Assembly: GCA_963662175.1 (NCBI GenBank)
Contig: OY759217.1
Span: 48,522,108 to 48,586,107, forward strand
Source: Aradus depressus
Lineage: Eukaryota; Arthropoda; Insecta; Hemiptera; Aradidae
DNA length: 64,000 bases
Direction: 5' to 3'
Below are positions 1 through 64,000 of this stretch, piece after piece. How positions within the stretch are numbered: position 1 is the stretch's first letter; each line of letters opens with the position of its first letter. A program made the position numbers and the translations under genes. Under the pieces are notes generated by a model. That model did not search any database. It saw only the letters and a program-made list of their open reading frames with translations, and was not told the origin of the DNA.

Positions 1-336
1 TGTGAACACAATAACTTCCTGTAGAATGAATATATCGACAAGAAATTATATTTTGTGGATTCAGAACCCCGAAGGGATGACATTTATAAATGTTCAGTCA
101 ACCTGGTCAAAGGGAAGAGAGGGAATTGAGGAGAGGAAACGCTCAAAAACCCTGCCTAACTGTTAATATAACGAGACTTATTGATTCTCAGTCGTACATG
201 CCAAAGAGGAGAAGCATCCACAGGGAGAGCGAACACTAACTCTATTATATTCAACTAAAATGGTTCGAGAGGGAAACACCGGCGATGACTTTTTGGATTC
301 AGAGGGGATCAGAAAACGTGGAAGTTCGATAAAAGA
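1..336 (+). repeat. Family B dispersed repeat, left-truncated copy
   Basis: Begins inside the repeat (motifs 'aataacttcctgtagaatga' and 'atatcgacaagaaatt') and runs through the 'gagaggaaacgctcaaaaac' block to an end resembling 'accggcgatgac'. The same ordered blocks recur at 18.2, 37.0, 51.5 and 63.5 kb. No protein is encoded. Confidence 0.6.
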
Positions 337-339
337 CGC

Positions 340-590
340 CTAGCCGAGGCCCTTAGGTTTTTTATCTGAGAGGTGAAAAACCCTTGAGCACGTCGTCCTT
401 CGACCCGAGTCTGTACGATGTCAGGTACTCGTTAAGTGGGTTTTTATCCTGGATGAATAAAAATTTAGTGTAGGGAAAATTTAGGACTCCCACAGTAGAG
501 TCGGGCTCATGTTCACCAGATTGACGAAAGAGCGCTCTGGTAGTAGGCGATATGACCTCGTAGTTCGGGCAGGAGTCATAATAACTAACT
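340..590 (+). mobile_element. SINE-A copy lacking the tRNA-like head
   Basis: It starts just after the box B region ('gccgaggcccttagg') and shows the SINE-A body in order: the 'gcacg.cgtccttcg' block, 'gtacgatgtcaggtactcg', 'aatttaggactcccacagta', and 'gtaggcgatatgacctcgta'. It ends in 'gagtcataataactaact', the non-CCTAA tail type. Open frames across it on the minus strand are accidental. Confidence 0.8.
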
Positions 591-591
591 A

Positions 592-1880
592 TTTTTGCAG
601 ATGACATAATAGTGTTGAAAAGAAAAGTAGAGTCTCTCTGAAAAGGGGGTTTTGAAACAAATTGCCCCCTCCCCCTCCCCTGTGTGTTGATGTCCACACT
701 GCATTGGACGTGTGGCACACCACTAACAATTATATCACACCCCCAGTTCAAGACTATCGTAACTAAAAAAATTAATTTTTGTGTTATATACATGTTAAGA
801 TTCTTCATCGTAAACTCTATACGGTGCTTTAGTATTGCAACTCAAAATGTAACATTTCACTATTATTATCTACAAAAAATAGTATTACATTAATAAATTT
901 CTCTTAAATTGTTTAGTGCAATAGTATCGGATTTTGATTTACGCTAGTCTTGAATTTATGTAACACTTGGATGAAGAGCAAGACTAACGGTGACATCACC
1001 AAGAAGGTGATGTCACGTGAAGTGTTAAAAAAAGTGTGGGGCATTCTTTAAGCGGGGGTCTGGAACAAATTGCCCCCTCCCCTCTTCCAGCTTGCAGTGT
1101 TGATGTTCACACTGCACTAGACGTGTGGTAAGCTAACCTCATTCTATTTTATATTTATTTTGATTTTATATGACACCCATTAATATATTTAAAAAATATG
1201 TATTTAGTTTGTAGATATACCACTGAGGATGACACATCAGTGTTAAAAAAGTGTGGGGCGTTCTATAAACGGGAGTCTGGAACAAATTGCCACCTCCCTT
1301 CTTCGAGCTTGCAGTGTTGATGTTGACACTCCACTAGACGTGTGGTAAGCTAACCTTATTCTATATTATATTTAGAGGGCGCCGGTAGCTCAGTGGTATG
1401 CGTGCTTGACTTCTGAGCTCAAGGTCGTGGGTTCGTAGCCCGACCGAGGCCCTTAGTTTATTTTATCTGGGAGGTAAAATAAACTTAAGCACGCCGTCCT
1501 TCGGATGGGACGTTAAGCGATGGTCCCGAGCCTGTACGATGTCAGGTACTCGTTAAAAACCCCTACCCTAGATGAATAAAAATTTAGGGTAGGCAAAATT
1601 TAGGACTCCCACAGTAGAGTCAGGCTCATGTCCACCAGAGTGACGAAAGAGCGCTTTGGTAGTAGGCGATATGACCTCGTAGTTAAAGCCCGGGCATGAG
1701 TCATAAAACCTAACCTAACCTATTTTATATTTATTTTATAATATAATTTTCTATGATACCTCAAGTATTATATTTAAAAAATATGTATTTATATTGTAGA
1801 TGTACCACTGAGGATGACACATTACTGTTGAAAACCAAAGTGAGGGGCCTTCTAGAAACGATGGTCTGGTACAAACTATA
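592..1880 (+). repeat. Degenerate ~200-bp tandem array, interrupted by a SINE
   Basis: Units share 'gatgacacatcagtgttaaa', 'gggtctggaacaaattgcc' and 'cactagacgtgtggtaagct'. The last two are seen near 650-720, 1050-1135 and 1270-1350, and 'ccactgaggatgacaca' at 1221 and 1806. A full SINE-A at 1375-1720 splits one unit. The 'ccactgaggatga' piece resembles the first half of a hammerhead core (CTGAGGA), but the second half (GAAA) is poor in most units. Confidence 0.6.
1375..1720 (+). mobile_element. Full-length SINE-A with target duplication
   Basis: This is the reference copy of the commonest family here. The 5' part is tRNA-like: 'gagggcgccggtagctcagt' contains a box A (tagctcagtgg), and 'gggttcgtagccc' is a box B, so it should be an RNA polymerase III SINE. 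The unrelated body follows, then the 3' tail 'aaaacctaacctaacc', i.e. (CCTAA)n. Flanks are 'tatattatattta' (1362-1374) and 'tattttatattta' (1721-1733), a 13-bp duplication with one mismatch, which fixes both ends and the 346-bp length. It encodes no protein and needs a LINE partner, not identified here. Confidence 0.9.
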
Positions 1881-2404
1881 TACATTACTCTAGAACTATC
1901 ACCAGTAAAGCAAAATATTATACGCTATGAATATCTAATATAATATTTTTATCCACTTTTATATTTATGAAAACTATGGAAAATAATTCACTTTTGAAAT
2001 TTATTCAAGATAGTCATCAGTAGAATGGTAATGTAACAGTTGAAAAATGACTTGAGTTTTTACGATTGGATTTGTAAAGTCTGGTTTTTATAGGGAGGTT
2101 GAGTGCACTAAAACTTGAATCACAATGTTCATCCAAAACATTTTGTTTTCAGAACTTATTCTAAGCTCATTTTAATCTCCTTTTCATTCTTAGCCATGCT
2201 CTCTCTATCTCCTTTCTTTATTTCTTATTTTTGTTAAAAAAATGAAAGAATTGTGGCAAAGCACTCTTATAAACACAAATAAATTTATAATATTTTAAGA
2301 GTTTCGTACGGTAGGAAGGTCATAAAATGTAACTCTTAAGAAGAGACAAAGACGTCTTTATGACAATATATACTTTAATTTCTTGGTGATGCTGTTAAGA
2401 CTAT
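1881..2404. other. AT-rich stretch without recognised features
   Basis: No long reading frame, RNA gene or repeat shared with the rest of the window was recognised. Confidence 0.5.
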
Positions 2405-2406
2405 AA

Positions 2407-2752
2407 TTCGAAACCCGGCCGAGGTCCTTAGGTTTTTTATTTGAGAGTTGAAAAACCTTGAGCACGCCATCCTTCGAAAGATGGTCCTTAGCCTGAACGA
2501 TGTCAGGTTAATTATTATGACTCATGCCCGGGCTTAAACTACAAGATCATATCGCCTACTACCAGAGCACTCTGGTCAACATGAGCCTGACTCTACTATG
2601 GGAGTCCTAAATTCTGCCTAACTAGGTTTATTTACGGTAGGGGTCGTAAACAAGCATATGACATAATACCGGCTCGGGACCATCCCTTAACGTTCCATTC
2701 GAAGGGCAGCGTGCTCAAGCAAGCACGCAACCTCCGACCTATCGGCGCCCTC
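2407..2752. mobile_element. Two SINE-A fragments head to head
   Basis: A plus-strand piece (2407-2507, box B to 'gatgtcagg') abuts a minus-strand copy (2508-2752) that starts with its 3' end 'attattatgactcatgcccg' and finishes with the reversed head 'atcggcgccctc'. Both lack parts. The junction is an inverted repeat of SINE sequence. Confidence 0.75.
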
Positions 2753-3067
2753 ATCCATTTTGTCCAAATGAGAACGGCAACTAGAATAACTTGGACTATT
2801 TCAACTGTCTATTCAAGGGAGTTGAAAGGATACTTGCCCCACGTAAACCAAGATTAAGGGTCATTCAAGCCCTAAACTTAGGGCCTAAACTGTAAGGAAT
2901 GTAAGGAGCTACATCTATTATTTAAGGGATTTATTTATTTAATCTATTTAGCGGATTTATCTGCTTTTCAAAAGCAAATAACTGAAAGCGGCTTCTATGT
3001 GCACCAGTTTGACCATTACCGGTTTTCTAGTTATGATTATTTATAGGGTCAAGTTTTGTGACTTTTT

Positions 3068-3321
3068 GGCTCTTTCGTCGCTCTGGTAGCCCGACGCTAC
3101 GGTTGGAGACCTGCATTTTGTCAACTCAGGTTTATTCACCTACGGTAGGGGTCTACGGTAGGAGTATCTGACATCGTACAGACTCGGAATCATCGCTTAA
3201 CGTCCCATCCGAAAGACAGCGTGCTCAAGGTGTTTCTTTCACCTCCCAAATAAAAAAAACCTAAGGGCCTCGGCCGGGTATCCATTCCCGCGATCAGTAG
3301 GCTAGCACGCCACCTGCGCCT
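3068..3321 (-). mobile_element. SINE-A copy, minus strand, degenerate
   Basis: Reversed SINE-A body with 'catcgcttaacgtcccatcc', 'gggcctcggccgggta' (box B region) and a damaged head ending in 'cacctgcgcc'. The segment around 'ggtaggggtctacggtagga' is locally duplicated. Confidence 0.7.
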
Positions 3322-3926
3322 TTATTGATATAATGTATATAATAAAAAAATATATACATATAAACAAAACAATAAAATTTATATATATATATATAATTTA
3401 TATAGTCCTAAAAAAAAAAAAAAAAAAAAAAATCGTTGTGAAAGTTGGTCTTTTCAAAACTTAATAAAAGAAAGAAAAAAAAAGAAATGTCTGTATTTAA
3501 TCAGTTGAAAGGAGCGAACAGTCTGAAGTTCGAATTTCATTTATTTCATCCACTCTAAACTTGGGACGCCTTAACACTGAACAATAACACCTTAATAAGA
3601 AGTTAAATTTTATAATTTTAATAGATTTGTCTCGGTTTGATTAATTTTAAGACTTTTTTGTAAGACAAGTTCTTCTTCTGAGACTTGAACTGAAAGTTTA
3701 TGGACAAGAGATTGGCAAATATTCTATCGAGAATATGAAACTAAACCATGCGAAAGAGATAGATCGTTCTCTGCAAAGTTTTTGAATTTTCGAAAAAAGT
3801 GGAAACGGTTTTTCTTATCTGAAACATGTCGTGGACCACTCACCGGCAATGTACTTCCCCAGCTCTCTTCATTGTTGACCCCCCTCTCTCTTCTTACCGA
3901 AGTTCACGCTCTCGTGGATACTCAGT
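3322..3926. other. AT-rich, low-complexity stretch
   Basis: Contains (TA)n near 3380 and a long A run at about 3411-3432. Near 3840-3865 there is a short family B end ('caccggcaatgtacttcccc', minus orientation). No gene recognised. Confidence 0.5.
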
Positions 3927-5558
3927 TTGCCCTCCATCCTGCCACTATACTGGACGTGTGACCCCACATTTGCCCAGACTGCAGGGGTAGACGATACATT
4001 TAGTTTGACCTCTGTCCTGCTACTCTACTCACCTGTGACCCCACATTTGCCCAGTCTGCAGAGGTAGACGATACATTTAGTTTGCCCTCTGTCCTGCCAC
4101 TATACTGGACGTGTGACCCCACATTTGCCCAGTCTGCAGGGGTAGACGATACATTTAGTTTGCCCTTTGTCCTGCCAATATACTCATCTGTGACACCACA
4201 TTTGCCCAGACTGCAGAGGTAGACGATACATTTAGTTTGCCCTCCATCCTGCCACTATACTGGACGTGTGACCCCACATTTGCCCAGTCTGCAGGGGTAG
4301 ACGATACATTTAGTTTGCCCTCTGTCCTGCCAATATACTCACCTGTGAAACCACATTTGCCCAGACTGCAGAGGTAGCCGATACATTTAGTTTGCCCTTT
4401 GTCCTGCCACTATACTGGACGTGTGACCCCACATTTGCCCAGTCTGCAGGGGTAGACGATACATTTAGTTTGCCCTCTGTCCTGCTACTATACTGGACGT
4501 GTGACCCCACATTTGCCCAGTCTGCAGGGGTAGACGATACATTTAGTTTGCCCTCCATCCTGCCACTATACTGGACGTGTGACCCCACATTTGCCCAGAC
4601 TGCAGAGGTAGCCGATACATTTAGTTTGCCCTCCATCCTGCCACTATACTGGACGTGTGACCCCACATTTGCCCAGTCTGCAGGGGTAGACGATACATTT
4701 ACTTTGCCCTCTGTCCTGCCAATATACTCACCTGTGGCCCCACATTTGCCCAGTCTGCAGAGGTAGACGATACATTTAGTTTGCCCTCTGTCCTGCCACT
4801 ATACTGGACGTGTGACCCCACATTTGCCCAGTCTGCAGGGGTAGACGATACATTTAGTTTGCCCTTTGTCCTGCCAATATACTCATCTGTGACACCACAT
4901 TTGCCCAGACTGCAGAGGTAGACGATACATTTAGTTTGCCCTCCATCCTGCCACTATACTGGACGTGTGACCCCACATTTGCCCAGTCTGCAGGGGTAGA
5001 CGATACATTTAGTTTGCCCTCTGTCCTGCCAATATACTCACCTGTGACACCACATTTGCCCAGACTGCAGAGGTAGCCGATACATTTAGTTTGCCCTTTG
5101 TCCTGCCACTATACTGGACGTGTGACCCCACATTTGCCCAGTCTGCAGGGGTAGACGATACATTTAGTTTGCCCTCTGTCCTGCTACTATACTGGACGTG
5201 TGACCCCACATTTGCCCAGTCTGCAGGGGTAGACGATACATTTAGTTTGCCCTCCATCCTGCCACTATACTGGACGTGTGACCCCACATTTGCCCAGACT
5301 GCAGAGGTAGCCGATACATTTAGTTTGCCCTCCATCCTGCCACTATACTGGACGTGTGACCCCACATTTGCCCAGTCTGCAGGGGTAGACGATACATTTA
5401 CTTTGCCCTCTGTCCTGCCAATATACTCACCTGTGGCCCCACATTTGCCCAGTCTGCAGAGGTAGACGATACATTTAGTTTGCCCTCTGTCCTGCTACTC
5501 TACTCACCTGTGACACCACATTTGCCCAGACTGCAGAGGTAGACGATACATTTAGTTT
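3927..5558. repeat. 78-bp satellite array, about 21 units
   Basis: Each unit runs 'tttgccctctgtcctgccac' ... 'gacgtgtgaccccacatttg' ... 'ggtagacgatacatttag'. Units are 78 bp, with a 77-bp variant that reads 'tatactcacctgtga' instead of 'tatactggacgtgtga'. Because 78 is divisible by 3, stop-free frames of about 120 codons appear on both strands; these are by-products, not genes. A block of nine units (about 4045-4793) is repeated almost exactly 699 bp downstream, so the array grew by a multi-unit duplication. Confidence 0.92.
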
Positions 5559-6130
5559 CTCTGTCCCTACTCTCCTGATATGTTGATCGATCTGACCTTT
5601 TTTTGTTGACCGGCCTCTTCATCACCCCATTCAGAGGGTTCGAACTCTGAAAAAGGGTGGGATAAAAGTGGATTTCAGGAGTAACTATGGAATTTTTTTT
5701 TCTGAAAAAAAAAAAGGGGAACATCCCCTGGGAAGTAGAAGCTGTGAACGATTCCTGTGATATATACGATTTGTATATTACGACCTAGGCTCCTATGTGA
5801 AATACATAAAAGTTAATTAAGTATAATAACCACTGCAGTATGCACCAGATAACCAGTTATCTGAAAACTGCATATATTGCATCCATTAGCTTATACCCAG
5901 GTGCTTGATTTGACCAAACTATATCCCCCCTCTTTTGTTGTCGTATATGAATTAAAGTTTTATAATAAAATTTTCTGTCGATATACTCATTACATCGGTG
6001 GTTATTGTGTTTTTAGTTAAACCTCCGTAACCATTTAGCTGAAAATCAATAGGTGCCGTCTTCATGGGGATGATTGATGGCCTTGATGGTTCAAAATCCG
6101 ACCGAGGCCCTTAGGTACATTGACTGACTG
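5559..6130 (-). repeat. Family B remnants with a SINE-A scrap
   Basis: About 5960-6070 carries family B minus-strand blocks ('cgatatactcattacatcgg', 'ctgaaaatcaataggtgccg'). At 6090-6116 there is a scrap of SINE-A around box B ('ccgaccgaggcccttagg'). Confidence 0.5.
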
Positions 6131-7020
6131 TATAGCAAAAAGCATGTTAGTAACTTTAAACAGGTTAGTAACCATAAGCAGGTTAGAAACATTACACTAC
6201 GTAACAAAAAATTATTTATTTTGATTTCTTTGTGTTTAGTGTATGAAAGTAACGTGCTGAACGCGAATGTGCCATTAAATTTTTACAGATGTCGATTATT
6301 TTCGATATTTTAACGGTTTTTTAATAATTTCAAATTTACCGCTTTTTCTAGCAATCGTAGTTTTTCAAACTAATCACCAGTAGATGGCTCTAACGTGGTG
6401 TTCCAACTTTATTAATATAAAGCTGAAGGCTTTAATATATCGACTTCTGTAACAAACCAACAATATATATCGATATAACATCGATGTTTTTCACTGTTGT
6501 TTGTGAGTGTAGATGCAGTTCTGAGGTTATAAGTAAAGTTGATTGTTGTCTTTTAACTTAAATATCATCATCCAGAAATAGTAAATTGCCAGCAGACATT
6601 TTTTGTTGTGTTTGCCGACATTACATTGGATCTAAACAATTTGACAAGCATAGGAAATTCAAAACAGTACTACTGGCAATATGTAAATAAATCGGCTGGT
6701 ATAAGCAAGTTGAGTAGAATTTAGGAACTTAAATTTTAAAATTTACTAAAATGAATTAAAATAAACAATTAACTTTTAAGTGAATAGTGATTTGCACATT
6801 CTTCATTGCTATAAAATAATTCTAGTAACTTTATGCATTATTTTTATTAGGAATTATTATTATTACTTATTTCATTTTTATATAATTATTGTTTTGCCAT
6901 TTTATTCAGGTATGGGATCCCTGTGCATCATCCTGGTTTCACGATGTATGGATTGTTGTAACCGACCATCTTCATTTTTCTGCAGAGTCCTGTCATATAA
7001 TAAATGCAACATATAATTGT
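6131..7020. other. AT-rich unique-looking sequence
   Basis: No gene or shared repeat recognised. It has some short palindromic AT-rich motifs (e.g. 'atatatcgatataacatcga' near 6465). It leads directly into the 27-bp minisatellite. Confidence 0.4.
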
Positions 7021-7028
7021 ACGATGCA

Positions 7029-7930
7029 GTGGCCCACTACAAAGACATCAACAGCAGTTTGTCCTTCCGACAAACTGGAGCATATTGAGGAATGGCCCAA
7101 ACTGGAGCATACTAAGGAGTGGCCCAAACTGGAGCATACTGAGGAGTGGCCCAAACTGGAGCATATTGAGGAGTGGCCCAAACTGGAGCATACTGAGTAG
7201 TGGCCCAAACTGGAGCATACTGAGGAGTGGCCCAAACTGGAGCATACTGAGGAGTGGCCCAAATTGGAGCTCACTGAGGAGTGGCCCACTACAAAGACAT
7301 CAACAGCAGTTTGTCCTTCCGACAAACTGGAGCATATTGAGGAGTGGCCCAAACTGGAGCATACTAAGGAGTGGCCCAAACTGGAGCATACTAAGGAGTG
7401 GCCCAAACTGGAGCATACTAAGGAGTGGCCCAAACTGGAGCATACTGAGGAGTGGCCCAAACTGGAGCATATTGAGGAGTGGCCCAAACTGGAGCATACT
7501 GAGGAGTGGCCCAAATTGGAGCTCACTGAGGAGTGGCCCACTACAAAGACATCAACAGCAGTTTGTCCTTCCGACAAACTGGAGCATATTGAGGAGTGGC
7601 CCAAACTGGAGCATACTAAGGAGTGGCCCAAACTGGAGCATATTGAGGAGTGGCCCAAACTGGAGCATACTAAGGAGTGGCCCAAACTGGAGCATACTAA
7701 GGAGTGGACCAAACTGGAGCATATTGAGGAGTGGCCCAAACTGGAGCATACTGAGGAGTGGCCCAAATTGGAGCTCACTGAGGAGTGGCCCAAACTGGAG
7801 CATACTGAGGAGTGGCCCAAATTGGAGCTCACTGAGGAGTGGCCCAAACTGGAGCATACTGAGTAGTGACCCAAACTGGAGCATACTGAGGAGTGGCCCA
7901 AATTGGAGCATATTGAGGAGTGGCCCAATC
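7029..7930. repeat. 27-bp minisatellite with 252-bp higher-order period
   Basis: The unit is 27 bp ('ctggagcatactgaggagtg' plus 'gcccaaa'). A longer variant starting 'gtggcccactacaaagacat' occurs at 7029, 7281 and 7533, exactly 252 bp apart, marking a higher-order unit. As 27 is divisible by 3 and the unit lacks stops in several frames, long frames coexist on both strands over the same DNA: a repeated LEHTEEWPK on plus, a repeated NWSILRSGP in another plus frame, and two minus-strand versions. No start context, splice signal or non-repetitive flanking coding sequence supports a protein. Confidence 0.9.
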
Positions 7931-8379
7931 TAGGGACGTCATGTTCTTGCACGTCAATGTATAACCGAGCGTTTATAACCTGTCATTTTTCACGTTGAAA
8001 ACATAACAATGAAGGTAGAAACACTGGAAATGTATGTAAGTCAGTTTAGTGGTACTGTACCTCCATGTAATTATATGAAACAATAAATGACATGACGCAA
8101 GTTGTGGAGGACTACGTGATGTGTGGAGCCATTAAGGGCTACCCGCCATCTGAAACGGGATATCTTACCAAACATCTCCTCTGCATATTGATAAGGCAAA
8201 AGTTACTGTATTCAGGGCAAACATGTTTACACAAGCTCGCTACTTACGGCAACTATGGAAAACATTATTATTAAGGATTTTCTGGTTCTAGGGGCTTAAT
8301 CGGTACGAAAATATGTTTATGTACAGTTCAACAGTCAGAGCACAATCAAAGCCATTCTTAATATACTGAACGTGTGGGA
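7931..8379. other. No recognised feature
   Basis: A 60-codon frame at 8092-8274 shows no family resemblance and sits in otherwise non-coding sequence. Confidence 0.4.
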
Positions 8380-8479
8380 GGTCGGATACTTGTTGAAGAA
8401 CCCACAGAAGATTCGGGCTCATGTACACCAGAGCAACGAAACTTCCTTTGGTAGTAGGAGGTACGACCTCTTCGTTAAA
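8380..8479 (+). mobile_element. SINE-A 3' fragment
   Basis: Retains 'ggtcggatacttgtt', 'gattcgggctcatgtacacc' and 'ggtagtaggaggtacgacct', which are diverged body blocks of SINE-A. Confidence 0.6.
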
Positions 8480-8735
8480 TCACCGGCAGTGTATTTATCC
8501 AGAACGGATTAATCAGTTAAGTTTTCGCTCTCCCTAAAGGTTAAAAATAAAAAAATAATGTCTTACGTAGGGGCTTCAGAATCCTCGTACTAAATGTTGT
8601 ATCGATACATTCATTATATCGAGTTGAGCCCCAGCCTTCTCTTTTGCCGATTTGACTGAAATCAATACACATAATGGTCTTTGAATATACATATGAAATT
8701 TCATGTCAGTACATTCATTACAACGCAGTTATTAG
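8480..8735 (-). repeat. Family B copy, minus strand
   Basis: Starts at the hallmark end 'caccggcagtgtatttatcc', then 'ttaagttttcgctctcccta', 'ctaaatgttgtatcgataca' and 'cagtacattcattacaacgc'. Confidence 0.65.
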
Positions 8736-8762
8736 AGTTTTTTCGTTAAGCCTCCTCCTACT

Positions 8763-8789
8763 CCCCCCCCCCCCCCCCCCCCCCCCCCC
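8763..8789 (+). repeat. Poly-C tract
   Basis: About 27 consecutive C, an expected site of length polymorphism and sequencing error. Confidence 0.9.
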
Positions 8790-8999
8790 AAATTCACTTT
8801 TTCACTTTGGCTCCCATTCATTCTATCAGGAATATAGTATATCTTTGGTATATATATATATATTTAATCTTAAAAAAAAAGTGTATATAAATACAGAAAG
8901 AAGAAAAACATTTTATTTTGGACCAGTACTAAACATGTACTTCACACAAATTGGCAAATAAACATGAAAATTATAATTAAAATGAAAAGTCTTGGTACA

Positions 9000-9335
9000 G
9001 TCGCGGCTGCAGTCTGCGAACTACAGGCTGGCCGAGACTGTAGTGAACCGCACCAGAGCAGGCTGGCAGAGACTGTAGTGGACCTCTCCAGAGCAGGCTG
9101 GCAGACCTTCATGGAAGCTTCGGGTGAGTTTCTCAATGTGGGCTGCAAAAGGAGCAACTCCCAGTTCCCGATGGATTTGGGTGTTCCTGATAAACCAGGG
9201 TGCGTTCACCGCTATCCGGAGGACTTTGTTTTGAAATGTCTGTAATATTGTTATGTTGGTGTGGCTAGTGCAGAACCATATGGGGCAAGCGTAGGTTAAG
9301 AGTGGAAGTATTAGTGTTTTGTAAAGTATATAAAT
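9000..9335 (-). pseudogene. Jockey-clade LINE reverse transcriptase, C-terminal fragment
   Basis: The minus strand encodes the region just C-terminal of the reverse transcriptase domain of a Jockey-type non-LTR retrotransposon. Recognisable runs in order are LYKTLILPLLTYACPIW, then FQNKVLRIAVNAPWFIRN, then TQIHRELGVAPF; 'NAPW(Y/F)(V/I)RN..IHR(D/E)LG' is typical of Jockey. The apparent N-terminus (MSHNNYF) lies in the adjacent SINE-A copy, so it is not real. The 3' part contains a ~45-bp tandem duplication (about 9027-9110) that repeats a QPAL-type segment. No upstream catalytic FADD motif remains. It is a dead 5'-truncated copy. Confidence 0.8.
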
Positions 9336-9342
9336 ACAAAAA

Positions 9343-9556
9343 TAGTTATTGTGACTCATGTCCGACTTTAACTACAAGGTCATATCGCCTACTACCAGAG
9401 TGCTCTTGAGTTACACTGGTGAATATGAGCCCGACTGTATTATGAGAGTCCTAAATTTTTTCCACCCAGGTTTAGTTAACTAGAGTAGGGGTCTTTAAAG
9501 AATACCTAATATTGCTCATTGCTTAACGTCCCGTCCGAAAGATGGCGTGCTCAGGG
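9343..9556 (-). mobile_element. SINE-A copy, minus strand, headless
   Basis: Begins with the reversed 3' end 'agttattgtgactcatg' (non-CCTAA tail type) and ends at 'gaaagatggcgtgctcaggg'; the tRNA-like head is missing. Confidence 0.75.
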
Positions 9557-9559
9557 TAT

Positions 9560-10010
9560 ACGAAAATGTGTATGCGATTGGAACTTTGTGAGCGCTCGAA
9601 CTTAGAAATGATTGAAGCAGTTAACTTGAAATTTGAGATAAAGATTTTCACGTGTGTTAACTTAAATCTGATTAGATTTTGGCCGAAATCAGACATAATT
9701 TGAGGCAACTTTTCTTGGGAGCCTACAAGATACTGCTTATATTTAATGTCTTAATCACAAAAACACTTCAAATAAAAATCTCTTGAAACAAAAAGGAAGT
9801 CTGAAAGGCACATTTTATATAAAATATGTCTTTTCGGACTCTCAGTTTGCGAGATACTTGCCGAAAACAGTCTTAAAATGACAATTTAAATATATATTTT
9901 TTAAACGTTTGCTTGATTCACGCGAAAACGATCAGCCCTAACGAAAAATGTGTTTCTGCCAAAAATGTTCCTTATTAAATTCAAAATTGCTAATGTGTTC
10001 TCAATTTTTA
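9560..10010 (-). repeat. Family D dispersed repeat
   Basis: Shares with 16.2, 22.0, 34.4 and 62.6 kb the ordered AT-rich blocks 'gtgagcgctc', 'aacttgaaatttgagataaa', 'ctgattagattttggccgaa' and a later 'gccgaaaacagtcttaaaat'. Non-coding. Confidence 0.6.
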
Positions 10011-10493
10011 TGTTAGGAAGTTTTTAAACGAAGTTATAGTGCTCCAAAGAATGTAGGTACAATAAATTTCCATAGGAAATATTTCCAAGTAACTTTTTTA
10101 AATTGTCTCTTACCAACAAATTTTGAAAATCAATTTTTGTTATTGGTAGTTTTTTTATTAAAAAATCTTTGAGACTTCTTTCTACCCTACCCTTGCCTTA
10201 CCCCACCCACCCCCGCATTTTGTACATTTGCATATGGAACGAAAATCATTGCACGAATTGGCGTAAATTGTTTTGTATTTGTACTTCTACAGAGCACAGA
10301 AAGTGTTTGAGACTTCGTTTTACCTCAACCTTACCATGTGAATATCAAGAAAGTCGTGTATTTATCATGTATAAAAAATACATTTACATCTTTTTTGTTT
10401 TCGAAAAAAAAAAATGTTTCAGCAGTATTAAAAAATGTTATTTTCGTAAAGTTTGTTTTTGAAAATTTACATTCTACAAGTAATAACTTTTCA
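10011..10493. other. AT-rich stretch, no gene recognised
   Basis: Short frames at 10169-10462 consist mostly of low-complexity residues. Confidence 0.4.
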
Positions 10494-10699
10494 TCTATAT
10501 ATATAATTGTCTTTTCTGAAACTAAAATAATACGATTGTTATCGAATCGATATTTAATTGTTTATAAAACTGTCAGATTTTTGTTTACACTAAACGTCTC
10601 ATAACTATCTTCACTTTTAATTTTCTATGAATAAACTTAAACAAAAACAAAGATTAATTACAAAAACAGCCATTGCAACGCATGCGCGGGTTTAGCTAG
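10494..10699 (+). mobile_element. Short Helitron-like element
   Basis: The left end is TC ('tctatatatataattg') preceded by A. The right end is a small GC-rich palindromic stretch ('cgcatgcgcggg') followed by 'tttagCTAG' and then T. This matches Helitron rules (5' TC, 3' CTRR, insertion between A and T). At 206 bp it would be non-autonomous. With no second copy in the window, the ends are inferred. Confidence 0.45.
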
Positions 10700-10706
10700 T
10701 ATATAT

Positions 10707-11198
10707 GCTACGGGTAAAGTTAGATTAACGGTTAAACCTAGGATTACCCGGGTAAACCTAGTAGTACCCGCTGCCGCTTGGTTAAAGTCCGAAATATAAT
10801 TGAAATAGTTGACGTTTCGGGCTTTACCCGGGTAAAGTATATGTTAAAGCTAGAACCTGTACTACTTCAAATATAGGGACGACGGGAGGGGCAGATATAT
10901 CGTCCCGCCGGCGGAACGCCGGCAAATACGCCCCCAAATTTTGTAATATTTCAATTTATGTTTGTTCTAGGAATTTATGTACCCAGATGAATGATTATCG
11001 CTGTTAGACAGCTTACAACAATGGAAATTGAGGTGTGTTCGAGCTGATTAATAAGTACCTAATCTTTATAGTGGAACATACGTCCACTAATGGCCTTGTC
11101 ATTATTAGTATACCCAACTTTAGCCAAGCGGCAGCGGGTACTACGCAGTTTACCCGGGTAATCCTAGGTTTAACCGTTAATCTAACTTTACCCGTAAC
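10707..11198. mobile_element. Non-autonomous DNA element with ~90-bp terminal inverted repeats
   Basis: The left end (10707-10798) and right end (about 11113-11198) are reverse complements over ~90 bp: left 'gctacgggtaaagttagatt' against right '...aatctaactttacccgtaac'. Each arm contains the palindrome 'ttacccgggtaa' and repeats of 'acctag'. The 300-bp interior includes a GC-rich patch with 'gccggcggaacgccggc' and has no transposase frame. The flanks are AT repeats, so the target duplication cannot be read. The long arms resemble foldback/MITE elements; superfamily not assigned. Confidence 0.8.
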
Positions 11199-11203
11199 AT
11201 ATA

Positions 11204-11228
11204 CATATATATATATATATATATATAA
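11204..11228. repeat. (TA)n microsatellite
   Basis: Short pure TA run next to the right arm of the inverted-repeat element. Confidence 0.85.
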
Positions 11229-11440
11229 CAGGTTTTCTTAATGCCAACCACTTCTTCACAGATCACTCCCCTTTCCCTATTAATTTTCCACTAATCGACA
11301 CTAAATTTAAAATGATTAATAAGTCACTATGTAAATCATAGGTCGATCGATTTTAGAAGAAGAGCAATAACTTAATCGATTAATTCTCCTGGGGAAGTAC
11401 ATTGCGGGTGATTTACCCTCAACTTTTTTATTATATTTTT
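11229..11440. repeat. Family C fragment followed by family B end
   Basis: 11229-11300 shows the family C arm ('caggttttcttaatgccaac', 'agatcactccccttt'). 11338-11425 is a plus-strand family B end ('cttaatcgattaattctcct', 'ggggaagtacattgcgggtg'). Confidence 0.55.
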
Positions 11441-11597
11441 TCAACTCTAGACATTACATAAATATATATGGTAGATTAAATATATCTTTTTTCAACTCTA
11501 GACATTACATAAATATATATGGTAGATTAAATATATCTTTTTTCAACTCTAGACATTACATAAATATATGGTAGATTAAATATATATTTTTTTTGAA
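11441..11597 (+). repeat. 51-bp tandem repeat, three copies
   Basis: 'tcaactctagacattacata' recurs at 11441, 11492 and 11543, exactly 51 bp apart; the third unit has lost two bases in its 'aaatatatatgg' run. Confidence 0.93.
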
Positions 11598-12423
11598 TAT
11601 TGTACATTTTGATCTTATTACAAATTTCAATAAAAAACCAATTTAGCTGACATTAATGCAGAAGAGCTGGTAAAACAAAGATTAGCCGAAGGAAGGTCGG
11701 TTCTCGTTCCAATTTATAATTTAGGAAGATAGACCAACTGTCGGGGGTTTTGCATAATGTAAGGAGGACTAAGATTAACCTAGTGTGTAAGACAGTAAAT
11801 ATAGGAATATTCTCTAGGTACCAGCTAAAGTACTTATAAATTTGAATTTGTAGAAAATAATTTGAATTTACTGGTGCATTTGGGAGCATGCACTCAAAAG
11901 TTCCATAGATAAATGTTGAAAAAGGGAGGGGGAAAAAGTAGTCGGTGAATCACCACGAATGTACTTCCCCATCACGAATTAATCAATTAAGTTTTTGCCT
12001 TTCCTCTAAAACTAATTGAAGCGGTCATTGTTGAAAGGGGATATGTAACAAAAATAAAAATTTTGGGAAACTCAATAAAACTTCCTAAAGAATTGAGAGG
12101 GGAGTATTTTAATGGTTAAGTGGCACAAATTTTCTGTAACCCTAACTAGACACTTGTTTTTACTTGTTCTACTAAAAAAAAATTAATTGCGAATATTCTG
12201 TTGCAATTTGAAATTTTGCACATATCCCTCTTTAACAATGACTTGAAATATTTTTGGGAAAATCGTTACTAAACTCACTTACTTTTTTTTAGAAAATTTT
12301 ATTTTTTTTATAAATAGTTAAAATATTATACAAAAAAATTTTTTTTTAATTGCGAAGATATTAAAAACTGTAAAATATTAAAAACTGCGTGTATGTAAGT
12401 TTAAAATTTTTCAAAAAAAAAGT
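11598..12423. other. AT-rich sequence with a family B fragment
   Basis: 11940-12010 is a minus-strand family B end ('caccacgaatgtacttcccc'). The rest, including a 78-codon minus-strand frame at 11653-11889, has no recognised family. Confidence 0.4.
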
Positions 12424-12744
12424 TTATTCCGAGTCAGGATTTGACCCGCTTTTGTCATTCAGCTCTTGAATCCTTTGGTTTTCGTTGCTTTGCGATATTG
12501 GCCAACTTAATATTTCCGCATAAAAAGATATTCCTGTGACGTACTTCGACAAAGCCTTAATATCTTTCACCTTTTTATGATTGATCGGCACTTTTCCTGC
12601 TGGATATGCAGCTCTGCTGGGCAATGTCGGTATTGCTCTACTGCTTCCAGTCAAGTTGAAAGTGTGGCTAACCAATCCATTGACAAACTCCTTAACAACC
12701 AGTTTTCCTAGCAGGCCGTGGTTGTATTGAAACTCTCGGTACAT
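12424..12744 (-). CDS. 106-residue protein fragment, possibly transposon-derived
   Basis: An ATG-initiated minus-strand frame ends in TAA, with an in-frame stop shortly upstream. Composition is normal for a protein and unlike the AT-rich surroundings. The middle (TFNLTGSSRAIPTLPSRAAY, then VPINHKKVKDIKALSKYV, then FYAEILSWP) loosely recalls C-termini of uncharacterised transposon-encoded arthropod proteins that read 'PVPI...K..DL..LLKFIP....FY..L'. That resemblance is from memory and weak. No catalytic motif is visible. It could also be a terminal exon of a host gene, though no convincing splice acceptor was found upstream. Confidence 0.35.
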   Translation of the reverse strand: MYREFQYNHGLLGKLVVKEFVNGLVSHTFNLTGSSRAIPTLPSRAAYPAGKVPINHKKVKDIKALSKYVTGISFYAEILSWPISQSNENQRIQELNDKSGSNPDSE

Positions 12745-13404
12745 TGATATCTGTTATTTTAATCTGTTATTTTCTATGTTATTTATTTTATGTCCATTTA
12801 TACCTACTAGCATAGCATGTGATATGCTGAACTAGTAAAATAAAATTTAAAAAAAATAAATAAAAAATATTAAAAAAAAAAGTTACAGTGATAGTCATGG
12901 TTGAAAAGGGACATGTGCGTCACATACCTCCTTTCAACAGTGACTCAGATATTCTCAGCTCCACCACAACCAGAGAGCGCACTGCACATGTCTCATTTCA
13001 ACACAGAAGATGTGTTTAGTCCTCAAGATTATGAAAATATAAAAAAGTCGTTTTGACATTTGATGTCACATATCCCCTTTTAACAATGACCGCTTCAATT
13101 GACCTTTTGGCTAAAAATTTAGTTGACTTACAGAGAGTTGTGAGTTCTCATACTAAATTTCGTGTCGATACACTCATTACATCGGAAGTTATTAGAGTTT
13201 TTGTGTTTAGCCCCCTCCCTAATCATCCCTTCCTTTCAGCCGATTTAGCTGAAAACCAATAGGTATCGAACTTATGGGGTTCTGAATACACGCACTCATT
13301 ACGTCGACAGTTATTCTGGTTTTCAACCGCGAATGACATTGAAAAAAATACTCAAAAAACAAGACATGACTTCAACAGTACGAAAACATCTCTTTAAAAT
13401 TGGC
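12745..13404 (-). repeat. AT-rich spacer and family B copy
   Basis: 13060-13330 carries family B blocks in minus orientation ('ctaaatttcgtgtcgataca', 'cagccgatttagctgaaaac'). The part before is AT-rich, with direct repeats of 'cacatatccc(c/t)tttaacaatgac'-like text near 12230, 12930 and 13070. Confidence 0.5.
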
Positions 13405-13680
13405 AGTTCTTACGGTGTTGGTTAATTCCGGCATTTCTTCCAGAGGTTTCTTATTATTATTTTTTTTTCCCAACAATATTTCGGGACACTTACACGTCCC
13501 TTCTTCCGATCACTATGAACTGAAAACCAATAGTGACCGGAAGAAGGGACCTGTAAGTGTACCGAAATATTGTCGGAAAAAAAAAATAATAATAAAAAAA
13601 AGAAACCTCTGGAAGAAATGCCGGAATTAACCAACAGTAGAACATCCCAGAAAAGTTTAAGAAACACATAGTTCTTCCAG
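13405..13680. mobile_element. Snapback element P1 with hammerhead-like cores
   Basis: Two inverted arms (13417-13515 and 13531-13635) around a 15-nt loop. Each arm carries a hammerhead-like block: minus strand CGGAAGA (13502-13508), stem II GGGAC/GTCCC, then GAAA (13479-13482); plus strand CGGAAGA at 13538-13544 and GAAA at 13564-13567. The expected U of CUGAAGA is G here. A leader lies on the right (13636-13669: 'cagtagaacatcccagaaaa' ...). 'agttcttac' at 13405 and 'agttcttcc' at 13670 may be the target duplication. A related element lies at 31.95-32.43 kb. Confidence 0.7.
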
Positions 13681-14748
13681 AGGCGTACACATCCATAGGC
13701 GTAGAAAGATCATTTTTGTTGTGGGGGCCACGACTTAACAAATACTAAATGGAAGTTCAACCAGTTTACAATCCAATTTTTCCCCTTTTTCAGGCTCCAT
13801 GGGGTTTTTCTATGTCCCTCCTGGGCAGTCTTAAGTCTTAAAAATATGGAACACATTAAAAATAAAAATGTCTTCCCAAAATGAAATCTTAATAATAACA
13901 GAAACATTTTTTTAGTATATGCTGTATTTTAATTCAGCAAGTACTATTTCAAAAATTTTCTATATTCTAAAATCTAAGTATTTTAAATGTTATTCCTGAA
14001 TGAATAGGCAGATGCAAAATTTGAAGTTAGGGGTAGGGGGAAATATGTTCAACCATTTCCCGGCGATGAAGTCACAAAAAGACACAAAACGTTTTCAAAA
14101 ACAATGTACATGGGATGTACATATATGGGAAAGTGTAAAGTTTTACTGCGAGATACAAAACACAACACATGAGAGCCACACAGGTAGGAATAAATATGTT
14201 GTGGAAAAATAAGGTTGGGATTTAGAAAGTGAATTATGGGCTAGGCTGGCAGGAGGCAGAGAAATACTGAGGGCAGGAGGGTCCGTCTTTCACTGGTAAA
14301 ACATTTTTTTTATAACCAAATAACTCGTACTGTTCGTGAAGGAATTCCATATTTTGTAAAGCTACAGTTTCCAGTCGTACTTCTCAATTTAGTACGAAAA
14401 TTACAGAATCTTTGAAACAAGCGGGATCCAAGCTGGAAAAGTGAACTAGTATAGGCTAGCTGTATAGCTCATAGGTAAAATGAAGGTACATTCAATTTCA
14501 CTTTATACTTCCCCAGCTATATGAAATTATCTAATGTGTCATAAATTCGATGTTGTGTTTTCATCAAAATTTCAACTTTTATGACACTATCCCTGATCTG
14601 ATATAAAAAAATCGGTGAATCTCTGGCAAGGGGGAGGGGAGGGGGAGAGATCGTGATCTGTAACCGTGTTTGGTATCAAGCCCTGTAATGAGCACGACAC
14701 ATACTCTTTTCTTGAATTTTGTCATTTTCCATAAAGACTACCAGTTAT
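13681..14748. other. No gene recognised; family C end near 14640
   Basis: 14640-14690 has 'gggagagatcgtgatctgta' and 'ggtatcaagccctgtaatg', a diverged family C arm. 14505-14560 resembles the left end of family B ('tacttccccagctatatg'). Confidence 0.4.
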
Positions 14749-15094
14749 AGGTTAGGTTAGGTTTTATGACTCATGCCCAGGCTTTAACTACGAGGTCATA
14801 TCGCCTTACTACCAGAGCGCTCTTTCGTCACTCTGGTGGACATGAGCCCGACTCTATTTTGGGAGTCCTAAATTTTGCTCACCCTAAATTTTTATTCACC
14901 TAGGGTAGGGGTCTTTAACGAGTACCTGACATCATACAGGCTCGGGACCATCGCTTAACGTCCCATCCGAAGGACGGCGTGCTTAAGTTTATTTGACCTC
15001 CCAGATAAAATAAACTAAGGGCCTCGGTCGGGTTACGAACCCACGTTCTTGAGCTCAGAAGTCAAGCACGCATACCAGTGAGCTACCGGCGCCC
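14749..15094 (-). mobile_element. Full-length SINE-A, minus strand, CCTAA tail
   Basis: Runs from the reversed tail 'ggttaggttaggttttatga' to the reversed head 'gagctaccggcgcccg'. Box B appears as 'gggttacgaaccc'. The length is 346 bp, the same as the reference copy, and it is well preserved throughout. Confidence 0.9.
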
Positions 15095-15097
15095 GTA

Positions 15098-15192
15098 AAG
15101 ATGGCATGCTTTCTCAAGGGCCTCGGCCAGGTTTAGAACCCGCGATCAGCTGAGTAGGTTAGCACGCTATCTTTGTGCTAACGGCTCCCTCA
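15098..15192 (-). mobile_element. Second SINE-A head fragment, minus strand
   Basis: Carries 'gggcctcggccaggtttaga' and 'agcacgctatctttgtgcta'; an older, more diverged head piece directly after the full copy in the same orientation. Confidence 0.65.
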
Positions 15193-15199
15193 GTAAGTA

Positions 15200-15644
15200 A
15201 TGCTTAATTTGTAAAGCTTAGTAACAAATTGTAAAATATCTTTTTAATATACCTAAGTATTTTTTTAAAGATAACAAATAAAGAAAAAGAAACTACAAAC
15301 TGGTTGGTATAAAAAAGTCCTGTTAAAGCCACAACATTTTTTTTTTTTTGCACAAAAACGAAAACATTTCTAGTCGTGAACTTCCATCATGATTCCTTCA
15401 TTATGTAATCATAATTTTGGTTATGGCGGAACGAAAAAATGACAGGCGACTACAAATGACAGGCGAGTGTTGGTGACGTCATCTGACCTATATCAATTCT
15501 AGCGCTCTCATTATAGGCCACCCGACTGCTAGATAGTTTGTCATGGAGCTCGGAGCCCTCCGTAATAAAAGATAATGTTAATTCGTTGCTACGCGGTAAA
15601 ATTTAAACATTCTTTGACATATTTCCTACGGAGATTTGGTTTAA
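15200..15644. repeat. Family C end leading into family D
   Basis: 15297-15330 reads 'actggttggtataaaaaagt' then 'cctgttaaagcc', the family C end. The following AT-rich stretch with 'cgttgctacgcggtaaaatt' matches family D near 34.3 kb. Confidence 0.5.
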
Positions 15645-16160
15645 ACTTTTTTTTTTTAGTTTTCATTTAACGTCGCATAGACTTCAGGATCATTAGCGAC
15701 GACTATTGAGTCTACATGTCCTAGTAGAGGTTTCCGTCTTTAAGGAACTGGATGAGTCCGTTGTATCCGTCGTTGGGTGTTTTGTATGTGTTTTTTAGTG
15801 TGGTGTAGTTTGTGCAGTCGGTATATGTTGTACTGTGAGCTCTGTGTAGTCTCTTGGTTGCAGGATCATGTCGGCTGTTCAAGTCCAAGAAGTAGGTAGG
15901 TATGTGTCAGTTTCGTATGTCCAAGTCTTAGTCTTGTGATGATCACCGTGTCTCGTCTGTTCATGGTGCTTGCAGGTTTCCATGGCTTGTTTTCTTCTTT
16001 TATTCTTCGGAGTTTGTTGTCTTTCATCATTGTTCCAGTGTTGTTCAATTTTCCTTCTGAAGTTGGTCGAAAGGTCTTCTGCTGTGTTAACTGTTTGTTG
16101 AGGCAATAAGGGGGAGAGTGCTTCTTCGTTCCCAGGTATGCCAACATGGACGGGATCCAA
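15645..16160 (-). pseudogene. LINE (RNase H-bearing, I/Jockey-like) 3' end
   Basis: Read on the minus strand, this begins in an RNase H domain (PVHVGIPGNEEA, the catalytic 'HVGIPGNE.AD' motif with the final AD lost), passes TRLRLGHTKLTHTYLLLG in another frame, then a C-terminal zinc-knuckle-like part with TVQHILTDCTNYTTLKNTY. A 3' UTR follows that ends in 'gacgttaaatgaaaac' and an A run (T run on plus at about 15647-15656). At least two frameshifts are needed to read through, so it is dead. The 3' UTR is shared with copies at 42.6 and 59.4 kb. Confidence 0.8.
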
Positions 16161-16745
16161 ATTAGTTTTAATTTTTTTTATTTTTTTTAATTAATTAGTT
16201 TGCATAGTTTGAGGCGCAATATTTTTTTCATATTGATCCTATCTCAAATCTGAAGGCTTAATACCATTGAGAATTTAATAAGGAACATTTTTGGTGAGAA
16301 CCAATTTTTCGATAGAATTAACTGTTTTTGAATAAGTCAACGAAACGTCTGAAAATATGTTTTTCAAATCTACATTTCAAGACGGTTTTCGGCATCTATA
16401 ACCGAGACCAGTGAAAAATCGTAGTATTAATTGAAAAGTGTTTTAAATAGGTCATAAACATATCTTGTAAAATGTACTTAGGCCTCAGAGTAAAATAGTT
16501 TCAATTATAGTCCGATTTCGGCTCAAATCTAAAGAGATCTAAGTTAGCACATTCGGCGGTAGAGCGCTCACAACTTTCCAATCATGGACACACGCACACA
16601 GACAGACATCATCGCGAACATGGTCAATACATGTTCAGAGGACCTTGAAACATGAAAATCCGTTGAAACCTCGATCTCGGATTTTTGCACGATTACAATA
16701 CTTTCTTATACTATACGTATAAAGAATGTAAAAAAGCTAACGATT
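16161..16745. repeat. Family D copy
   Basis: Good-length copy. Blocks in order: 'cctatctcaaatctgaaggc', 'ataaggaacatttttggtga', 'caacgaaacgtctgaaaata', 'aagttagcacattcgg', 'agagcgctcacaactttcca', 'acgcacacagacagacatca', 'gcacgattacaatactttct'. The end near 16700 matches the target of the SINE at 62.98 kb. Confidence 0.7.
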
Positions 16746-17127
16746 AGATTTTGGATTTGTAGCCGTGTTCTGCTCACTGTCCTACTGGAGTCTCAGCTGT
16801 GTCTATTGTCCGTTGATCTGCCGGGCTGAGACAATGCGAGAGAGACAGAGTCACAGATCTGAAGACATTGTGCGACTGGACAAATACACACTGTAATTAA
16901 TCTCCTCCAAGTGAAGTCTCCCCGAGGAGTGAACCCCATATAATCCTATACCACGTCTAGTCACTACGCTACACCCCTACCCCCCTGCTTCCATTAGCAT
17001 CCAATTTCACTCCATTCTATCACTAGAACGCATTATCCAGGGCATAATTAATCTTCAAGATATATTTGCCATAGGAAAAAAGTTGAAAAATCACTGGCAA
17101 TGTACTTCCCCAGAACGAATTCATAAC
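16746..17127. other. Unique-looking stretch, then a family B scrap
   Basis: 16760-17060 shows no shared repeat and no gene. 17088-17122 is a short family B end ('cactggcaatgtacttcccc'). Confidence 0.4.
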
Positions 17128-17739
17128 TACAGTGTAAACTCTATATAGCGACACTTAAGGGACTGCGCATTTTATAGCGTTATTGAGAGTTGTCGTTAAA
17201 TGAAGAGGAGAAAAATCAATACATATTACATTACATTTAATAGTATTACTAGTATTTACTAATAAAGTATAAAATTTACAAATAACAACGCTTATTGCGT
17301 ATAGTCTGTTATCTTCGTCTGACGTTTTTTGTTGCTCCAGTATTTTAATTGTATTTTCTTATGTATTTTATTCATGTCTTGCGATACTGTGGGATCAACT
17401 TGCCGTGCAAGGTAATCACAACAAACAAAAGAACGAATTTCTTAGAATCTTCGGTACGTATGATGCCGACAGTCGAGGTAATACGTGCTAATCAATAAAT
17501 CAACAAAATAACAAACAAAATAACGTACACAGCTGCAGTTGTTATTAATTTCGGCAACTTGGAAGTACTGTTTATTACTAAGTAATGACGTATTGTTGTC
17601 GTTATTTAGAGTGGGTGTGATGCTACATAGAGTGTATCATTGTATGGACAACAAGGTAAACCAACCAGATTCAAGTAATTTCGATGTTTTACGGAGTTTG
17701 TCGTTAAATCGAGTGACGTTAAATGTAGTTTACACTGTA
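17128..17739. mobile_element. Pogo/Tigger-type element with transposase C-terminus relic (copy 1)
   Basis: Ends are 'CAGTGTAAACTCTATATAGC' (from 17130) and its near reverse complement ending 'gtttacactg' (17737), flanked by TA, the usual Tc1/mariner-superfamily target. On the minus strand a stop-terminated frame (about 17300-17445) ends ...YWSNKKRQTKITDYTQ. QTKITDY resembles the PCNA-binding motif found at the C-terminus of pogo transposase. The catalytic DDE part is gone, so it is non-autonomous. A shorter, closely similar copy lies at 30228-30776. Confidence 0.75.
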
Positions 17740-17929
17740 TTTTGAATTTACTACATTTTTTAGAATATATATGAACATTTATTCTTTTTTTTAATTAATT
17801 TATTTATTTATTTTTTATTTAAAACGTATTCCCTGTAATAAAGGAAAAATTAACGTCGACAGTCACTTGGACTATCGTAGCCCTATCGATAGTCATGAAC
17901 TATCGTTATATCGCCCATCCCTACCAACC
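17740..17929. other. AT-rich spacer with 'ctatcgatag' cluster
   Basis: 17868-17915 has several versions of 'gactatcg' and 'ctatcgatagtcatgaacta'. No gene. Confidence 0.4.
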
Positions 17930-18185
17930 GCTTTTGTAATGATCTCTCTCCCTCCCCATCTCTCCTCTCACATTCATTTCATTACTGGGTATAAGAAAGA
18001 CACTCTCAGAATCAGGCTGTACAATGATACAAAGAAAACTGGTGACGCCAGCACATTACTTTCATGAACCCAGTAATGCCGGCATTAAATGAATTAGAAA
18101 GGAGAGAGTGGGAGGGAGAGTGACATGAAAGAAAGTGGTTGGTATAAAAAAAAAGTCCTCTTATGGCCATATCACATATATATTG
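17930..18185. mobile_element. Family C foldback MITE
   Basis: The left arm ('ctctctccctccccatctct' ... 'catttcattactggg') and right arm ('ccagtaatgccggcattaaa' ... 'gggagggagagtgac') are reverse complements. The outer end is 'gtggttggtataaaa' ... 'gtcctcttatggccat'. The centre includes 'gaatcaggctgtacaatgat'. No protein. Confidence 0.75.
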
Positions 18186-18425
18186 TCTGACTTCTCAAGT
18201 TATACAACGTATAGAGGAAGTTATGTAATCGGTGAAAAAATGAAAATTTTATATGTGAATTCAGAACCTTCTAAGGACGACACCTACTAATATTTAGCCA
18301 AATCGACCAAAGGAGAGGGGGGTTAGGGGGGAGGCTTAACGCAAAAACTCTAATAACTACCGTTGTAATGAATGTATTGACACGAAATTTCTTATCGAAA
18401 TTCAGAGTCTTATATGGGCGACACC
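18186..18425 (+). repeat. Family B copy, left half
   Basis: Begins with the left-end block 'gaggaagttatgtaatcggt', then 'gaattcagaaccttctaagg', 'atatttagccaaatcgacca' and 'aatgaatgtattgacacgaa'. Confidence 0.7.
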
Positions 18426-18590
18426 CAAAGGCGCAGCAAAAAACCAAGATTACGACAATTGTGCTTTACTTGAATGTACATGTACAAAACAAGTCATATT
18501 ACATTTATTTAAATATACATGAGTTCGATCATTTCATTTCCTCGTTCAAAATCGTCATTTATGTTATACTTCATACACTCTTGAAGCTGG

Positions 18591-18737
18591 CTTTACATGC
18601 GCAGGAAAAATGCAAAGCGCAGCAGCGGCAAATGCACGCTATTGGATGTGAGTCATTTAATTCTAAAAGCACAGAAACCACAGCGTGCATTTGCTGCTTC
18701 TGCGCTTTGCATTTTTGCTGCTCAAGTAAAGCTTAAG
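18591..18737. mobile_element. 147-bp palindromic MITE
   Basis: The left arm (18591-18641: 'gctttacatgcgcaggaaaa' onward) and right arm (18680-18737) are reverse complements over ~50 bp, sharing 'aaatgcaaagcgcag' and 'gcaaatgcacgct'. The spacer is ~38 bp. No coding capacity and no second copy in the window. Confidence 0.75.
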
Positions 18738-18899
18738 TATTACAGTCAGTGGTTACCTCAGGGGTCCTTCTAGGGGTCCGAATCTCCCAAAATGTCTGGA
18801 GCGCTAACCACGGAAACTGTGGACTGTGTCCCCGGGAGTCTATACACCCCCCCCCTCCCCCCACACCCTGGTCAATATTCTGACTACGCCCCTGGCCCT

Positions 18900-19265
18900 A
18901 GTTTTCATCGGAGTCAATCGAATAGAAGGTTGGGATCAGAGGAGGCTCAACTCAAAAATGTTAATAACTGCCGTTGAAATAAATTAATCGATGTGAAATT
19001 TTATATTTAAATTCAAAACTTCATAAGGATAGCAGGTATTAACGTTCCGTGAAATCGGTCCAAGGGAAGGTGGGCTCGACTCAACCGTAATGACTACCAA
19101 TGTAGTATGGATGTATCGACATAACATTTAGTATAGGTATTCCACAATGTAAGTCAAATATTGAGTATTAGCTCAAATGGTCGATTGGCTTTGGAGGGAG
19201 AGCGAAAACTTAATTGGTTAATTCTTGCTGGGAAAGTACATAGCTGATGATTCATCGATCAACTT
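18900..19265 (+). repeat. Family B copy
   Basis: Blocks: 'ataactgccgttgaaataaa', 'tcaaaacttcataaggatag', 'agtcaaatattgagtattag', 'gcgaaaacttaattggttaa', and the end 'gggaaagtacatagctgatg'. Confidence 0.7.
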
Positions 19266-19539
19266 ATTTTTGTTTTTTAGACAATTTTGTTTTTATTCTA
19301 ATAGGTTAGAAGTGTTGTTTGAGCCCCTCGACATGGGGTGGGAGAGCTGAAACAGGCCAACAAAGAGGGCTTTAATGGGTTTCCTTTTTACCAAATTTCC
19401 GCTCTGAGGGCAGACCAGCCATTTTCCACCCTCATCACACGTCCTTACTCTATTGGTTTACTTTTAAAATTACCCAGATTGTCTCAGCCTCTTGAACCAT
19501 TAAAAAACCGTCGTCAGTGAACCACCGGCAAATTATATA

Positions 19540-20035
19540 TATATATGTATGGTGGGCTGGTGTATTACACCTAGGGACCTAAGCACTCAGTGCTTTTATC
19601 CCTTCCCTGGAAGCGCTTGGCTTCCCCCTTATTATATTAACTATATGCCTATATTTATACTATACTTATACTACCTGACCCAAGTCCTTCATGGAGTGCT
19701 CAGTCTCCCAGTTTCCTTAATGAACCTAAGAATGCTCTCATAGTCCAATCTTCTAAAGTCTTCCTCTGCGATTGCATCTCTACCAAAGATGTGGAATCTT
19801 ATTCGCACATATCCCGAGCAGATACCCAGGAAGTGTGCCGCCGTTTCATATTCTTCCCCACATCTATCGCAGGTAGGACTGTCCCTGACTCCCACAGTGT
19901 GTAGATGTCTATTGAACGGACCATGTCCTGTGAGAACTTCAGTCAGTTGCCTGAGCTCGTTCCTTTTGAGGTTCAGGATCTCGTCTTTCAGAACCCTGGA
20001 CTCCCCTCCCAGGAACATCTTCGACTGCCTGCATG
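19540..20035 (-). pseudogene. LINE C-terminal zinc-knuckle region, minus strand
   Basis: Encodes the tail of a non-LTR retrotransposon polyprotein: VLTGHGPFNRHLHTVGV, then DSPTCDRCGEEYETAAHFLG with C, C, H, C in the CxxC...H...C arrangement usual after the RT/RNase H region. It ends RRLDYESILRFIKETGRLSTP before a stop near 19689. Downstream (19540-19688, minus) is a likely 3' UTR ('gggaagggataaaagcactg'). The same family recurs on the plus strand at 57.36 kb. RT and endonuclease are absent, so it is a 5'-truncated copy. Confidence 0.78.
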
Positions 20036-20040
20036 TGGTC

Positions 20041-20725
20041 TAACCACCGGCAATGTAACCCAGAACGAATTATTAAATTTACTCCCCCCCCCCCCCCCCC
20101 CCAAAAAAAAAAAACCAGTCGCTAATATTCAACAGTTGACTTACTATGGGCTCCTAAATCCTCACACTAAATTTCATGTCGATTCATTCATTACATCGGC
20201 AGTTATTTGAGTTTTTGAATTGAGCCCCCTCCCCTGAACCCCCTTCTCTTCAGCCGATATCGCTGAAATTTGACAGATTTTGTCCTCTTAGGGTTTGGAC
20301 TTTAAATATAAAATTTCATTTCGATACATTCATAAAATCGGCAGTTATCGGGGTTTTTGAGTTGAACCCCCTCTGACTTCCTTCTCCCTTTCTGCCGATT
20401 CTGCTGAAAATTAAAAATAGCCGTCCTTATATACCCCCCTTCCTTTCGGTCGATTTGGCTAAGGTGTTGTCCTTAGAGGGTTCTGAATACACAGATACAA
20501 TCTATTTTAAACCCCTCCTCTTTTTGTAAATTTATCTGAAAATTGATAAGTGTTGTCCTTATGGGGTTTTGGTCCCACATATAAAATTTTCTTACAACTA
20601 TTGGTTTTTTTTTTAAGCACTCCCCTTTTTGGCCGATTTGGCTGATAATCATTTGTGAGATTCTGAATATACATACATTCGTGTCGATATATTCGTTTTA
20701 TCGGGAGTTATCGTGTTCGTGAAAA
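20041..20725 (-). repeat. Family B copy, longest, with internal ~145-bp periodicity
   Basis: Starts at the end motif 'accaccggcaatgtaaccca', followed by a C tract and A tract. The module 'aaatttcatgtcgattcatt' ... 'ttgagccccctcccctgaac' ... 'cagccgatatcgctgaaatt' is then repeated with ~145-bp spacing (first at 20163, again at 20307, more diverged later). It ends near 'cgttttatcgggagttatcg'. Non-coding. Confidence 0.75.
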
Positions 20726-20772
20726 TTGAACATCGAATTTCTGACCTATAAGTTGCCATATACTTCCGATAG

Positions 20773-21105
20773 ATGCGGAAGAAAAAGTGTTCGATATGTT
20801 GTACGTCATCAAACCCTATTGTGAAGTGTGAAAGATGTGGAAATGAGAAAAATGTATTGTATTTTCACCTTAATAATTTAAGTGATGGAAAAGTAAAGAA
20901 AGTTGTTTATTTAACGTTTAACTTAGGAATTATACTCGTATGTTGTACTGAATATTGCACCCCTTTTTGTATTGAAGACAGATTGACAGGGTGGCTGCGT
21001 GATGTGGATGAGGCAAGGATATCTTTTCGGGGCATCCTTCCCCTTCTTCCAGGGGGGCCTCCTCAAGCTTTATCAACCACTAACCGTTGTCTAGACCTTC
21101 TCTAA
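20773..21105 (+). CDS. Uncertain 110-codon frame with CxxC pairs
   Basis: The N-terminal part reads MRKKKCSICCTSSNPIVKC then ERCGNEKNVLYFHLNNLS, with C6/C9 and C19/C22 spaced like a zinc-binding knuckle. The remainder (from about residue 55) has no recognised pattern. It directly follows family B sequence. There is no promoter or splice evidence. It may be a chance frame, a transposon fragment or an exon; I cannot tell which. Confidence 0.2.
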   Translation: MRKKKCSICCTSSNPIVKCERCGNEKNVLYFHLNNLSDGKVKKVVYLTFNLGIILVCCTEYCTPFCIEDRLTGWLRDVDEARISFRGILPLLPGGPPQALSTTNRCLDLL

Positions 21106-21215
21106 CACCTGACCTCAATCGAAGCAGCACTAAGGTGCAATATTGTGTAGTCGATGCTGGCTCAATGACGCTACGTCCGTCCTGCATAAAGGTGAAATCT
21201 TCATCACTAACTGCC

Positions 21216-21299
21216 AGTTAGTTATTGTGACTCATGCCCGGGCTTTAACTTCGAGGTCATCTTGCCTACTACCAGAGCGCTCTTTCGTCGCTCTGGTAA
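21216..21299 (-). mobile_element. SINE-A 3' fragment, minus strand
   Basis: 'agttagttattgtgactcat' through 'gcgctctttcgtcgctctgg'; only the reversed 3' 85 bp remain. Confidence 0.8.
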
Positions 21300-21474
21300 C
21301 AAATAACACATCTTTCTTTTTTCTTTCTTCTTTTTTTTAATTATTTTTTAATTTAACTGGATCAATATTCATGATATTTGGATAATCCAAAAACTTCAAA
21401 ATTTGTATTTAATCCCCCACTTCACTCTCATATATAAATAAACAATAATGGTTTGGTAATACTGAATTTTCGAA

Positions 21475-21565
21475 TACAATAGAACCTCGATTATCCGGGG
21501 TAATGGGGGGAGAGGTCGCTCGGATAAATGAAAATCAAGGTGAATCGAGTCACTTTTTATTTAAC
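21475..21565 (+). mobile_element. Solo end of a Tigger/pogo-like element
   Basis: 'acaatagaacctcgattatc' followed by 'cggggtaatgggggg' matches the common pogo/Tigger terminal pattern CAGTAGAACCTCGATTATCCG. The other end is not seen. Confidence 0.55.
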
Positions 21566-21656
21566 GAATTACATATGTGTGTACATTGTCATGTTATAAC
21601 GTTGACAGGGCTTGAAATATGAAGTGATCCTTCTTTGTTTTTTGCGGTTTGAAATG

Positions 21657-21899
21657 AGGTTAGGTTAGGTTTTATGACTCATGCCCGGGCTTTAACTACG
21701 AGGTCATATTGCCTACTAACGAGCGCCCCTTTCGTCACTCTGGTGGACATGAGCCCGACTCTACTGTGGGAGTCCTAAATTTTTATTCACCTAGGGCAGT
21801 GATCTTAAACGACTACCTGGCATCGTTCAGGCTATCGTAACGTCCCCCATAAAATAAACTAAGGGCCATACGCAAACCACTGATCTACCGGCGTCCTCA
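21657..21899 (-). mobile_element. SINE-A copy with internal deletions, CCTAA tail
   Basis: Reversed tail 'gaggttaggttaggtttta'. Body blocks are present but shortened, and the head is reduced to 'ccactgatctaccggcgtcc'. Confidence 0.85.
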
Positions 21900-22322
21900 T
21901 ATTTCCTATAGACATTTATTTTACACTTTTAATTAGTTTGTATTGGTCCTAACTATATTTAAGGACAGAATGGCGGCGATTGAAAGTGGAATTAGAAACA
22001 TTTAGGTAAGAACCAAAATAAACAGTATCTTGTAAAAAGGACGAAGGACCCCGAAGTAAAGTTTTCTCAATTTTAAATATGGTTTGGACAAAATCTCATT
22101 AGATTTAGGTTAGCACATGGGGGCATGTTTATCTCAAATTTCAAGTTAATTGTTGCAATAATTTCTAAGAGCGCTCACAAAATCGCATACACACTTTCGT
22201 ATATCCAGTAATGGCAGTATAAAATGAATTTGAGAGGGCTGTACAAAAGTGGTGGGTATAACAAAGTCCTGTTATGGTCATCACATATATTCTTATTGTA
22301 TATATACTTATTATATATATAT
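21900..22322. repeat. Family D fragment then family C right arm
   Basis: 21905-22190 is family D ('aagaaccaaaataaacagta', 'aatctcattagatttaggtt', 'gagcgctcacaaaatcgcat'). 22200-22290 is a family C arm ('ccagtaatggcagtataaaa', 'gtgggtataacaaagtcctg'). Confidence 0.6.
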
Positions 22323-22641
22323 AGGTTAGGTTAGGTTTTATGACTCATGCCCGGGCTTTAACTACGAGGTCATATCGCCTACTACCAGAGCGCTCTATCG
22401 TCACTCTGGTGGACATGAGCCCGACTCTACTGTGGGAGTCCTAAATTTTGCCTACCCTAAATTTTTATTCACCATCGTACAGGCTCGGGACCATCGCTTA
22501 ACGTCCCATCTGAAGGACGGCGTGCTTACGTTTATTTCGTTCCTCCCAGATAAAATAAACTAAGGGCCTCGGTCGGGCTACGAACCCACAACCTTGAGCT
22601 CAGAAGTCAAGCACGCATACCACTGAGCTACCGGCGCCCTC
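22323..22641 (-). mobile_element. SINE-A copy, minus strand, CCTAA tail
   Basis: Near full length with one internal deletion (the 'gagtacctgac' part). Head 'gagctaccggcgccctc' and box B are intact. It lies between family C pieces at 22200-22290 and 22700-22790, which are in inverted orientation. Confidence 0.9.
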
Positions 22642-22800
22642 TAATACCCATAGGAAATGTTGTTAAACTGGTTTCTATGGGCAACTGTCTTATAAAGACA
22701 AGTGTCAAAGAGGAATATGTGTGGCCATAACAGGACTCTCTTATACCAACTACTTTTGTACAGCCTTCTCAAATATCAAGAAGAACACAAGTCTATACAT
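22642..22800. repeat. Repeat F, then family C left arm
   Basis: 22645-22712 ('cataggaaatgttgttaaac', 'aagacaagtgtcaaagagga') recurs inverted at 29710-29800. 22715-22790 is a family C end ('ccataacaggactctcttat', 'acttttgtacagccttctca'). Confidence 0.6.
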
Positions 22801-23499
22801 ATTTGTAATAAACCCTTGCTGTATATATACCATATGTATAAATAAGCCCTATATTATTAACAAACAACTCAGACTGATATTAAAAAAAAAAAAACTGAAA
22901 AAACATGTAAAAGTAATATTCTGTGTAATAATCTTTTCTTTTCTTTTTAATAAGTGTAAGTGGATTTTTACATGTTTAATACTTTTTTTCTCTTCAAGAC
23001 AAATATATAAATGTATCTTTATATCTTTAAATCTTTATGTGTTTATAAACACGTTTTTCTTCAACCTCAAGAGCCAGTGAATAGGAAAAGAAAAAAAAAA
23101 ATTTTTTAAAAAGAATAAATAAACGAAAATTAAAATTGGGCCAATAATAATAATTATTATTTTCGTTAAACCGTAACATCGTAATTGGATTCTTCATACA
23201 ATTTTGTACATTAAAATATAAATTATATACATCAGCCGATATTAAATTTTTGAATGCAAACACATATAATATAGATGAATGGTAATAATTGTTTTGTTTT
23301 TTAATAAATAAATAATAAAAGATACATGAATATTAAATTTCTAATACAATAGGTATTATTTATATTTTTAATTATAAATTTTTATATTTATATAGATAAA
23401 TCTTCTTTCTGGTCGATTTTTCTGTGCGATCACAAGCCCCCCTCTAAATTAATATATAACTAAATTTCTAAATAAAATAAATAACTAAAAAAAATTGTG
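22801..23499. other. Very AT-rich stretch
   Basis: Low-complexity A/T with short frames rich in Ile, Lys, Phe and Tyr. No gene or repeat recognised. Confidence 0.5.
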
Positions 23500-23725
23500 T
23501 TGTTGCCCACTACAGGACTTTCTTATACCAATAATGCTTACAGATCACTCTTTTTCCCCCTTCTCAAAATTATTTCATACTGCCGTTACTGTATATAAGA
23601 ATGTATAAAATAACGCTGTACAAAGAGACAAATTGAAATGGTTTCGAGAAGGGGAGGGAGAGAGAGAGTGATCTTCTATAAGCGTTGTTGGTATAAGAAG
23701 GTCCTGTAATGGCCACGTCACATAT
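23500..23725. mobile_element. Family C foldback MITE, best-preserved copy
   Basis: Left end 'aggactttcttataccaata' and right end 'ttggtataagaaggtcctgt' are inverted. Inner arms 'agatcactctttttccccct' and 'aggggagggagagagagagt' are also complementary. The centre contains 'cattactgtatataagaa'-type text. Length ~225 bp; no open frame. Confidence 0.8.
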
Positions 23726-24050
23726 ATTTTTCTTAATTTTTATAATTTTTCAAAAAAACTATCAATATAAAAACTATATTTTAAAGTTTGTTGCTATGAG
23801 TTACGAATTAAACAATTAGAAATATTCCTTATAGACATTTAGTTTACATTCTTCGGTACGCCATAACTTCTGTCGTACTGATCCTATCTCAAATTTGAGG
23901 ACTTACTGGCGATTGGAAATTTTATAAGGAACAATTTTGTTAAGACTTAATTTTGCTATAGGACTAACCGTTTATAGGTAAATCAAGGAAACGTCTAAAA
24001 ATATGTTCAAATGTATTAGTAAAATGTTGTGGGACGAGATTTTTCATAGA
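23726..24050. repeat. Family D fragment
   Basis: 'ccttatagacatttagttta', 'cctatctcaaatttgaggac', 'tataaggaacaattttgtta', 'aatcaaggaaacgtctaaaa'. It abuts the family C copy directly, as at 34.3 kb, suggesting C and D belong to one larger unit. Confidence 0.6.
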
Positions 24051-24109
24051 AATAAAAGATATTGTCTTCCCACTGTTTTAATTTTTTAAGCATATAAATA
24101 AGCATAGGT

Positions 24110-24645
24110 CATTCGGCCATCAGCTGATCGGGACCATCGTTGCCATTTCTCCACAATCCTTTCCTGGGCAATACGGTCCGCGCATCTCTCTCTCCAGGAC
24201 TAGACGTAAGGGCTCATCTATATCTGCTCCTAAAGGTATATTTCGTTTACAGATGTACGAACGTCTACGGGTGGAGCTCTGTCCAGACCTGAAGCGCAGC
24301 AGTTGAGACAGTTCGATAGACCTTTGAAACTCTCAAAAGGGCTACATTCTAATCCAGTGAAAATAGCTCTACACGCAGAATAGTCGAGGCTCCACGTGGC
24401 GCGCGCTAGGCAGCTCACAGCGTTGTGTCAGTTGTCCTTTCTTCTAGGCGACACTTGGAGATCCGACACGAACCGCACCCCAAAATACGTGACCGTTACC
24501 GCGCTCTTAATGCGCCGTATGTGGATTTTGATTACCAGAAATTGTAGGACGTCCGTTCTCCTCTCAATGGCATCAGTGCGAATGTACTTTAATACTCCAG
24601 TATTTGAGTACCAGGTAAACTTACAGTACTAGAAACTCGACTCGG
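24110..24645 (-). pseudogene. Probable non-LTR reverse transcriptase remnant
   Basis: On the minus strand an extended coding-like stretch reads IRRIKSAVTVTYFGVRFVSD, a stop, then AVSCLARATWSLDYSACRAI. The run 'VTYFGVR...' resembles the 'V.YLGV.ld..l' segment near the end of LINE reverse transcriptases (R1-like style). It is GC-richer than its flanks, as decayed coding sequence would be. The stop and the lack of a clear YADD box mean it is dead. The family is a guess. Confidence 0.45.
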
Positions 24646-25011
24646 GCCGTCTCTAGTTTAAACCCAACTCGGATTCAACTCCCCTGGTCTCATCTCCATA
24701 TGCACTCTGTGTCAATCTAAGACATGAAAAGGTGAAACTAACTCCTACATGATCCCACCTTACATATGGAACAGAGCTCCATACCCCTGCATATATTAAA
24801 TACCATACATTATACATTCAAGAATCCACTTTGTTTATTCATATATCGTTTTCCTATTTCGGTCCAGTTTACGTCTGTTTTCCATAGTCGACTTATGAAC
24901 AGTTCAAGTGATCAAAGTTTACCTTTGAGTTCAGTCACTGGAGATGTACAAACTCAATTATTTTTTAAAAAACGTGGTTCGTATAAGAAAGTCCTGTTAT
25001 GTTTATTTTAG
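24646..25011. other. No gene; family C scrap at the end
   Basis: 24965-25005 reads 'aacgtggttcgtataagaaa' and 'gtcctgttatg', a family C end. The rest is unassigned. Confidence 0.4.
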
Positions 25012-25155
25012 TGGTCCCCAGTAGCTCAGGGGTAGCGTGCTTGCCTTCTGAGCTCAACATCGCGCATTCAAAATTCGACCTTTAGTTGAAAAAACATTGA
25101 GTACGTCGTCCTTCGGATGGGATGGTCCCGAGCTGGTTCGATGTCAGGTAATTCT
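25012..25155 (+). mobile_element. SINE-A 5' fragment with head
   Basis: 'ccccagtagctcaggggtag' is box A and 'gcgcattcaaaattcgacc' a decayed box B. The copy ends at 'gttcgatgtcaggtaat' and is followed by a family B scrap (25156-25192). Confidence 0.75.
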
Positions 25156-25192
25156 TTCTGGGGAAGTACATTGCCAGTGATTCACCACCGTC

Positions 25193-25640
25193 TTTTAAGG
25201 GCATATTAAGGAAACAAAATATAAATTTAATTTTTAATATTCTTCACTTTATAATTTTACTTATATACTTTCTTGACCAACTAACCACACAAATAGAAAC
25301 ATACTGACAGACGCGCGCACAAACACAATATTGAGAAAATGGTCAAAATATATTTGGGGGACCTTCAAATGTGAAATTCTGTGGAAAACACTATTCGGAT
25401 TATTGCTTTTTGAGGAACGAATCTGTCCCATTCATAAAATTATGAATTGTTAATTTTTGTAGAGTTTATTCATTAATTGCAGGATGATATTTTATTTATT
25501 CATTTTGCCATTTTGTTATGTTTATATTATTTTTATTCTATGTTAATTATTTTTGAATTTATTTATCAATTTTTATGAATAATTCATTTTAGCGTGTATA
25601 TTCAATATTGTTATTGATTTTTATGTGTAATTTATTTGTA
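25193..25640. repeat. Family D scraps in AT-rich DNA
   Basis: 25300-25395 resembles family D ('acatactgacagacgcgcgc', 'tttgggggaccttcaaatgt'). No gene. Confidence 0.4.
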
Positions 25641-25659
25641 TTCATGTAATTTATTTTTA

Positions 25660-26015
25660 TTTTTTGGCCTTATGTCCGAGCATATTGGCCAACCCTACTC
25701 CAAGTCTCAGAAACCGAGGGAAGAACGAGAGGCTCGGGGTTGCTGGGAGCACGCGGGCGGCGCTGTCGGGGCTCTGGTCTTAGACCCAGAAGCTCCGTAG
25801 GCCTGGACGGCCAGCACCACATGCAGACCTTCCTTCAGGAGTCTCCCAAACCACTCACTACTCAGCTTTGAGCCTCTATGTGCTGTATATTGTTATTGTT
25901 GTTTGAATTGTTTACCCTTATACTAATTGAGCCTCATAATGAGGGCAACCTTAAAAGCCGGCTAACATGAAATAATAAAATCTATGAGAGGTAAGACTAA
26001 CATTTCATCTCACGA
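25660..26015 (+). mobile_element. Penelope-like element 3' end (copy 3)
   Basis: The last ~85 bp (25928-26012) align with the 3' end of the PLE at 33.3-34.1 kb: 'cataatgagggcaacct', 'aaaagccggcta', 'aatctatgagaggtaagact', 'ctgtgaaat'. The hammerhead-like core is decayed (CTCATAA for CTGATGA; TAAAA for CGAAA). The GC-rich 25680-25860 stretch upstream is probably more of the same element but has no readable domain. Confidence 0.6.
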
Positions 26016-26119
26016 ACTGTGAAATTTACATGGAACCCTCATAACAAGCCTCAGAAATCTCAAAGAACTTTACGGCCTCCTCAATAGATGATCGAAATTG
26101 GACATGACTGGAAAACGGA

Positions 26120-26412
26120 ATTGGCGGACAATAATTCGATACGGAATTTCGTGTTTTCGGGCCAAATATGAAAAAAAAAAGTCTGTCTGGGTGTGTCTGT
26201 AAACATAATAACTCCCGATAGAATGAATGTATCAGTTCGAAATTTAATATGTGAATCCAGAACCCTCATATTAATATCTTGACACTGAGGATTTAAACCT
26301 TTGCAAGTTAACTATTAGAGCAAATGGTCAACTGGTATTGGAGAGGGTTGGCGAAAAGTTGATTGATTTTTTCGTTCTGGGGAAGTACATTGCCGATGAA
26401 TCACCGAGGACT
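26120..26412 (+). repeat. Family B copy
   Basis: Blocks: 'gtctgtctgggtgtgtctgt', 'ataactcccgatagaatgaa', 'tattagagcaaatggtcaac', and the end 'ctggggaagtacattgccga'. Confidence 0.75.
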
Positions 26413-26433
26413 CTTTTTTAATGTGTTTTTATC

Positions 26434-26901
<468 letters not shown>

Positions 26902-27180
26902 GGTTAGTTAGTTATTTTTACTCATGGCCGGATTTCGAGGTCATATCGCCTACTACCAGAGTGCTCTTTTGTTGTTCTGGTGGACATGAGCCCGACTCTA
27001 CAGTGGGAACTACTGAATTTTGCCTACCCAGTTTTTTTCTCCTAGGATAGAAATCTTAAACGAGTATCCGAAGGACGACGTGCTCAAGGTTTTTTCCCCT
27101 CTCAGATAAAAAACCTAAGGGCCGTCGGATTTCGAATTCGCGATCTTGAGTAAGCACTACTCAGTGAGCAAGCACGCATA
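26902..27180 (-). mobile_element. SINE-A copy, minus strand, diverged
   Basis: 'ggttagttagttattt' tail, body blocks 'catatcgcctactaccagag' and 'gacgtgctcaagg', and a damaged head. Confidence 0.75.
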
Positions 27181-27278
27181 CTGATGAATAATAATTAATA
27201 AATAATACTGCTAAAATAATTTTCTATATCTTCCTCTTCTTTGCCTCATTTGGCTGAAAATCAATAGGAGCCTCGGGG

Positions 27279-27514
27279 CTGGAAGGTGAAAAAGCCTTAA
27301 GCACGCCATCCTTCGGATAGGACGTTGAGCGCTGGTTCCGAGCCTGTGCGTTGTCAGGTACTCGTTAAAGACCCCTACCCTCTATGAATAAACCTAGATT
27401 GGCAAAATTTAGGACTCTCTAAGTAGAGCCTGGTTCATGTTCACGAGAGCTCTGGTAGTAGGCGATATGACCTCGTAGTTCAAGCCCGGGTATGAGTCAC
27501 AATAACAAACTAAC
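27279..27514 (+). mobile_element. SINE-A copy, headless
   Basis: 'cacgccatccttcggatagg', 'ggcaaaatttaggactctct', and tail 'gagtcacaataacaaactaa'. It faces the copy at 26.9-27.2 kb. Confidence 0.8.
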
Positions 27515-28368
27515 TTTAATATTAACGTATTTTCACCCAAATCAGTTACTGAGTAAATCTATTTCTGTAAGTCAGTAATTTATTATTAAATCAGATTTGT
27601 GATATTGAATTTCATCAAGACTCCGTACAAAGAAAGCAATATTTGAAGAAAATATTTTCACTCTAAAATGATATTAAGGTAGAGAATGACCATGGAAAGT
27701 CCAAATGAAAACTTTTTCAAAATATGCCATTTAAAATCAATTCAATTAAGTTCTTTGCTTGGTTCTGGCTATTCTAAGTAATAAGAAGAGACTTCCAATG
27801 ACCATTCAAACACCGAAAATTGTAAATTATCATTAGATTCCTCAGCGGAAGTTATAGAATCGGTCAAAACTTCGACGTTGAGTGTTTCTTTTGATCAAAC
27901 CTAAGATTGATCAAATGCACATCGTTGAAAGCTCGAAACTTCGGATCTTGCAAGCATGGGCCTTGTGATTACCATATCACAAATGGCACACTCCACTCAT
28001 TGTTATAGTCATCTCAAACGAAACAACACTTTTTTGCATCTAATTCAATTGTCGTTGTTTCTAATTAAAATTTTGAATTAAAATGTTGATTACTTTTATT
28101 TCCTCGGCTTTACGAAGTGTAGGGGAAGTTACGTAATCAGTCAGAAACTTTTCTAGTACAGCCATAAAACTGCATTTGCCTCAATATCATTTTGAATTAT
28201 CGGTTATACAGAATATTGATGCAAAATGTTTATCTATAACATTTTCACAGAACCAGGGATTATAGACACGAGTAGAAAACTATCTTGAATTAAAAACACT
28301 TCATATTTTAAATTGTTCACTACATCAAACGGAAACAAAAATCTAGGATTTCTGACGTGACAATCAGT
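27515..28368. other. Unassigned, with two family B left ends
   Basis: 'gcggaagttatagaatcggt' (27845) and 'ggggaagttacgtaatcagt' (28123) match the left end of family B, but the rest of the element does not follow. No gene recognised. Confidence 0.4.
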
Positions 28369-28445
28369 AAGTTATTGTCACTCAAGCCAACGCTTTAACT
28401 ATGAGGTCATATCACCTACTACCACAAGAGTCTTTCATCGCTTTT
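28369..28445 (-). mobile_element. SINE-A 3' scrap
   Basis: 'agttattgtcactcaagcc', 'tatgaggtcatatcacctac'. Diverged. Confidence 0.55.
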
Positions 28446-28479
28446 TCTGGGTGGGGGAGAGAGTGATGTGTACGTAAGG

Positions 28480-29160
28480 CACCGTTTCCTTATATTTTCT
28501 GGAAGAACATTAATTCAGCAACGTCGGTAGATAGGGTCAAATAAAATAAGATTCCGCCAATAAAGTGAATGAAAGTTTAGAGGGAGAGTGGAAACATACG
28601 TATGAAGCAAGGTGTAGCCTCAATTTCAGAGATCGGAGCACCCTCAAAAGGGCAAAAACACAAGTTAAGAGACAACCAATGAAGAGATTGAAAGTTTAGA
28701 GGGAGAGCGGAAACATACGTATGAGGAGGGATGTAAAGTCAATTTCAGAGAATGGAGTACTACCCCATAAAAACAAAAACCGAAGTTAAGAGTCCACCAA
28801 GTAAAAATACTGAAGGTTTCCAGGGAGAGCGGAAACTTACGTGTTACCTTATATTTTCTGGAAAAACATTAATACAGCAACGTCGGTAGATAGGATAAAC
28901 TCAAATAAGGTAAGATTCCACCAGTGAAGAGATTGAACGTTTAGAGGGAGAGCGGAAACATACGTATGAGGCAGGGTGTAGCCTCAATTTCAGAGATCGG
29001 AGCACCCTCAAAAGGGCAAAATGTGAATGGAAAACCAAAGATAAATACTCAAATAAAGATTTCGAAGGTTAAGAAGGAGAGCAGAAACTTACGTTTAAGT
29101 TTGGGTGTAAACTCTATAGCCTTCAGAAACACATTAATGGAGGAATGTCAGTAAAGAGGC
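28480..29160 (+). repeat. ~120-bp tandem array, five units, with a longer duplication
   Basis: '(a)gggagagcggaaac' occurs at 28581, 28700, 28822, 28945 and 29074 (spacings 119, 122, 123 and 129). A longer block ('ttatattttctggaa', 'cagcaacgtcggtagatagg', 'tcagagatcggagcaccctc') recurs about 370 bp apart (28485 and 28853), so multi-unit duplication also occurred. Confidence 0.85.
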
Positions 29161-29286
29161 TTCAACCCAATACGATGATAGTCAACCATAAGAAAAGTTG
29201 AAGATTTTTTCTGGTTCTAACGAAAATAGCCAACAAAGAAATATAGAATATAGGTGGACCTTGTGGCACTGAATCTTTATATTTCC

Positions 29287-29406
29287 GAAGGACGGCGTGG
29301 GGGACGGCCTCCCAGATAAAATAAACTAAGGGCCTCGGTCGGGTTTCGAACCCACGATCTTGAGCTCAGAAGGCAAGCACGCATACCACTGAGCTACCGG
29401 CGCCCT
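29287..29406 (-). mobile_element. SINE-A head-only copy, minus strand
   Basis: The tRNA-like head is well preserved: 'gggtttcgaacccac' (box B), 'gagctaccggcgccctc' (box A side). The body is missing beyond 'aaggacggcgtggg'. An adjacent minus-strand frame (29366-29584) starts inside it and is not a gene. Confidence 0.85.
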
Positions 29407-29709
29407 CAACCTTTACCATCAGTTGGAGAGAGAGGTCATATGTTCCGGGTTGTGAGTATTCTCCTGTAAGCAGGAAAGTGTTGTCTTCTCGTGTCACTTC
29501 AACTTTATTCCAACAACTTTTCACAACTTTGTAAGAAAATAGTCTCCCATCTCTATTTAAATTGACTAGTTTTATATTCAACAAAACTACAAATTGTGTA
29601 ACTCTCCTGTAAAAAGTAGACTAGAGATGTATAAAATATTTTCAGTCTCCCAGAACAAGTATAAAATACTTTAAATCAAAGTAGAACGAACTTTGTTTTA
29701 TATTCTACT

Positions 29710-29802
29710 TGAAGTTAAGGTATCTTCCTCTTTGACACTTGTCTTTATACGACAGTTGCCCATAGTAACCAGTTTAACAACTTTTCCTATGGCTCTCGTC
29801 AC
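29710..29802 (-). repeat. Repeat F, second copy
   Basis: Inverted relative to 22645-22712: 'cctctttgacacttgtcttt', 'gttgcccatagtaaccagtt', 'aacaacttttcctatgg'. Confidence 0.7.
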
Positions 29803-29817
29803 TGATATAAGAATAGT

Positions 29818-29863
29818 ACAGTAAAACTCCGTTATAACGCATTCTCGGCTATAGCGCTTGTAG
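29818..29863 (+). mobile_element. Solo pogo-type terminus
   Basis: 'TACAGTAAAACTCCGTTATA' then 'acgcattctcggctatagcg', a typical pogo/Tigger end after TA. It is cut off where LTR-like sequence begins. Confidence 0.5.
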
Positions 29864-30227
29864 CGTTCGTACTAGATCAACGGCGACGTTCCAGAAGAGG
29901 ACAGGAACACACCCTCGTAATCGTTTAAATCGATATAAAAATGATCGATATCGATATATAAGAAGATGGCCACCTTGTTGTTCTCTGTTCTTTTTGTTCA
30001 TATGTGTTTGTCAGTTTAATATTTTTTTGTGTGTATAGAACTTTCTGTTAGCTTAACTTAATAAATAAATTTATGTTACTGAAGCAACAATTAATAAATA
30101 TATGTTTCTGAAGCCATAATTCAAGTACTGCATTAGAATTTGTTTAATTGTGGAAGCACATGAACCCTTTATATTACCAAACGGTAAAGTGGTGACCCCG
30201 ACGTGATAACGGTGAGAATTTTTAATA
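29864..30227 (+). mobile_element. LTR-retrotransposon LTR end and primer-binding region (relic)
   Basis: A TATA-like 'cgatatataagaagatggcc' at about 29955 suggests an LTR promoter. Downstream, 'agtggtgaccccgacgtgat' (30189) is the kind of sequence found right after Gypsy/Mag-group 5' LTRs as the tRNA primer-binding site. The LTR start at TGTAGCG (29864) is a guess. The leader continues to 30227, is cut by a pogo-type element, and resumes at 30777. Confidence 0.5.
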
Positions 30228-30778
30228 CAGTGTAAACTCTATATAGCGACACTTAAGGGACTGCGCATTTTATGGCGTTATTGTGAGTTGTCGTTAAATG
30301 AAGAGAAGAAAAATCAATACATATTACATTACATTTAATAGTATTTTACAATTATAATATGTATTTACTAATAAAGTATAAAATTTACAAACAACAAACA
30401 TTAATATTGATACAAATAATAACGATTTTTGCGTATAGTCTGTTATCTTCGTCTGACGTTTTTTGCTGCTCCAGTATTCTAATTGTATTTTCTTATGTAT
30501 TTGGTGCCGACAGTCGAGGTAAATACGTGCTAGACAATAAAGCAACAAAATAACAAACAAAAGACAACACAGCTGCAGTTCTTATTAATTCGGCAACTTG
30601 AAAGTACTGTTTATTGCGTAGTAATGACGTCATGTTGTCGTTATTTAGAGTGGGTGTGATGCTACATAGAGTGTATCATTGTATGGACAACAAGGTAAAC
30701 CAACCAGATTCAAGTAATTTCGATGTTTTAGGGAGTTTGTCGTTAAATCGAGTGGCGTTAAATGGAGTTTACACTGTA
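30226..30778. mobile_element. Pogo/Tigger-type element with transposase C-terminus relic (copy 2)
   Basis: Same ends as the copy at 17.13 kb ('CAGTGTAAACTCTATATAGC' at 30228; ends 30776), flanked by TA on both sides. It is 549 bp because of an internal deletion relative to copy 1. The minus strand still encodes IHKKIQLEYWSSKKRQTKITDYTQ-like residues split across 30415-30485, ending with the QTKITDY motif. It is inserted into the leader of an LTR retrotransposon. Confidence 0.75.
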
Positions 30779-30990
30779 TTTATTTAATTATTTTTGTCTC
30801 CGTAGTTATTCCCACGATGACTGAAGAGAAAAATGTAGGAGGAGACACGAAATCTTCAAAATCATCAAAATTTGCACCCGCAGCTAACAAAGCATCCTTT
30901 CTGGAAACCTGACCCTGAACTTTGTTTCTGCCAGGTTGAGGCAGTTTTTGCTCGCTCCCAAATTACTAATTCACTGACAAACATTTTTTT
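30779..30990 (+). pseudogene. Gypsy/Mag-type gag N-terminal relic
   Basis: From ATG at about 30817 the frame reads MTEEKNVGGDTKSSKSSKFA, then PAANKASF; after a +1 shift it continues WKPDPELCFCQVEAVFARSQ. 'PPFW..DP.LWF.QVEA.F....I' is the signature start of gag in many arthropod Gypsy/Mag elements. It ends in a poly-T stretch at about 30985. Protease, RT and integrase are absent. Confidence 0.65.
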
Positions 30991-31102
30991 TTTTTCAAAA
31001 TGGTAAACGCTATTTTTTTTTATCATTCCCGACCCTTTTGTATGATTTTCTGTGTATTTTTATAAAGTGATACAGCTTTCTTGATTCCTGGTTTTATTTC
31101 CT

Positions 31103-31255
31103 GAGGGCGCCGGCAGCTCAGATGTGCTTCCTTACTGAGTTCAAGATCGCGGATTCCCCTAGTTTTTTTTCTGAGATATGAAAAGACCTTGAGCACTCAT
31201 CCTTCTTCGGATGGAACGTAAAACGCTGGTCCCAAACCTGATGTGAGGTACGATT
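31103..31255 (+). mobile_element. SINE-A 5' fragment
   Basis: 'gagggcgccggcagctcaga', then 'ttcaagatcgcggattcccc' and 'gatggaacgtaaaacgctgg'. Confidence 0.75.
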
Positions 31256-31888
31256 TACATAAAATTTCATACATAGCATCCTTATAAGCCCAGTTCCAAC
31301 AGGGCTCACGTGGAATCAGGTTACCTTTTTAGTTAATTACAAAACTTTGGATAACAGCTTTAAATAAATTTTAAAGGAGGGTCCTGGAATACAAAAGGAA
31401 GAATATCCTGAGTTATGTGGAACACTATTTATTGTCCGACGCCTGCTAATTGGAGCATAGTCTCTTGCGGGTCTAACGTTTATGACTATAGGGGTTCTTT
31501 TGTTGTTCTTCCTTGTCCAGATGGAGTATAATACAACTAAAATAAGCAATTAAGCATTCTATGAGGCAGCAAATACAGCTGTAGGGTATATGTTTTTAAG
31601 CAAAATCCACTCCCACTCCCAGGCTCCTGAGGGAGCTAACCTCCCTTTGTGGTCGTACATGTGAAACCTCACTCTGCACGAAATATGCGTCTTGAAGCTG
31701 ACGATTATAGATGTTTTTTCTGAACATCAATATTTGAATTTTTTTAAGGGGGACTGTATTGTTCTGCAACCACAGCGTACTAATAAACTACAATAAATTA
31801 GTTTCAGTGACGCAAATATTAATTTTATTTTCGTAAATAGTTTTTATACAAGTATACTCATAATATAACTGTTCATAACAACAGTTAA
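31256..31888. other. Unassigned
   Basis: A 70-codon minus-strand frame at 31337-31549 has no recognisable family. No shared repeats. Confidence 0.4.
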
Positions 31889-31914
31889 GAGGGCGCCGGT
31901 AGCTCAAGCGGGTC
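31889..31914 (+). mobile_element. SINE-A head stub
   Basis: 'gagggcgccggtagctcaag' only; the copy is cut just after box A, immediately before the P3/P2 nest. Confidence 0.7.
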
Positions 31915-31936
31915 CACAACCCAGCTAGCCTTAAGG

Positions 31937-32441
31937 ACATCATTGACAATGTGTTTCTTAAACTTCTCTAGATGAAAACTGACATAATTGCAGAGATATT
32001 GTGAAATAATTCAAATGGTCTTGAAAAATAAAATAAAACTGGTTTATTTAATATGTTGTCTAATTTCACTAACTATATATACTAACTATATAAGACCCAG
32101 TCTTATCTCTTATGCTTTTGGCTGAGGATGGTAGAAATACCGAAAGTACTCCCATGTATATATAGTTAGTGAAATTAGACAACATATTAAATAAACCAGT
32201 TTTATTTTATTTTTCAAGTCCACTTCTCTAGGATGTTGAATTGTTAATTTTTTCCGGCATTTCTTCCAGATTTTTTCTACAATATTTCGGGACACTTACA
32301 CGTCCCTTCTTCTGGTCACTGTGAACTTATGTTCTTAGTGACCACAAGAAAAGACGTGTGTCCCGAAATATTGTCGAAAAAATAAAAAATTAAGACTCTT
32401 CTGGAAGAAATGCCGGGAAAAATTAACATCATCAACAATGT
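31937..32441. mobile_element. Snapback element P3, split by P2
   Basis: P3 is related to P1: leader 'gtgtttcttaaacttctcta' (31951-31974, resuming at 32222), then arms 32243-32320 and 32337-32427 around a 16-nt loop. Minus-strand hammerhead-like block: CAGAAGA (32308-32314), stem II GGGAC...GTCCC, GAAA (32285-32288), then TATTGT. Probable target duplication 'acatcattgacaatgt' (31937-31952) and 'acatcatcaacaatgt' (32426-32441), 14/16 identical. Removing P2 gives an element of ~225 bp. Confidence 0.7.
31962..32235. mobile_element. Snapback element P2 with complete hammerhead-like core
   Basis: Two inverted arms of 63 bp (32020-32082 and 32156-32218) are identical at every position, around a 73-nt centre. 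The plus-strand centre has CTGAGGA (32122-32128), stem II GGTA-GAAA-TACC, GAAA (32142-32145), the palindrome GTAC (32146-32149), then UC. The bases flanking the core (GG before, CC after the cleavage site) can pair as stem I. A ~45-bp leader precedes the left arm. 'acttctcta' at 31962 and 32222 is the duplicated target, lying in the leader of P3. Confidence 0.78.
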
Positions 32442-32459
32442 CAACCAGCTAAGTCCGCT

Positions 32460-32770
32460 AGATCTCAAAAGTCAATACTACTGGTTTAAATTAAAATTCA
32501 ATAACATGAATTTTCATATTTAAATTCAAATCTCAAACTGTTAGTTTTCAGGAAAATCATCCGAAGGGAAGGTGTGTTCAGGGGAGGGGGCTAAACTCAA
32601 AAATCCTAATAACTGCAGATGTAATGAATTTATCGACACAAAATTAAGTTTGAGCATTAAGTACAAACAATTGATTATTAGCTCAAACGGAAGACTGGTT
32701 TTGAAGGCGGGAGCAAAACGTTAATTGAATTATTCATTCTGAGGAACTACATTGCCGGTGATACATATTC
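32460..32770 (+). repeat. Family B copy
   Basis: 'ctaataactgcagatgtaat', 'tattagctcaaacggaagac', 'gggagcaaaacgttaattga', and the end 'gaggaactacattgccggtg'. Confidence 0.7.
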
Positions 32771-33296
32771 CTACATTATTCATTGTAGAGACAGAAAATT
32801 GAAAAAAAGAATGACGTTAAATCGAATAATACTAATGATGACGTAGGTGTGAATCCTCTTAATGAGATATTCAATTATATCCTGTCTGCCCAGCTGCTAG
32901 TTGTTCACAATGTTCATTTCCTTAATACGGGTTTGTGGTTTGTAAAATTGAAGGCACTTTCCTTGTTTCAGCTGGGGTATAATTCAACGATAAACATTAT
33001 TCAATGGGACCTCATCCCCACTTGCATATCATCCATAATCATCACACACGACAGCACAGACTTGATAACGTTAGGTCTGACTTAATGTTATTAACTGAAA
33101 TCTTACATCAGTTCCTTAAGTTCTTCTTCTTGGACCAATAGAATAAATTTCATTATGTAAAGAATGTTTTTCTTCCAGTCATTTTCACTAAGAGATTTTG
33201 GACAACAAAATTTTAGAATCAGCAAGGAACAACTTTCAGTTCACATGCTGTATATTTGTAATTTATCTCAAGTATATGTAACCTGGCAGTTACAAG
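32771..33296. other. Unassigned
   Basis: A 78-codon plus-strand frame at 32849-33085 has no recognised family. Confidence 0.35.
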
Positions 33297-33316
33297 ACTC
33301 ATATACTGGCTGGTGA

Positions 33317-33751
33317 GTTCTGCCGTACCTCCCCAGACTCTCTGAGAAATTATCTCGGATAATAAATAGAAATAATGTGAATATGGGTTTCAAAAGTAGG
33401 ACTTCCCTTAAGGGGATGCTCTCAAAACCCAAAGATCGAGTGGACCTCCCTGACAAATCCGGCGTGTATAGGATTAATTGTAAAGATTGTGAATGTTTTT
33501 ATCTTGGGCAGACAGGCTGGAAGCTTAGGACTAGAGTGAGGGAACATTTGAGGAGGGGCGACTCTGAATTTTTCCAACACCTCCAGAACACAGGTCTTGA
33601 GGCCGGTTCAGTCTCGTTACTGCATCATGTCCAAAAAAGTAGAAAGATGGATACATTGGAAAGTATAGAAATCAAATTGGAAAGGAGGAAGAGAGAGTCC
33701 CCCCTCCTCAACTCTAGAGAGGGGATGGGAGGTTTGTCCAGCCTCAGGTAG
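33317..33751 (+). pseudogene. GIY-YIG endonuclease domain of a Penelope-like element
   Basis: The frame begins after an in-frame TGA with VLPYLPRLSEKLSRIINRNN, the linker that precedes the endonuclease in PLEs, and reaches a TAG at 33749. Counting from the Met at 33377, GVY (29-31) and YLGQTG (42-47) are the GIY and YIG motifs. Cys35, Cys38 and Cys40 lie between them as in PLE endonucleases, which have a CxxC-type insertion. Basic residues R51, R53 and R55 and EH (56-57) follow, then E-containing LESIEIKLERRKRESP and the terminal LLNSREG. The domain looks intact, but without the RT it cannot mobilise itself. Confidence 0.88.
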
Positions 33752-33974
33752 GTTGTGACTCAGACGGTGGACAGGGATAACTCGTCTGTCCCCAACCACG
33801 ATATTTTAAATTGTTAATGTTTTAGATTGTTATTTATTTATTTTTATTATATTATTTAGTTTTATTCAAACATTTTTATTTTTATCAAGTATGTTTAATC
33901 AAAAATTGTGTTTTCAATTTAATTATTTATCTTTGCTATTTATATTACATATTATATTAGGGATGGTTTCTTTT

Positions 33975-34025
33975 GTAGACGGCCTGATGATGAGGGAAAC
34001 CTCGAAAGCCGGCTAGCTACCACTA
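33975..34025 (+). ncRNA. Hammerhead-like ribozyme motif in PLE 3' end
   Basis: CTGATGA (33984-33990) is followed by GAGG-GAAA-CCTC (stem II, after one extra T), GAAA (34004-34007), the palindrome GCCGGC, and UA then GC. This is the conserved hammerhead order C3UGANGA / G12AAA / U16.1-H17, with a C before the core to pair with the first G after the cleavage site. PLEs are known to carry minimal hammerheads with a very short stem III. The extra T at the base of stem II lowers certainty about activity. Confidence 0.65.
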
Positions 34026-34088
34026 CCAATAAAAATCTGTGAGAGGTCAGACTATATTTTATTTGACAACCTTTGAAACTCATATACT

Positions 34089-34310
34089 CACCACTTTTTT
34101 ACTAAACATTTCATATTAGCTCTACTGAGTCTATGAAAGCAAGCGGTTTTGGCATCAACCGTTTTCTTTGTTTCATTGTATATCATAGTTCTGAGAGTGA
34201 CTTTCTTGTACATAGTATGAATGGGGGTGGAGGGGAGAGAGAATGATCTGTTCAAAAGTGATTGGTACAACACAGTCTTGTTCTGTGTTGCCACATCACA
34301 TTTTTTTTAT
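34089..34310. mobile_element. Family C MITE, diverged
   Basis: 'ggcatcaaccgttttctttg', 'ctgagagtgactttcttgta', 'aggggagagagaatgatctg', 'agtgattggtacaacacagt'. Inverted arms are still visible but eroded. Confidence 0.6.
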
Positions 34311-34900
34311 TTTTTAAAATAAACTACCATAAATAAAAATATATTTTGTTATTTGTTGCTCTGTGTTGCAATTTAAACATTACTTTAGAATAGTTCATAC
34401 TATATATTTATAGAACATTATAGGATATAGGATTTATCTCATATTTGAGGCTTTTTAAATAAATATATAAATTTAATTAAAAAAACATTTTTGGAAAGGA
34501 AAAATTTTTCCACTGGTCTAACTATTTTTGCGTAAATCGAAGGAAAGTCTTATAAAATGGTTTTCAATTTGTAATTTTAGGACGTGGAGATACAAATCAT
34601 CGAAAAAACATATTTCATATATAATGGACTTTCAATTTTCTCTATAACATTTATTTGAAAAGAGTTATGACTAAATCAAGTATATAAGCAGTATCTTGTT
34701 AGCCCCAAAATAATTTTCGTTCGATTTCAACCAAAATCTAATCTGATATTATTTAGCTCATGTGACAACTTCATATCAATTCATTGCTACAATCCTTTTC
34801 AAGTTATAAAGCCCACAAAGTTCCAATCACTACACATTTTCGCACGATTAAAATACTTTCGTATATTAGAGTTATAAGAAAATATATAAAAAAGTAAAAA
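34311..34900. repeat. Family D copy
   Basis: 'atttgttgctctgtgttgca', 'gtaaatcgaaggaaagtctt', 'aaccaaaatctaatctgata', 'cattttcgcacgattaaaat'. It directly adjoins family C, as at 23.7 kb. Confidence 0.65.
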
Positions 34901-35020
34901 ATGTTCATTTTCTTACATCAGAAATATAATTTCATTAGACGTAGGTCTTATACCTACATCCTTTCCTAAGATTTTCCAGGGGAATGGTTCAAAAAAATAT
35001 TCGTAACGAATACAAAAGTA

Positions 35021-35240
35021 TGATGCTTTTTTCCGAAATGTTTTCCTTTCTTTTTTTATTGATAATATTTCAAAACACTTCCACGTCCCTTCTTTGAATT
35101 AGATTCATCGTGGCCCGAAGAAGGAAGATGGAAACGTTCCGAAATATTGACAAGAAAAAAAAGGAAAAACGACAAAGAAAGGAAAAAAATGTCGGAAAAA
35201 GCATCCCTTAAGAAACAACATAAAGTTCAAATAATACTGT
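35021..35240. mobile_element. Snapback element P4
   Basis: Diverged inverted arms (about 35021-35095 and 35117-35206). Plus-strand block: CCGAAGA (35115-35121), stem II GGAA...TTCC, GAAA (35141-35144), TATTGAC. It is related to P1 and P3 by the GAAATATTG and 'ttaagaaacaacat' leader similarity. Both the U of CUGAAGA (now C) and the later U (now A) are changed, so it should be inactive. The target duplication is not clear. Confidence 0.6.
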
Positions 35241-35787
35241 TAGCCTTTTCTCGACGGAGTTGACCAATTAATGTTCATGTATCCTGTCTCTAATATAGGT
35301 TGTGTTAGTTAATAGCCCTTGTACAGGTCATAGTGTGACCAGCAAGTGGTACAGCATGATTTGTGACTCTGAAATACCGGCAGATTATGCACTTACCTTC
35401 CTCTCCTGCCTAGTCCCTGTTAATTATGGACAATCACATTGTAACACTTCATTACCATATATGATTAATTTCGAATTGCATCTAATGAACCTTCAGTATA
35501 GACAATAATTATTCATTCGTTAACCACAAATAATAATTTATTTTTCTGTTCGGTTCGTCGTTTATATTCGACAGAAGGGGAAGTGTAAGTGATGTTCCGA
35601 TAGGTCGATAGGTTCACAGAATGTCGATTCTGGTTTTTAAATGTATTCTCAGCCCACAATATCTTACTATTACTAGAGGTTATATTTTGTTTCACTTATT
35701 ATTTTATCATTTATTCTCATGTCAATCCTTCTGCTTATTGTTTTTGAATAGATTGTACAATAACTAAATAATAATAAAAAAATACTA
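35241..35787. other. Unassigned
   Basis: A 68-codon frame at 35302-35508 has a normal amino-acid mix but no recognised family. No repeats shared with the rest of the window. Confidence 0.35.
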
Positions 35788-36085
35788 GAGGGTGCCAGTA
35801 GCTCAGGGTGTGCTTGACTTCCGAGCTCAAGATCACGGGTTCAAAACCCGGCCGAGGTTCTTAGGTTTTTATCTGGGAAGTGTCGTCCTTCGAATTGGAC
35901 GTTAAGTGATGGCCCCGAGCCTGTACGATGTCAGATATTCGTTAAAGACCCCTAGGATAGACAAACTTTAGGACTCCCATTGTAAACTTGGGCCCATGTC
36001 TACCAGAGCGACGAAAAAGCGCTCTGGTAGTAGGCAATAGACCTCGTAGATAAGCCCCGGCCATCAATCATAATAACAAACAATC
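35788..36085 (+). mobile_element. SINE-A, near full length
   Basis: 'gagggtgccagtagctcagg' (box A), 'gggttcaaaacccggccgag' (box B well kept), body, and tail 'atcataataacaaacaa'. Short internal deletions. Confidence 0.88.
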
Positions 36086-36099
36086 ACTATCTTTTATAG

Positions 36100-36660
36100 A
36101 GAAAAAAATATCCCGCTGTTCATAGCCAGAATTAGTCTTCATATACTACAGGGTCATCCTCAGTGGTATATCACACATATATAAAGCACCGAACTACGTG
36201 GAGACATACCACCGAAGATGATACGAAAGGCTGTTCTGATCCTAAAATGAACAGTCAAGACAACTTCTTGTTTCATTTGATATATCTCAGCCCAGAACAT
36301 CTTACTATCTTTTGTAGAGAAACATTTCCCCGCTGTTTATTTCATGTTCTGTACCGGTTGTTGTACACTAGTAGAGTCATCCTACGAACTACATGGTGAT
36401 ATATGTACCACTGAGGATGACATTGTAGTATACAAAAAGCTGTTCTGTTTATACTGTAAACAGTCGGATGTTAACTTCTTGTTTCCTTTGATATATCTCA
36501 GCCCCAACATTATATTACCTGTTATAGAAAAAACAGAAAAAAAAACAGAAGTGATATATGACACATATATCGTCGAACTACATGGTGATATATGTGCCAC
36601 TGAGGAGGGGATTGTAGAATACGAAATATGGTTCTGGTTATGAAATAAACATATAAAGAG
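36100..36660 (+). repeat. ~190-200-bp tandem repeat, three units
   Basis: Shared blocks: 'gaactacatggtgatatatg', 'ccactgaggatgac' (36209 diverged, 36408, 36597), 'gatatatctcagcccc', 'aacttcttgtttc'. Spacings are 199 and 189 bp. A reversed 'gtcatcctcagtggtat' near 36150 shows inverted arrangement at the start. 'ccactgaggatga' also occurs in the array at 1.2-1.8 kb. Confidence 0.75.
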
Positions 36661-37010
36661 TGGGAAGGTAACTTCCAGTTAGGTTATACATCGTTGGCTA
36701 TATCTACGTTAGCAGAGCAACCTGGACATGGCCAAGCCGCGCCTTCCAATAGCGGACAGTCAGTAAGTGCAATGATCTGAATTCAGTTTTTCTAGGTTCC
36801 TTGGAATATAACAACAAAAATAAAATCGATTTTAGTCCTTGATGTCATTGTTGCTCATATACATGGGCATTCTGTTATGAAACAAGAATTTGACTGAAAA
36901 GCCTTAATTCTCCAATTCTATTTAACTGATCATGCAGACAATCAGCGTTCAAGTACAAGTATATCAATAGTCATTATATACTTACTTTTTTTTTTTTATT
37001 TTTTATTTTT
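36661..37010. other. Unassigned
   Basis: No gene or shared repeat; ends in a T-rich run. Confidence 0.4.
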
Positions 37011-37410
37011 TTTTTACTTCCCCAGTCATATGAGGTATAGAAGAAGTTATGTAATATGTCAGAAGTTTCAGCAGAATTTCATGTATCTTCCTATTAATTA
37101 CAATAACGAAAAAAATAGTTCTTGTCGTGTGCGTCTGATAACTGCGAGCACGATAAATGCCGATAGAATGAACATATCGACACAAAATTTCATATGAACA
37201 ACACCTGTCGATATTCAAAGAAATCGAGGAAAGGGAAGGGGACTCACAGGAAACTTCACCCCCTCCTCCCCTATCGGTCGATGTGTGAATGTTCCAACGA
37301 TGATTCAGATTTTAATCAGACAGCCTCTGATTTTCAACCGAATCCATGATTGGTTCCAGAGGGAGAGAACACTTAGGCTGGGGAAGTGCATTCCGTTGAT
37401 TCACGGTCGC
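37011..37410 (+). repeat. Family B copy, nearly complete
   Basis: Left end 'tacttccccagtcatatgag' with 'agaagttatgtaatatgtca', middle 'cgatagaatgaacatatcga', right end 'ctggggaagtgcattccgtt'. The two outer motifs ACTTCCCCAG and CTGGGGAAGT are reverse complements. Confidence 0.75.
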
Positions 37411-38515
37411 CTTATTTTTCTCCTGGCGGGTATTACATTCTTGAGACCTATTCTTTTGACCTCATTAGTCAAACACTAATCCGATATAATTTTTGTTTTT
37501 TCCCATCCGCCGTTTCTTTTATATTTCAAAAATAAATTAATTTTGGATCCATTAAGACTGACGTTGCCATTAATCTAGCGCTCAGTTAATTAATTAACTC
37601 TTCTTCCTCCATTACTTACATCCTGTTATTTCAACTGAATAATAACTGTCATGATTCTGACGTATGTTACAGCCAGTCGATAAATCAACAGCACGGTTCA
37701 TTTTTTTCTTCTGTTGATCGGTTATTGATTTTAGTGCATAAAGATGATCTTAGGTTCATCTATTTCCATTAGTTGATAATTATAAAACTATTCTAAAAGT
37801 TATATTTGTGGAGGAACAAAAAAATGTTGTTTGAGCATTCAGAAGCCGTTGTTGATTTTTTAGCGCCAACGGTCGTTTGGTTTTGTAGGGAGAGCAAGAA
37901 CTTAATTGATCAAGCTGGGGAAGTATGTTGGCGATGATTCTCCGTCTTTTTTTTTTGTGGAATAGACAATATACCAAAAAACAAGTTTGTTTTATTTCCT
38001 TGTGTCGTTATTTTTTTTCACAAGATGTCTGCGTTTCACAACTTACCAATTTAGTTTGTTGTATAAAAAGTTCTCATGAAGTTTTCGGAGAAAAAAAAAC
38101 CGGTTGTTAATGTTGACATATAAATAAAGTAATTATATTAATTAAAAAATAATAACAATAGTTATTCAATAGTTAATATAATAATAAAGTAATGAATGAA
38201 CGATGCGATTATAAAGAAGGAGATTTTCACAGTTGGATTAAAATTCATGAGGCGGCAGGTTTTAAGCCAATGTAATAAATATGAGGAAGTTTCCAGGGGT
38301 TTCGGTAATTCCAATTTCCATAGCTTATCCTTGGATTACAGATGTAAACATGGCATTATTTGGAGAGTTTCAATGAGCCATGTATGTGCTCACCGATTTT
38401 ACATAGTCAAGAAGGAAGAAGATACACCTGATAGACTGAATACATCATCCTTCCATCTCCTGTGTATGATATAAAGGTATATACATACATAACAGATATA
38501 CACAACGTCCACTAT
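37411..38515. other. Mostly unassigned; family B end and a P7 fragment
   Basis: 37860-37945 is a family B right end ('ggggaagtatgttggcgatg'). 37958-38003 ('gtggaatagacaatatacca', 'caagtttgttttattt') matches the arm of snapback element P7. A 92-codon frame at 38196-38474 has no recognised family. Confidence 0.45.
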
Positions 38516-38842
38516 AGTTAGTTATTGTGTCTCATGCCTCAGGCTTTAACTACAAGTTCATATCGCCTACTACCAGAGAGCTCTTTTATGGCTCTGATAG
38601 ACATGAGCCCGACTCTACTATAGGAGTCTTAAATTTCCCCTATTCCGGTTTTGTTACCTATGATAAGGGGTCTTTAACGATTACTTGACATCGCACAGTC
38701 TCGAGATCATCCCTTAACGTCCCATCCGAAGGACGGCGTGCTTAATATTTTTAATCTCCTAGATAAAAGACCTGAGGGCCTCGGCCGTGTTTCGAACCCA
38801 CGATCTTGAGCTCAGTAGGGTAGCAAGCCTCTGAGCGCCCTC
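38516..38842 (-). mobile_element. SINE-A, minus strand, with target duplication
   Basis: 'acgtccact' lies at 38505-38513 and again at 38843-38851, bounding the copy. Tail 'agttagttattgtgtctcat' (non-CCTAA type), box B 'gtttcgaacccac', and head 'ctctgagcgccctc' with box A deleted. Confidence 0.87.
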
Positions 38843-38929
38843 ACGTCCACTTTATGGGAAATAAAAATAATTAAAAAATAATAATTAACCAGGTTTTCTC
38901 TCTCCCTTCAAAATAAATGGAGCTAAAAT

Positions 38930-40130
38930 AAATAGTTGACTTCAGGGGCTCCTGAATCCGCAAAAAGATAACTCTCGACAGAATTCACATGTCAATATAA
39001 AGTTACATATGCATATTCAGGACCCCATAAGGACAACACTTAATGATTTTCAGCCAAATGGGCTGAAGAAAATGGGGAAGGGGGCTTACATAAAAACTCC
39101 GATAACTTACTTACTCTTACGCCGTTGGCGGCGAACCCTGAAGATCCTTAGCCGCCCACACTAGCCTTCTCCACCGCGATCTGTCGTGTGTCACCGGCCG
39201 CCAGTTCACCACGTGGTGTTCCACAGCATCCTTCTTCACCAGGTCAGTCCACCTCAGCCGAGGTCTTCCTCGTGATCTGGCTCCTTGGACCTGAGCGTCC
39301 TATGGCTGTCTACTGTCCGCTTCTCACCACGTGTCCAGCCCATCTTAAGCGCCGTGATTTCATATCTGCAACTACGGTCGGGTGTTGCCAGAAGATGTCC
39401 CTCAGCTCCCTGTTGGTTCTGATCCTCCACTCTTGGGTTTCTCTATCCTTGACCGGACCCGGACCTGCTATTTTCCTCAGCACTTTATTTTCAAATCTGG
39501 AAACGTTTCTCCAGATGTGAGGTCAGGGTCCAGGTTTCACACCCATAGATCAGAACGGGCTTTACCATGGAGCTGTAGATATACTTCAGGTTCCTTGACA
39601 AGGCTCTGGACCGTAACAGCTTGATGACAGAGAAATACGCTCTTTGGGCCTGCAGAAGTCTTCTGTCCGTCTCCTCCAGCATCGGCCAATAACTGCCGAT
39701 GGAATGAATGAATAGACACGATTTTTTCTTTGTAAATTCAGAACCCCTTAAGGATTATCGACTCGACTTGATGGAAAGAGTGACCAGATATACATTTAAT
39801 AAAAACATCAATAAACAAAAGACCTGAAGCCCTGACTTCAAAACCAGTATTTACAAAGTTGTAATTCCAGAGAGACCACACTCAAAATCCTAATAACTGC
39901 CTATGTTAAAACGATATGAAATTGTACTTCTTTTTTTGAGGATTTAGAACCCAGTATGGACGACACCAGTGGAATTTCAGCGAAATCTGTCAAGTAGAAG
40001 GGGGCTCAACACATAAACTAGATTTGGTTCGAGGATACAGAAGTTCCTGAGTAAGACACATATTGATTATAAACCAAACTGGCTCCAGAGGGAGAGTGAA
40101 AACTTAGTTGATTATTTGGGGCGATTTGTC
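38930..40130 (+). repeat. Family B copy split by a LINE fragment
   Basis: Left part 38940-39106 ('ataactctcgacagaattca', 'aatgattttcagccaaatgg'). Family B resumes at 39687 ('aataactgccgatggaatga') and continues with tandem internal modules to 'gagagtgaaaacttagttga' near 40100. Confidence 0.7.
39107..39686 (-). pseudogene. LINE reverse transcriptase C-terminus (RTE/CR1-like)
   Basis: Minus-strand reading: LLQAQRAYFSVIKLLRSRAL, SRNLKYIYSSMVKPVLIYGC, ETWTLTSHLEKR, then after a shift RFENKVLRKIAGPGPVKDR, RTNRELRDIFWQHPTVVADM, KSRRLKWAGHVVRSGQ and a stop. 'SRN.K...Y..(L/M)..PVL.YG.E.WTLT' and 'RLKWAGHV.R' are typical of the last part of RTE/CR1-type LINE polyproteins in arthropods. One frameshift and several stops after RSGQ show decay. 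It sits inside family B with a ~9-bp near duplication ('ccgataact'/'ccaataact'). Confidence 0.82.
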
Positions 40131-40247
40131 CTCCATAGTTGAGAGCCCGGGCATGGGACAGAAAAACAAATAAACATACTTTCTTTTTGAATTACCTCAC
40201 AGTTGCATAAATGCATAAAAAAAAAAAAAACAATAAATAAACAGAAG

Positions 40248-40505
40248 ATCTAAAGCTCTAATAATTTATGGTTTCCAGATTTACTTTGTGAAGCTCCATT
40301 CTAGGAATAGATAATTAAAACACTCAATTTCTTTGTCAAACTTCACTATATATTCTCAAATACTCAACTAGTTTCGCCGTGTTAAGGCATTATCAAGAGT
40401 TTTTAAGTGACTCTTGATAATGCCTTAACACGGCGAAACTATTTGAGAATATATAGTGAAGTTTGACAAAGAAATTGAGTATTTTAATTATCCATCTAAA
40501 GCTCT
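40248..40505. mobile_element. Snapback element P5
   Basis: 'atctaaagctct' at 40248-40259 and 40494-40505 is a perfect 12-bp target duplication around a 234-bp element. It has a ~49-bp leader (40260-40308, 'ggtttccagatttactttgt' inside), then arms 40309-40400 and 40410-40492; the right arm lacks 8 bp. Arms encode TTGATAA, stem II GCC...GGC, GAAA (40435-40438) and CTA on plus; CTAG on minus. The hammerhead-like core is therefore degenerate. P6 at 56.0 kb is the same family in reverse. Confidence 0.85.
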
Positions 40506-42119
40506 GACTTCAAAACGCTTACTTAATGTTGATAAAATCTTCTAGATAAGATTTGTTGCGTTAACAAAGAATATTTACAAAGTTGTAACTCTATATCTCG
40601 AGAAACAGGCAGGTTCTAAAACTGATTAAGTCTGTGGATCCATAGAGGTATACAAAAGGAAAATATAATATTGAATAAAAAACCGTTCTTTCATAGCAAG
40701 GAGCAAGGAGTAGAAATGTGATATTTTGCAAAAAAAAAATTTAAAAAAACATTTTTGGTATCTGCTAAATCCACCAGAAAATAACAGCAGACAAAAAAAA
40801 TAGACGGTGGATCAAGAGAAACGTACTTCCCCAGACTGAATTAACCAATCAAGCTTTCACTCTTCCTTTAAAAATGTTTAAGCTAATGATCATCAGTATC
40901 TTAACACAATTGTTTTAATTTCTTTGAAAATATAAATACAAAATTACTTTCTCAGTAGGTACTTGAGGAGATGACTTTCTCAGTACTTGAGAAAGAGTTG
41001 ACTTTCTCAGTATTTGAGAAAGAGTTGACTTATACAGCTACTGAATTCTCCTACTCAATTTAGTACTGATACCTTTATTACATAGATGGATAAACTTTTA
41101 TTGCACAATCCTCATGGCAATGAGTGGGTTTTTTTTTTTTTTTTTTTTTTTCACAAAATAAATAAAAGGATAAAAGAAACAATTCGAAAATTATATAAAA
41201 CAAGATATGACATGAAAAAAAAAAAAGTAATAATAAAAAAATAAGAATAATAAAAAATATATATCTCCATCTTACAAGCACAAATTAAATTAAATTATTT
41301 TTTATTTTCAAGGCAACAGTAAAAAATTAAAATAAATTGTTAATTTCTCTAACTTCTAAATTTCCTAACCGTGTAATTCCAGTATACAAAACACGATAGA
41401 TAACTTTTATATGACCAACCATCCGTAACCTCGACGACACATTGACTTTCAAATCAAATTCGCCGACAAAAGACGTAGGTAATATGACCACGAAGATAAT
41501 ACCAGGTCACAAGCGACAAAAAAATAACAAAATTAAAGAAGAAATCTTATTATTTTAACACAATTGTCTTGATTTCTTTGAAACCATAATCACAAAATTA
41601 CTTTCTCAGTTCTTTTAAGTAAATAATTGTATTGTTGTTTACTGTTATTGTACTTGGTCGATTGGCTTTGAAGAGAGAGCGGAAATCTAATTAATTAACT
41701 TGTCAAGGGTACAATGTAAGTACAATAACGGGGATTCAGGGGGTCGGAACATATCAAATTTTTGATCTTACATACTCTATTATGTAAGGATTGTTAGATA
41801 ACATAATCTCCACAAGTATTTTAAAGAAAAACTTCCATTTGTTAGTTGTCATAAATTGGTCTTAAGTTAAGGAATGTTGGCTTGGAGTGGATCCACGTGA
41901 GTTGAGTGCCAAGCTTCTAATTGTATATCAGGTCCGGTAGATCGATGTGTTGAAGGGTGTGGTCCATCTAACCAGCCGCTGAATTAAACATCTCTGGACT
42001 CGACTCGCTACGCTCCTAACTTACCACACTCATCTCGACTCAAGTGTAGTTCTCTTTAGTCTGTCCGATGAGGAAGTATACATTAGTTCCAGAGATATGA
42101 TGAACTACGAACACGCATA
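40506..42119. other. AT-rich, mostly unassigned
   Basis: Contains a family B scrap (40815-40870), a short ~30-bp tandem repeat 'gactttctcagtacttgaga' (40970-41035), a T run (41128-41150) and a family B scrap at 41660-41705. 41870-42110 is unique-looking. No gene. Confidence 0.45.
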
Positions 42120-42126
42120 TATATAC

Positions 42127-42695
42127 ATATTGTCGGTGAATCCACGACAACGTTTTCCATTTTGAACAGCTTGCAAAACATTATACAGACACTTGTCGCT
42201 ACACCAAACTACACTCCCTTTCGAACGATAAGGGGGTCAAGAACAGGCTCACTTGAATCATTAACAGAATCCAAAATGAATCTGATCCAATCAGGTCCGA
42301 CTCCCAAGTACCTTCATGAAAACAGTGAAATCACCATGAAACCGTACATACATTAGTTGTTCTTCTATGCTATAGCTAGTTTCATTATCTTCTCCCCCCT
42401 TGTGAATTTGCAAATGATCAAGTGGAATATAAATGGTTTCTTGAAGAGCTGCAAGTGTTAATATCTGAACATGACCCGTCATTAGTCTGCTTCCAAGAGA
42501 CAAATTTTCAAGATCAACGGATCGGGAAGTTAAAAGGTAACGAACGATATATGTTAAGAATTGTCAACATCATCGAGAAATCCCTCTGTCGACTCCCTTG
42601 GAAGTTGTAGCAATGTCATATAGTCACATATAGACACAATAGTCGTCGCTAATGACCCTGAAGTCGATGCAACGTTAAATAAAAACTAAGAAAAA
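42127..42695 (+). pseudogene. LINE with large internal deletion (ORF1 end, endonuclease start, 3' UTR)
   Basis: 42162-42356 could be the end of ORF1 (MNSLQNIIQTLVATPNYTP...), a weak call. From 42416 MIKWNINGFLKSCK, and after a frameshift EELQVLISEHDPSLVCFQET, then NFQDQ, match the start of an APE-type endonuclease: 'QWN.NG...' and '..P.VICLQET' with the catalytic Glu. Only ~70 codons later comes KSLCRLPWKL and a stop, then the 3' UTR 'accctgaagtcgatgcaacg' and an A run. RT and RNase H are missing. The 3' UTR matches the LINEs at 15.65 and 59.4 kb. Confidence 0.75.
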
Positions 42696-42699
42696 AAAA

Positions 42700-43070
42700 A
42701 AAGTTTCCCTGAACGAATTAATCAATTAATTTATCGCTCTCCCTCCAAAACCGAAATTCGACTTACGTAGAAGCTTCTGAATCCTCACACTAAATTTAGT
42801 GTCGATACATTCATTACATTGGCACGGTGCTAAGCTTATTAAGCATACTCCTCTTCTCTTTGTCCAATTCTTCTGAAAATAGGTGGAATCCAATTTTGAA
42901 TTCACATATTTTATTTTTGAGCAGAACCGGCTTTAAAAGCGACAGCCTCATTATCAGTGGCACATCCTATGAGTTTATATCTAAAATGAAACTCATAAGG
43001 ACGAGGGAGAGCAAAAATAATATATTAATTCGTATTGGGGATGTACACTGCCGGTGATTCCGACGTTTTT
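42700..43070. repeat. Family B copy with both ends of the same type inverted
   Basis: The left end is in minus orientation ('gaacgaattaatcaattaat', 'cgctctccctcc') and the right end in plus orientation ('gagggagagcaaaaataata', 'ggggatgtacactgccggtg'), so the two ends form a diverged inverted repeat. Confidence 0.65.
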
Positions 43071-43832
43071 GTTTACGTATTCAATGTATGTTATAGAACG
43101 AAGGTTCCAACAAGATGAAAATAAATGAAAGTAATATAATGTGAGTCTTTGTTGCGGGCAAGTCAGAAGAGATACCTACTGAAGTCCGCCTGAGATGCAG
43201 ATTGGGATCAGAATGCCGACTGTACATAAGCATTATCAACATTCACCACTAAACCTGTCCCAGGAGTTCTGCATTCTCTTTACCATGTCACCTTCTTCCA
43301 ACAAATTGTTATTCTCCCTCCATAATATATTTTTTTGTTTATTTTTGACTATTTATTTATTTTAAGAGACAACTATACAAAGAAAAATTTCAACTATCAG
43401 TGATTGAGCTGAGTGGTGCAGCTAATATAAAGTTTTTCACGAGAACCGCGTCGCTTAAAAAAAAACGCTTTTTTTTATATTTTAATATTGTGCTTTGGGC
43501 ATCTAGATGTTTTCTCGCAAGCGTGGACGCATATGCTAGAGGCCAAACGTGCTGAGTAACTTCATATTTTTTTAACTTTTTCGTCAATATTTATTATAAA
43601 ATTAAAAAAATTAAATTCATGAATGGTTTATGAGAAATATAGGAATATGAATTATTGAATTCTTTTCTTGATTGTTTGGCGGATGTAGTGGATTATTTTG
43701 TTAAATAAGTAACGATGTATCCTACAATATATTATTTTATTTATTCCACATGTATCAGGTGACAAAATATTCATACAGTTCATCAAATAATATTTTTTAT
43801 TGAATTTTACACAATGTATTATTAAAAGAGTC
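43071..43832. other. Unassigned AT-rich
   Basis: No gene or shared repeat recognised. Confidence 0.4.
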
Positions 43833-44118
43833 AGTTATTGTGACTGACGCCCAGGTTTATCACAAGTTCATATCGCCTACCAGAGCACTCTTTCGTTCTT
43901 CTGGTAAACATGAGCCCAACTAAATGGGAGTCCTAAATGTTGCCTATTCTGGTTTATTTACCTAGGGGTAGATGTCTTTATTGAGTAACTGATTTCGTAC
44001 AGGCTCGGAACCATCAATTAGCGTTCCATCCGAAAGACTGCGTGCTCAAATTTTTTTTTTAATTTCAAATAAAAAACCTTATGGCCATGTAGACAAGACC
44101 GCTACCTCTGAGCTAGCA
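43833..44118 (-). mobile_element. SINE-A, minus strand, diverged
   Basis: 'cagttattgtgactgacgcc', 'catatcgcctaccagagcac', 'aaagactgcgtgctcaaatt', head remnant 'cgctacctctgagctagc'. Confidence 0.75.
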
Positions 44119-44382
44119 TATATTTCCAATTTAGTTCTATCATATTCATGTCAGTGCTGTCAACCACAATACGGGACAGTATTTACCAAATACTATGTAC
44201 TTAATTAACTAATCTCATCATTAATGCACTAATTCGTATTATGATCATTAGAGGACATTCAAAAGCAATTATCTGCTCCTGAACAAATATTAGAGCATTT
44301 CATCGATTCCATCGTTTTAGAACTAAAGTCTTTATTTTCGGTACGGAAATAATTTACAATATAATAAATTTACCTTTGTTTT

Positions 44383-44619
44383 ATGTTTTCACGAGGATTT
44401 CCAAACCTTAAAAATTGGAAAAAAAATTACTGTGGACACGATAGCCACAAATCTCAAATAGCCTGGAAACTATTGAACTACTCGCTCAGAAGAATAGTTA
44501 GGTTGCTGGAGGTAGCCCAAAATCTAAAGAAATTAAGCTTACAGAAGCCAAATGCGACGAGATTCAATTGGGTTTCCCAAGTAAAAAGCATTTTAAATGA
44601 AATTAGGGAGGAGTATTAA
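44383..44619 (+). CDS. 78-codon frame of unknown origin with 3' UTR-like sequence after it
   Basis: The frame (FPNLKNWKKNYCGHDSHKSQ..., RRIVRLLEVAQNLKKLSLQK, FNWVSQVKSILNEIREEY) has protein-like composition and ends at a TAA. A second frame overlaps at 44597-44833. About 600 bp of AT-rich sequence follows, ending 'aaacaataaaaactaat' near 45300, which could be a polyadenylation site. It could be the end of a retroelement or a host exon. No motif identifies it. Confidence 0.25.
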   Translation: MFSRGFPNLKNWKKNYCGHDSHKSQIAWKLLNYSLRRIVRLLEVAQNLKKLSLQKPNATRFNWVSQVKSILNEIREEY

Positions 44620-44833
44620 ATATATTGGATCTGGTAATGCTAAGAAACTCTCTCCCAGGGATTCGGATTTATTTGTGAATCACCGGAAGAATAATGATAA
44701 ACTTAACTTTTTCTGCCGTTATAACATCTCATATCCTAATATATACAACCCAAATCAACTCCAACCATACTTAAACCTAAAAAATAATAAGATATCCAAT
44801 AGTTTCAATTATATAATCATCATTGAAACTTAG

Positions 44834-45299
44834 AGCATTCATTGTTAATGATTAATTCCACTTCCATTTTATATTTATATTCAACATCTACATCCCCACT
44901 CCATATTTACTCTCTTTGTCTTATAATAATAATTATTATTATTGATTTGTATTTATTTATTTTATTTATACTTTTTCTTTCTCTCTGTAATATTACTCTT
45001 AATTGTTTTTCTCTCTTAATCAATATTATTACTTTCATTTATTTTCTTATTTAAATTCATATTAATGTCATTTATATATTTTGGACATTATTCTCACCTA
45101 TATATGTTCTGTACCGATTTAACAAAATTAATGTATTCTTTATTTTATTTAGCTACTCTGATAGTCTTGTGCAAAGGTACCTTTATATATGTCATTATTG
45201 TTCAGCTGATCAATCTATAATTTTGAAAATGTTAATGTTAATATTGTAAATGTAATGGTCACTTGTAAAGGAGTTATCCCTTTAAACAATAAAAACTAA
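44834..45299. other. AT-rich, possibly 3' UTR
   Basis: See the preceding frame; 'acaataaaaactaa' (45282-45299) is a polyadenylation-like signal. Nothing else is seen. Confidence 0.3.
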
Positions 45300-45500
45300 T
45301 ATCATAGTAAATCTATATTATAGAAATATTGGTCAAAGGGAAAGAAGGAATAGGGAATATAACTCACCGACATATGAAGATTGAGAAGGCCATATTGTCT
45401 TTCATTCAAATCAGCTGAAGGGGTGAAAGGTTTAGAGGGAGAGAGAAAACTTTGTTGATTAGGAATAAATCTGGGGAAGTAAATTGTTCGTGATTGTTTT
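45300..45500 (+). repeat. Family B right part
   Basis: 'ttagagggagagagaaaact', 'ctggggaagtaaattgttcg'. Confidence 0.6.
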
Positions 45501-45779
45501 TGATGATTTGATTTCAGGTTAAGCGTCATTCAAAACTAGAAAATGCTTTCTAGAAACAGGAACCTACAGACCACTAAACAAACAAGCCTCATTTAACATG
45601 CACCCATTAGTGCTAATATTTTATTCAACAGGAAATGAAAGGTGTTTCTGTGTACGCAACCTAGCACAAATGATGTGTAACATTATAAAAAAATTTACAA
45701 TTTCCAGTAAAAACAAAAGTACACAAACACAACCAAAAAAAAAAAATGTGGAAATGAAAAAGGGAAAATCCAGTAAATG
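45501..45779. other. AT-rich spacer
   Basis: No gene recognised. Confidence 0.4.
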
Positions 45780-45846
45780 AGTGGGGGGAAGGTGGGTAGG
45801 GGGGGGGGGGTGGGGGGGTGGGGGGGGAAGTGGGTGGAGGGGAAGC
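45780..45846 (+). repeat. G-rich tract with many G runs
   Basis: Runs of 3 to 12 G separated by single A or T over ~65 bp, able in principle to form G-quadruplexes. Confidence 0.85.
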
Positions 45847-46514
45847 TAATTGGATGTGGGCTGGAAATTAAGCTTGGAAACTCCTACAGAGAACTCATTA
45901 TACTAGACCCGCAGAACAGGGGATGTCAGAGGTCAGGCACCCCATGTCTGCCACTTAACTCGGATTAACACATGCCCCTTAACTAGCTAGCACCGAGCAA
46001 ATTGGTTTATAGGCACTTTCACTGACTTATTGACCTTAACACCTATCTTCACTTTATAATTGGCTTCATCAGAAGCTAATCAGTGTAAGACATATACGTT
46101 AATCAAATTTTTTTTTTTTTTTAGGTAAGTGGAAAAACGAAACTTTCTCTGTGAAGGAATATGAAATGTGCAATAATAAGATTAAAGGACTTTTATTATT
46201 ACGAAAGGAAAATATAGTCCCTTCCCCAAACAATATATGTATATACATATATATTATATAACAACCGAAAGCGCTCATCCTAAATATATATATATTTTTA
46301 TATTCCTAATATATATTATTATACTCCTATATATATATTATTATATTCCTAAATATATATATATTTTTTTTAGGTCAATTAAAAAATTATGAAATGAAAA
46401 CATTTTTTATTGAAAAAAGATCATAATTTTTGAAATGTGATACAAGTTATTAAATAATTTTCGTTTCGCGTTTCTGTGGAGTCGAAAATATTTCCTCTCC
46501 GTCAGAACCTTGTC
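45847..46514. other. AT-rich, TA-repeat-rich
   Basis: 46225-46375 contains several (AT)n clusters and direct repeats of 'tattattatattcctaa'-type text. No gene. Confidence 0.45.
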
Positions 46515-46600
46515 CATTCCCATTTTCTAAGTTGAGAAACGCGGACATATTGTGGAAACTTGTAATAAATAAATAAAACAAACTTATTCATTCCCATTTT
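46515..46600 (+). mobile_element. Minimal 62-bp insertion related to snapback P7
   Basis: 'cattcccatttt' at 46515-46526 and 46589-46600 is a perfect 12-bp target duplication. The 62-bp insert (46527-46588) begins 'ctaagttgagaaacgcggac' and ends 'aaacaaacttatt', matching the leader and the start of the left arm of P7 (54133-54193). It has no hairpin and no ribozyme core. Confidence 0.88.
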
Positions 46601-46800
46601 GTTTACACTTTTCCCCTTCCTCCAGTTTTCCCAGTTTTATTTCCATGTTTTCGTAAGCAAAAATTTCGCTATTGTTGCTTACTCTATTGTAGTAACGTTA
46701 CTTCACTACCTGTATGCCCGTTTTTTAACTTCCCAGCATACAGGGAAGTTATTGTAATGGGTCCAAAAATCGAAATCAAAATTTTCATCATATTTTTATG
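46601..46800 (+). repeat. Spacer and family B left end
   Basis: 46728-46765 'aacttcccagcatacaggga' forms a small hairpin and matches the family B left end ('gaagttattgtaatgggtcc'). Confidence 0.5.
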
Positions 46801-47290
46801 TTTGAAGGTCATTCCAATATTTTTTTTTTAGTTTTGAAAGAATTTAGTATTTTCGTTATTTTTAATTTTTTCCGGGTTTGGCCTATATATGACTGACCAC
46901 ATTCACATTTTATTTGATAAACAACGAATTTAACTCCTAACTCTTTTGATTTTGGGATCTTTTGAATGAAAACTAAATATAAGACCTTTTTAACTTATTA
47001 TTGGTTTTATAAGCCATGTTCTATGCTGCTTTGTTCAATGTATCTCCTACACCCTTCGAGAGACCAGGTATTGTATATACGGTAGTGTGGACCAACCTTT
47101 GTCCTTATTCACCGGGCCCAAGGTTTGGAGCAGGAATTTTTGTCGTTTTTTTGTTGTAGATCAAATTGCTAACTAAATTATCATATCCTTTTTTTAATGC
47201 TAACTACTATATGTAATTCAATTCAATAGTTGCAATGTCGTCTAGGGGAACTCTGAGTAGCCCGTTTAGTAAAAAATGAAAACATGCTAA
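46801..47290 (-). pseudogene. Second Penelope-like GIY-YIG endonuclease relic
   Basis: Minus-strand reading from about 47110 downwards gives LPYIQYLVSRRV, a stop, then in the same region KGLIFSFHSKDPKIKRVRS. After a +1 shift it reads GVKFVVYQIKCECGQSYIGQ, then TRKKLK. 'VVYQIKCECGQSYIGQTR' has the GIY-YIG order with the CxCG insertion seen in PLE endonucleases. It differs in sequence from the copy at 33.3 kb, so it is another PLE lineage. Several stops and a frameshift mark it as dead. Confidence 0.75.
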
Positions 47291-48385
47291 TTTGTGGATA
47301 ATACAAAATAATGCCTGTTTCAGGAAAATTCTGTCTTTTATTATCATCACATAAAAAATACATAAAACAATATAACTTTTAAAAATTACTTTTTTCTGAC
47401 TATTTCACGCTAATTAGCCTCAGAACAATCAAGAGCAGTGCATAGCGCTTGGTGCGTACAAGATGGTGAATCCAAAATTACTCGTGGCGCTAAAGAAAAT
47501 AATTGGTTTGAATACACCATTATTTTTTTTGAAGCAATTATATAGCTGGAGGTATACAATTCGGACAAATACGGCTAGAAAAAAAAATTATAAGAAATAT
47601 GCACTATGTGAAATTTCCAAACAAATTCGCGAATTAGTAAAAAGAAAACAGACACTAAACAAATATCTCTACTTCATTGGGCTCCTAAAAAAAATTTCGG
47701 GTTGCCAGTTAATTTATTTTTAATGTGAATAAATTATCATATGAATAAAACTAATTAAAGAATTACCTTGGCCAAAGGCTCAGGTTCGTGGAGCAAAAAC
47801 GTTTTGAAATAAAAAATAAATGTTATGTAAAAATTAAAAAAACATGATAACCATTTTTATTTATTTTCACCTGAACAAGATATGAACAATTAGCAGATGC
47901 CTTAACATATGTAGCATTAAATTAAATGGATTTGGGGCTTGAGAGAGGAAACAATGGAAGCTGTTGAGATGTAGGTGTGAATATTATAGAAGGTCTCTGT
48001 TCCAGGTTCGCTTCAGTCGCCGCCTGGGGTTATCAGGAAGGTGTCCGGTGGAGAGGGTGTGGATCAAGAGGTTTGATGGCCTTGTCATGGATACGTCTAC
48101 AGTCTGTCTTCATCGCCTCTAATCTCAGTGGTAAGAGTCTCCGGGAAGTGTCCTCTTACATTATATATTGCTATGAAATAATTCAAAATATGGACAAATT
48201 TATTGTCAAAATAAAATAAATAATAAAATATTAAAATAAAGCATTATTCAGTTCCCTTTAACATGCGTAATTAAGTAGTACAAAAATATTAGTAAAGAAT
48301 AAAACATGATTAAAGAATAACACAATAATATTGAAAATTTTACAAATCGTTAACGCAATAATCATAAAGTTTTCTCTTCCTTCTA
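47291..48385. other. AT-rich; two short frames of unknown origin
   Basis: 47463-47723 (plus, 86 codons) is basic with no known motif. On the minus strand about 48022-48130 reads RRLLPLRLEAMKTDCRRI... and looks coding-like, but I cannot assign it; it may be a transposon fragment. Confidence 0.3.
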
Positions 48386-48608
48386 AGAGGTGAAAAAATC
48401 TTGAGCACGATTTCTTTCGTATGGAAATTTAAGCGATGATGCAGAGCATGTAACATGTCAGGTACTCCTTAAAGACCCTCCCTACCCTAAGTGAATAAAT
48501 CTTGATAGGCAAAATTTAGGACTCCCACAGTAGAGTCGGGCTCATATCCACCAGAGCGGCGAAAGAACATTCTGGTAGTAGGCGATATGACCTGGTAGTT
48601 AAAGCCCG
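48386..48608 (+). mobile_element. SINE-A, headless
   Basis: 'gaggtgaaaaaatcttgagc', 'aatttaggactcccacagta', 'gtaggcgatatgacctggta'. Confidence 0.8.
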
Positions 48609-49334
48609 TAGTTTTCTAGAACATTCTATACACATCGGATTTTCGCATGTTAAACCCTCTCATTTGTGATTGGTTATCTTGGCTGGTCAGCCTGTATCTT
48701 GAAATATAGAATACGTATGTACTATAGAATTTCTACCTAGATCCGGGGTTTGGGAGTTAAGAGAGAGGAAATTTAGATTGAAGAATGATATAAAATAATA
48801 CCAAGATATCTAAGATGTCATCCCGGCTTTATTATTTTTGTAGGGGATAACACAAAAGGATGGAAATTCCCAAGAGAAGGATGGATCCGTCTGAATTAAA
48901 GACAAATATTGGAGCGTCGAGTCCAAGTTGGAGCAATTAAGTGAAGCACCCCTGCTGGAATGATTAAATTAGAGTTTGGGCATTGGATCTTTTGATTTGT
49001 GAACATGGATCCATTCCTCAGACTTTGAGGCTCTCAGTGAGTCAATCAACCAAACCAACATTAGCCATTTTAACACTTTGATCTTACTAAAAAAAATAAG
49101 CTTACAGATGAGCACATGTTTTTTCTGTACAAGAAAAACAAACTGTAAAGGTTTGGTAATGGCGGAACTAAAGTTTTGGGGACCATGAGGCTTTTCCTTT
49201 GAACGAGGCCCCCCTGCAGAAATGTGTTAAGGAAAACATTATGGATGAGATTAGTATAGGAGGGCAAGATTTAAATAAATCTGTAAAGTAATTATTTATT
49301 TATAGAATCTTATAATGCAGTTATAAAAGTTAAT
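48609..49334. other. Unassigned
   Basis: No gene or shared repeat recognised. Confidence 0.4.
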
Positions 49335-49558
49335 TAGTTGTTGTGGTTCATGCCTGGGCTTTAACTACCAGATCATATCGCCTACTACCAGAGCGCTCTT
49401 TTATCGGTCGACTCTATTGAGGGAGTTCTAAATTTTGCTTACTTAGATTTATTCACCTAGGTTAGAGGTCTTTATCGAGCACCTGACATCCATCGCACAG
49501 GCTCGGGACCATCGTTTAACGCCCCACTCGAAGGACGACACCTCCCAGATAAACATAA
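49335..49558 (-). mobile_element. SINE-A, minus strand, headless
   Basis: 'ttagttgttgtggttcatgc', 'catatcgcctactaccagag', 'cacaggctcgggaccatcgt', ending at 'cgaaggacgacacctcccag'. Confidence 0.78.
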
Positions 49559-50206
49559 ATAACGGTCTGCCGAATCTTATTGTCAGCCACAATAACTTGT
49601 TTTTCATTGCAGTTAATAACTTACGACTTTTGCTCAAAGCTCTGTGATTTGGTTAGTAATAATTTAAACGCTCTTAAGCTAAATTACTACAGGTTGTTGG
49701 TTCGTTCTTAACAACTGGTTCGTTATTAACAACTCGTGTTAACACAAGCTCTATTTCCATAAATGAATACCTTTTATTACCCAGAGATCTACTGAACTGG
49801 TGCGAGGTATCAATTCCCATGCTGCATGCTATACTGAGTGCAGATAAGCACTGGTGTGTGATAATCATGGATGATATGTAACTGGTGATGAGGTGGCTAC
49901 CACTGTGTTTGTACTGCCTCATTGAATCATTTTTATCGATGAATTATACACCGACCAGACCAGGATAGACCAAAAGCCGGTAACGGGAGGACATATCGGC
50001 CATAAATGGAAGCTTTGTTATTTGGGATACTTTCTCTCTTTCTCTTATTATCTGTAACAATGTTTTATTAAAATAATAGTTATTTAAGACACTTATTTCT
50101 CTTTCTCGATTCAAGATACGTCTCTATTTCTCTCATTTAGTCACAAACATCTTTCTCTTCCACTCTTTTAGTCATTTCTCTCTTACTTTTTCACTTTATA
50201 GTTTGT
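49559..50206. other. Unassigned
   Basis: 50020-50210 is pyrimidine-rich with repeated 'tttctct'. An 82-codon minus-strand frame (49674-49922) has no recognised family. Confidence 0.4.
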
Positions 50207-50692
50207 TTAGTTAGTTAATTATTGTGACTCACGCCCAGGCTTTAACTACGAAGTCATATCCCCTAGTAACATAGCGCTCTTTCATAGCTCGGGTGGACAG
50301 CCCGACTCTACGTTGATAGTACCTGTATTTTGCCTACTCAGGTTTAGAGTTACCTGGGGTAGGGGTCTGTAATGAGTACCTGACATCACACAGGTTCGGG
50401 ACCAACGCTTAATCAGCTTGTTTACTGAGTTCAAGATCGCGGGTACGTAACCCTGCCGAAATGGTCCTGAGCCTGTGTCAGGTACTCGTTAAAAAACCCT
50501 ACACTAAGTGAGTAGGCAAAATTTAGGATTTCCATTGTAGAGTCGGGCTTATGTGAACCAATTCAAGGAACGTTCTGGTGGTAGGCGATATGACCTCGTA
50601 GTTAAAGTCACTGTAACTAACAAGTCTCCCATATAAAAAACCTTCCACCAGGTTTCAAACTTGCTATCTTAAGCTCAAAAGGCAATAAATAA
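50207..50692. mobile_element. Three SINE-A pieces in alternating orientation
   Basis: 50207-50410 minus ('agttaattattgtgactcac' ... 'gttcgggaccaacgctta'), 50411-50622 plus ('gttcaagatcgcgggtac' ... 'gtagttaaagtcactgtaac'), 50623-50692 minus ('aggtttcaaacttgctatct'). Confidence 0.75.
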
Positions 50693-50770
50693 TCAGTTGA
50701 GGGAGAGCGAAAACGTAATTGATTAGTTTTTGCTGGGGAAGTATATAGCCGGTGATTCACCGAAAACTTT
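50693..50770 (+). repeat. Family B right end
   Basis: 'gagggagagcgaaaacgtaa', 'ctggggaagtatatagccgg', 'tgattcaccg'. Confidence 0.75.
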
Positions 50771-51485
50771 TTTATTTTGCAACCTGTGACAACCATCTTC
50801 ACAGTATTAAAGGAAACTGTTATTGTTAGCTCCTTCAAGCACAGATAACTGGATGCAGCTGGCAGCAAGGATTGTGCACTTTAAGAGAAGGGGGAGGTGG
50901 AGAGGGGGAGAGGGACAAAACGCACTTTTTAGTGGGAGGATTTTCAAGAATATTCTACTCTGTCCAATGGCGGGCATCCAATCAAGAGGCCTATCTTCCG
51001 TGCTCCCTCTCCGTCGGTTTTTCATTACAGGACTTTTCATCAGGAGGGGGAAAGAGAGAGAGAGGCGAGAAGTCGCCGCAATAATGCTGGAAAATGATGG
51101 GAGACACAATAGCAATACCGTTCTACCGTCATAACATTCACAGCATCTAAGTAACAGGTACATATAACCGGTATAACTCTAACATATAACCAGTATAACA
51201 GTTTGAATGGCTATTAAATAACAGCAATATAAGGTATAACGAGGTCCAGGGGGGATAAGGACAAGGAAGTGTTATAAACCGATTGTGAGATACATACAGA
51301 GTTGAGAACCGTCTTACAACCCATTTTTTAGACGTTTACTCTATCAACGCGAAAAAGAGTTAGTCGCAACAAACAGACTCCCCCTCCCAAGATTTGAGAT
51401 AGAAACCAAAGATATGGTACTCCAAAAAATATACAATAAATTTCTGTAAGAAATAGCTCAAAGCCATGTTTAAATTGTAACGCAA
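50771..51485. other. Unique-looking sequence with purine-rich patches
   Basis: Two overlapping frames at 50807-51163 on opposite strands arise from purine-rich tracts ('gagaagggggaggtggagag', 'gggggaaagagagagagagg'). No family recognised. Confidence 0.35.
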
Positions 51486-51870
51486 ATTTTAAAATAGGTT
51501 TTACAGAGGCTATACTAAGTATAGGAGAAGTTATGTAATCGGTCAAATATTCGATGAAGAGTTTTCAACGGAATTTCATTATTTCCGACCTCCAGATAGC
51601 GAATATGAAAAAAATGTCTGTCTGTGTGTGTTTGAGAAGATAACTCCCGATAAAATGAATGTATCGACACAAAATGTTATATGTTCACCCAAAATCGTCT
51701 ATCGATGACACTTATAGATTTTCAGCCAAATCGACCAAAGGAAAAGGGGTATTAGGGGAAGCTTAAATCAAAAACTTTAATAACTATCGATATTATTAAT
51801 TTATCGATACAAAATTATATAGGGTCATCTATGGAAGTCAACTATTGAATATTAGCTTAAACGTGTGATC
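51486..51870 (+). repeat. Family B copy
   Basis: Left end 'ataggagaagttatgtaatc', then 'gtctgtctgtgtgtgtttga', 'attttcagccaaatcgacca', 'caactattgaatattagctt'. Confidence 0.75.
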
Positions 51871-51944
51871 CGTGTAACCAATTACACGTACAATCCTTCA
51901 GGAGAGAGTGGCACAGAGACCTCCTGAGGGTTCACCTCATAGAT

Positions 51945-52075
51945 CATCTTCATCTAGCTCTACGAAGTAGGTATAGAAGTTAATTACATTCGATACATTC
52001 ATTTTATCGGGAGTTATCTTCTCAAACACACACAGACAGACATTTTTTTCATATTCGAGTTTTTTTTCAGAATTT
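51945..52075. repeat. Family B left-end fragments
   Basis: 'acgaagtaggtatagaagtt' (plus) followed by 'gggagttatcttctcaaaca' and 'acacagacagacattttttt' (minus). Confidence 0.55.
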
Positions 52076-52109
52076 TTATGTTTTTCGATCCTTTCTTTCT
52101 TCTAAAAAT

Positions 52110-52200
52110 AAATTTTAAAAAATCTCGAAAGCCGGTAACTCGTATAATAAACTCCGTGAGATGTCAAACAACGTTTTTATTTTATCTCCTTTGGAATAAA
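52110..52200 (+). mobile_element. PLE 3'-end fragment (copy 4)
   Basis: 'tctcgaaagccggtaactcg' followed by 'aactccgtgagatgtcaaac' matches the end of the PLE at 34.0 kb. The CTGATGA half of the hammerhead-like motif is missing. Confidence 0.6.
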
Positions 52201-52210
52201 AACTGATTTT

Positions 52211-52451
52211 AGTTTTCAATTCAGGACGACCAAGCTAGGGTGGAGTTGATTCATGGGACAAGATCGTATTTGGGACTAGATCTACGGCAGATGGTGACGG
52301 AAACTGACTACCCGATGTTCTGCCGATTCGTCGGCTCCTGGCGGGAGCAGAAACAGGCAATGTAATGATCCCGAGCTTTGCCTAAACGTAGACTGGGTGA
52401 TGTTGCTGCAAACCAACTAAAAAAAAAAAAAAAAAAGTTTTCAATTCAGGA
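52211..52451 (+). mobile_element. LINE 3' end with 16-bp target duplication
   Basis: 'agttttcaattcagga' at 52211-52226 and 52436-52451 is a perfect 16-bp duplication. The 209-bp insert opens with a stop-free frame (DDQARVELIHGTRSYLGLDL, then RQMVTETDYPMFCRFVGSW, REQKQAM, stop), a plausible C-terminus of a LINE ORF2, followed by a short 3' UTR and a 17-19-nt A tail. This is a textbook 5'-truncated target-primed insertion; the LINE family is not identified. Confidence 0.85.
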
Positions 52452-53194
52452 AGCATAATTTATTTAAAAAAATTAAAAAAAAAAAAAAGAATGGGGTTAT
52501 TGAAAAAATATCGCAAACAACAGTATTATAATTCTTGACTTTTCCCCTATCTTGCCAATTTCTCTACAAATTTTCCCCAGGAATGAGATATTTCCCCTCC
52601 AGATAGAAGTGCCGACCATTTTTTTCCCTCCTCCTGTCTTGTTAAACTGTTCCTTGCCAGAAGCTGACATGGTTGGTCTCACTAAACTTTCCTATCTTGC
52701 TAACTTTCAGAGGCCTCCCCCCTTTCTTGCCTTTTAGGGAAGGTTATAAAGAAAAAGTTAGCTTATATTGGGTACTTCTGCACCCCTCTCCCCCGGGCTG
52801 TAGTCATTATCGTCCACGTACTCTTAAATAACATTTCGTTTTTCAAAAAAAAAAAATATATAATAATAATAATAATAAAAAATGTTGTGGTCCTAAATCT
52901 TTGTTAAAACTTTAAATAAGTTGTACCCCTGTTGTTTCACCTCCTAATTTCAGTTTTTTCTCTTTTCTTTTTTTAAGAACAACCGAAACTGTTGCTAAAG
53001 TACAACAACCATGGACCTGGAAGATACATACTATCCAAATAAAGACTTGAGAGAGGATGACAACCCAGTGGCAGGCTGAAATGAAAAAAAATAATAATGG
53101 AGTTAAAAATACAATTTAGAATAATAATATTATAATAGCAATTAAGGAAAATAAAAACTAAAATAATAAATTTTTAAAAATTACCGTGGAGTAA
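52452..53194. other. Unassigned; weak exon candidate near 52.98 kb
   Basis: 52940-52980 is a polypyrimidine tract ending 'tttttttaag'. About 30 bp later a well-placed ATG ('acaaccatggacctgg', 53008) opens a 22-codon frame (MDLEDTYYPNKDLREDDNPV, then AG, stop). This could be an exon start, but no partner exon or donor site is visible. 52859-52880 is (AAT)n. Confidence 0.25.
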
Positions 53195-53645
53195 AAAAAA
53201 TTATCGGTGAATCACTGTCAATCTACTTCCCCAGAACGAATTATTCATTTCTGTTTTTGCTCCTCCTCTAAAATCAGTCGATCGTTTGTTAGGGTTTTTG
53301 AGTTGAGTCCTCTGAAATTGTTTTAACTGAAATTTCATGTTTTCCGACCCCTGATTCCAAAATTTAAGAAAAAAATCTGTTTGTTTGTATCTGTGAACAC
53401 GATAACTCTTAAAAGAGTTAATATAACGCCACGAAATTCTATATATGTATCCAGAACTCCTTAAGGGCGACAACTAGAGTTTTGCAGCCAAATTTCAAGA
53501 AAATGAAAAGGAGGGGATTAGGGGAGAGGCTTAAATAAGAAACTCAAAAAACTTCCATTGTTACCAATGTGTAGACCCAAAATTTCATGTAAATTCAAAA
53601 CTTCATTCGTCCTGGGGAAGCACATTGTCGGTGATTCACCGACGT
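53195..53645. repeat. Family B copy with inverted ends
   Basis: Left end in minus orientation ('tcggtgaatcactgtcaatc', 'tacttccccagaacgaatta'). Right end in plus orientation ('tcctggggaagcacattgtc', 'ggtgattcaccga'). The interior is plus orientation. Confidence 0.7.
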
Positions 53646-53867
53646 CTCAGAATTTCGTGTTTTCCTCCCCTGATTCCGAAAATTGAGAGTTTTTTCAGCA
53701 AAATCGGCATAAGGAAAGGAGAGTTAATTAGTGAGGGGGGTTATACTCAACCCTTAATAACTCTAGGAGGAATGAATGTATCGACACGCAATTCATTAAG
53801 AGAATTATAAAGTCCCTGTTTCAGTCAAATATTGATTTTAAGTCAAAACAGTCGAAATACAGGAAAT

Positions 53868-54647
53868 GTGGCGGCTATCAAACATATCTCAGAGAGCATA
53901 GAAAGGAGGAAGAGGGAGTCCCCCCTTCTCAACTCTAGAGAGGGGATGTTTGTCCAGTCTCATGTACTCCGTTCTCCCAGTTGTGACTCAGATGGTGGAC
54001 AGGTATAACTTATCTGTTTCCATCCATGAAATTTCAAATTGTTAATGTTTTTAGATGGTTTAATTTTATTCTAAAAATTTTAAATTTTACATAAGTACCA
54101 AAATATTTTAACATAAATAATATAAAAATATTTTAAGTTGAGAAACGCGGACATATTGTGGAAACTTGTAATAAATAAATAAAACAAACTTATTTTTGAA
54201 ATATTGTCTATTCCACTAAAGATATATATACATATATAACTACCGGTTTCGGCTTTATACCATCGTCAGGTCTAACTAGACCTGACTATGGTATAAAGCC
54301 GAAACCGGTAGTTATATATGTATATATATCTTTAGTGGAATAGACAATATTTCAAAAATAAGTTTGTTTTATTTATTTATAAAAATATTATTTATCAGGT
54401 ACGTTTATTTCAAACTCAACTTGTTACTTTTCATAATTTAATGTGTTTATATTTATTTAAATCTTTGTTGCCTTTATATTTTATATTTGTTACCAACAGA
54501 ACCTGTTTTTTGGTTTTGTTGCTTAAGGATGGTTTCTTTTGTAGACTGCCTGATGATGAGTGCAACCTTGAAAGCCGGCTAGCTAATACAAATAAAAAAT
54601 CAGGGAGAGGTCAGACTACATCTTATTTGACAACCTGTGAAATCAAA
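53868..54647 (+). mobile_element. Penelope-like element 3' part (copy 2), interrupted
   Basis: Reads SIERRKRESPLLNSREGM, the endonuclease C-terminus also seen in the PLE at 33.7 kb, then an AT-rich 3' UTR. Snapback element P7 (54133-54377) interrupts it. It resumes at 54390 and ends with 'gactgcctgatgatgagtgc' and 'aaccttgaaagccggctagc', then 'gacaacctgtgaaat'. The hammerhead-like core CTGATGA and GAAA are kept but stem II (GAG/CTT) is weakened. Confidence 0.82.
54121..54389. mobile_element. Snapback element P7 with near-perfect arms and an intact minus-strand hammerhead-like core
   Basis: 'tataaaaatatt' at 54121-54132 and 54378-54389 is a perfect 12-bp target duplication; the element is 245 bp. 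A 38-bp leader is followed by arms 54171-54273 and 54278-54380 (103 bp, one mismatch) around a 4-nt loop; the last three bases of the right arm lie in the duplication. Minus strand: CTGACGA (54269-54263), stem II GG...CC, GAAA (54250-54247), CCGG, UA then G. Plus strand: CTGACTA, GAAA (54301-54304), CCGG, UA. The single mismatch is the G8 position of the core. Confidence 0.9.
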
Positions 54648-54750
54648 ACATAGTTGACTAATGCTGGGGTCATAGCCCATAATTCACCGATATATCTTTA
54701 ATATATGATGAAAAAATTATAGATACTATATTTGAGCCTAAGGTATGAAC

Positions 54751-55508
54751 CTCTAAAATCCGGTTATAATGATATTCAAGGGACTAGGAAAAATACATCG
54801 TTATATCCGGAACCAAACTGTTAAACCTACATACAAATGTATGGGCTTGTTAGTGAAAAAAAAGGTGTTTTACAATGATCATAACGAGATATTTGTATTT
54901 ACTTTTTAAAATTTACATAAAATTTACTTACATAAATTTGTAACTGTATACATAAATTATGTATACACATGATTACATATGTATTAACTTTCCACAAAAA
55001 ATCAATCATTTTAATTTGCTTGCTTTTTTTTAAGTATAAATTTTTGCTTACATGGTTATGAAGTTCCGAAGTCACGATCCTTACGGAGGCAAAGGAAAGA
55101 CTAATCTGAAACTAGGAATATATGCACTAGAACGGAAGAAGGAACTTCGACAAGGGGGAAATGGTATGTTTGGAAATGGAATGACTCATTGCGCTCAGAA
55201 AGAGTAAACAAGAACCCTGTTTAAAACCCTTTTCTATAATGTTTGTATTTTTCATCTGTTCAAAACTCATACTGTTTTACCCAATTATGTATGTATGTGC
55301 GTACATATTATATCGTTATAACCGGAATGAAAAAACAACTTTTTCTTATGTTTTAGATCGTTTTATACGGAATATCGTTATATCTAACATCGTTATATCC
55401 GGATTTATTTCTTCACTTTTAAATAGCAAACCAAACTAGATACGGGTTTTACATCTTATATCCGGAAAATGGTTATATCAGGAATCGTTATAAAAGGATT
55501 TTACTGTA
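54751..55508. mobile_element. Pogo/Tigger-like element, degenerate
   Basis: Left 'aaaatccggttataatgata' and right '...gaatcgttataaaaggattt' plus 'tactgta' are diverged inverted ends. Repeated 'atcgttatatccgga' occurs near both ends (54797, 55389). No transposase motif was read inside. Confidence 0.6.
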
Positions 55509-55946
55509 TATAATTTTATTTTTATTCTTTTTTCTAAAAAATGTATTCATTAATATGTATGTGAAAAAACAAAAAAATAATAATTTAATTGAAATTGTAC
55601 AAAAGATTTTTTTTGTATTTTTTGGAAATTTGATTGATGCTCCAATATGACCCATGGATTCACCACACAGGAGGGGTTGGGGGTTAGGGGTACTGATGAC
55701 CCATTTGTCACCATGGGACATTTATAGGGGAGGGGGCATTAGAAAGCGGTTCAATAGATGATCCCGAGGCTCCCGCCAAAACCACCTGTAAATCATGACC
55801 CGCCAAAAAAAAAATATATATAATGAATTATGGAGTAGTATTGGAAACAGAGGAAGGGAAAAAAAAATTGACCAAACAAAAGTTAACGAATTCCTTTTCT
55901 TTTATTCTTGTACCCTTCTAGCTTTCTGAGGGAAAATACAAAAAAA
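55509..55946. other. Unassigned
   Basis: Includes a G-rich patch at 55670-55735. No gene. Confidence 0.4.
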
Positions 55947-56215
55947 AAAACATCTGAGGAATAGATAATTAAAATACACAATTTCTTTGTCAAACTTCAC
56001 TATATATTCTCAAATACTCAACTAGTTTCGCCGTGTTAAGGTATTATCAAGAGTCACTTACAAACTGATAATGCCTTAACACGGCGAAACTAGTTGAGTA
56101 TTTGAGAATATATAGTGAAGTTTGACAAAGAAATTGTGTATTTTAATTATCTATTCCTAGAATGGAGCTTCACAAAGTAAATCTGGAAACCATAAATTAA
56201 TTAAAAACATCTGAG
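55947..56215. mobile_element. Snapback element P6
   Basis: 'aaaacatctgag' at 55947-55958 and 56204-56215 is a perfect 12-bp target duplication (the first base of the left arm coincides with its last base); the element is 245 bp. Arms of 92 bp (55958-56049 and 56066-56157) differ at one position; the leader is on the right ('tagaatggagcttcacaaag'). Plus-strand block: CTGATAA (56065-56071), stem II GCC...GGC, GAAA (56086-56089), CTAG, UU. The core G8 is A, so cleavage is not expected. Same family as P5. Confidence 0.87.
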
Positions 56216-57009
56216 TATACATTTTTTATACAAGAAAATCATGCTAATACAACTTAATGTAAATTTATGATAACTGAGAAACTTATCTAATCTACGTAAT
56301 TGCGAGGCGTAGACCAACCTGAGATACGTCTGATCTAGACGGCCATAGACGTTTCTAAACACAACTCAAAACATTTAGTTGGACTTCGTAGGGACAAACG
56401 CGCATCTTTTATGGAGAGTCAGACAAAAATGCGCTTGGTGCAAATGTATCGCGTAAACAATGATATATATGTATATATAGTTTGTGACTATCAGAAGTAA
56501 GGCTATTATAATTATAATGCTAAATTTATTTCCGTTAAACCAATACATGGTAATAGGATAGGATACGTCAAGAGAATGTATACATTAAGATAGCTTATAG
56601 ATTAGATTTATAACTACTGACCTTTTTTGAACAGTGAGAATAAAATTCCGTTTCCCTGTAAAGGGTTTCCCCTTACATGAACATTTTTAGTTGAAATTTA
56701 AATTTTGTTATTGTATCTATTGACTTGTGTGGAAGAGCATTCATTTATGAGTTATACTTTTTTCACAAAGAGAAGAGCAATGTTTAGTTATTCGAAAGTC
56801 TTCTTTCTTCCTGGTATCGTAATCGTGACTAGTATTGCTGAGAGGGAAAATATTTCTATATTTCCTAATAACCATTAATGTTTCAAATATAAACAGCGAA
56901 GGCAAAGGCAGGATTTTAAGTTGCTTAAATATTTCTGCAGCTTGTTCTTTGAGTAATATTGTTTATAATTCTTAATGCTTTTTTCTGAAGTCTTTCTAAA
57001 GATTTATAT
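56216..57009. other. Unassigned
   Basis: No gene or shared repeat recognised. Confidence 0.4.
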
Positions 57010-57295
57010 AAATAAATATTTTTATTTTTTCATTTATTTCCGGGTGCTCCGGTAAATCACCCGCCCCGCAACTTCGTCGGGGAAGAGAATGTACAATATA
57101 CATAACAATACAAATATACAAATATAACTGTATACAATTATGGTATGGGGGGGTGTCTGGGGGCGACAGTCTCTGGTCCCTAACGGGACAGGCTGACACT
57201 CCCAGACCTCCTAGTGTTGCGGCTACCTGGTGGCGCCGAGAGAGCTCGAGATTAGTGGGATGGGGCTGCCTCTACATCGCGGCAGCCCCATTTAT
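57010..57295 (-). repeat. GC-rich block resembling a retroelement 3' UTR
   Basis: Read on minus it opens with the hairpin 'ggggctgccgcgatgtagag' ... 'gcagcccc' and ends in 'ggaaataaatgaaaaaataa', an A-rich tail. GC content is far above the surroundings. No coding motif. The retroelement assignment is inferred from tail and composition. Confidence 0.4.
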
Positions 57296-57357
57296 ATAAA
57301 TAAATAATAATATAAATATGAAATTTCATTTTAAGACATTAGTTACATCTGTAGATA

Positions 57358-57780
57358 TTGAGTGTTAGAATTGAGCTTCCAAGAGAATATTTTTTTGTCG
57401 AAGATGACTTTAAGGTGTTGGAGGATGGGATGATGAACCTCGACAAGAGCGAGCTTTGGCTTTCAGGACACGGTCCGTTCAATAGACACCTACACACTGA
57501 AGGAGTCAAGGACAGTCCTACCTGTGACAGATGTGGGGAAGAAGACGAGACTTCCTGGCAATATGCTCGGACCAGATTCCACACTCTCGATGACCATAGA
57601 GGAAGATTTAAGAAGATTAGATCACTCGAGAATTCTTAGATTTGCTATGGTCCTTCATGAAGGATTTGTTATCTTCAGATCCAGGTGAGACAAGACGACA
57701 AGGTAAGAAAGCAGCCATGCGGGATAATACCATCGGATGCTTAGATCCCTAGATGTACGCACCACCTCACCCAGTAGATG
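57358..57780 (+). pseudogene. LINE C-terminal zinc-knuckle region (second copy)
   Basis: LSGHGPFNRHLHTEGVKDSP then TCDRCGEEDETSW match the LINE at 19.7-20.0 kb, with the CxxC pair kept but the downstream H...C part deleted (ETSWQYARTRF). A stop follows at about 57639, then a 3' UTR ('atgcttagatccctagatgt') similar to that of the other copy. Confidence 0.75.
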
Positions 57781-58301
57781 GTAACAAGAATCAAGCCAGT
57801 TTTAGAATATGAACAAAGTTTTTATTTTTTTTTTTTGTAGCACCATTTATTCTGTTGATCGAAATGGACGAAATTTGAATCACTAGATAATGTGAATAGA
57901 CAAGAAATTCTCTGTCTGAGAGGAGGTAAATTTTATATTTCCTATAAACGCTAAAAGTTAAAATAAAACTTACATATAGTTTTATTATCCTTGTTTTTAT
58001 TAGTTTAGTTTTATGGTCTATATTGGATTTTATTGTGTAACTATTTATTACTTTTATATTTGTAATGTGACAATGGTCATATGCTACTAATAAAAAAATA
58101 CATAAAAATTGGATTAGTTTTATCCAAAGATAAACTCACAATTCAATGGAGTTCGACCTGCATTAATAATAAACAGATCTAAAGATTAAACTTATACACA
58201 CTCAGTCTACACAATATCTAAAACGACTCCTTGATATTGAATCAAATTTAAGTATTTATCAAATTAGGTATAAATCAAATATAAGTTTAAATATCAAGGA
58301 G
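57781..58301. other. AT-rich, unassigned
   Basis: No gene recognised; 58230-58300 contains an imperfect inverted repeat around 'tccttgatatt'. Confidence 0.4.
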
Positions 58302-58640
58302 ATTTCTCACTTTATGCCTAGGATAATAATCTGTTTTGTGGATAATTCAGTCACGCTCGATGGCTCTGACAATATTTAGTGTGAAATTTCTCACTTTATG
58401 TCTAGAATAATCACCTGTGGTGTGGATTATTCAGTCACAAATGGCCACCCTACAATCGACGTCTAGGTTGGGCTAATTCTCTGACAATATTTAGTGTGAA
58501 ATTTCTCACTTTATGCCAAGAATTATCATCTGAGGTGTGGATTATTCAGTCACACTCAACGGTGAGGCTAATTTTGGAAAATATTTAGCGATGTGTGATA
58601 TTTCTCGCCTTATGCCCAATTTCCAGAAGAGCCCCCCTCT
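58302..58640 (+). repeat. Degenerate tandem repeat, four units
   Basis: 'atttctcactttatgcc' recurs at 58302, 58385, 58501 and 58600 with 'gtgtggattattcagtcaca' and 'gacaatatttagtgtgaaat'. Spacing varies (83, 116, 99). Confidence 0.75.
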
Positions 58641-59110
58641 TTGCCAAAGTGAGCCCTTTACCTTAAATCCCTTGAGTAACTTCTCCATAAAACTTTATCA
58701 CAAAGTATAATTACATTTTGTGAACTACCCACCCACCTACTTAGTTACGCCTCTCCTGAAACCATATACGTCCTCAACTTCACTTATCTCAGCTGGTTAA
58801 ACTTTGTTTTAGGTCAAATGGCTAGAATAACTTTTCCTTTTTTGTTCCTGCATAAATCCTGGAATAAATGAGGCAGGTAATGGTGGAAAACAAAAACAGA
58901 AATAGTCTCATTAACATTGCCTTCTTTTTACTTCCAAGTTTCCGAAAGGAAATGGAAAGTGGTTTTCCACATAGCGTCTATTTGTATGTGTCTGTCGGTC
59001 TTGTCATTGATTTTTTTTTTTTTTCAAACAGTCACAACGAGGACTCAAATCCCCATTGAATTTGAGTTCAAATCGGATCAGTGGTTCGGAAATATGTGCT
59101 TATTATTTAA
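58641..59110. other. Unassigned
   Basis: Two overlapping short frames (58868-59123) have no known family. Confidence 0.4.
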
Positions 59111-59412
59111 CAATATCGTATAAGAGTTGTTTAAGGGCTTTCAAGTAAATTTCACAGAAATATCTGAACCATATCGACGATCTTACGTTAATGAATGACT
59201 TAAATGATATCAGAAATTTCTTCAATCCTGAATTCAGCATTGCAGAAGAAATTCTCTCATGGCATTCAAAATTAATTTAAAACAGAAAAAATTAAAACTA
59301 ATTTGGATCCCGTCCCATGTTAGCATTCCTGGCAACGAAAAAGCAGACATGGCCGCAAAAGACGCTGCACTCTCCCCTGACCCTGAAGTCGATGCGGCGT
59401 TAAAAAAAAAAA
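59111..59412 (+). pseudogene. LINE RNase H fragment fused to 3' UTR end
   Basis: KLIWIPSHVSIPGNEKADMA then AKDAALSP is the C-terminal RNase H motif ('W.PSHVGI.GNE.AD..AK.A') of an I/Jockey-type LINE. It runs directly into 'tgaccctgaagtcgatgcgg' and an A run, the 3' end shared with copies at 15.65 and 42.65 kb, so the C-terminus and most of the 3' UTR were deleted. Confidence 0.8.
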
Positions 59413-59589
59413 AATCAAAAATATTTCACATTCGGCAATGTCCATCTATTTAATATAAAATGTCGGAATACATAAAACACATTTTCTAAATGTGTGACCA
59501 TTTATTTTATTAATGCCTTTTTTATTCGTCGTATTTTGTTAGGCCCTTGGAAATTAAAAAGAAAGAGAATGGGAAACTACATATAGAAT

Positions 59590-60216
59590 AGAATTGTTTT
59601 ATTAGTCGGCGTTCAATGGCCTAGATTGTTGACGCCGTACAAGTGATTAGATTAATACTATGAGGTGACTTGTCTTCATTGAGGATAGGACGGCTTCGAC
59701 AGACGAGTTGTCTCCGAGCATCTCATGTAGGTCTCTTGTTCGTAAACCTATGGCCTCTAGTATTTCCTCATATCCAGGGCACTCCTCCAGGATGTGGCTT
59801 ACTGTGAGAGGCCAGGCCCCACACCCGCCACAGCCCGGGGCAGTCACCCTGTTGATGAGGTGGCCATGGATTAGACGAGTGTCTAACACGGAGCCGCATC
59901 AGACATACCTCCTCCTGCCTATTCTGCCTTTGGAGCTTTGCCATTTATCTATATTTGTTTTGATGGACCTAAGTTTATTTTTTACGTCCATATTAGTCCA
60001 TGCAGAGGCCCAGCTCTCTTTTATTTTGCGACGCAGGCAGTTCTTCAGGTCTGGTATTGTCGTCACTACCTTTTCTTCTCCAGGCAACGTTGCTGCTTCT
60101 TTTGCCACTTTATCTGCGCAATTTGCAAGAAGTTTTTGTATTTTGTATAGAAGTGGGCGGCGGCTGTTAAGCTGTTGACTGCTCTGAAGAGAGGACATGG
60201 AGTCACTACAAATCAT
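59590..60216 (-). pseudogene. LINE RNase H to C-terminus, different family
   Basis: Minus strand: ICSDSMSSLQSSQQLNSRRP, LLYKIQKLL, then directly ADKVAKEAATLPGEEKV (the 'PSHVGI.GNE' part of RNase H is deleted), IKESWASAWTNMDVKNKLRS, GRRRYV, an in-frame TGA, then SVLDTRLIHGHLINRV, GCGGCGAWPLTVSHILEECP, GYEEILEAIGLRTRDLHEML and a stop near 59647. 'R...TR(L)THG.L' followed by CxxC...H...C is the standard C-terminal order. The 3' UTR ends near 'cgccgactaataaaac' (59590). Confidence 0.85.
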
Positions 60217-61035
60217 ATAGTTCCGACCTACATCGGAAGTGACAATATATATCTAATTGTCTAAATTTTATATCTAAACTACATATATATCTAATAAGAA
60301 ATAAAAGAGAAAAAAAATCTAAATTATCATACAACATAGAAAGTGATGGCTCCTTCGAATGGGAGGTCCCAATTTAAAATATAGACTAAGGTATGTGACA
60401 ACCAGAAATTTCAATTTGGAGGGGGGAGGGTGCACAGAATTGTTCTTCAACTGTGTGGCACATCATTTAAATGGGTCTTGAGGGAGGGTCACAGAAGAAG
60501 CGTCTGTTGTTGGAAATGTTTGATGGCTAAAATGAAAAATGTGAGACTTCCGCTTAGGTTGGGATTCCCGATCCGAAATTTTGGTGACAAATCTGAAAAC
60601 TGTTTTCGAACAACATAATTTAAAGCTTTGTTTACTGTTGTGCCATCGAAAAGATGCACATAAATTCAGCCTATCGGGTGGCACGTGGAGCAGAGAGGCA
60701 TCTTATCGTCTATTCTAGAGTTTTAGATATTGGTTGAAATCGGTTCAGCAGTTCTCCAACGAAATAAATATAAAAAATTAGAAAAAGAATAATAAAAAAA
60801 TAAATAAAAACCACTAGAGACTTTAATTAATTCTTAAATGAAAGATGCGGAAAAAAACCCTAAATTATCTTGCAAAATAAAAACCACTGTAAAATTAAAA
60901 AAATGTTTTTACATGTAAAACTGTTAACTAACAAATAATTAATAGATTTAATGGGAATAGACACCCGTATAGGAAAGTTATTGCATCTCCGACCTGCTCA
61001 TTTTTTTAATCCTAAACTAACTCAACTACTCTACT
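60217..61035. other. AT-rich, unassigned
   Basis: Overlapping opposite-strand frames at 60430-60684 show no family. No shared repeat. Confidence 0.4.
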
Positions 61036-61135
61036 TAAGATCGCAGGTTCGAAACACGGTTGAGGTCCTTACGTTTTGTTCATCTGGCAGGGTATAGTGG
61101 AGTCTAACTCAAGTACAACAGAGTGACGATCAAGT
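61036..61135 (+). mobile_element. SINE-A fragment
   Basis: 'agatcgcaggttcgaaacac' (box B), 'ggttgaggtccttacg', 'acagagtgacga'. Body mostly deleted. Confidence 0.6.
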
Positions 61136-61149
61136 GTCACAAAAACAAA

Positions 61150-61545
61150 AAAGCACTTCCCTGGAACGAATTAATCAATTAACTTTTCGCTTTCCCTTCA
61201 AAACCAGTTGATCGTTTGCGCTAATATTCGACAGTTGTCTTACATTGGGAGCTCCTAAACCCACATACTAAATTTTGTGTCGATATTCATTACATAGGCA
61301 GTTTTCGGAATTTTTGAATTGAGCCCCGTCCGCTGAACCCCCCTTCTCTTGTGCCTCATTAGGTTTTAACTTTTTTGAAATTTCATATCGATATATTACA
61401 TTACATCGTTAGTTATTGGGGTTTTTTAGTTGAATCTCCCTCAGATCCCTACTCTACTTCAACCAATTCTGCTGAAAATTAGTAAGTGTCGTCCTTATGA
61501 GGACACCTTAACTTCTCTTATACTTCGTACAGTTGGGAAGTAACA
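61150..61545 (-). repeat. Family B copy
   Basis: 'gcacttccctggaacgaatt', 'tcgacagttgtcttacattg', 'ttttgtgtcgatattcatta', and the left end 'tatacttcgtacagttggga'. Confidence 0.75.
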
Positions 61546-62529
61546 AACAAAAACAATTTACTGACTTATGAAAAAAAAAAAAAATAAAACAACGCTAGAT
61601 GAAGAAAGACTGGAAGACATGATAGTGACAAGAGATGGGAGGAGAATACTTACAATGTGTTGAACACTGGCGGAAATTGAAAATGTAACCCCAATAAGAA
61701 AACATCGGTTTGGGTTTAAACACTATGAAAACATTAGCTATTGTTATACTATAATATGACTTATGCCCGAAATGTATGGGCAATGGCGGATCTTAAGCCT
61801 CAGGCCCTCGAAGTCGATGGGGCCCCATTTTCGAAACTCTCCGTTTACTGTATTAAGTGTAACTCTATTTCACTATATAGGTATTTTTATGTACATTTTA
61901 AAAATGTATTATGATTATAAAACGATATGAAAAGAATTGGAATATCCAGTCTTTGTTTGAAGTGAAACTTCTTTAGCGAAACTAGTGAATCGGAATGAGC
62001 GCGCCGGTTAACAGAACGCCGGATAAGGGAGAGATATACTTGTTGTCTGGATCGATCATAATGACATACTTGATTGGGGTGGGCATGCCCAGTGCACTGA
62101 CGACATTTTACAAGTATTTATACAGGTCCCAGTGAAGGAAGAGAACTCTCCACAATTAATAACGGGTTATTTTATTTATTTCCGGGGGCAATGGTTTCAT
62201 TAAAGGCGAGCAATAACAGATGAAGAACATTATCCTTAACTGAGGAAATGCTCCCCCCCTCGACGTTTATTATTCCAGAGCTCTGAAAAAACATAATCCA
62301 AGAGAGGCACCGCTTGTTAGACATGGCATGGCCTCTCCAGCCAAATTGAATTCTTACCTCTCCAGCAGTGCTCCCTCGGGCTTTAATTTTCACATGGTAC
62401 TTTATACTTGTCATCTCAAGCCGTGAATGGAACATCAAAATTGTTGCTAGTAAAACTGAACTCAACAGCCTTCATACAGATCAGTCTTTTTTACAATTTA
62501 CACATTCCTTTTTATATATTTACAACAGA
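61546..62529. other. Unassigned
   Basis: A 97-codon minus-strand frame (62172-62465) lacks a recognised family; no splice or promoter signal supports it. Confidence 0.35.
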
Positions 62530-63330
62530 AATTTATTGTACATTCTAAGGGGTGTCTATAACATTGTTTGTATTAATTTTATCTCAAATCTAATGACAAA
62601 TTATAATTTGCCAACTATAGTTGGAAATTTATTAGGGAACATATTTGCTGAGAACCAGTTTTTTGATAGGACTAACCGTTTTCGCGTACATCGAGCAAAC
62701 ATCTAAAAAAATGCGTTTCAAATTGTCATTTTAAGAAGGCTTTCGCATGTATTTCGTCAATAGTTAATTAGGTCATAAATATAAACGGTAACTTGTAATG
62801 TGTACTTATACTTCGATCCCGTCTTATAATCGTAATTTTAGTTTGATTTCGGACAAAGGTTTATCTAAGTTAGCACATGAGACAACTTCATTTCAAATTC
62901 AATCGCTTCTAGGCTTTGATATCATTCAGTAAATGATCGTGCGACTTTGAAAACTCGATCTCGGATTTTTGCACGATTACAAGGTTAGGATAGATTAGGT
63001 TTTATGACTCATGCCCCGGGCTTTAACTACGAGATATATCGCCTACTTCCAGAGCGCTCTTTCGTCACTCTGGTGGACATGAGCCCGACTCTACTTTGGG
63101 AGTCCTAAATTTTGCCTAGCCTAAATTTTTATTCACCTAGGGCAGGGGTCTTTAACGAGTACCTGACATCGTACAGGCTCGGGACCATCGCTTAATGTCC
63201 CATCCGAAGGACGGCATGCTTTTTGAGCTCAGAAGGCAAGCATGCATACCACTGAGCTACCGGCGCCCTCTTGTACGATTACAATACTTCCTTGCACTAA
63301 AGATACAATGTAATAAAAGGCTATTAAAAA
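62530..63330. repeat. Family D copy hosting a SINE-A
   Basis: 'attagggaacatatttgctg', 'acatcgagcaaacatctaaa', 'tatctaagttagcacatgag', then 'gatctcggatttttgcacga', interrupted by the SINE and resuming 'ttgtacgattacaatacttc'. Confidence 0.7.
62983..63270 (-). mobile_element. SINE-A in family D, with 14-bp target duplication
   Basis: 'ttgcacgattacaa' (62969-62982) and 'ttgtacgattacaa' (63271-63284) flank it (13/14). The reversed tail is 'ggttaggatagattaggttt', a decaying CCTAA tail; the head is 'gagctaccggcgccctc'. An internal deletion removed the box B region. Confidence 0.92.
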
Positions 63331-63478
63331 AAAAACTGTAACAATTAATTTTTTTTTTTTCTTCCAACTTCATCTCTTTTTTTCTTCCATAAAACTTTTG
63401 AAACACAAGTACAAAAAACAATGTATTGTGGCCATTACAGGGATTTCTTATTCCAACCACTGTCTTACAGTTAATTTC
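63331..63478 (-). repeat. AT-rich spacer and family C end
   Basis: 63425-63470 reads 'tgtggccattacagggattt' and 'cttattccaaccactgtctt', a family C end. Confidence 0.55.
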
Positions 63479-64000
63479 AGCAGAATTTCATTTATTCCAA
63501 TGTGCTGATTTCAAAATGAAAAAAAAAAATCAGACTGTATGTCCGTGAACCCGAAAACTCCCGATAGACACGAACATTTATATGCCCAACCAAAACCTTT
63601 TAATGATTTATAAACCTCTATTGATTTATTTTCAGCTAAATCGGTCAGAGGGATAGGGGATTAGAGAGACATAACAGAAAAACTAATAACTGCCGGACGA
63701 CACCTATCAATTTTCAGCGGATTCAGCTAAAGGTGAGGGAGAGATCAGAGAGGACTCAACTCAAAAATTAAGTAACTGCCGATGTAAAGAATGTATTGAC
63801 ATGGAATTTTAAATGGAAAACTGCATAGGGATGACACCAATTAATTTTGCAAGGAATCCATAGAAGAAAAGAGGACTCTTGAAAAGTATTAGGGTACTTG
63901 TATTATAATTGACTTTGGAGAGAGAGCCAATTCGTTCTGGAGAAGTACTTAGCCGGAAATATTCTGGAGAAGTACTTAGCCGGTGATATTCTGGAGAAGT
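63479..64000 (+). repeat. Family B copy, ending in a short tandem repeat
   Basis: 'gaacccgaaaactcccgata', 'acacctatcaattttcagcg', 'ttgactttggagagagagcc'. The last ~70 bp repeat 'attctggagaagtacttagc' with ~30-bp spacing, and the window ends inside this. Confidence 0.75.

Follow-up and report, generated by a model that had tools for sequence, protein, structure and literature searches.

The seven short inverted-arm elements (P1–P7) present in the 64-kb window, the whole stretch of DNA analysed here, are probably very short insertions, head to head in layout, that Penelope-like elements (PLEs) made by priming cDNAs from both cut strands of the target. They are probably neither MITEs nor snap-back copies. 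As judged from sequence matches, a PLE origin is shown for P7, and predicted ORF starts in the tails support it for P5 and P1, in line with the derivation from PLEs proposed in the sequence-only reading of the window.

The elements and the related PLE regions and cores are as follows.

P1, 13412..13669, minus strand: putatively two PLE 5'-leader cDNAs joined head to head; the tail (~13638-13669) is on the right.
P2, 31972..32221, plus strand: tail 31972-~32017, left arm, centre with single hammerhead, right arm.
P2 hammerhead-type core, 32122..32151, plus strand: CTGAGGA-stem II-GAAA-GTAC-U-C.
P3, 31953..32426, plus strand: tail interrupted by P2 (31953-31971 and 32232-~32251), arms up to 32426.
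PLE 3' part, 33317..34080, plus strand: GIY-YIG ORF 33317-33751 and hammerhead core 33984-34015.
P4, 35010..35225, minus strand: degenerate relative of P1 and P3; tail probably at right, reading MSEKASLKKQHK.
P5, 40260..40493, plus strand: tail 40260-40302, arm 1, centre, arm 2 with 8-bp deletion.
P5 hammerhead-type core, 40366..40396, minus strand: TTGATAA (C3U/G8A).
Second copy of the 33317..34080 PLE 3' region, 53901..54642, plus strand: interrupted by P7; hammerhead core 54550-54581.
P7, 54133..54378, plus strand: tail 54133-~54170, arm 1, 2-nt spacer, arm 2.
P7 hammerhead-type core in arm 1, 54241..54269, minus strand: CTGACGA-stem II-GAAACCGGU-A.
P7 hammerhead-type core in arm 2, 54282-54310: carries CTGACTA.
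P6, 55959..56202, minus strand: P5 family, reversed relative to P5; tail at right, ~56158-56202.

Five of the window's 25 longest inverted repeats (I1, I2, I5, I8 and I25) are the arms of P7, P6, P2, P1 and P5, and the arms of P3 and P4 were recovered by self-comparison of the window (72% and 70%), so all seven elements named in the sequence-only reading are borne out. Each shares a plan of tail, antisense terminal-repeat arm, junction and sense arm, flanked by duplicated target sites (TSDs). These had been claimed for five elements and are readable in six, at 9–15 bp. They are ACTTCTCTAG for P2 (31962-31971/32222-32231), ATCTAAAGCTCT for P5 (40248-40259/40494-40505), ATAAAAATATT for P7 (54122-54132/54379-54389) and AAAAACATCTGAG for P6 (55946-55958/56203-56215). 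That of P1 (13405-13413/13670-13678) is 9 bp with one mismatch (8/9 identical), and that of P3 (31938-31952/32427-32441) is 15 bp with two (13/15 identical); reading of the flanks of P4 gave no trusted TSD. The P1 arms are 85% complementary. P3 resembles P1, and P2 sits inside its tail; P7 lies within the 3' region of a PLE. The GIY-YIG ORF at 33317-33751 matches Pfam GIY-YIG with E=4.6e-6.

The unique leader described earlier does exist and corresponds to the tail of a PLE, where the ORF start is encoded; it does not always come first, lying at the right end in P1, P6 and probably P4. On the reverse strand the P7 tail encodes MSAFLNL and the P5 tail MELHKVNLETINY, while X plus tail of P1 translates as MPELTNSRTSQKSLRNT. 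The P7 tail was matched directly to the ORF start of its parent PLE; those of P5 and P1 are read as ORF starts by frame only, and the tails of P5, P2 and P1 hold an ATG and a short frame.

Hammerhead-like cores had been suggested for several of the elements, and this holds for part of them. A pattern of CTGANGA or TTGANAA followed by stem II, GAA and a palindrome ending in U plus H is matched at five places in the window, namely P2, P5, P7 and the two PLE 3' regions. Scanned in the same way, 1000 dinucleotide shuffles gave three at most, on one occasion. TTGANAA entered the scan only after P5 had been inspected, and four places remain without it. P6 fits if one mismatch is allowed. The minimal type I core (CUGANGA, stem II, GAAA, a short self-complementary stem III and UH) was found in P2 and P7, and P2 carries a single hammerhead, in its centre, which corrects the earlier description. 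In the window copies of P1, P3 and P4 the cores are degenerate and depart from the PLE-type minimal type I core. Across the families, CTGAGGA is present at 26 of 30 motif sites of P2, CTGACGA at 44 of at least 55 of P7, and TTGATAA in 58 of 62 arms (31 copies) of P5. In the predicted P5 hammerhead, C3U paired with G8A would preserve the 3-8 pair. Rfam covariance models gave no hammerhead match in the window at the gathering threshold or at E<=10, nor in four genome loci at E<=1. The check by covariance model that the sequence-only reading had named thus came out negative, though generic hammerhead models expect a stem III longer than that of PLE-type hammerheads.

P2, P5/P6 and P7 are members of mobile families. 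A first look at the genome gave 401, 332 and 1193 candidates for the P5, P7 and P2 families, respectively, as inserts of ~235–250 bp without a body. The copies analysed are the best 40 scored of each of these sets and are therefore biased towards query-like elements. TSDs of >=8 bp flank 22 of 26 P7 copies and 18 of 31 P5 copies, against 1.2% (P7) and 5.5% (P5) in a mismatched-flank control. Outer ends are uniform across the copies of a family, TSD length is variable, and the tail is present on only one arm of a copy. Short inverted arms and many copies are likewise features of MITEs and foldback elements, and DNA-transposon MITEs moved by a transposase, with a hammerhead likeness due to chance, would account for these. 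MITEs, however, have symmetric terminal inverted repeats and TSDs of fixed length, whereas the elements here have a tail outside one arm only, TSDs of varying length and hammerheads. The match of the P7 arms to a PLE terminal repeat already refutes a transposase origin for that family, and in general it is extremely improbable.

This match involves a locus (L064) with an open 839-aa frame containing RVT_1 (2.7e-13) and GIY-YIG (5.1e-6), which is a parent for the P7 family only and forms one unit of an array with a period of 2852 bp. The P7 arms correspond to the hammerhead-bearing terminal repeat linked to it. A second locus (L062), with TSD AATAACAGTTGC, maps to this unit at 98% and carries P7 arm, hammerhead and tail downstream of an EN ORF, 99–100% identical to P7. 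The repeated unit is the hammerhead-bearing terminal repeat, arranged as an inverted dimer, as the sequence-only reading had it.

That reading also held that a MITE-like class is copied as an inverted dimer. In such a non-autonomous, MITE/SINE-like family the dimer itself would be transcribed, and PLE enzymes would then copy it as one unit, which would suit the many candidates and uniform outer ends; one junction is common to 20 of 31 P5 copies, possibly through descent. All 20 P2 copies examined, however, differ in junction, and the junctions of P7 vary between copies. Furthermore, a P5 variant seen in six copies occupies both arms in every one of them, which would be unexpected for two arms diverging within a copied unit. 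Copying as a unit is therefore unlikely. More generally, P5 has 10 identical changes in both arms (permutation mean 1.96, maximum 6 in 2000 permutations). Arm distance within copies is smaller than between copies in P5 (1.62 against 2.21; 29 of 31 copies used) and in P7 (0.92 against 2.83; 26 of 27 used), neither being equalled in 5000 permutations. Variants shared by both arms point to a common source for the arms of one P5 or P7 copy, although gene conversion could account for part of the both-arm changes.

The likeness of arms within a copy would also follow from snap-back or self-priming, in which a cDNA (or antisense transcript) turns back on itself and acts as the primer for its own copying, later deletions at the palindrome centre making the arms unequal. 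Self-priming has been put forward, in the Discussion of Arkhipova (2013; PMC3846280), as a source of PLE head-to-head repeats whose junctions are palindromic. Tail-bearing P2 arms of two copies (L103 and L106), and perhaps a third (L088), have internal deletions, so that unequal arms could also come from post-insertion loss of central palindrome sequence. In P5 and P2 the inequality is, however, directional, where later deletion would leave it random. The tail-less arm extends further in 28 of 30 P5 copies (one copy set aside) and 16 of 20 P2 copies (two equal, two unclear), and is longer in eight of 16 readable P7 copies (three equal, five reverse). Since the tail is on one arm, yet the tail-less arm reaches further, neither arm is a copy of its partner; most P5 and P2 tail-less arms contain sequence missing from the tail-bearing arm. 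The snap-back copying proposed earlier is not supported by these counts, and is decidedly unlikely.

Long PLE copies share the design of the short elements. Of 7391 EN candidates, 150 were scored, and among these the pairs of neighbours lying up to 8 kb apart comprised 21 head-to-head, no tail-to-tail and five same-strand pairs; two unreadable loci (L118 and L120) were excluded from the table of head-to-head pairs. Exactly one tail is present in all eight long copies with both ends readable (six of these found without a tail query), and script-called TSDs of 9–13 bp flank seven of nine, giving the head-to-head inverted pLTRs, one-sided tail and TSD typical of PLEs. The tail-less arm ends at the inner start site in all eight readable copies, which fold-back of a tailed cDNA does not explain; this arm extends further in four of eight. 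The two arm ends are uncorrelated (Spearman 0.05, n=19), and one RNA serving both arms was rejected on this ground. There is a weak excess of near-equal ends (7 against 3.0, P=0.02), with a threshold picked after looking.

These observations are best accounted for by two-sided priming by PLEs. The endonuclease would cut both target strands about 9–16 bp apart, and each cut 3' end would prime reverse transcription of PLE RNA. One cDNA would begin at the inner start site and lack a tail, and the other at the outer site, within the ORF start, and carry one. Both would extend towards the RNA 5' end before being linked head to head, either through a short microhomology or by way of a few extra bases. 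For the short elements the template may be the 5' end of the PLE mRNA, with the reverse transcriptase passing the uncut hammerhead and running off at a transcription start AGT(T/C)..., whereas longer head-to-head copies would derive from read-through RNA of tandem PLE units. The run-off end would be an initiator-like A: 24 of 31 P5 tail-less arms end at A(0), and 14 of 20 P2 tail-less arms begin at one common A. As the P2 template was entered from +1 onwards, ends past +1 could not show and the true end rests only on differing bases before +1. P7 right ends are blurred, with 13 of 27 falling within -4..+1; clean reading on both sides failed for 11 of 27 copies. A further 30 places (20 stretches taken) came from a search pattern built so as not to match the usual junction, and they do not enter the end counts. 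The predicted PLE transcription starts are AGTTTGTAAG (P5), AGTTCATAAC (P7) and AGTCTTATC (P2).

A fuller version of two-sided priming is offered tentatively, its chances a little short of even. PLE integration would be two-sided TPRT with a separate start site for each strand (one tail per insert), closed when the finished end of one cDNA jumps onto the other. The short inserts would be records of this closure and of the PLE mRNA 5' end; the hammerhead in the fully copied template would be uncut, and the P5 family would keep a natural C3U/G8A hammerhead variant. Hammerhead cleavage as the setter of arm ends was rejected for tail-less arms reaching +1. In P2, six of 20 tail-bearing arms first break 4–11 nt 3' of the cut site, three at an identical base, so the tail-bearing arm may have been copied from a cleaved template or have ended by stalling at the hammerhead.

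PLE second-strand synthesis and head-to-head placement were left open in the Discussion of PMC3846280 and the main text of PMC11167929. In the latter study, of PAc (Poseidon from Anolis), the hammerhead is likewise at the ORF start, and purified protein cuts both strands, extends them and begins reverse transcription at two internal sites bounding the tail. That system is in vitro, with the second strand not resolved, and start sites did not differ between strands, unlike the one-tail rule here, where each readable insert has one of each. Many uniform short inserts record both first-strand cDNAs together, with two start sites, separate 5' ends and junctions; they argue against self-priming and allow the PLE transcription start to be predicted.

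The sequence-only reading knew of no description of such a class, yet the design is a known PLE architecture at its short extreme. As far as the available text of Arkhipova (2013; PMC3846280) goes, EN-containing PLEs share pLTRs, an inverted pLTR head to head, a tail (31 bp there) at one of the inverted pLTRs, TSDs (8–10 bp there) in AT-rich targets, and overlap of the pLTR with the ORF start. The copies described there are long or truncated and low in number, whereas 332 to 1193 first-look candidates per family, bodiless and ~235–250 bp long, are found here. The words 'hammerhead' and 'non-autonomous' do not occur in that text. Metazoan retrozymes are, in the part of PMC7229834 available, also small non-coding elements with type I hammerheads, for which PLEs were suggested as helpers; they differ in having tandem repeats and circular RNA, and 'inverted' is absent from the main text.

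Bases adjoining +1 at the junctions include C (L101 and L038), CC (L102) and G (L050 and L094), with T and A elsewhere; extra G/C as proof of cap copying was dropped as too inconsistent. At E<=10 the Rfam search of the window also gave sub-threshold miRNA matches, which are read as hairpin artefacts; such palindromes may get annotated as MITEs or miRNA precursors.

All seven inverted-arm elements (P1–P7) proposed in the sequence-only reading are present in the window, which lies at C4:48522108-48586107 of a 698-Mb assembly; target duplications could be read in six of them. P7 is inserted in the 3' region of another Penelope-like element (PLE), and two elements are nested, the tail being the leader that lies outside one arm only:

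31938-32441: P2 within P3, a nested insertion in the tail of P3

Since P2 interrupts the P3 tail, P3 is the older. A 67-bp solo fragment at 46522-46588 is 97% identical to the P7 tail plus the part of the arm next to it; flanked by short CATTCCCATTTT-like repeats, it is perhaps a one-sided insertion. Possible further mobile elements are a perfect 68-bp inverted repeat around a 322-bp spacer at 51600-52057 and, at 10702-11203, one of 87 bp (94%) around a 328-bp spacer. A near-identical duplication (~0.7 kb apart) of a minisatellite-like open frame, and a second repeat array, occupy 4310-5494 and 6993-7982.

The best 40 of 401 (P5), 332 (P7) and 1193 (P2) first-look genome candidates were scored for each family. 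From these, 30 loci and P6 were read for P5, 27 distinct places for P7, and 19 copies, one solo copy and P2 itself for P2. Outer ends are uniform; target duplication length is variable. Duplications of at least 8 bp accompany 22/26 P7 copies (one copy dropped; control 1.2%) and 18/31 P5 copies (control 5.5%), and the duplication script overlooked some that are visible by eye, such as P7's own. At C4:40486200-40486900 (L107), a solo P2-type arm from AGTCTTATC lies without an inverted partner beside an unrelated large inverted repeat.

Arm ends were positioned on the PLE template. The tail-less arm of P5 ends at the A of TCAGTTTG in 24/31 copies, with one junction common to 20 of the 31. In P2, with the template typed from the putative mRNA 5'-end base (+1) onward, this arm starts with AGTCTTATC in 14 of 20 copies, and all 20 junctions differ. 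P7 ends are looser (13/27 within -4 to +1 of the A in TTAGTTC). TCAGT is the arthropod initiator consensus. We propose that run-off of reverse transcription (RT) at the mRNA 5' end would set the short uniform size. Extra junction bases and no microhomology are found in 10 of the 14 P2 copies ending at +1, indicating that microhomology is not what fixes that end. Head-to-head PLE terminal repeats, the one-sided tail, PLE hammerheads and two-strand cutting are already published. The literature searched (including passages of PMC11167929, PMC3846280, PMC7229834 and PMC12910113) gave no account of short elements whose limit is the RNA 5' end, though an earlier description elsewhere is possible.

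The hammerhead-like cores noted previously exceed chance: scanning with CTGANGA or TTGANAA (the latter added after P5 was seen) found five places, against at most three in any of 1000 shuffles of the window. The two places outside the P elements fall within PLE 3' regions. Rfam scans, suggested as a check, did not report the cores. A degenerate PLE hammerhead region at 25931-26024 is related to copies at 33957-34078 and 54523-54642. The consensus core occurs at 26/30 motif sites in the P2 family and at 44 of at least 55 in the P7 family. In the P5 family (L001–L030 and P6), 58/62 arms carry a TTGATAA core, equivalent to C3U/G8A, which would preserve the 3-8 pair and is possibly a natural compensatory pair. 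In an Anolis PLE, a C3G/G8C double mutant recovers partial activity, and insertion in vitro does not require hammerhead cleavage (PMC11167929). Arms extending to +1 would derive from template RNA uncut at the hammerhead. Tail-bearing P2 arms break 4–11 nt beyond the cut site in 6/20 copies; those arms may reflect stalling or a template that had been cut.

A snap-back origin is probably not correct, since the tail-less arm is longer than the tail-bearing arm in most P5 and P2 copies. It extends further in 28/30 P5 copies (locus L004 set aside) and 16/20 P2 copies (two equal, two ambiguous); in P7, it does so in 8 of 16 readable copies (three equal, five opposite), a count that leaves out 11/27 unreadable ones. 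As a fold-back copy is limited to the sequence of its template, the cases as they stand need two separate cDNAs. Snap-back with later central palindrome deletion could also make arms unequal, and internal deletions do occur in the tail-bearing P2 arm (L103 and L106 clearly, L088 perhaps), but the inequality in P5 and P2 is directional, which argues against random deletion and makes this course improbable. At the centres of L088, L103 and L106, the probable deletions span the hammerhead or lie close to it; they would reflect either RT skipping or loss at the palindrome after insertion.

The two cDNAs of a copy seem to come from a single source locus, judging by changes shared between arms and smaller within-copy distances. 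P5 has 10 identical both-arm changes (permutation mean 1.96, maximum 6; 2000 permutations). Arm distance within versus between copies is 1.62 versus 2.21 in P5 (29 copies) and 0.92 versus 2.83 in P7 (26 copies), with 0/5000 permutations in each. Gene conversion between arms is another possible cause of the common changes.

Long PLE copies share the plan of the short elements. Among 150 scored GIY-YIG endonuclease (EN) hits, neighbours no more than 8 kb apart comprise 21 head-to-head, no tail-to-tail and five same-strand pairs, the last all spaced exactly 2852 bp. Nine long loci were mapped onto the PLE unit. Both outer ends are readable in eight, two of which (L061 and L062) came from a tail-bearing query, and in all eight one end is tailed and the other tail-less; the longer copy is tail-bearing in four and tail-less in four. 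Duplications of 9–13 bp were detected by script in 7/9 loci. Across 19 readable EN pairs, the two truncation points show no correlation, and near-equal ends are in weak excess.

The predicted likeness to PLE terminal repeats is seen in L062, which, like L061, was reached via two partial P7 matches: the P7 hammerhead, arm and tail recur there in the order EN ORF, 3'UTR, hammerhead, arm, tail, and the left end is an inverted shorter copy without a tail. L064, one tandem-array unit, has an open 839-aa frame with RVT_1 and GIY-YIG, which starts within the hammerhead; the P7 leader, on the reverse strand, encodes the first likely start of this frame (MSAFLNLE). Read by frame alone, the tails encode MELHKVNLETINY in P5, MPELTNSRTSQKSLRNT in P1 and just MSVF in P2. 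The Anolis PLE tail is the interval between two RT start sites at the ORF start (PMC11167929). The parent PLE protein has 53 matches; of the two whose names include an organism, one is from the moth Phthorimaea (41% identity) and the other from the moth Dendrolimus (30%). A tandem PLE array with an exact 2852-bp period occupies C7:19268174-19277092 and contains four EN hits, three within open frames of 839 aa and the fourth within one of 715 aa.
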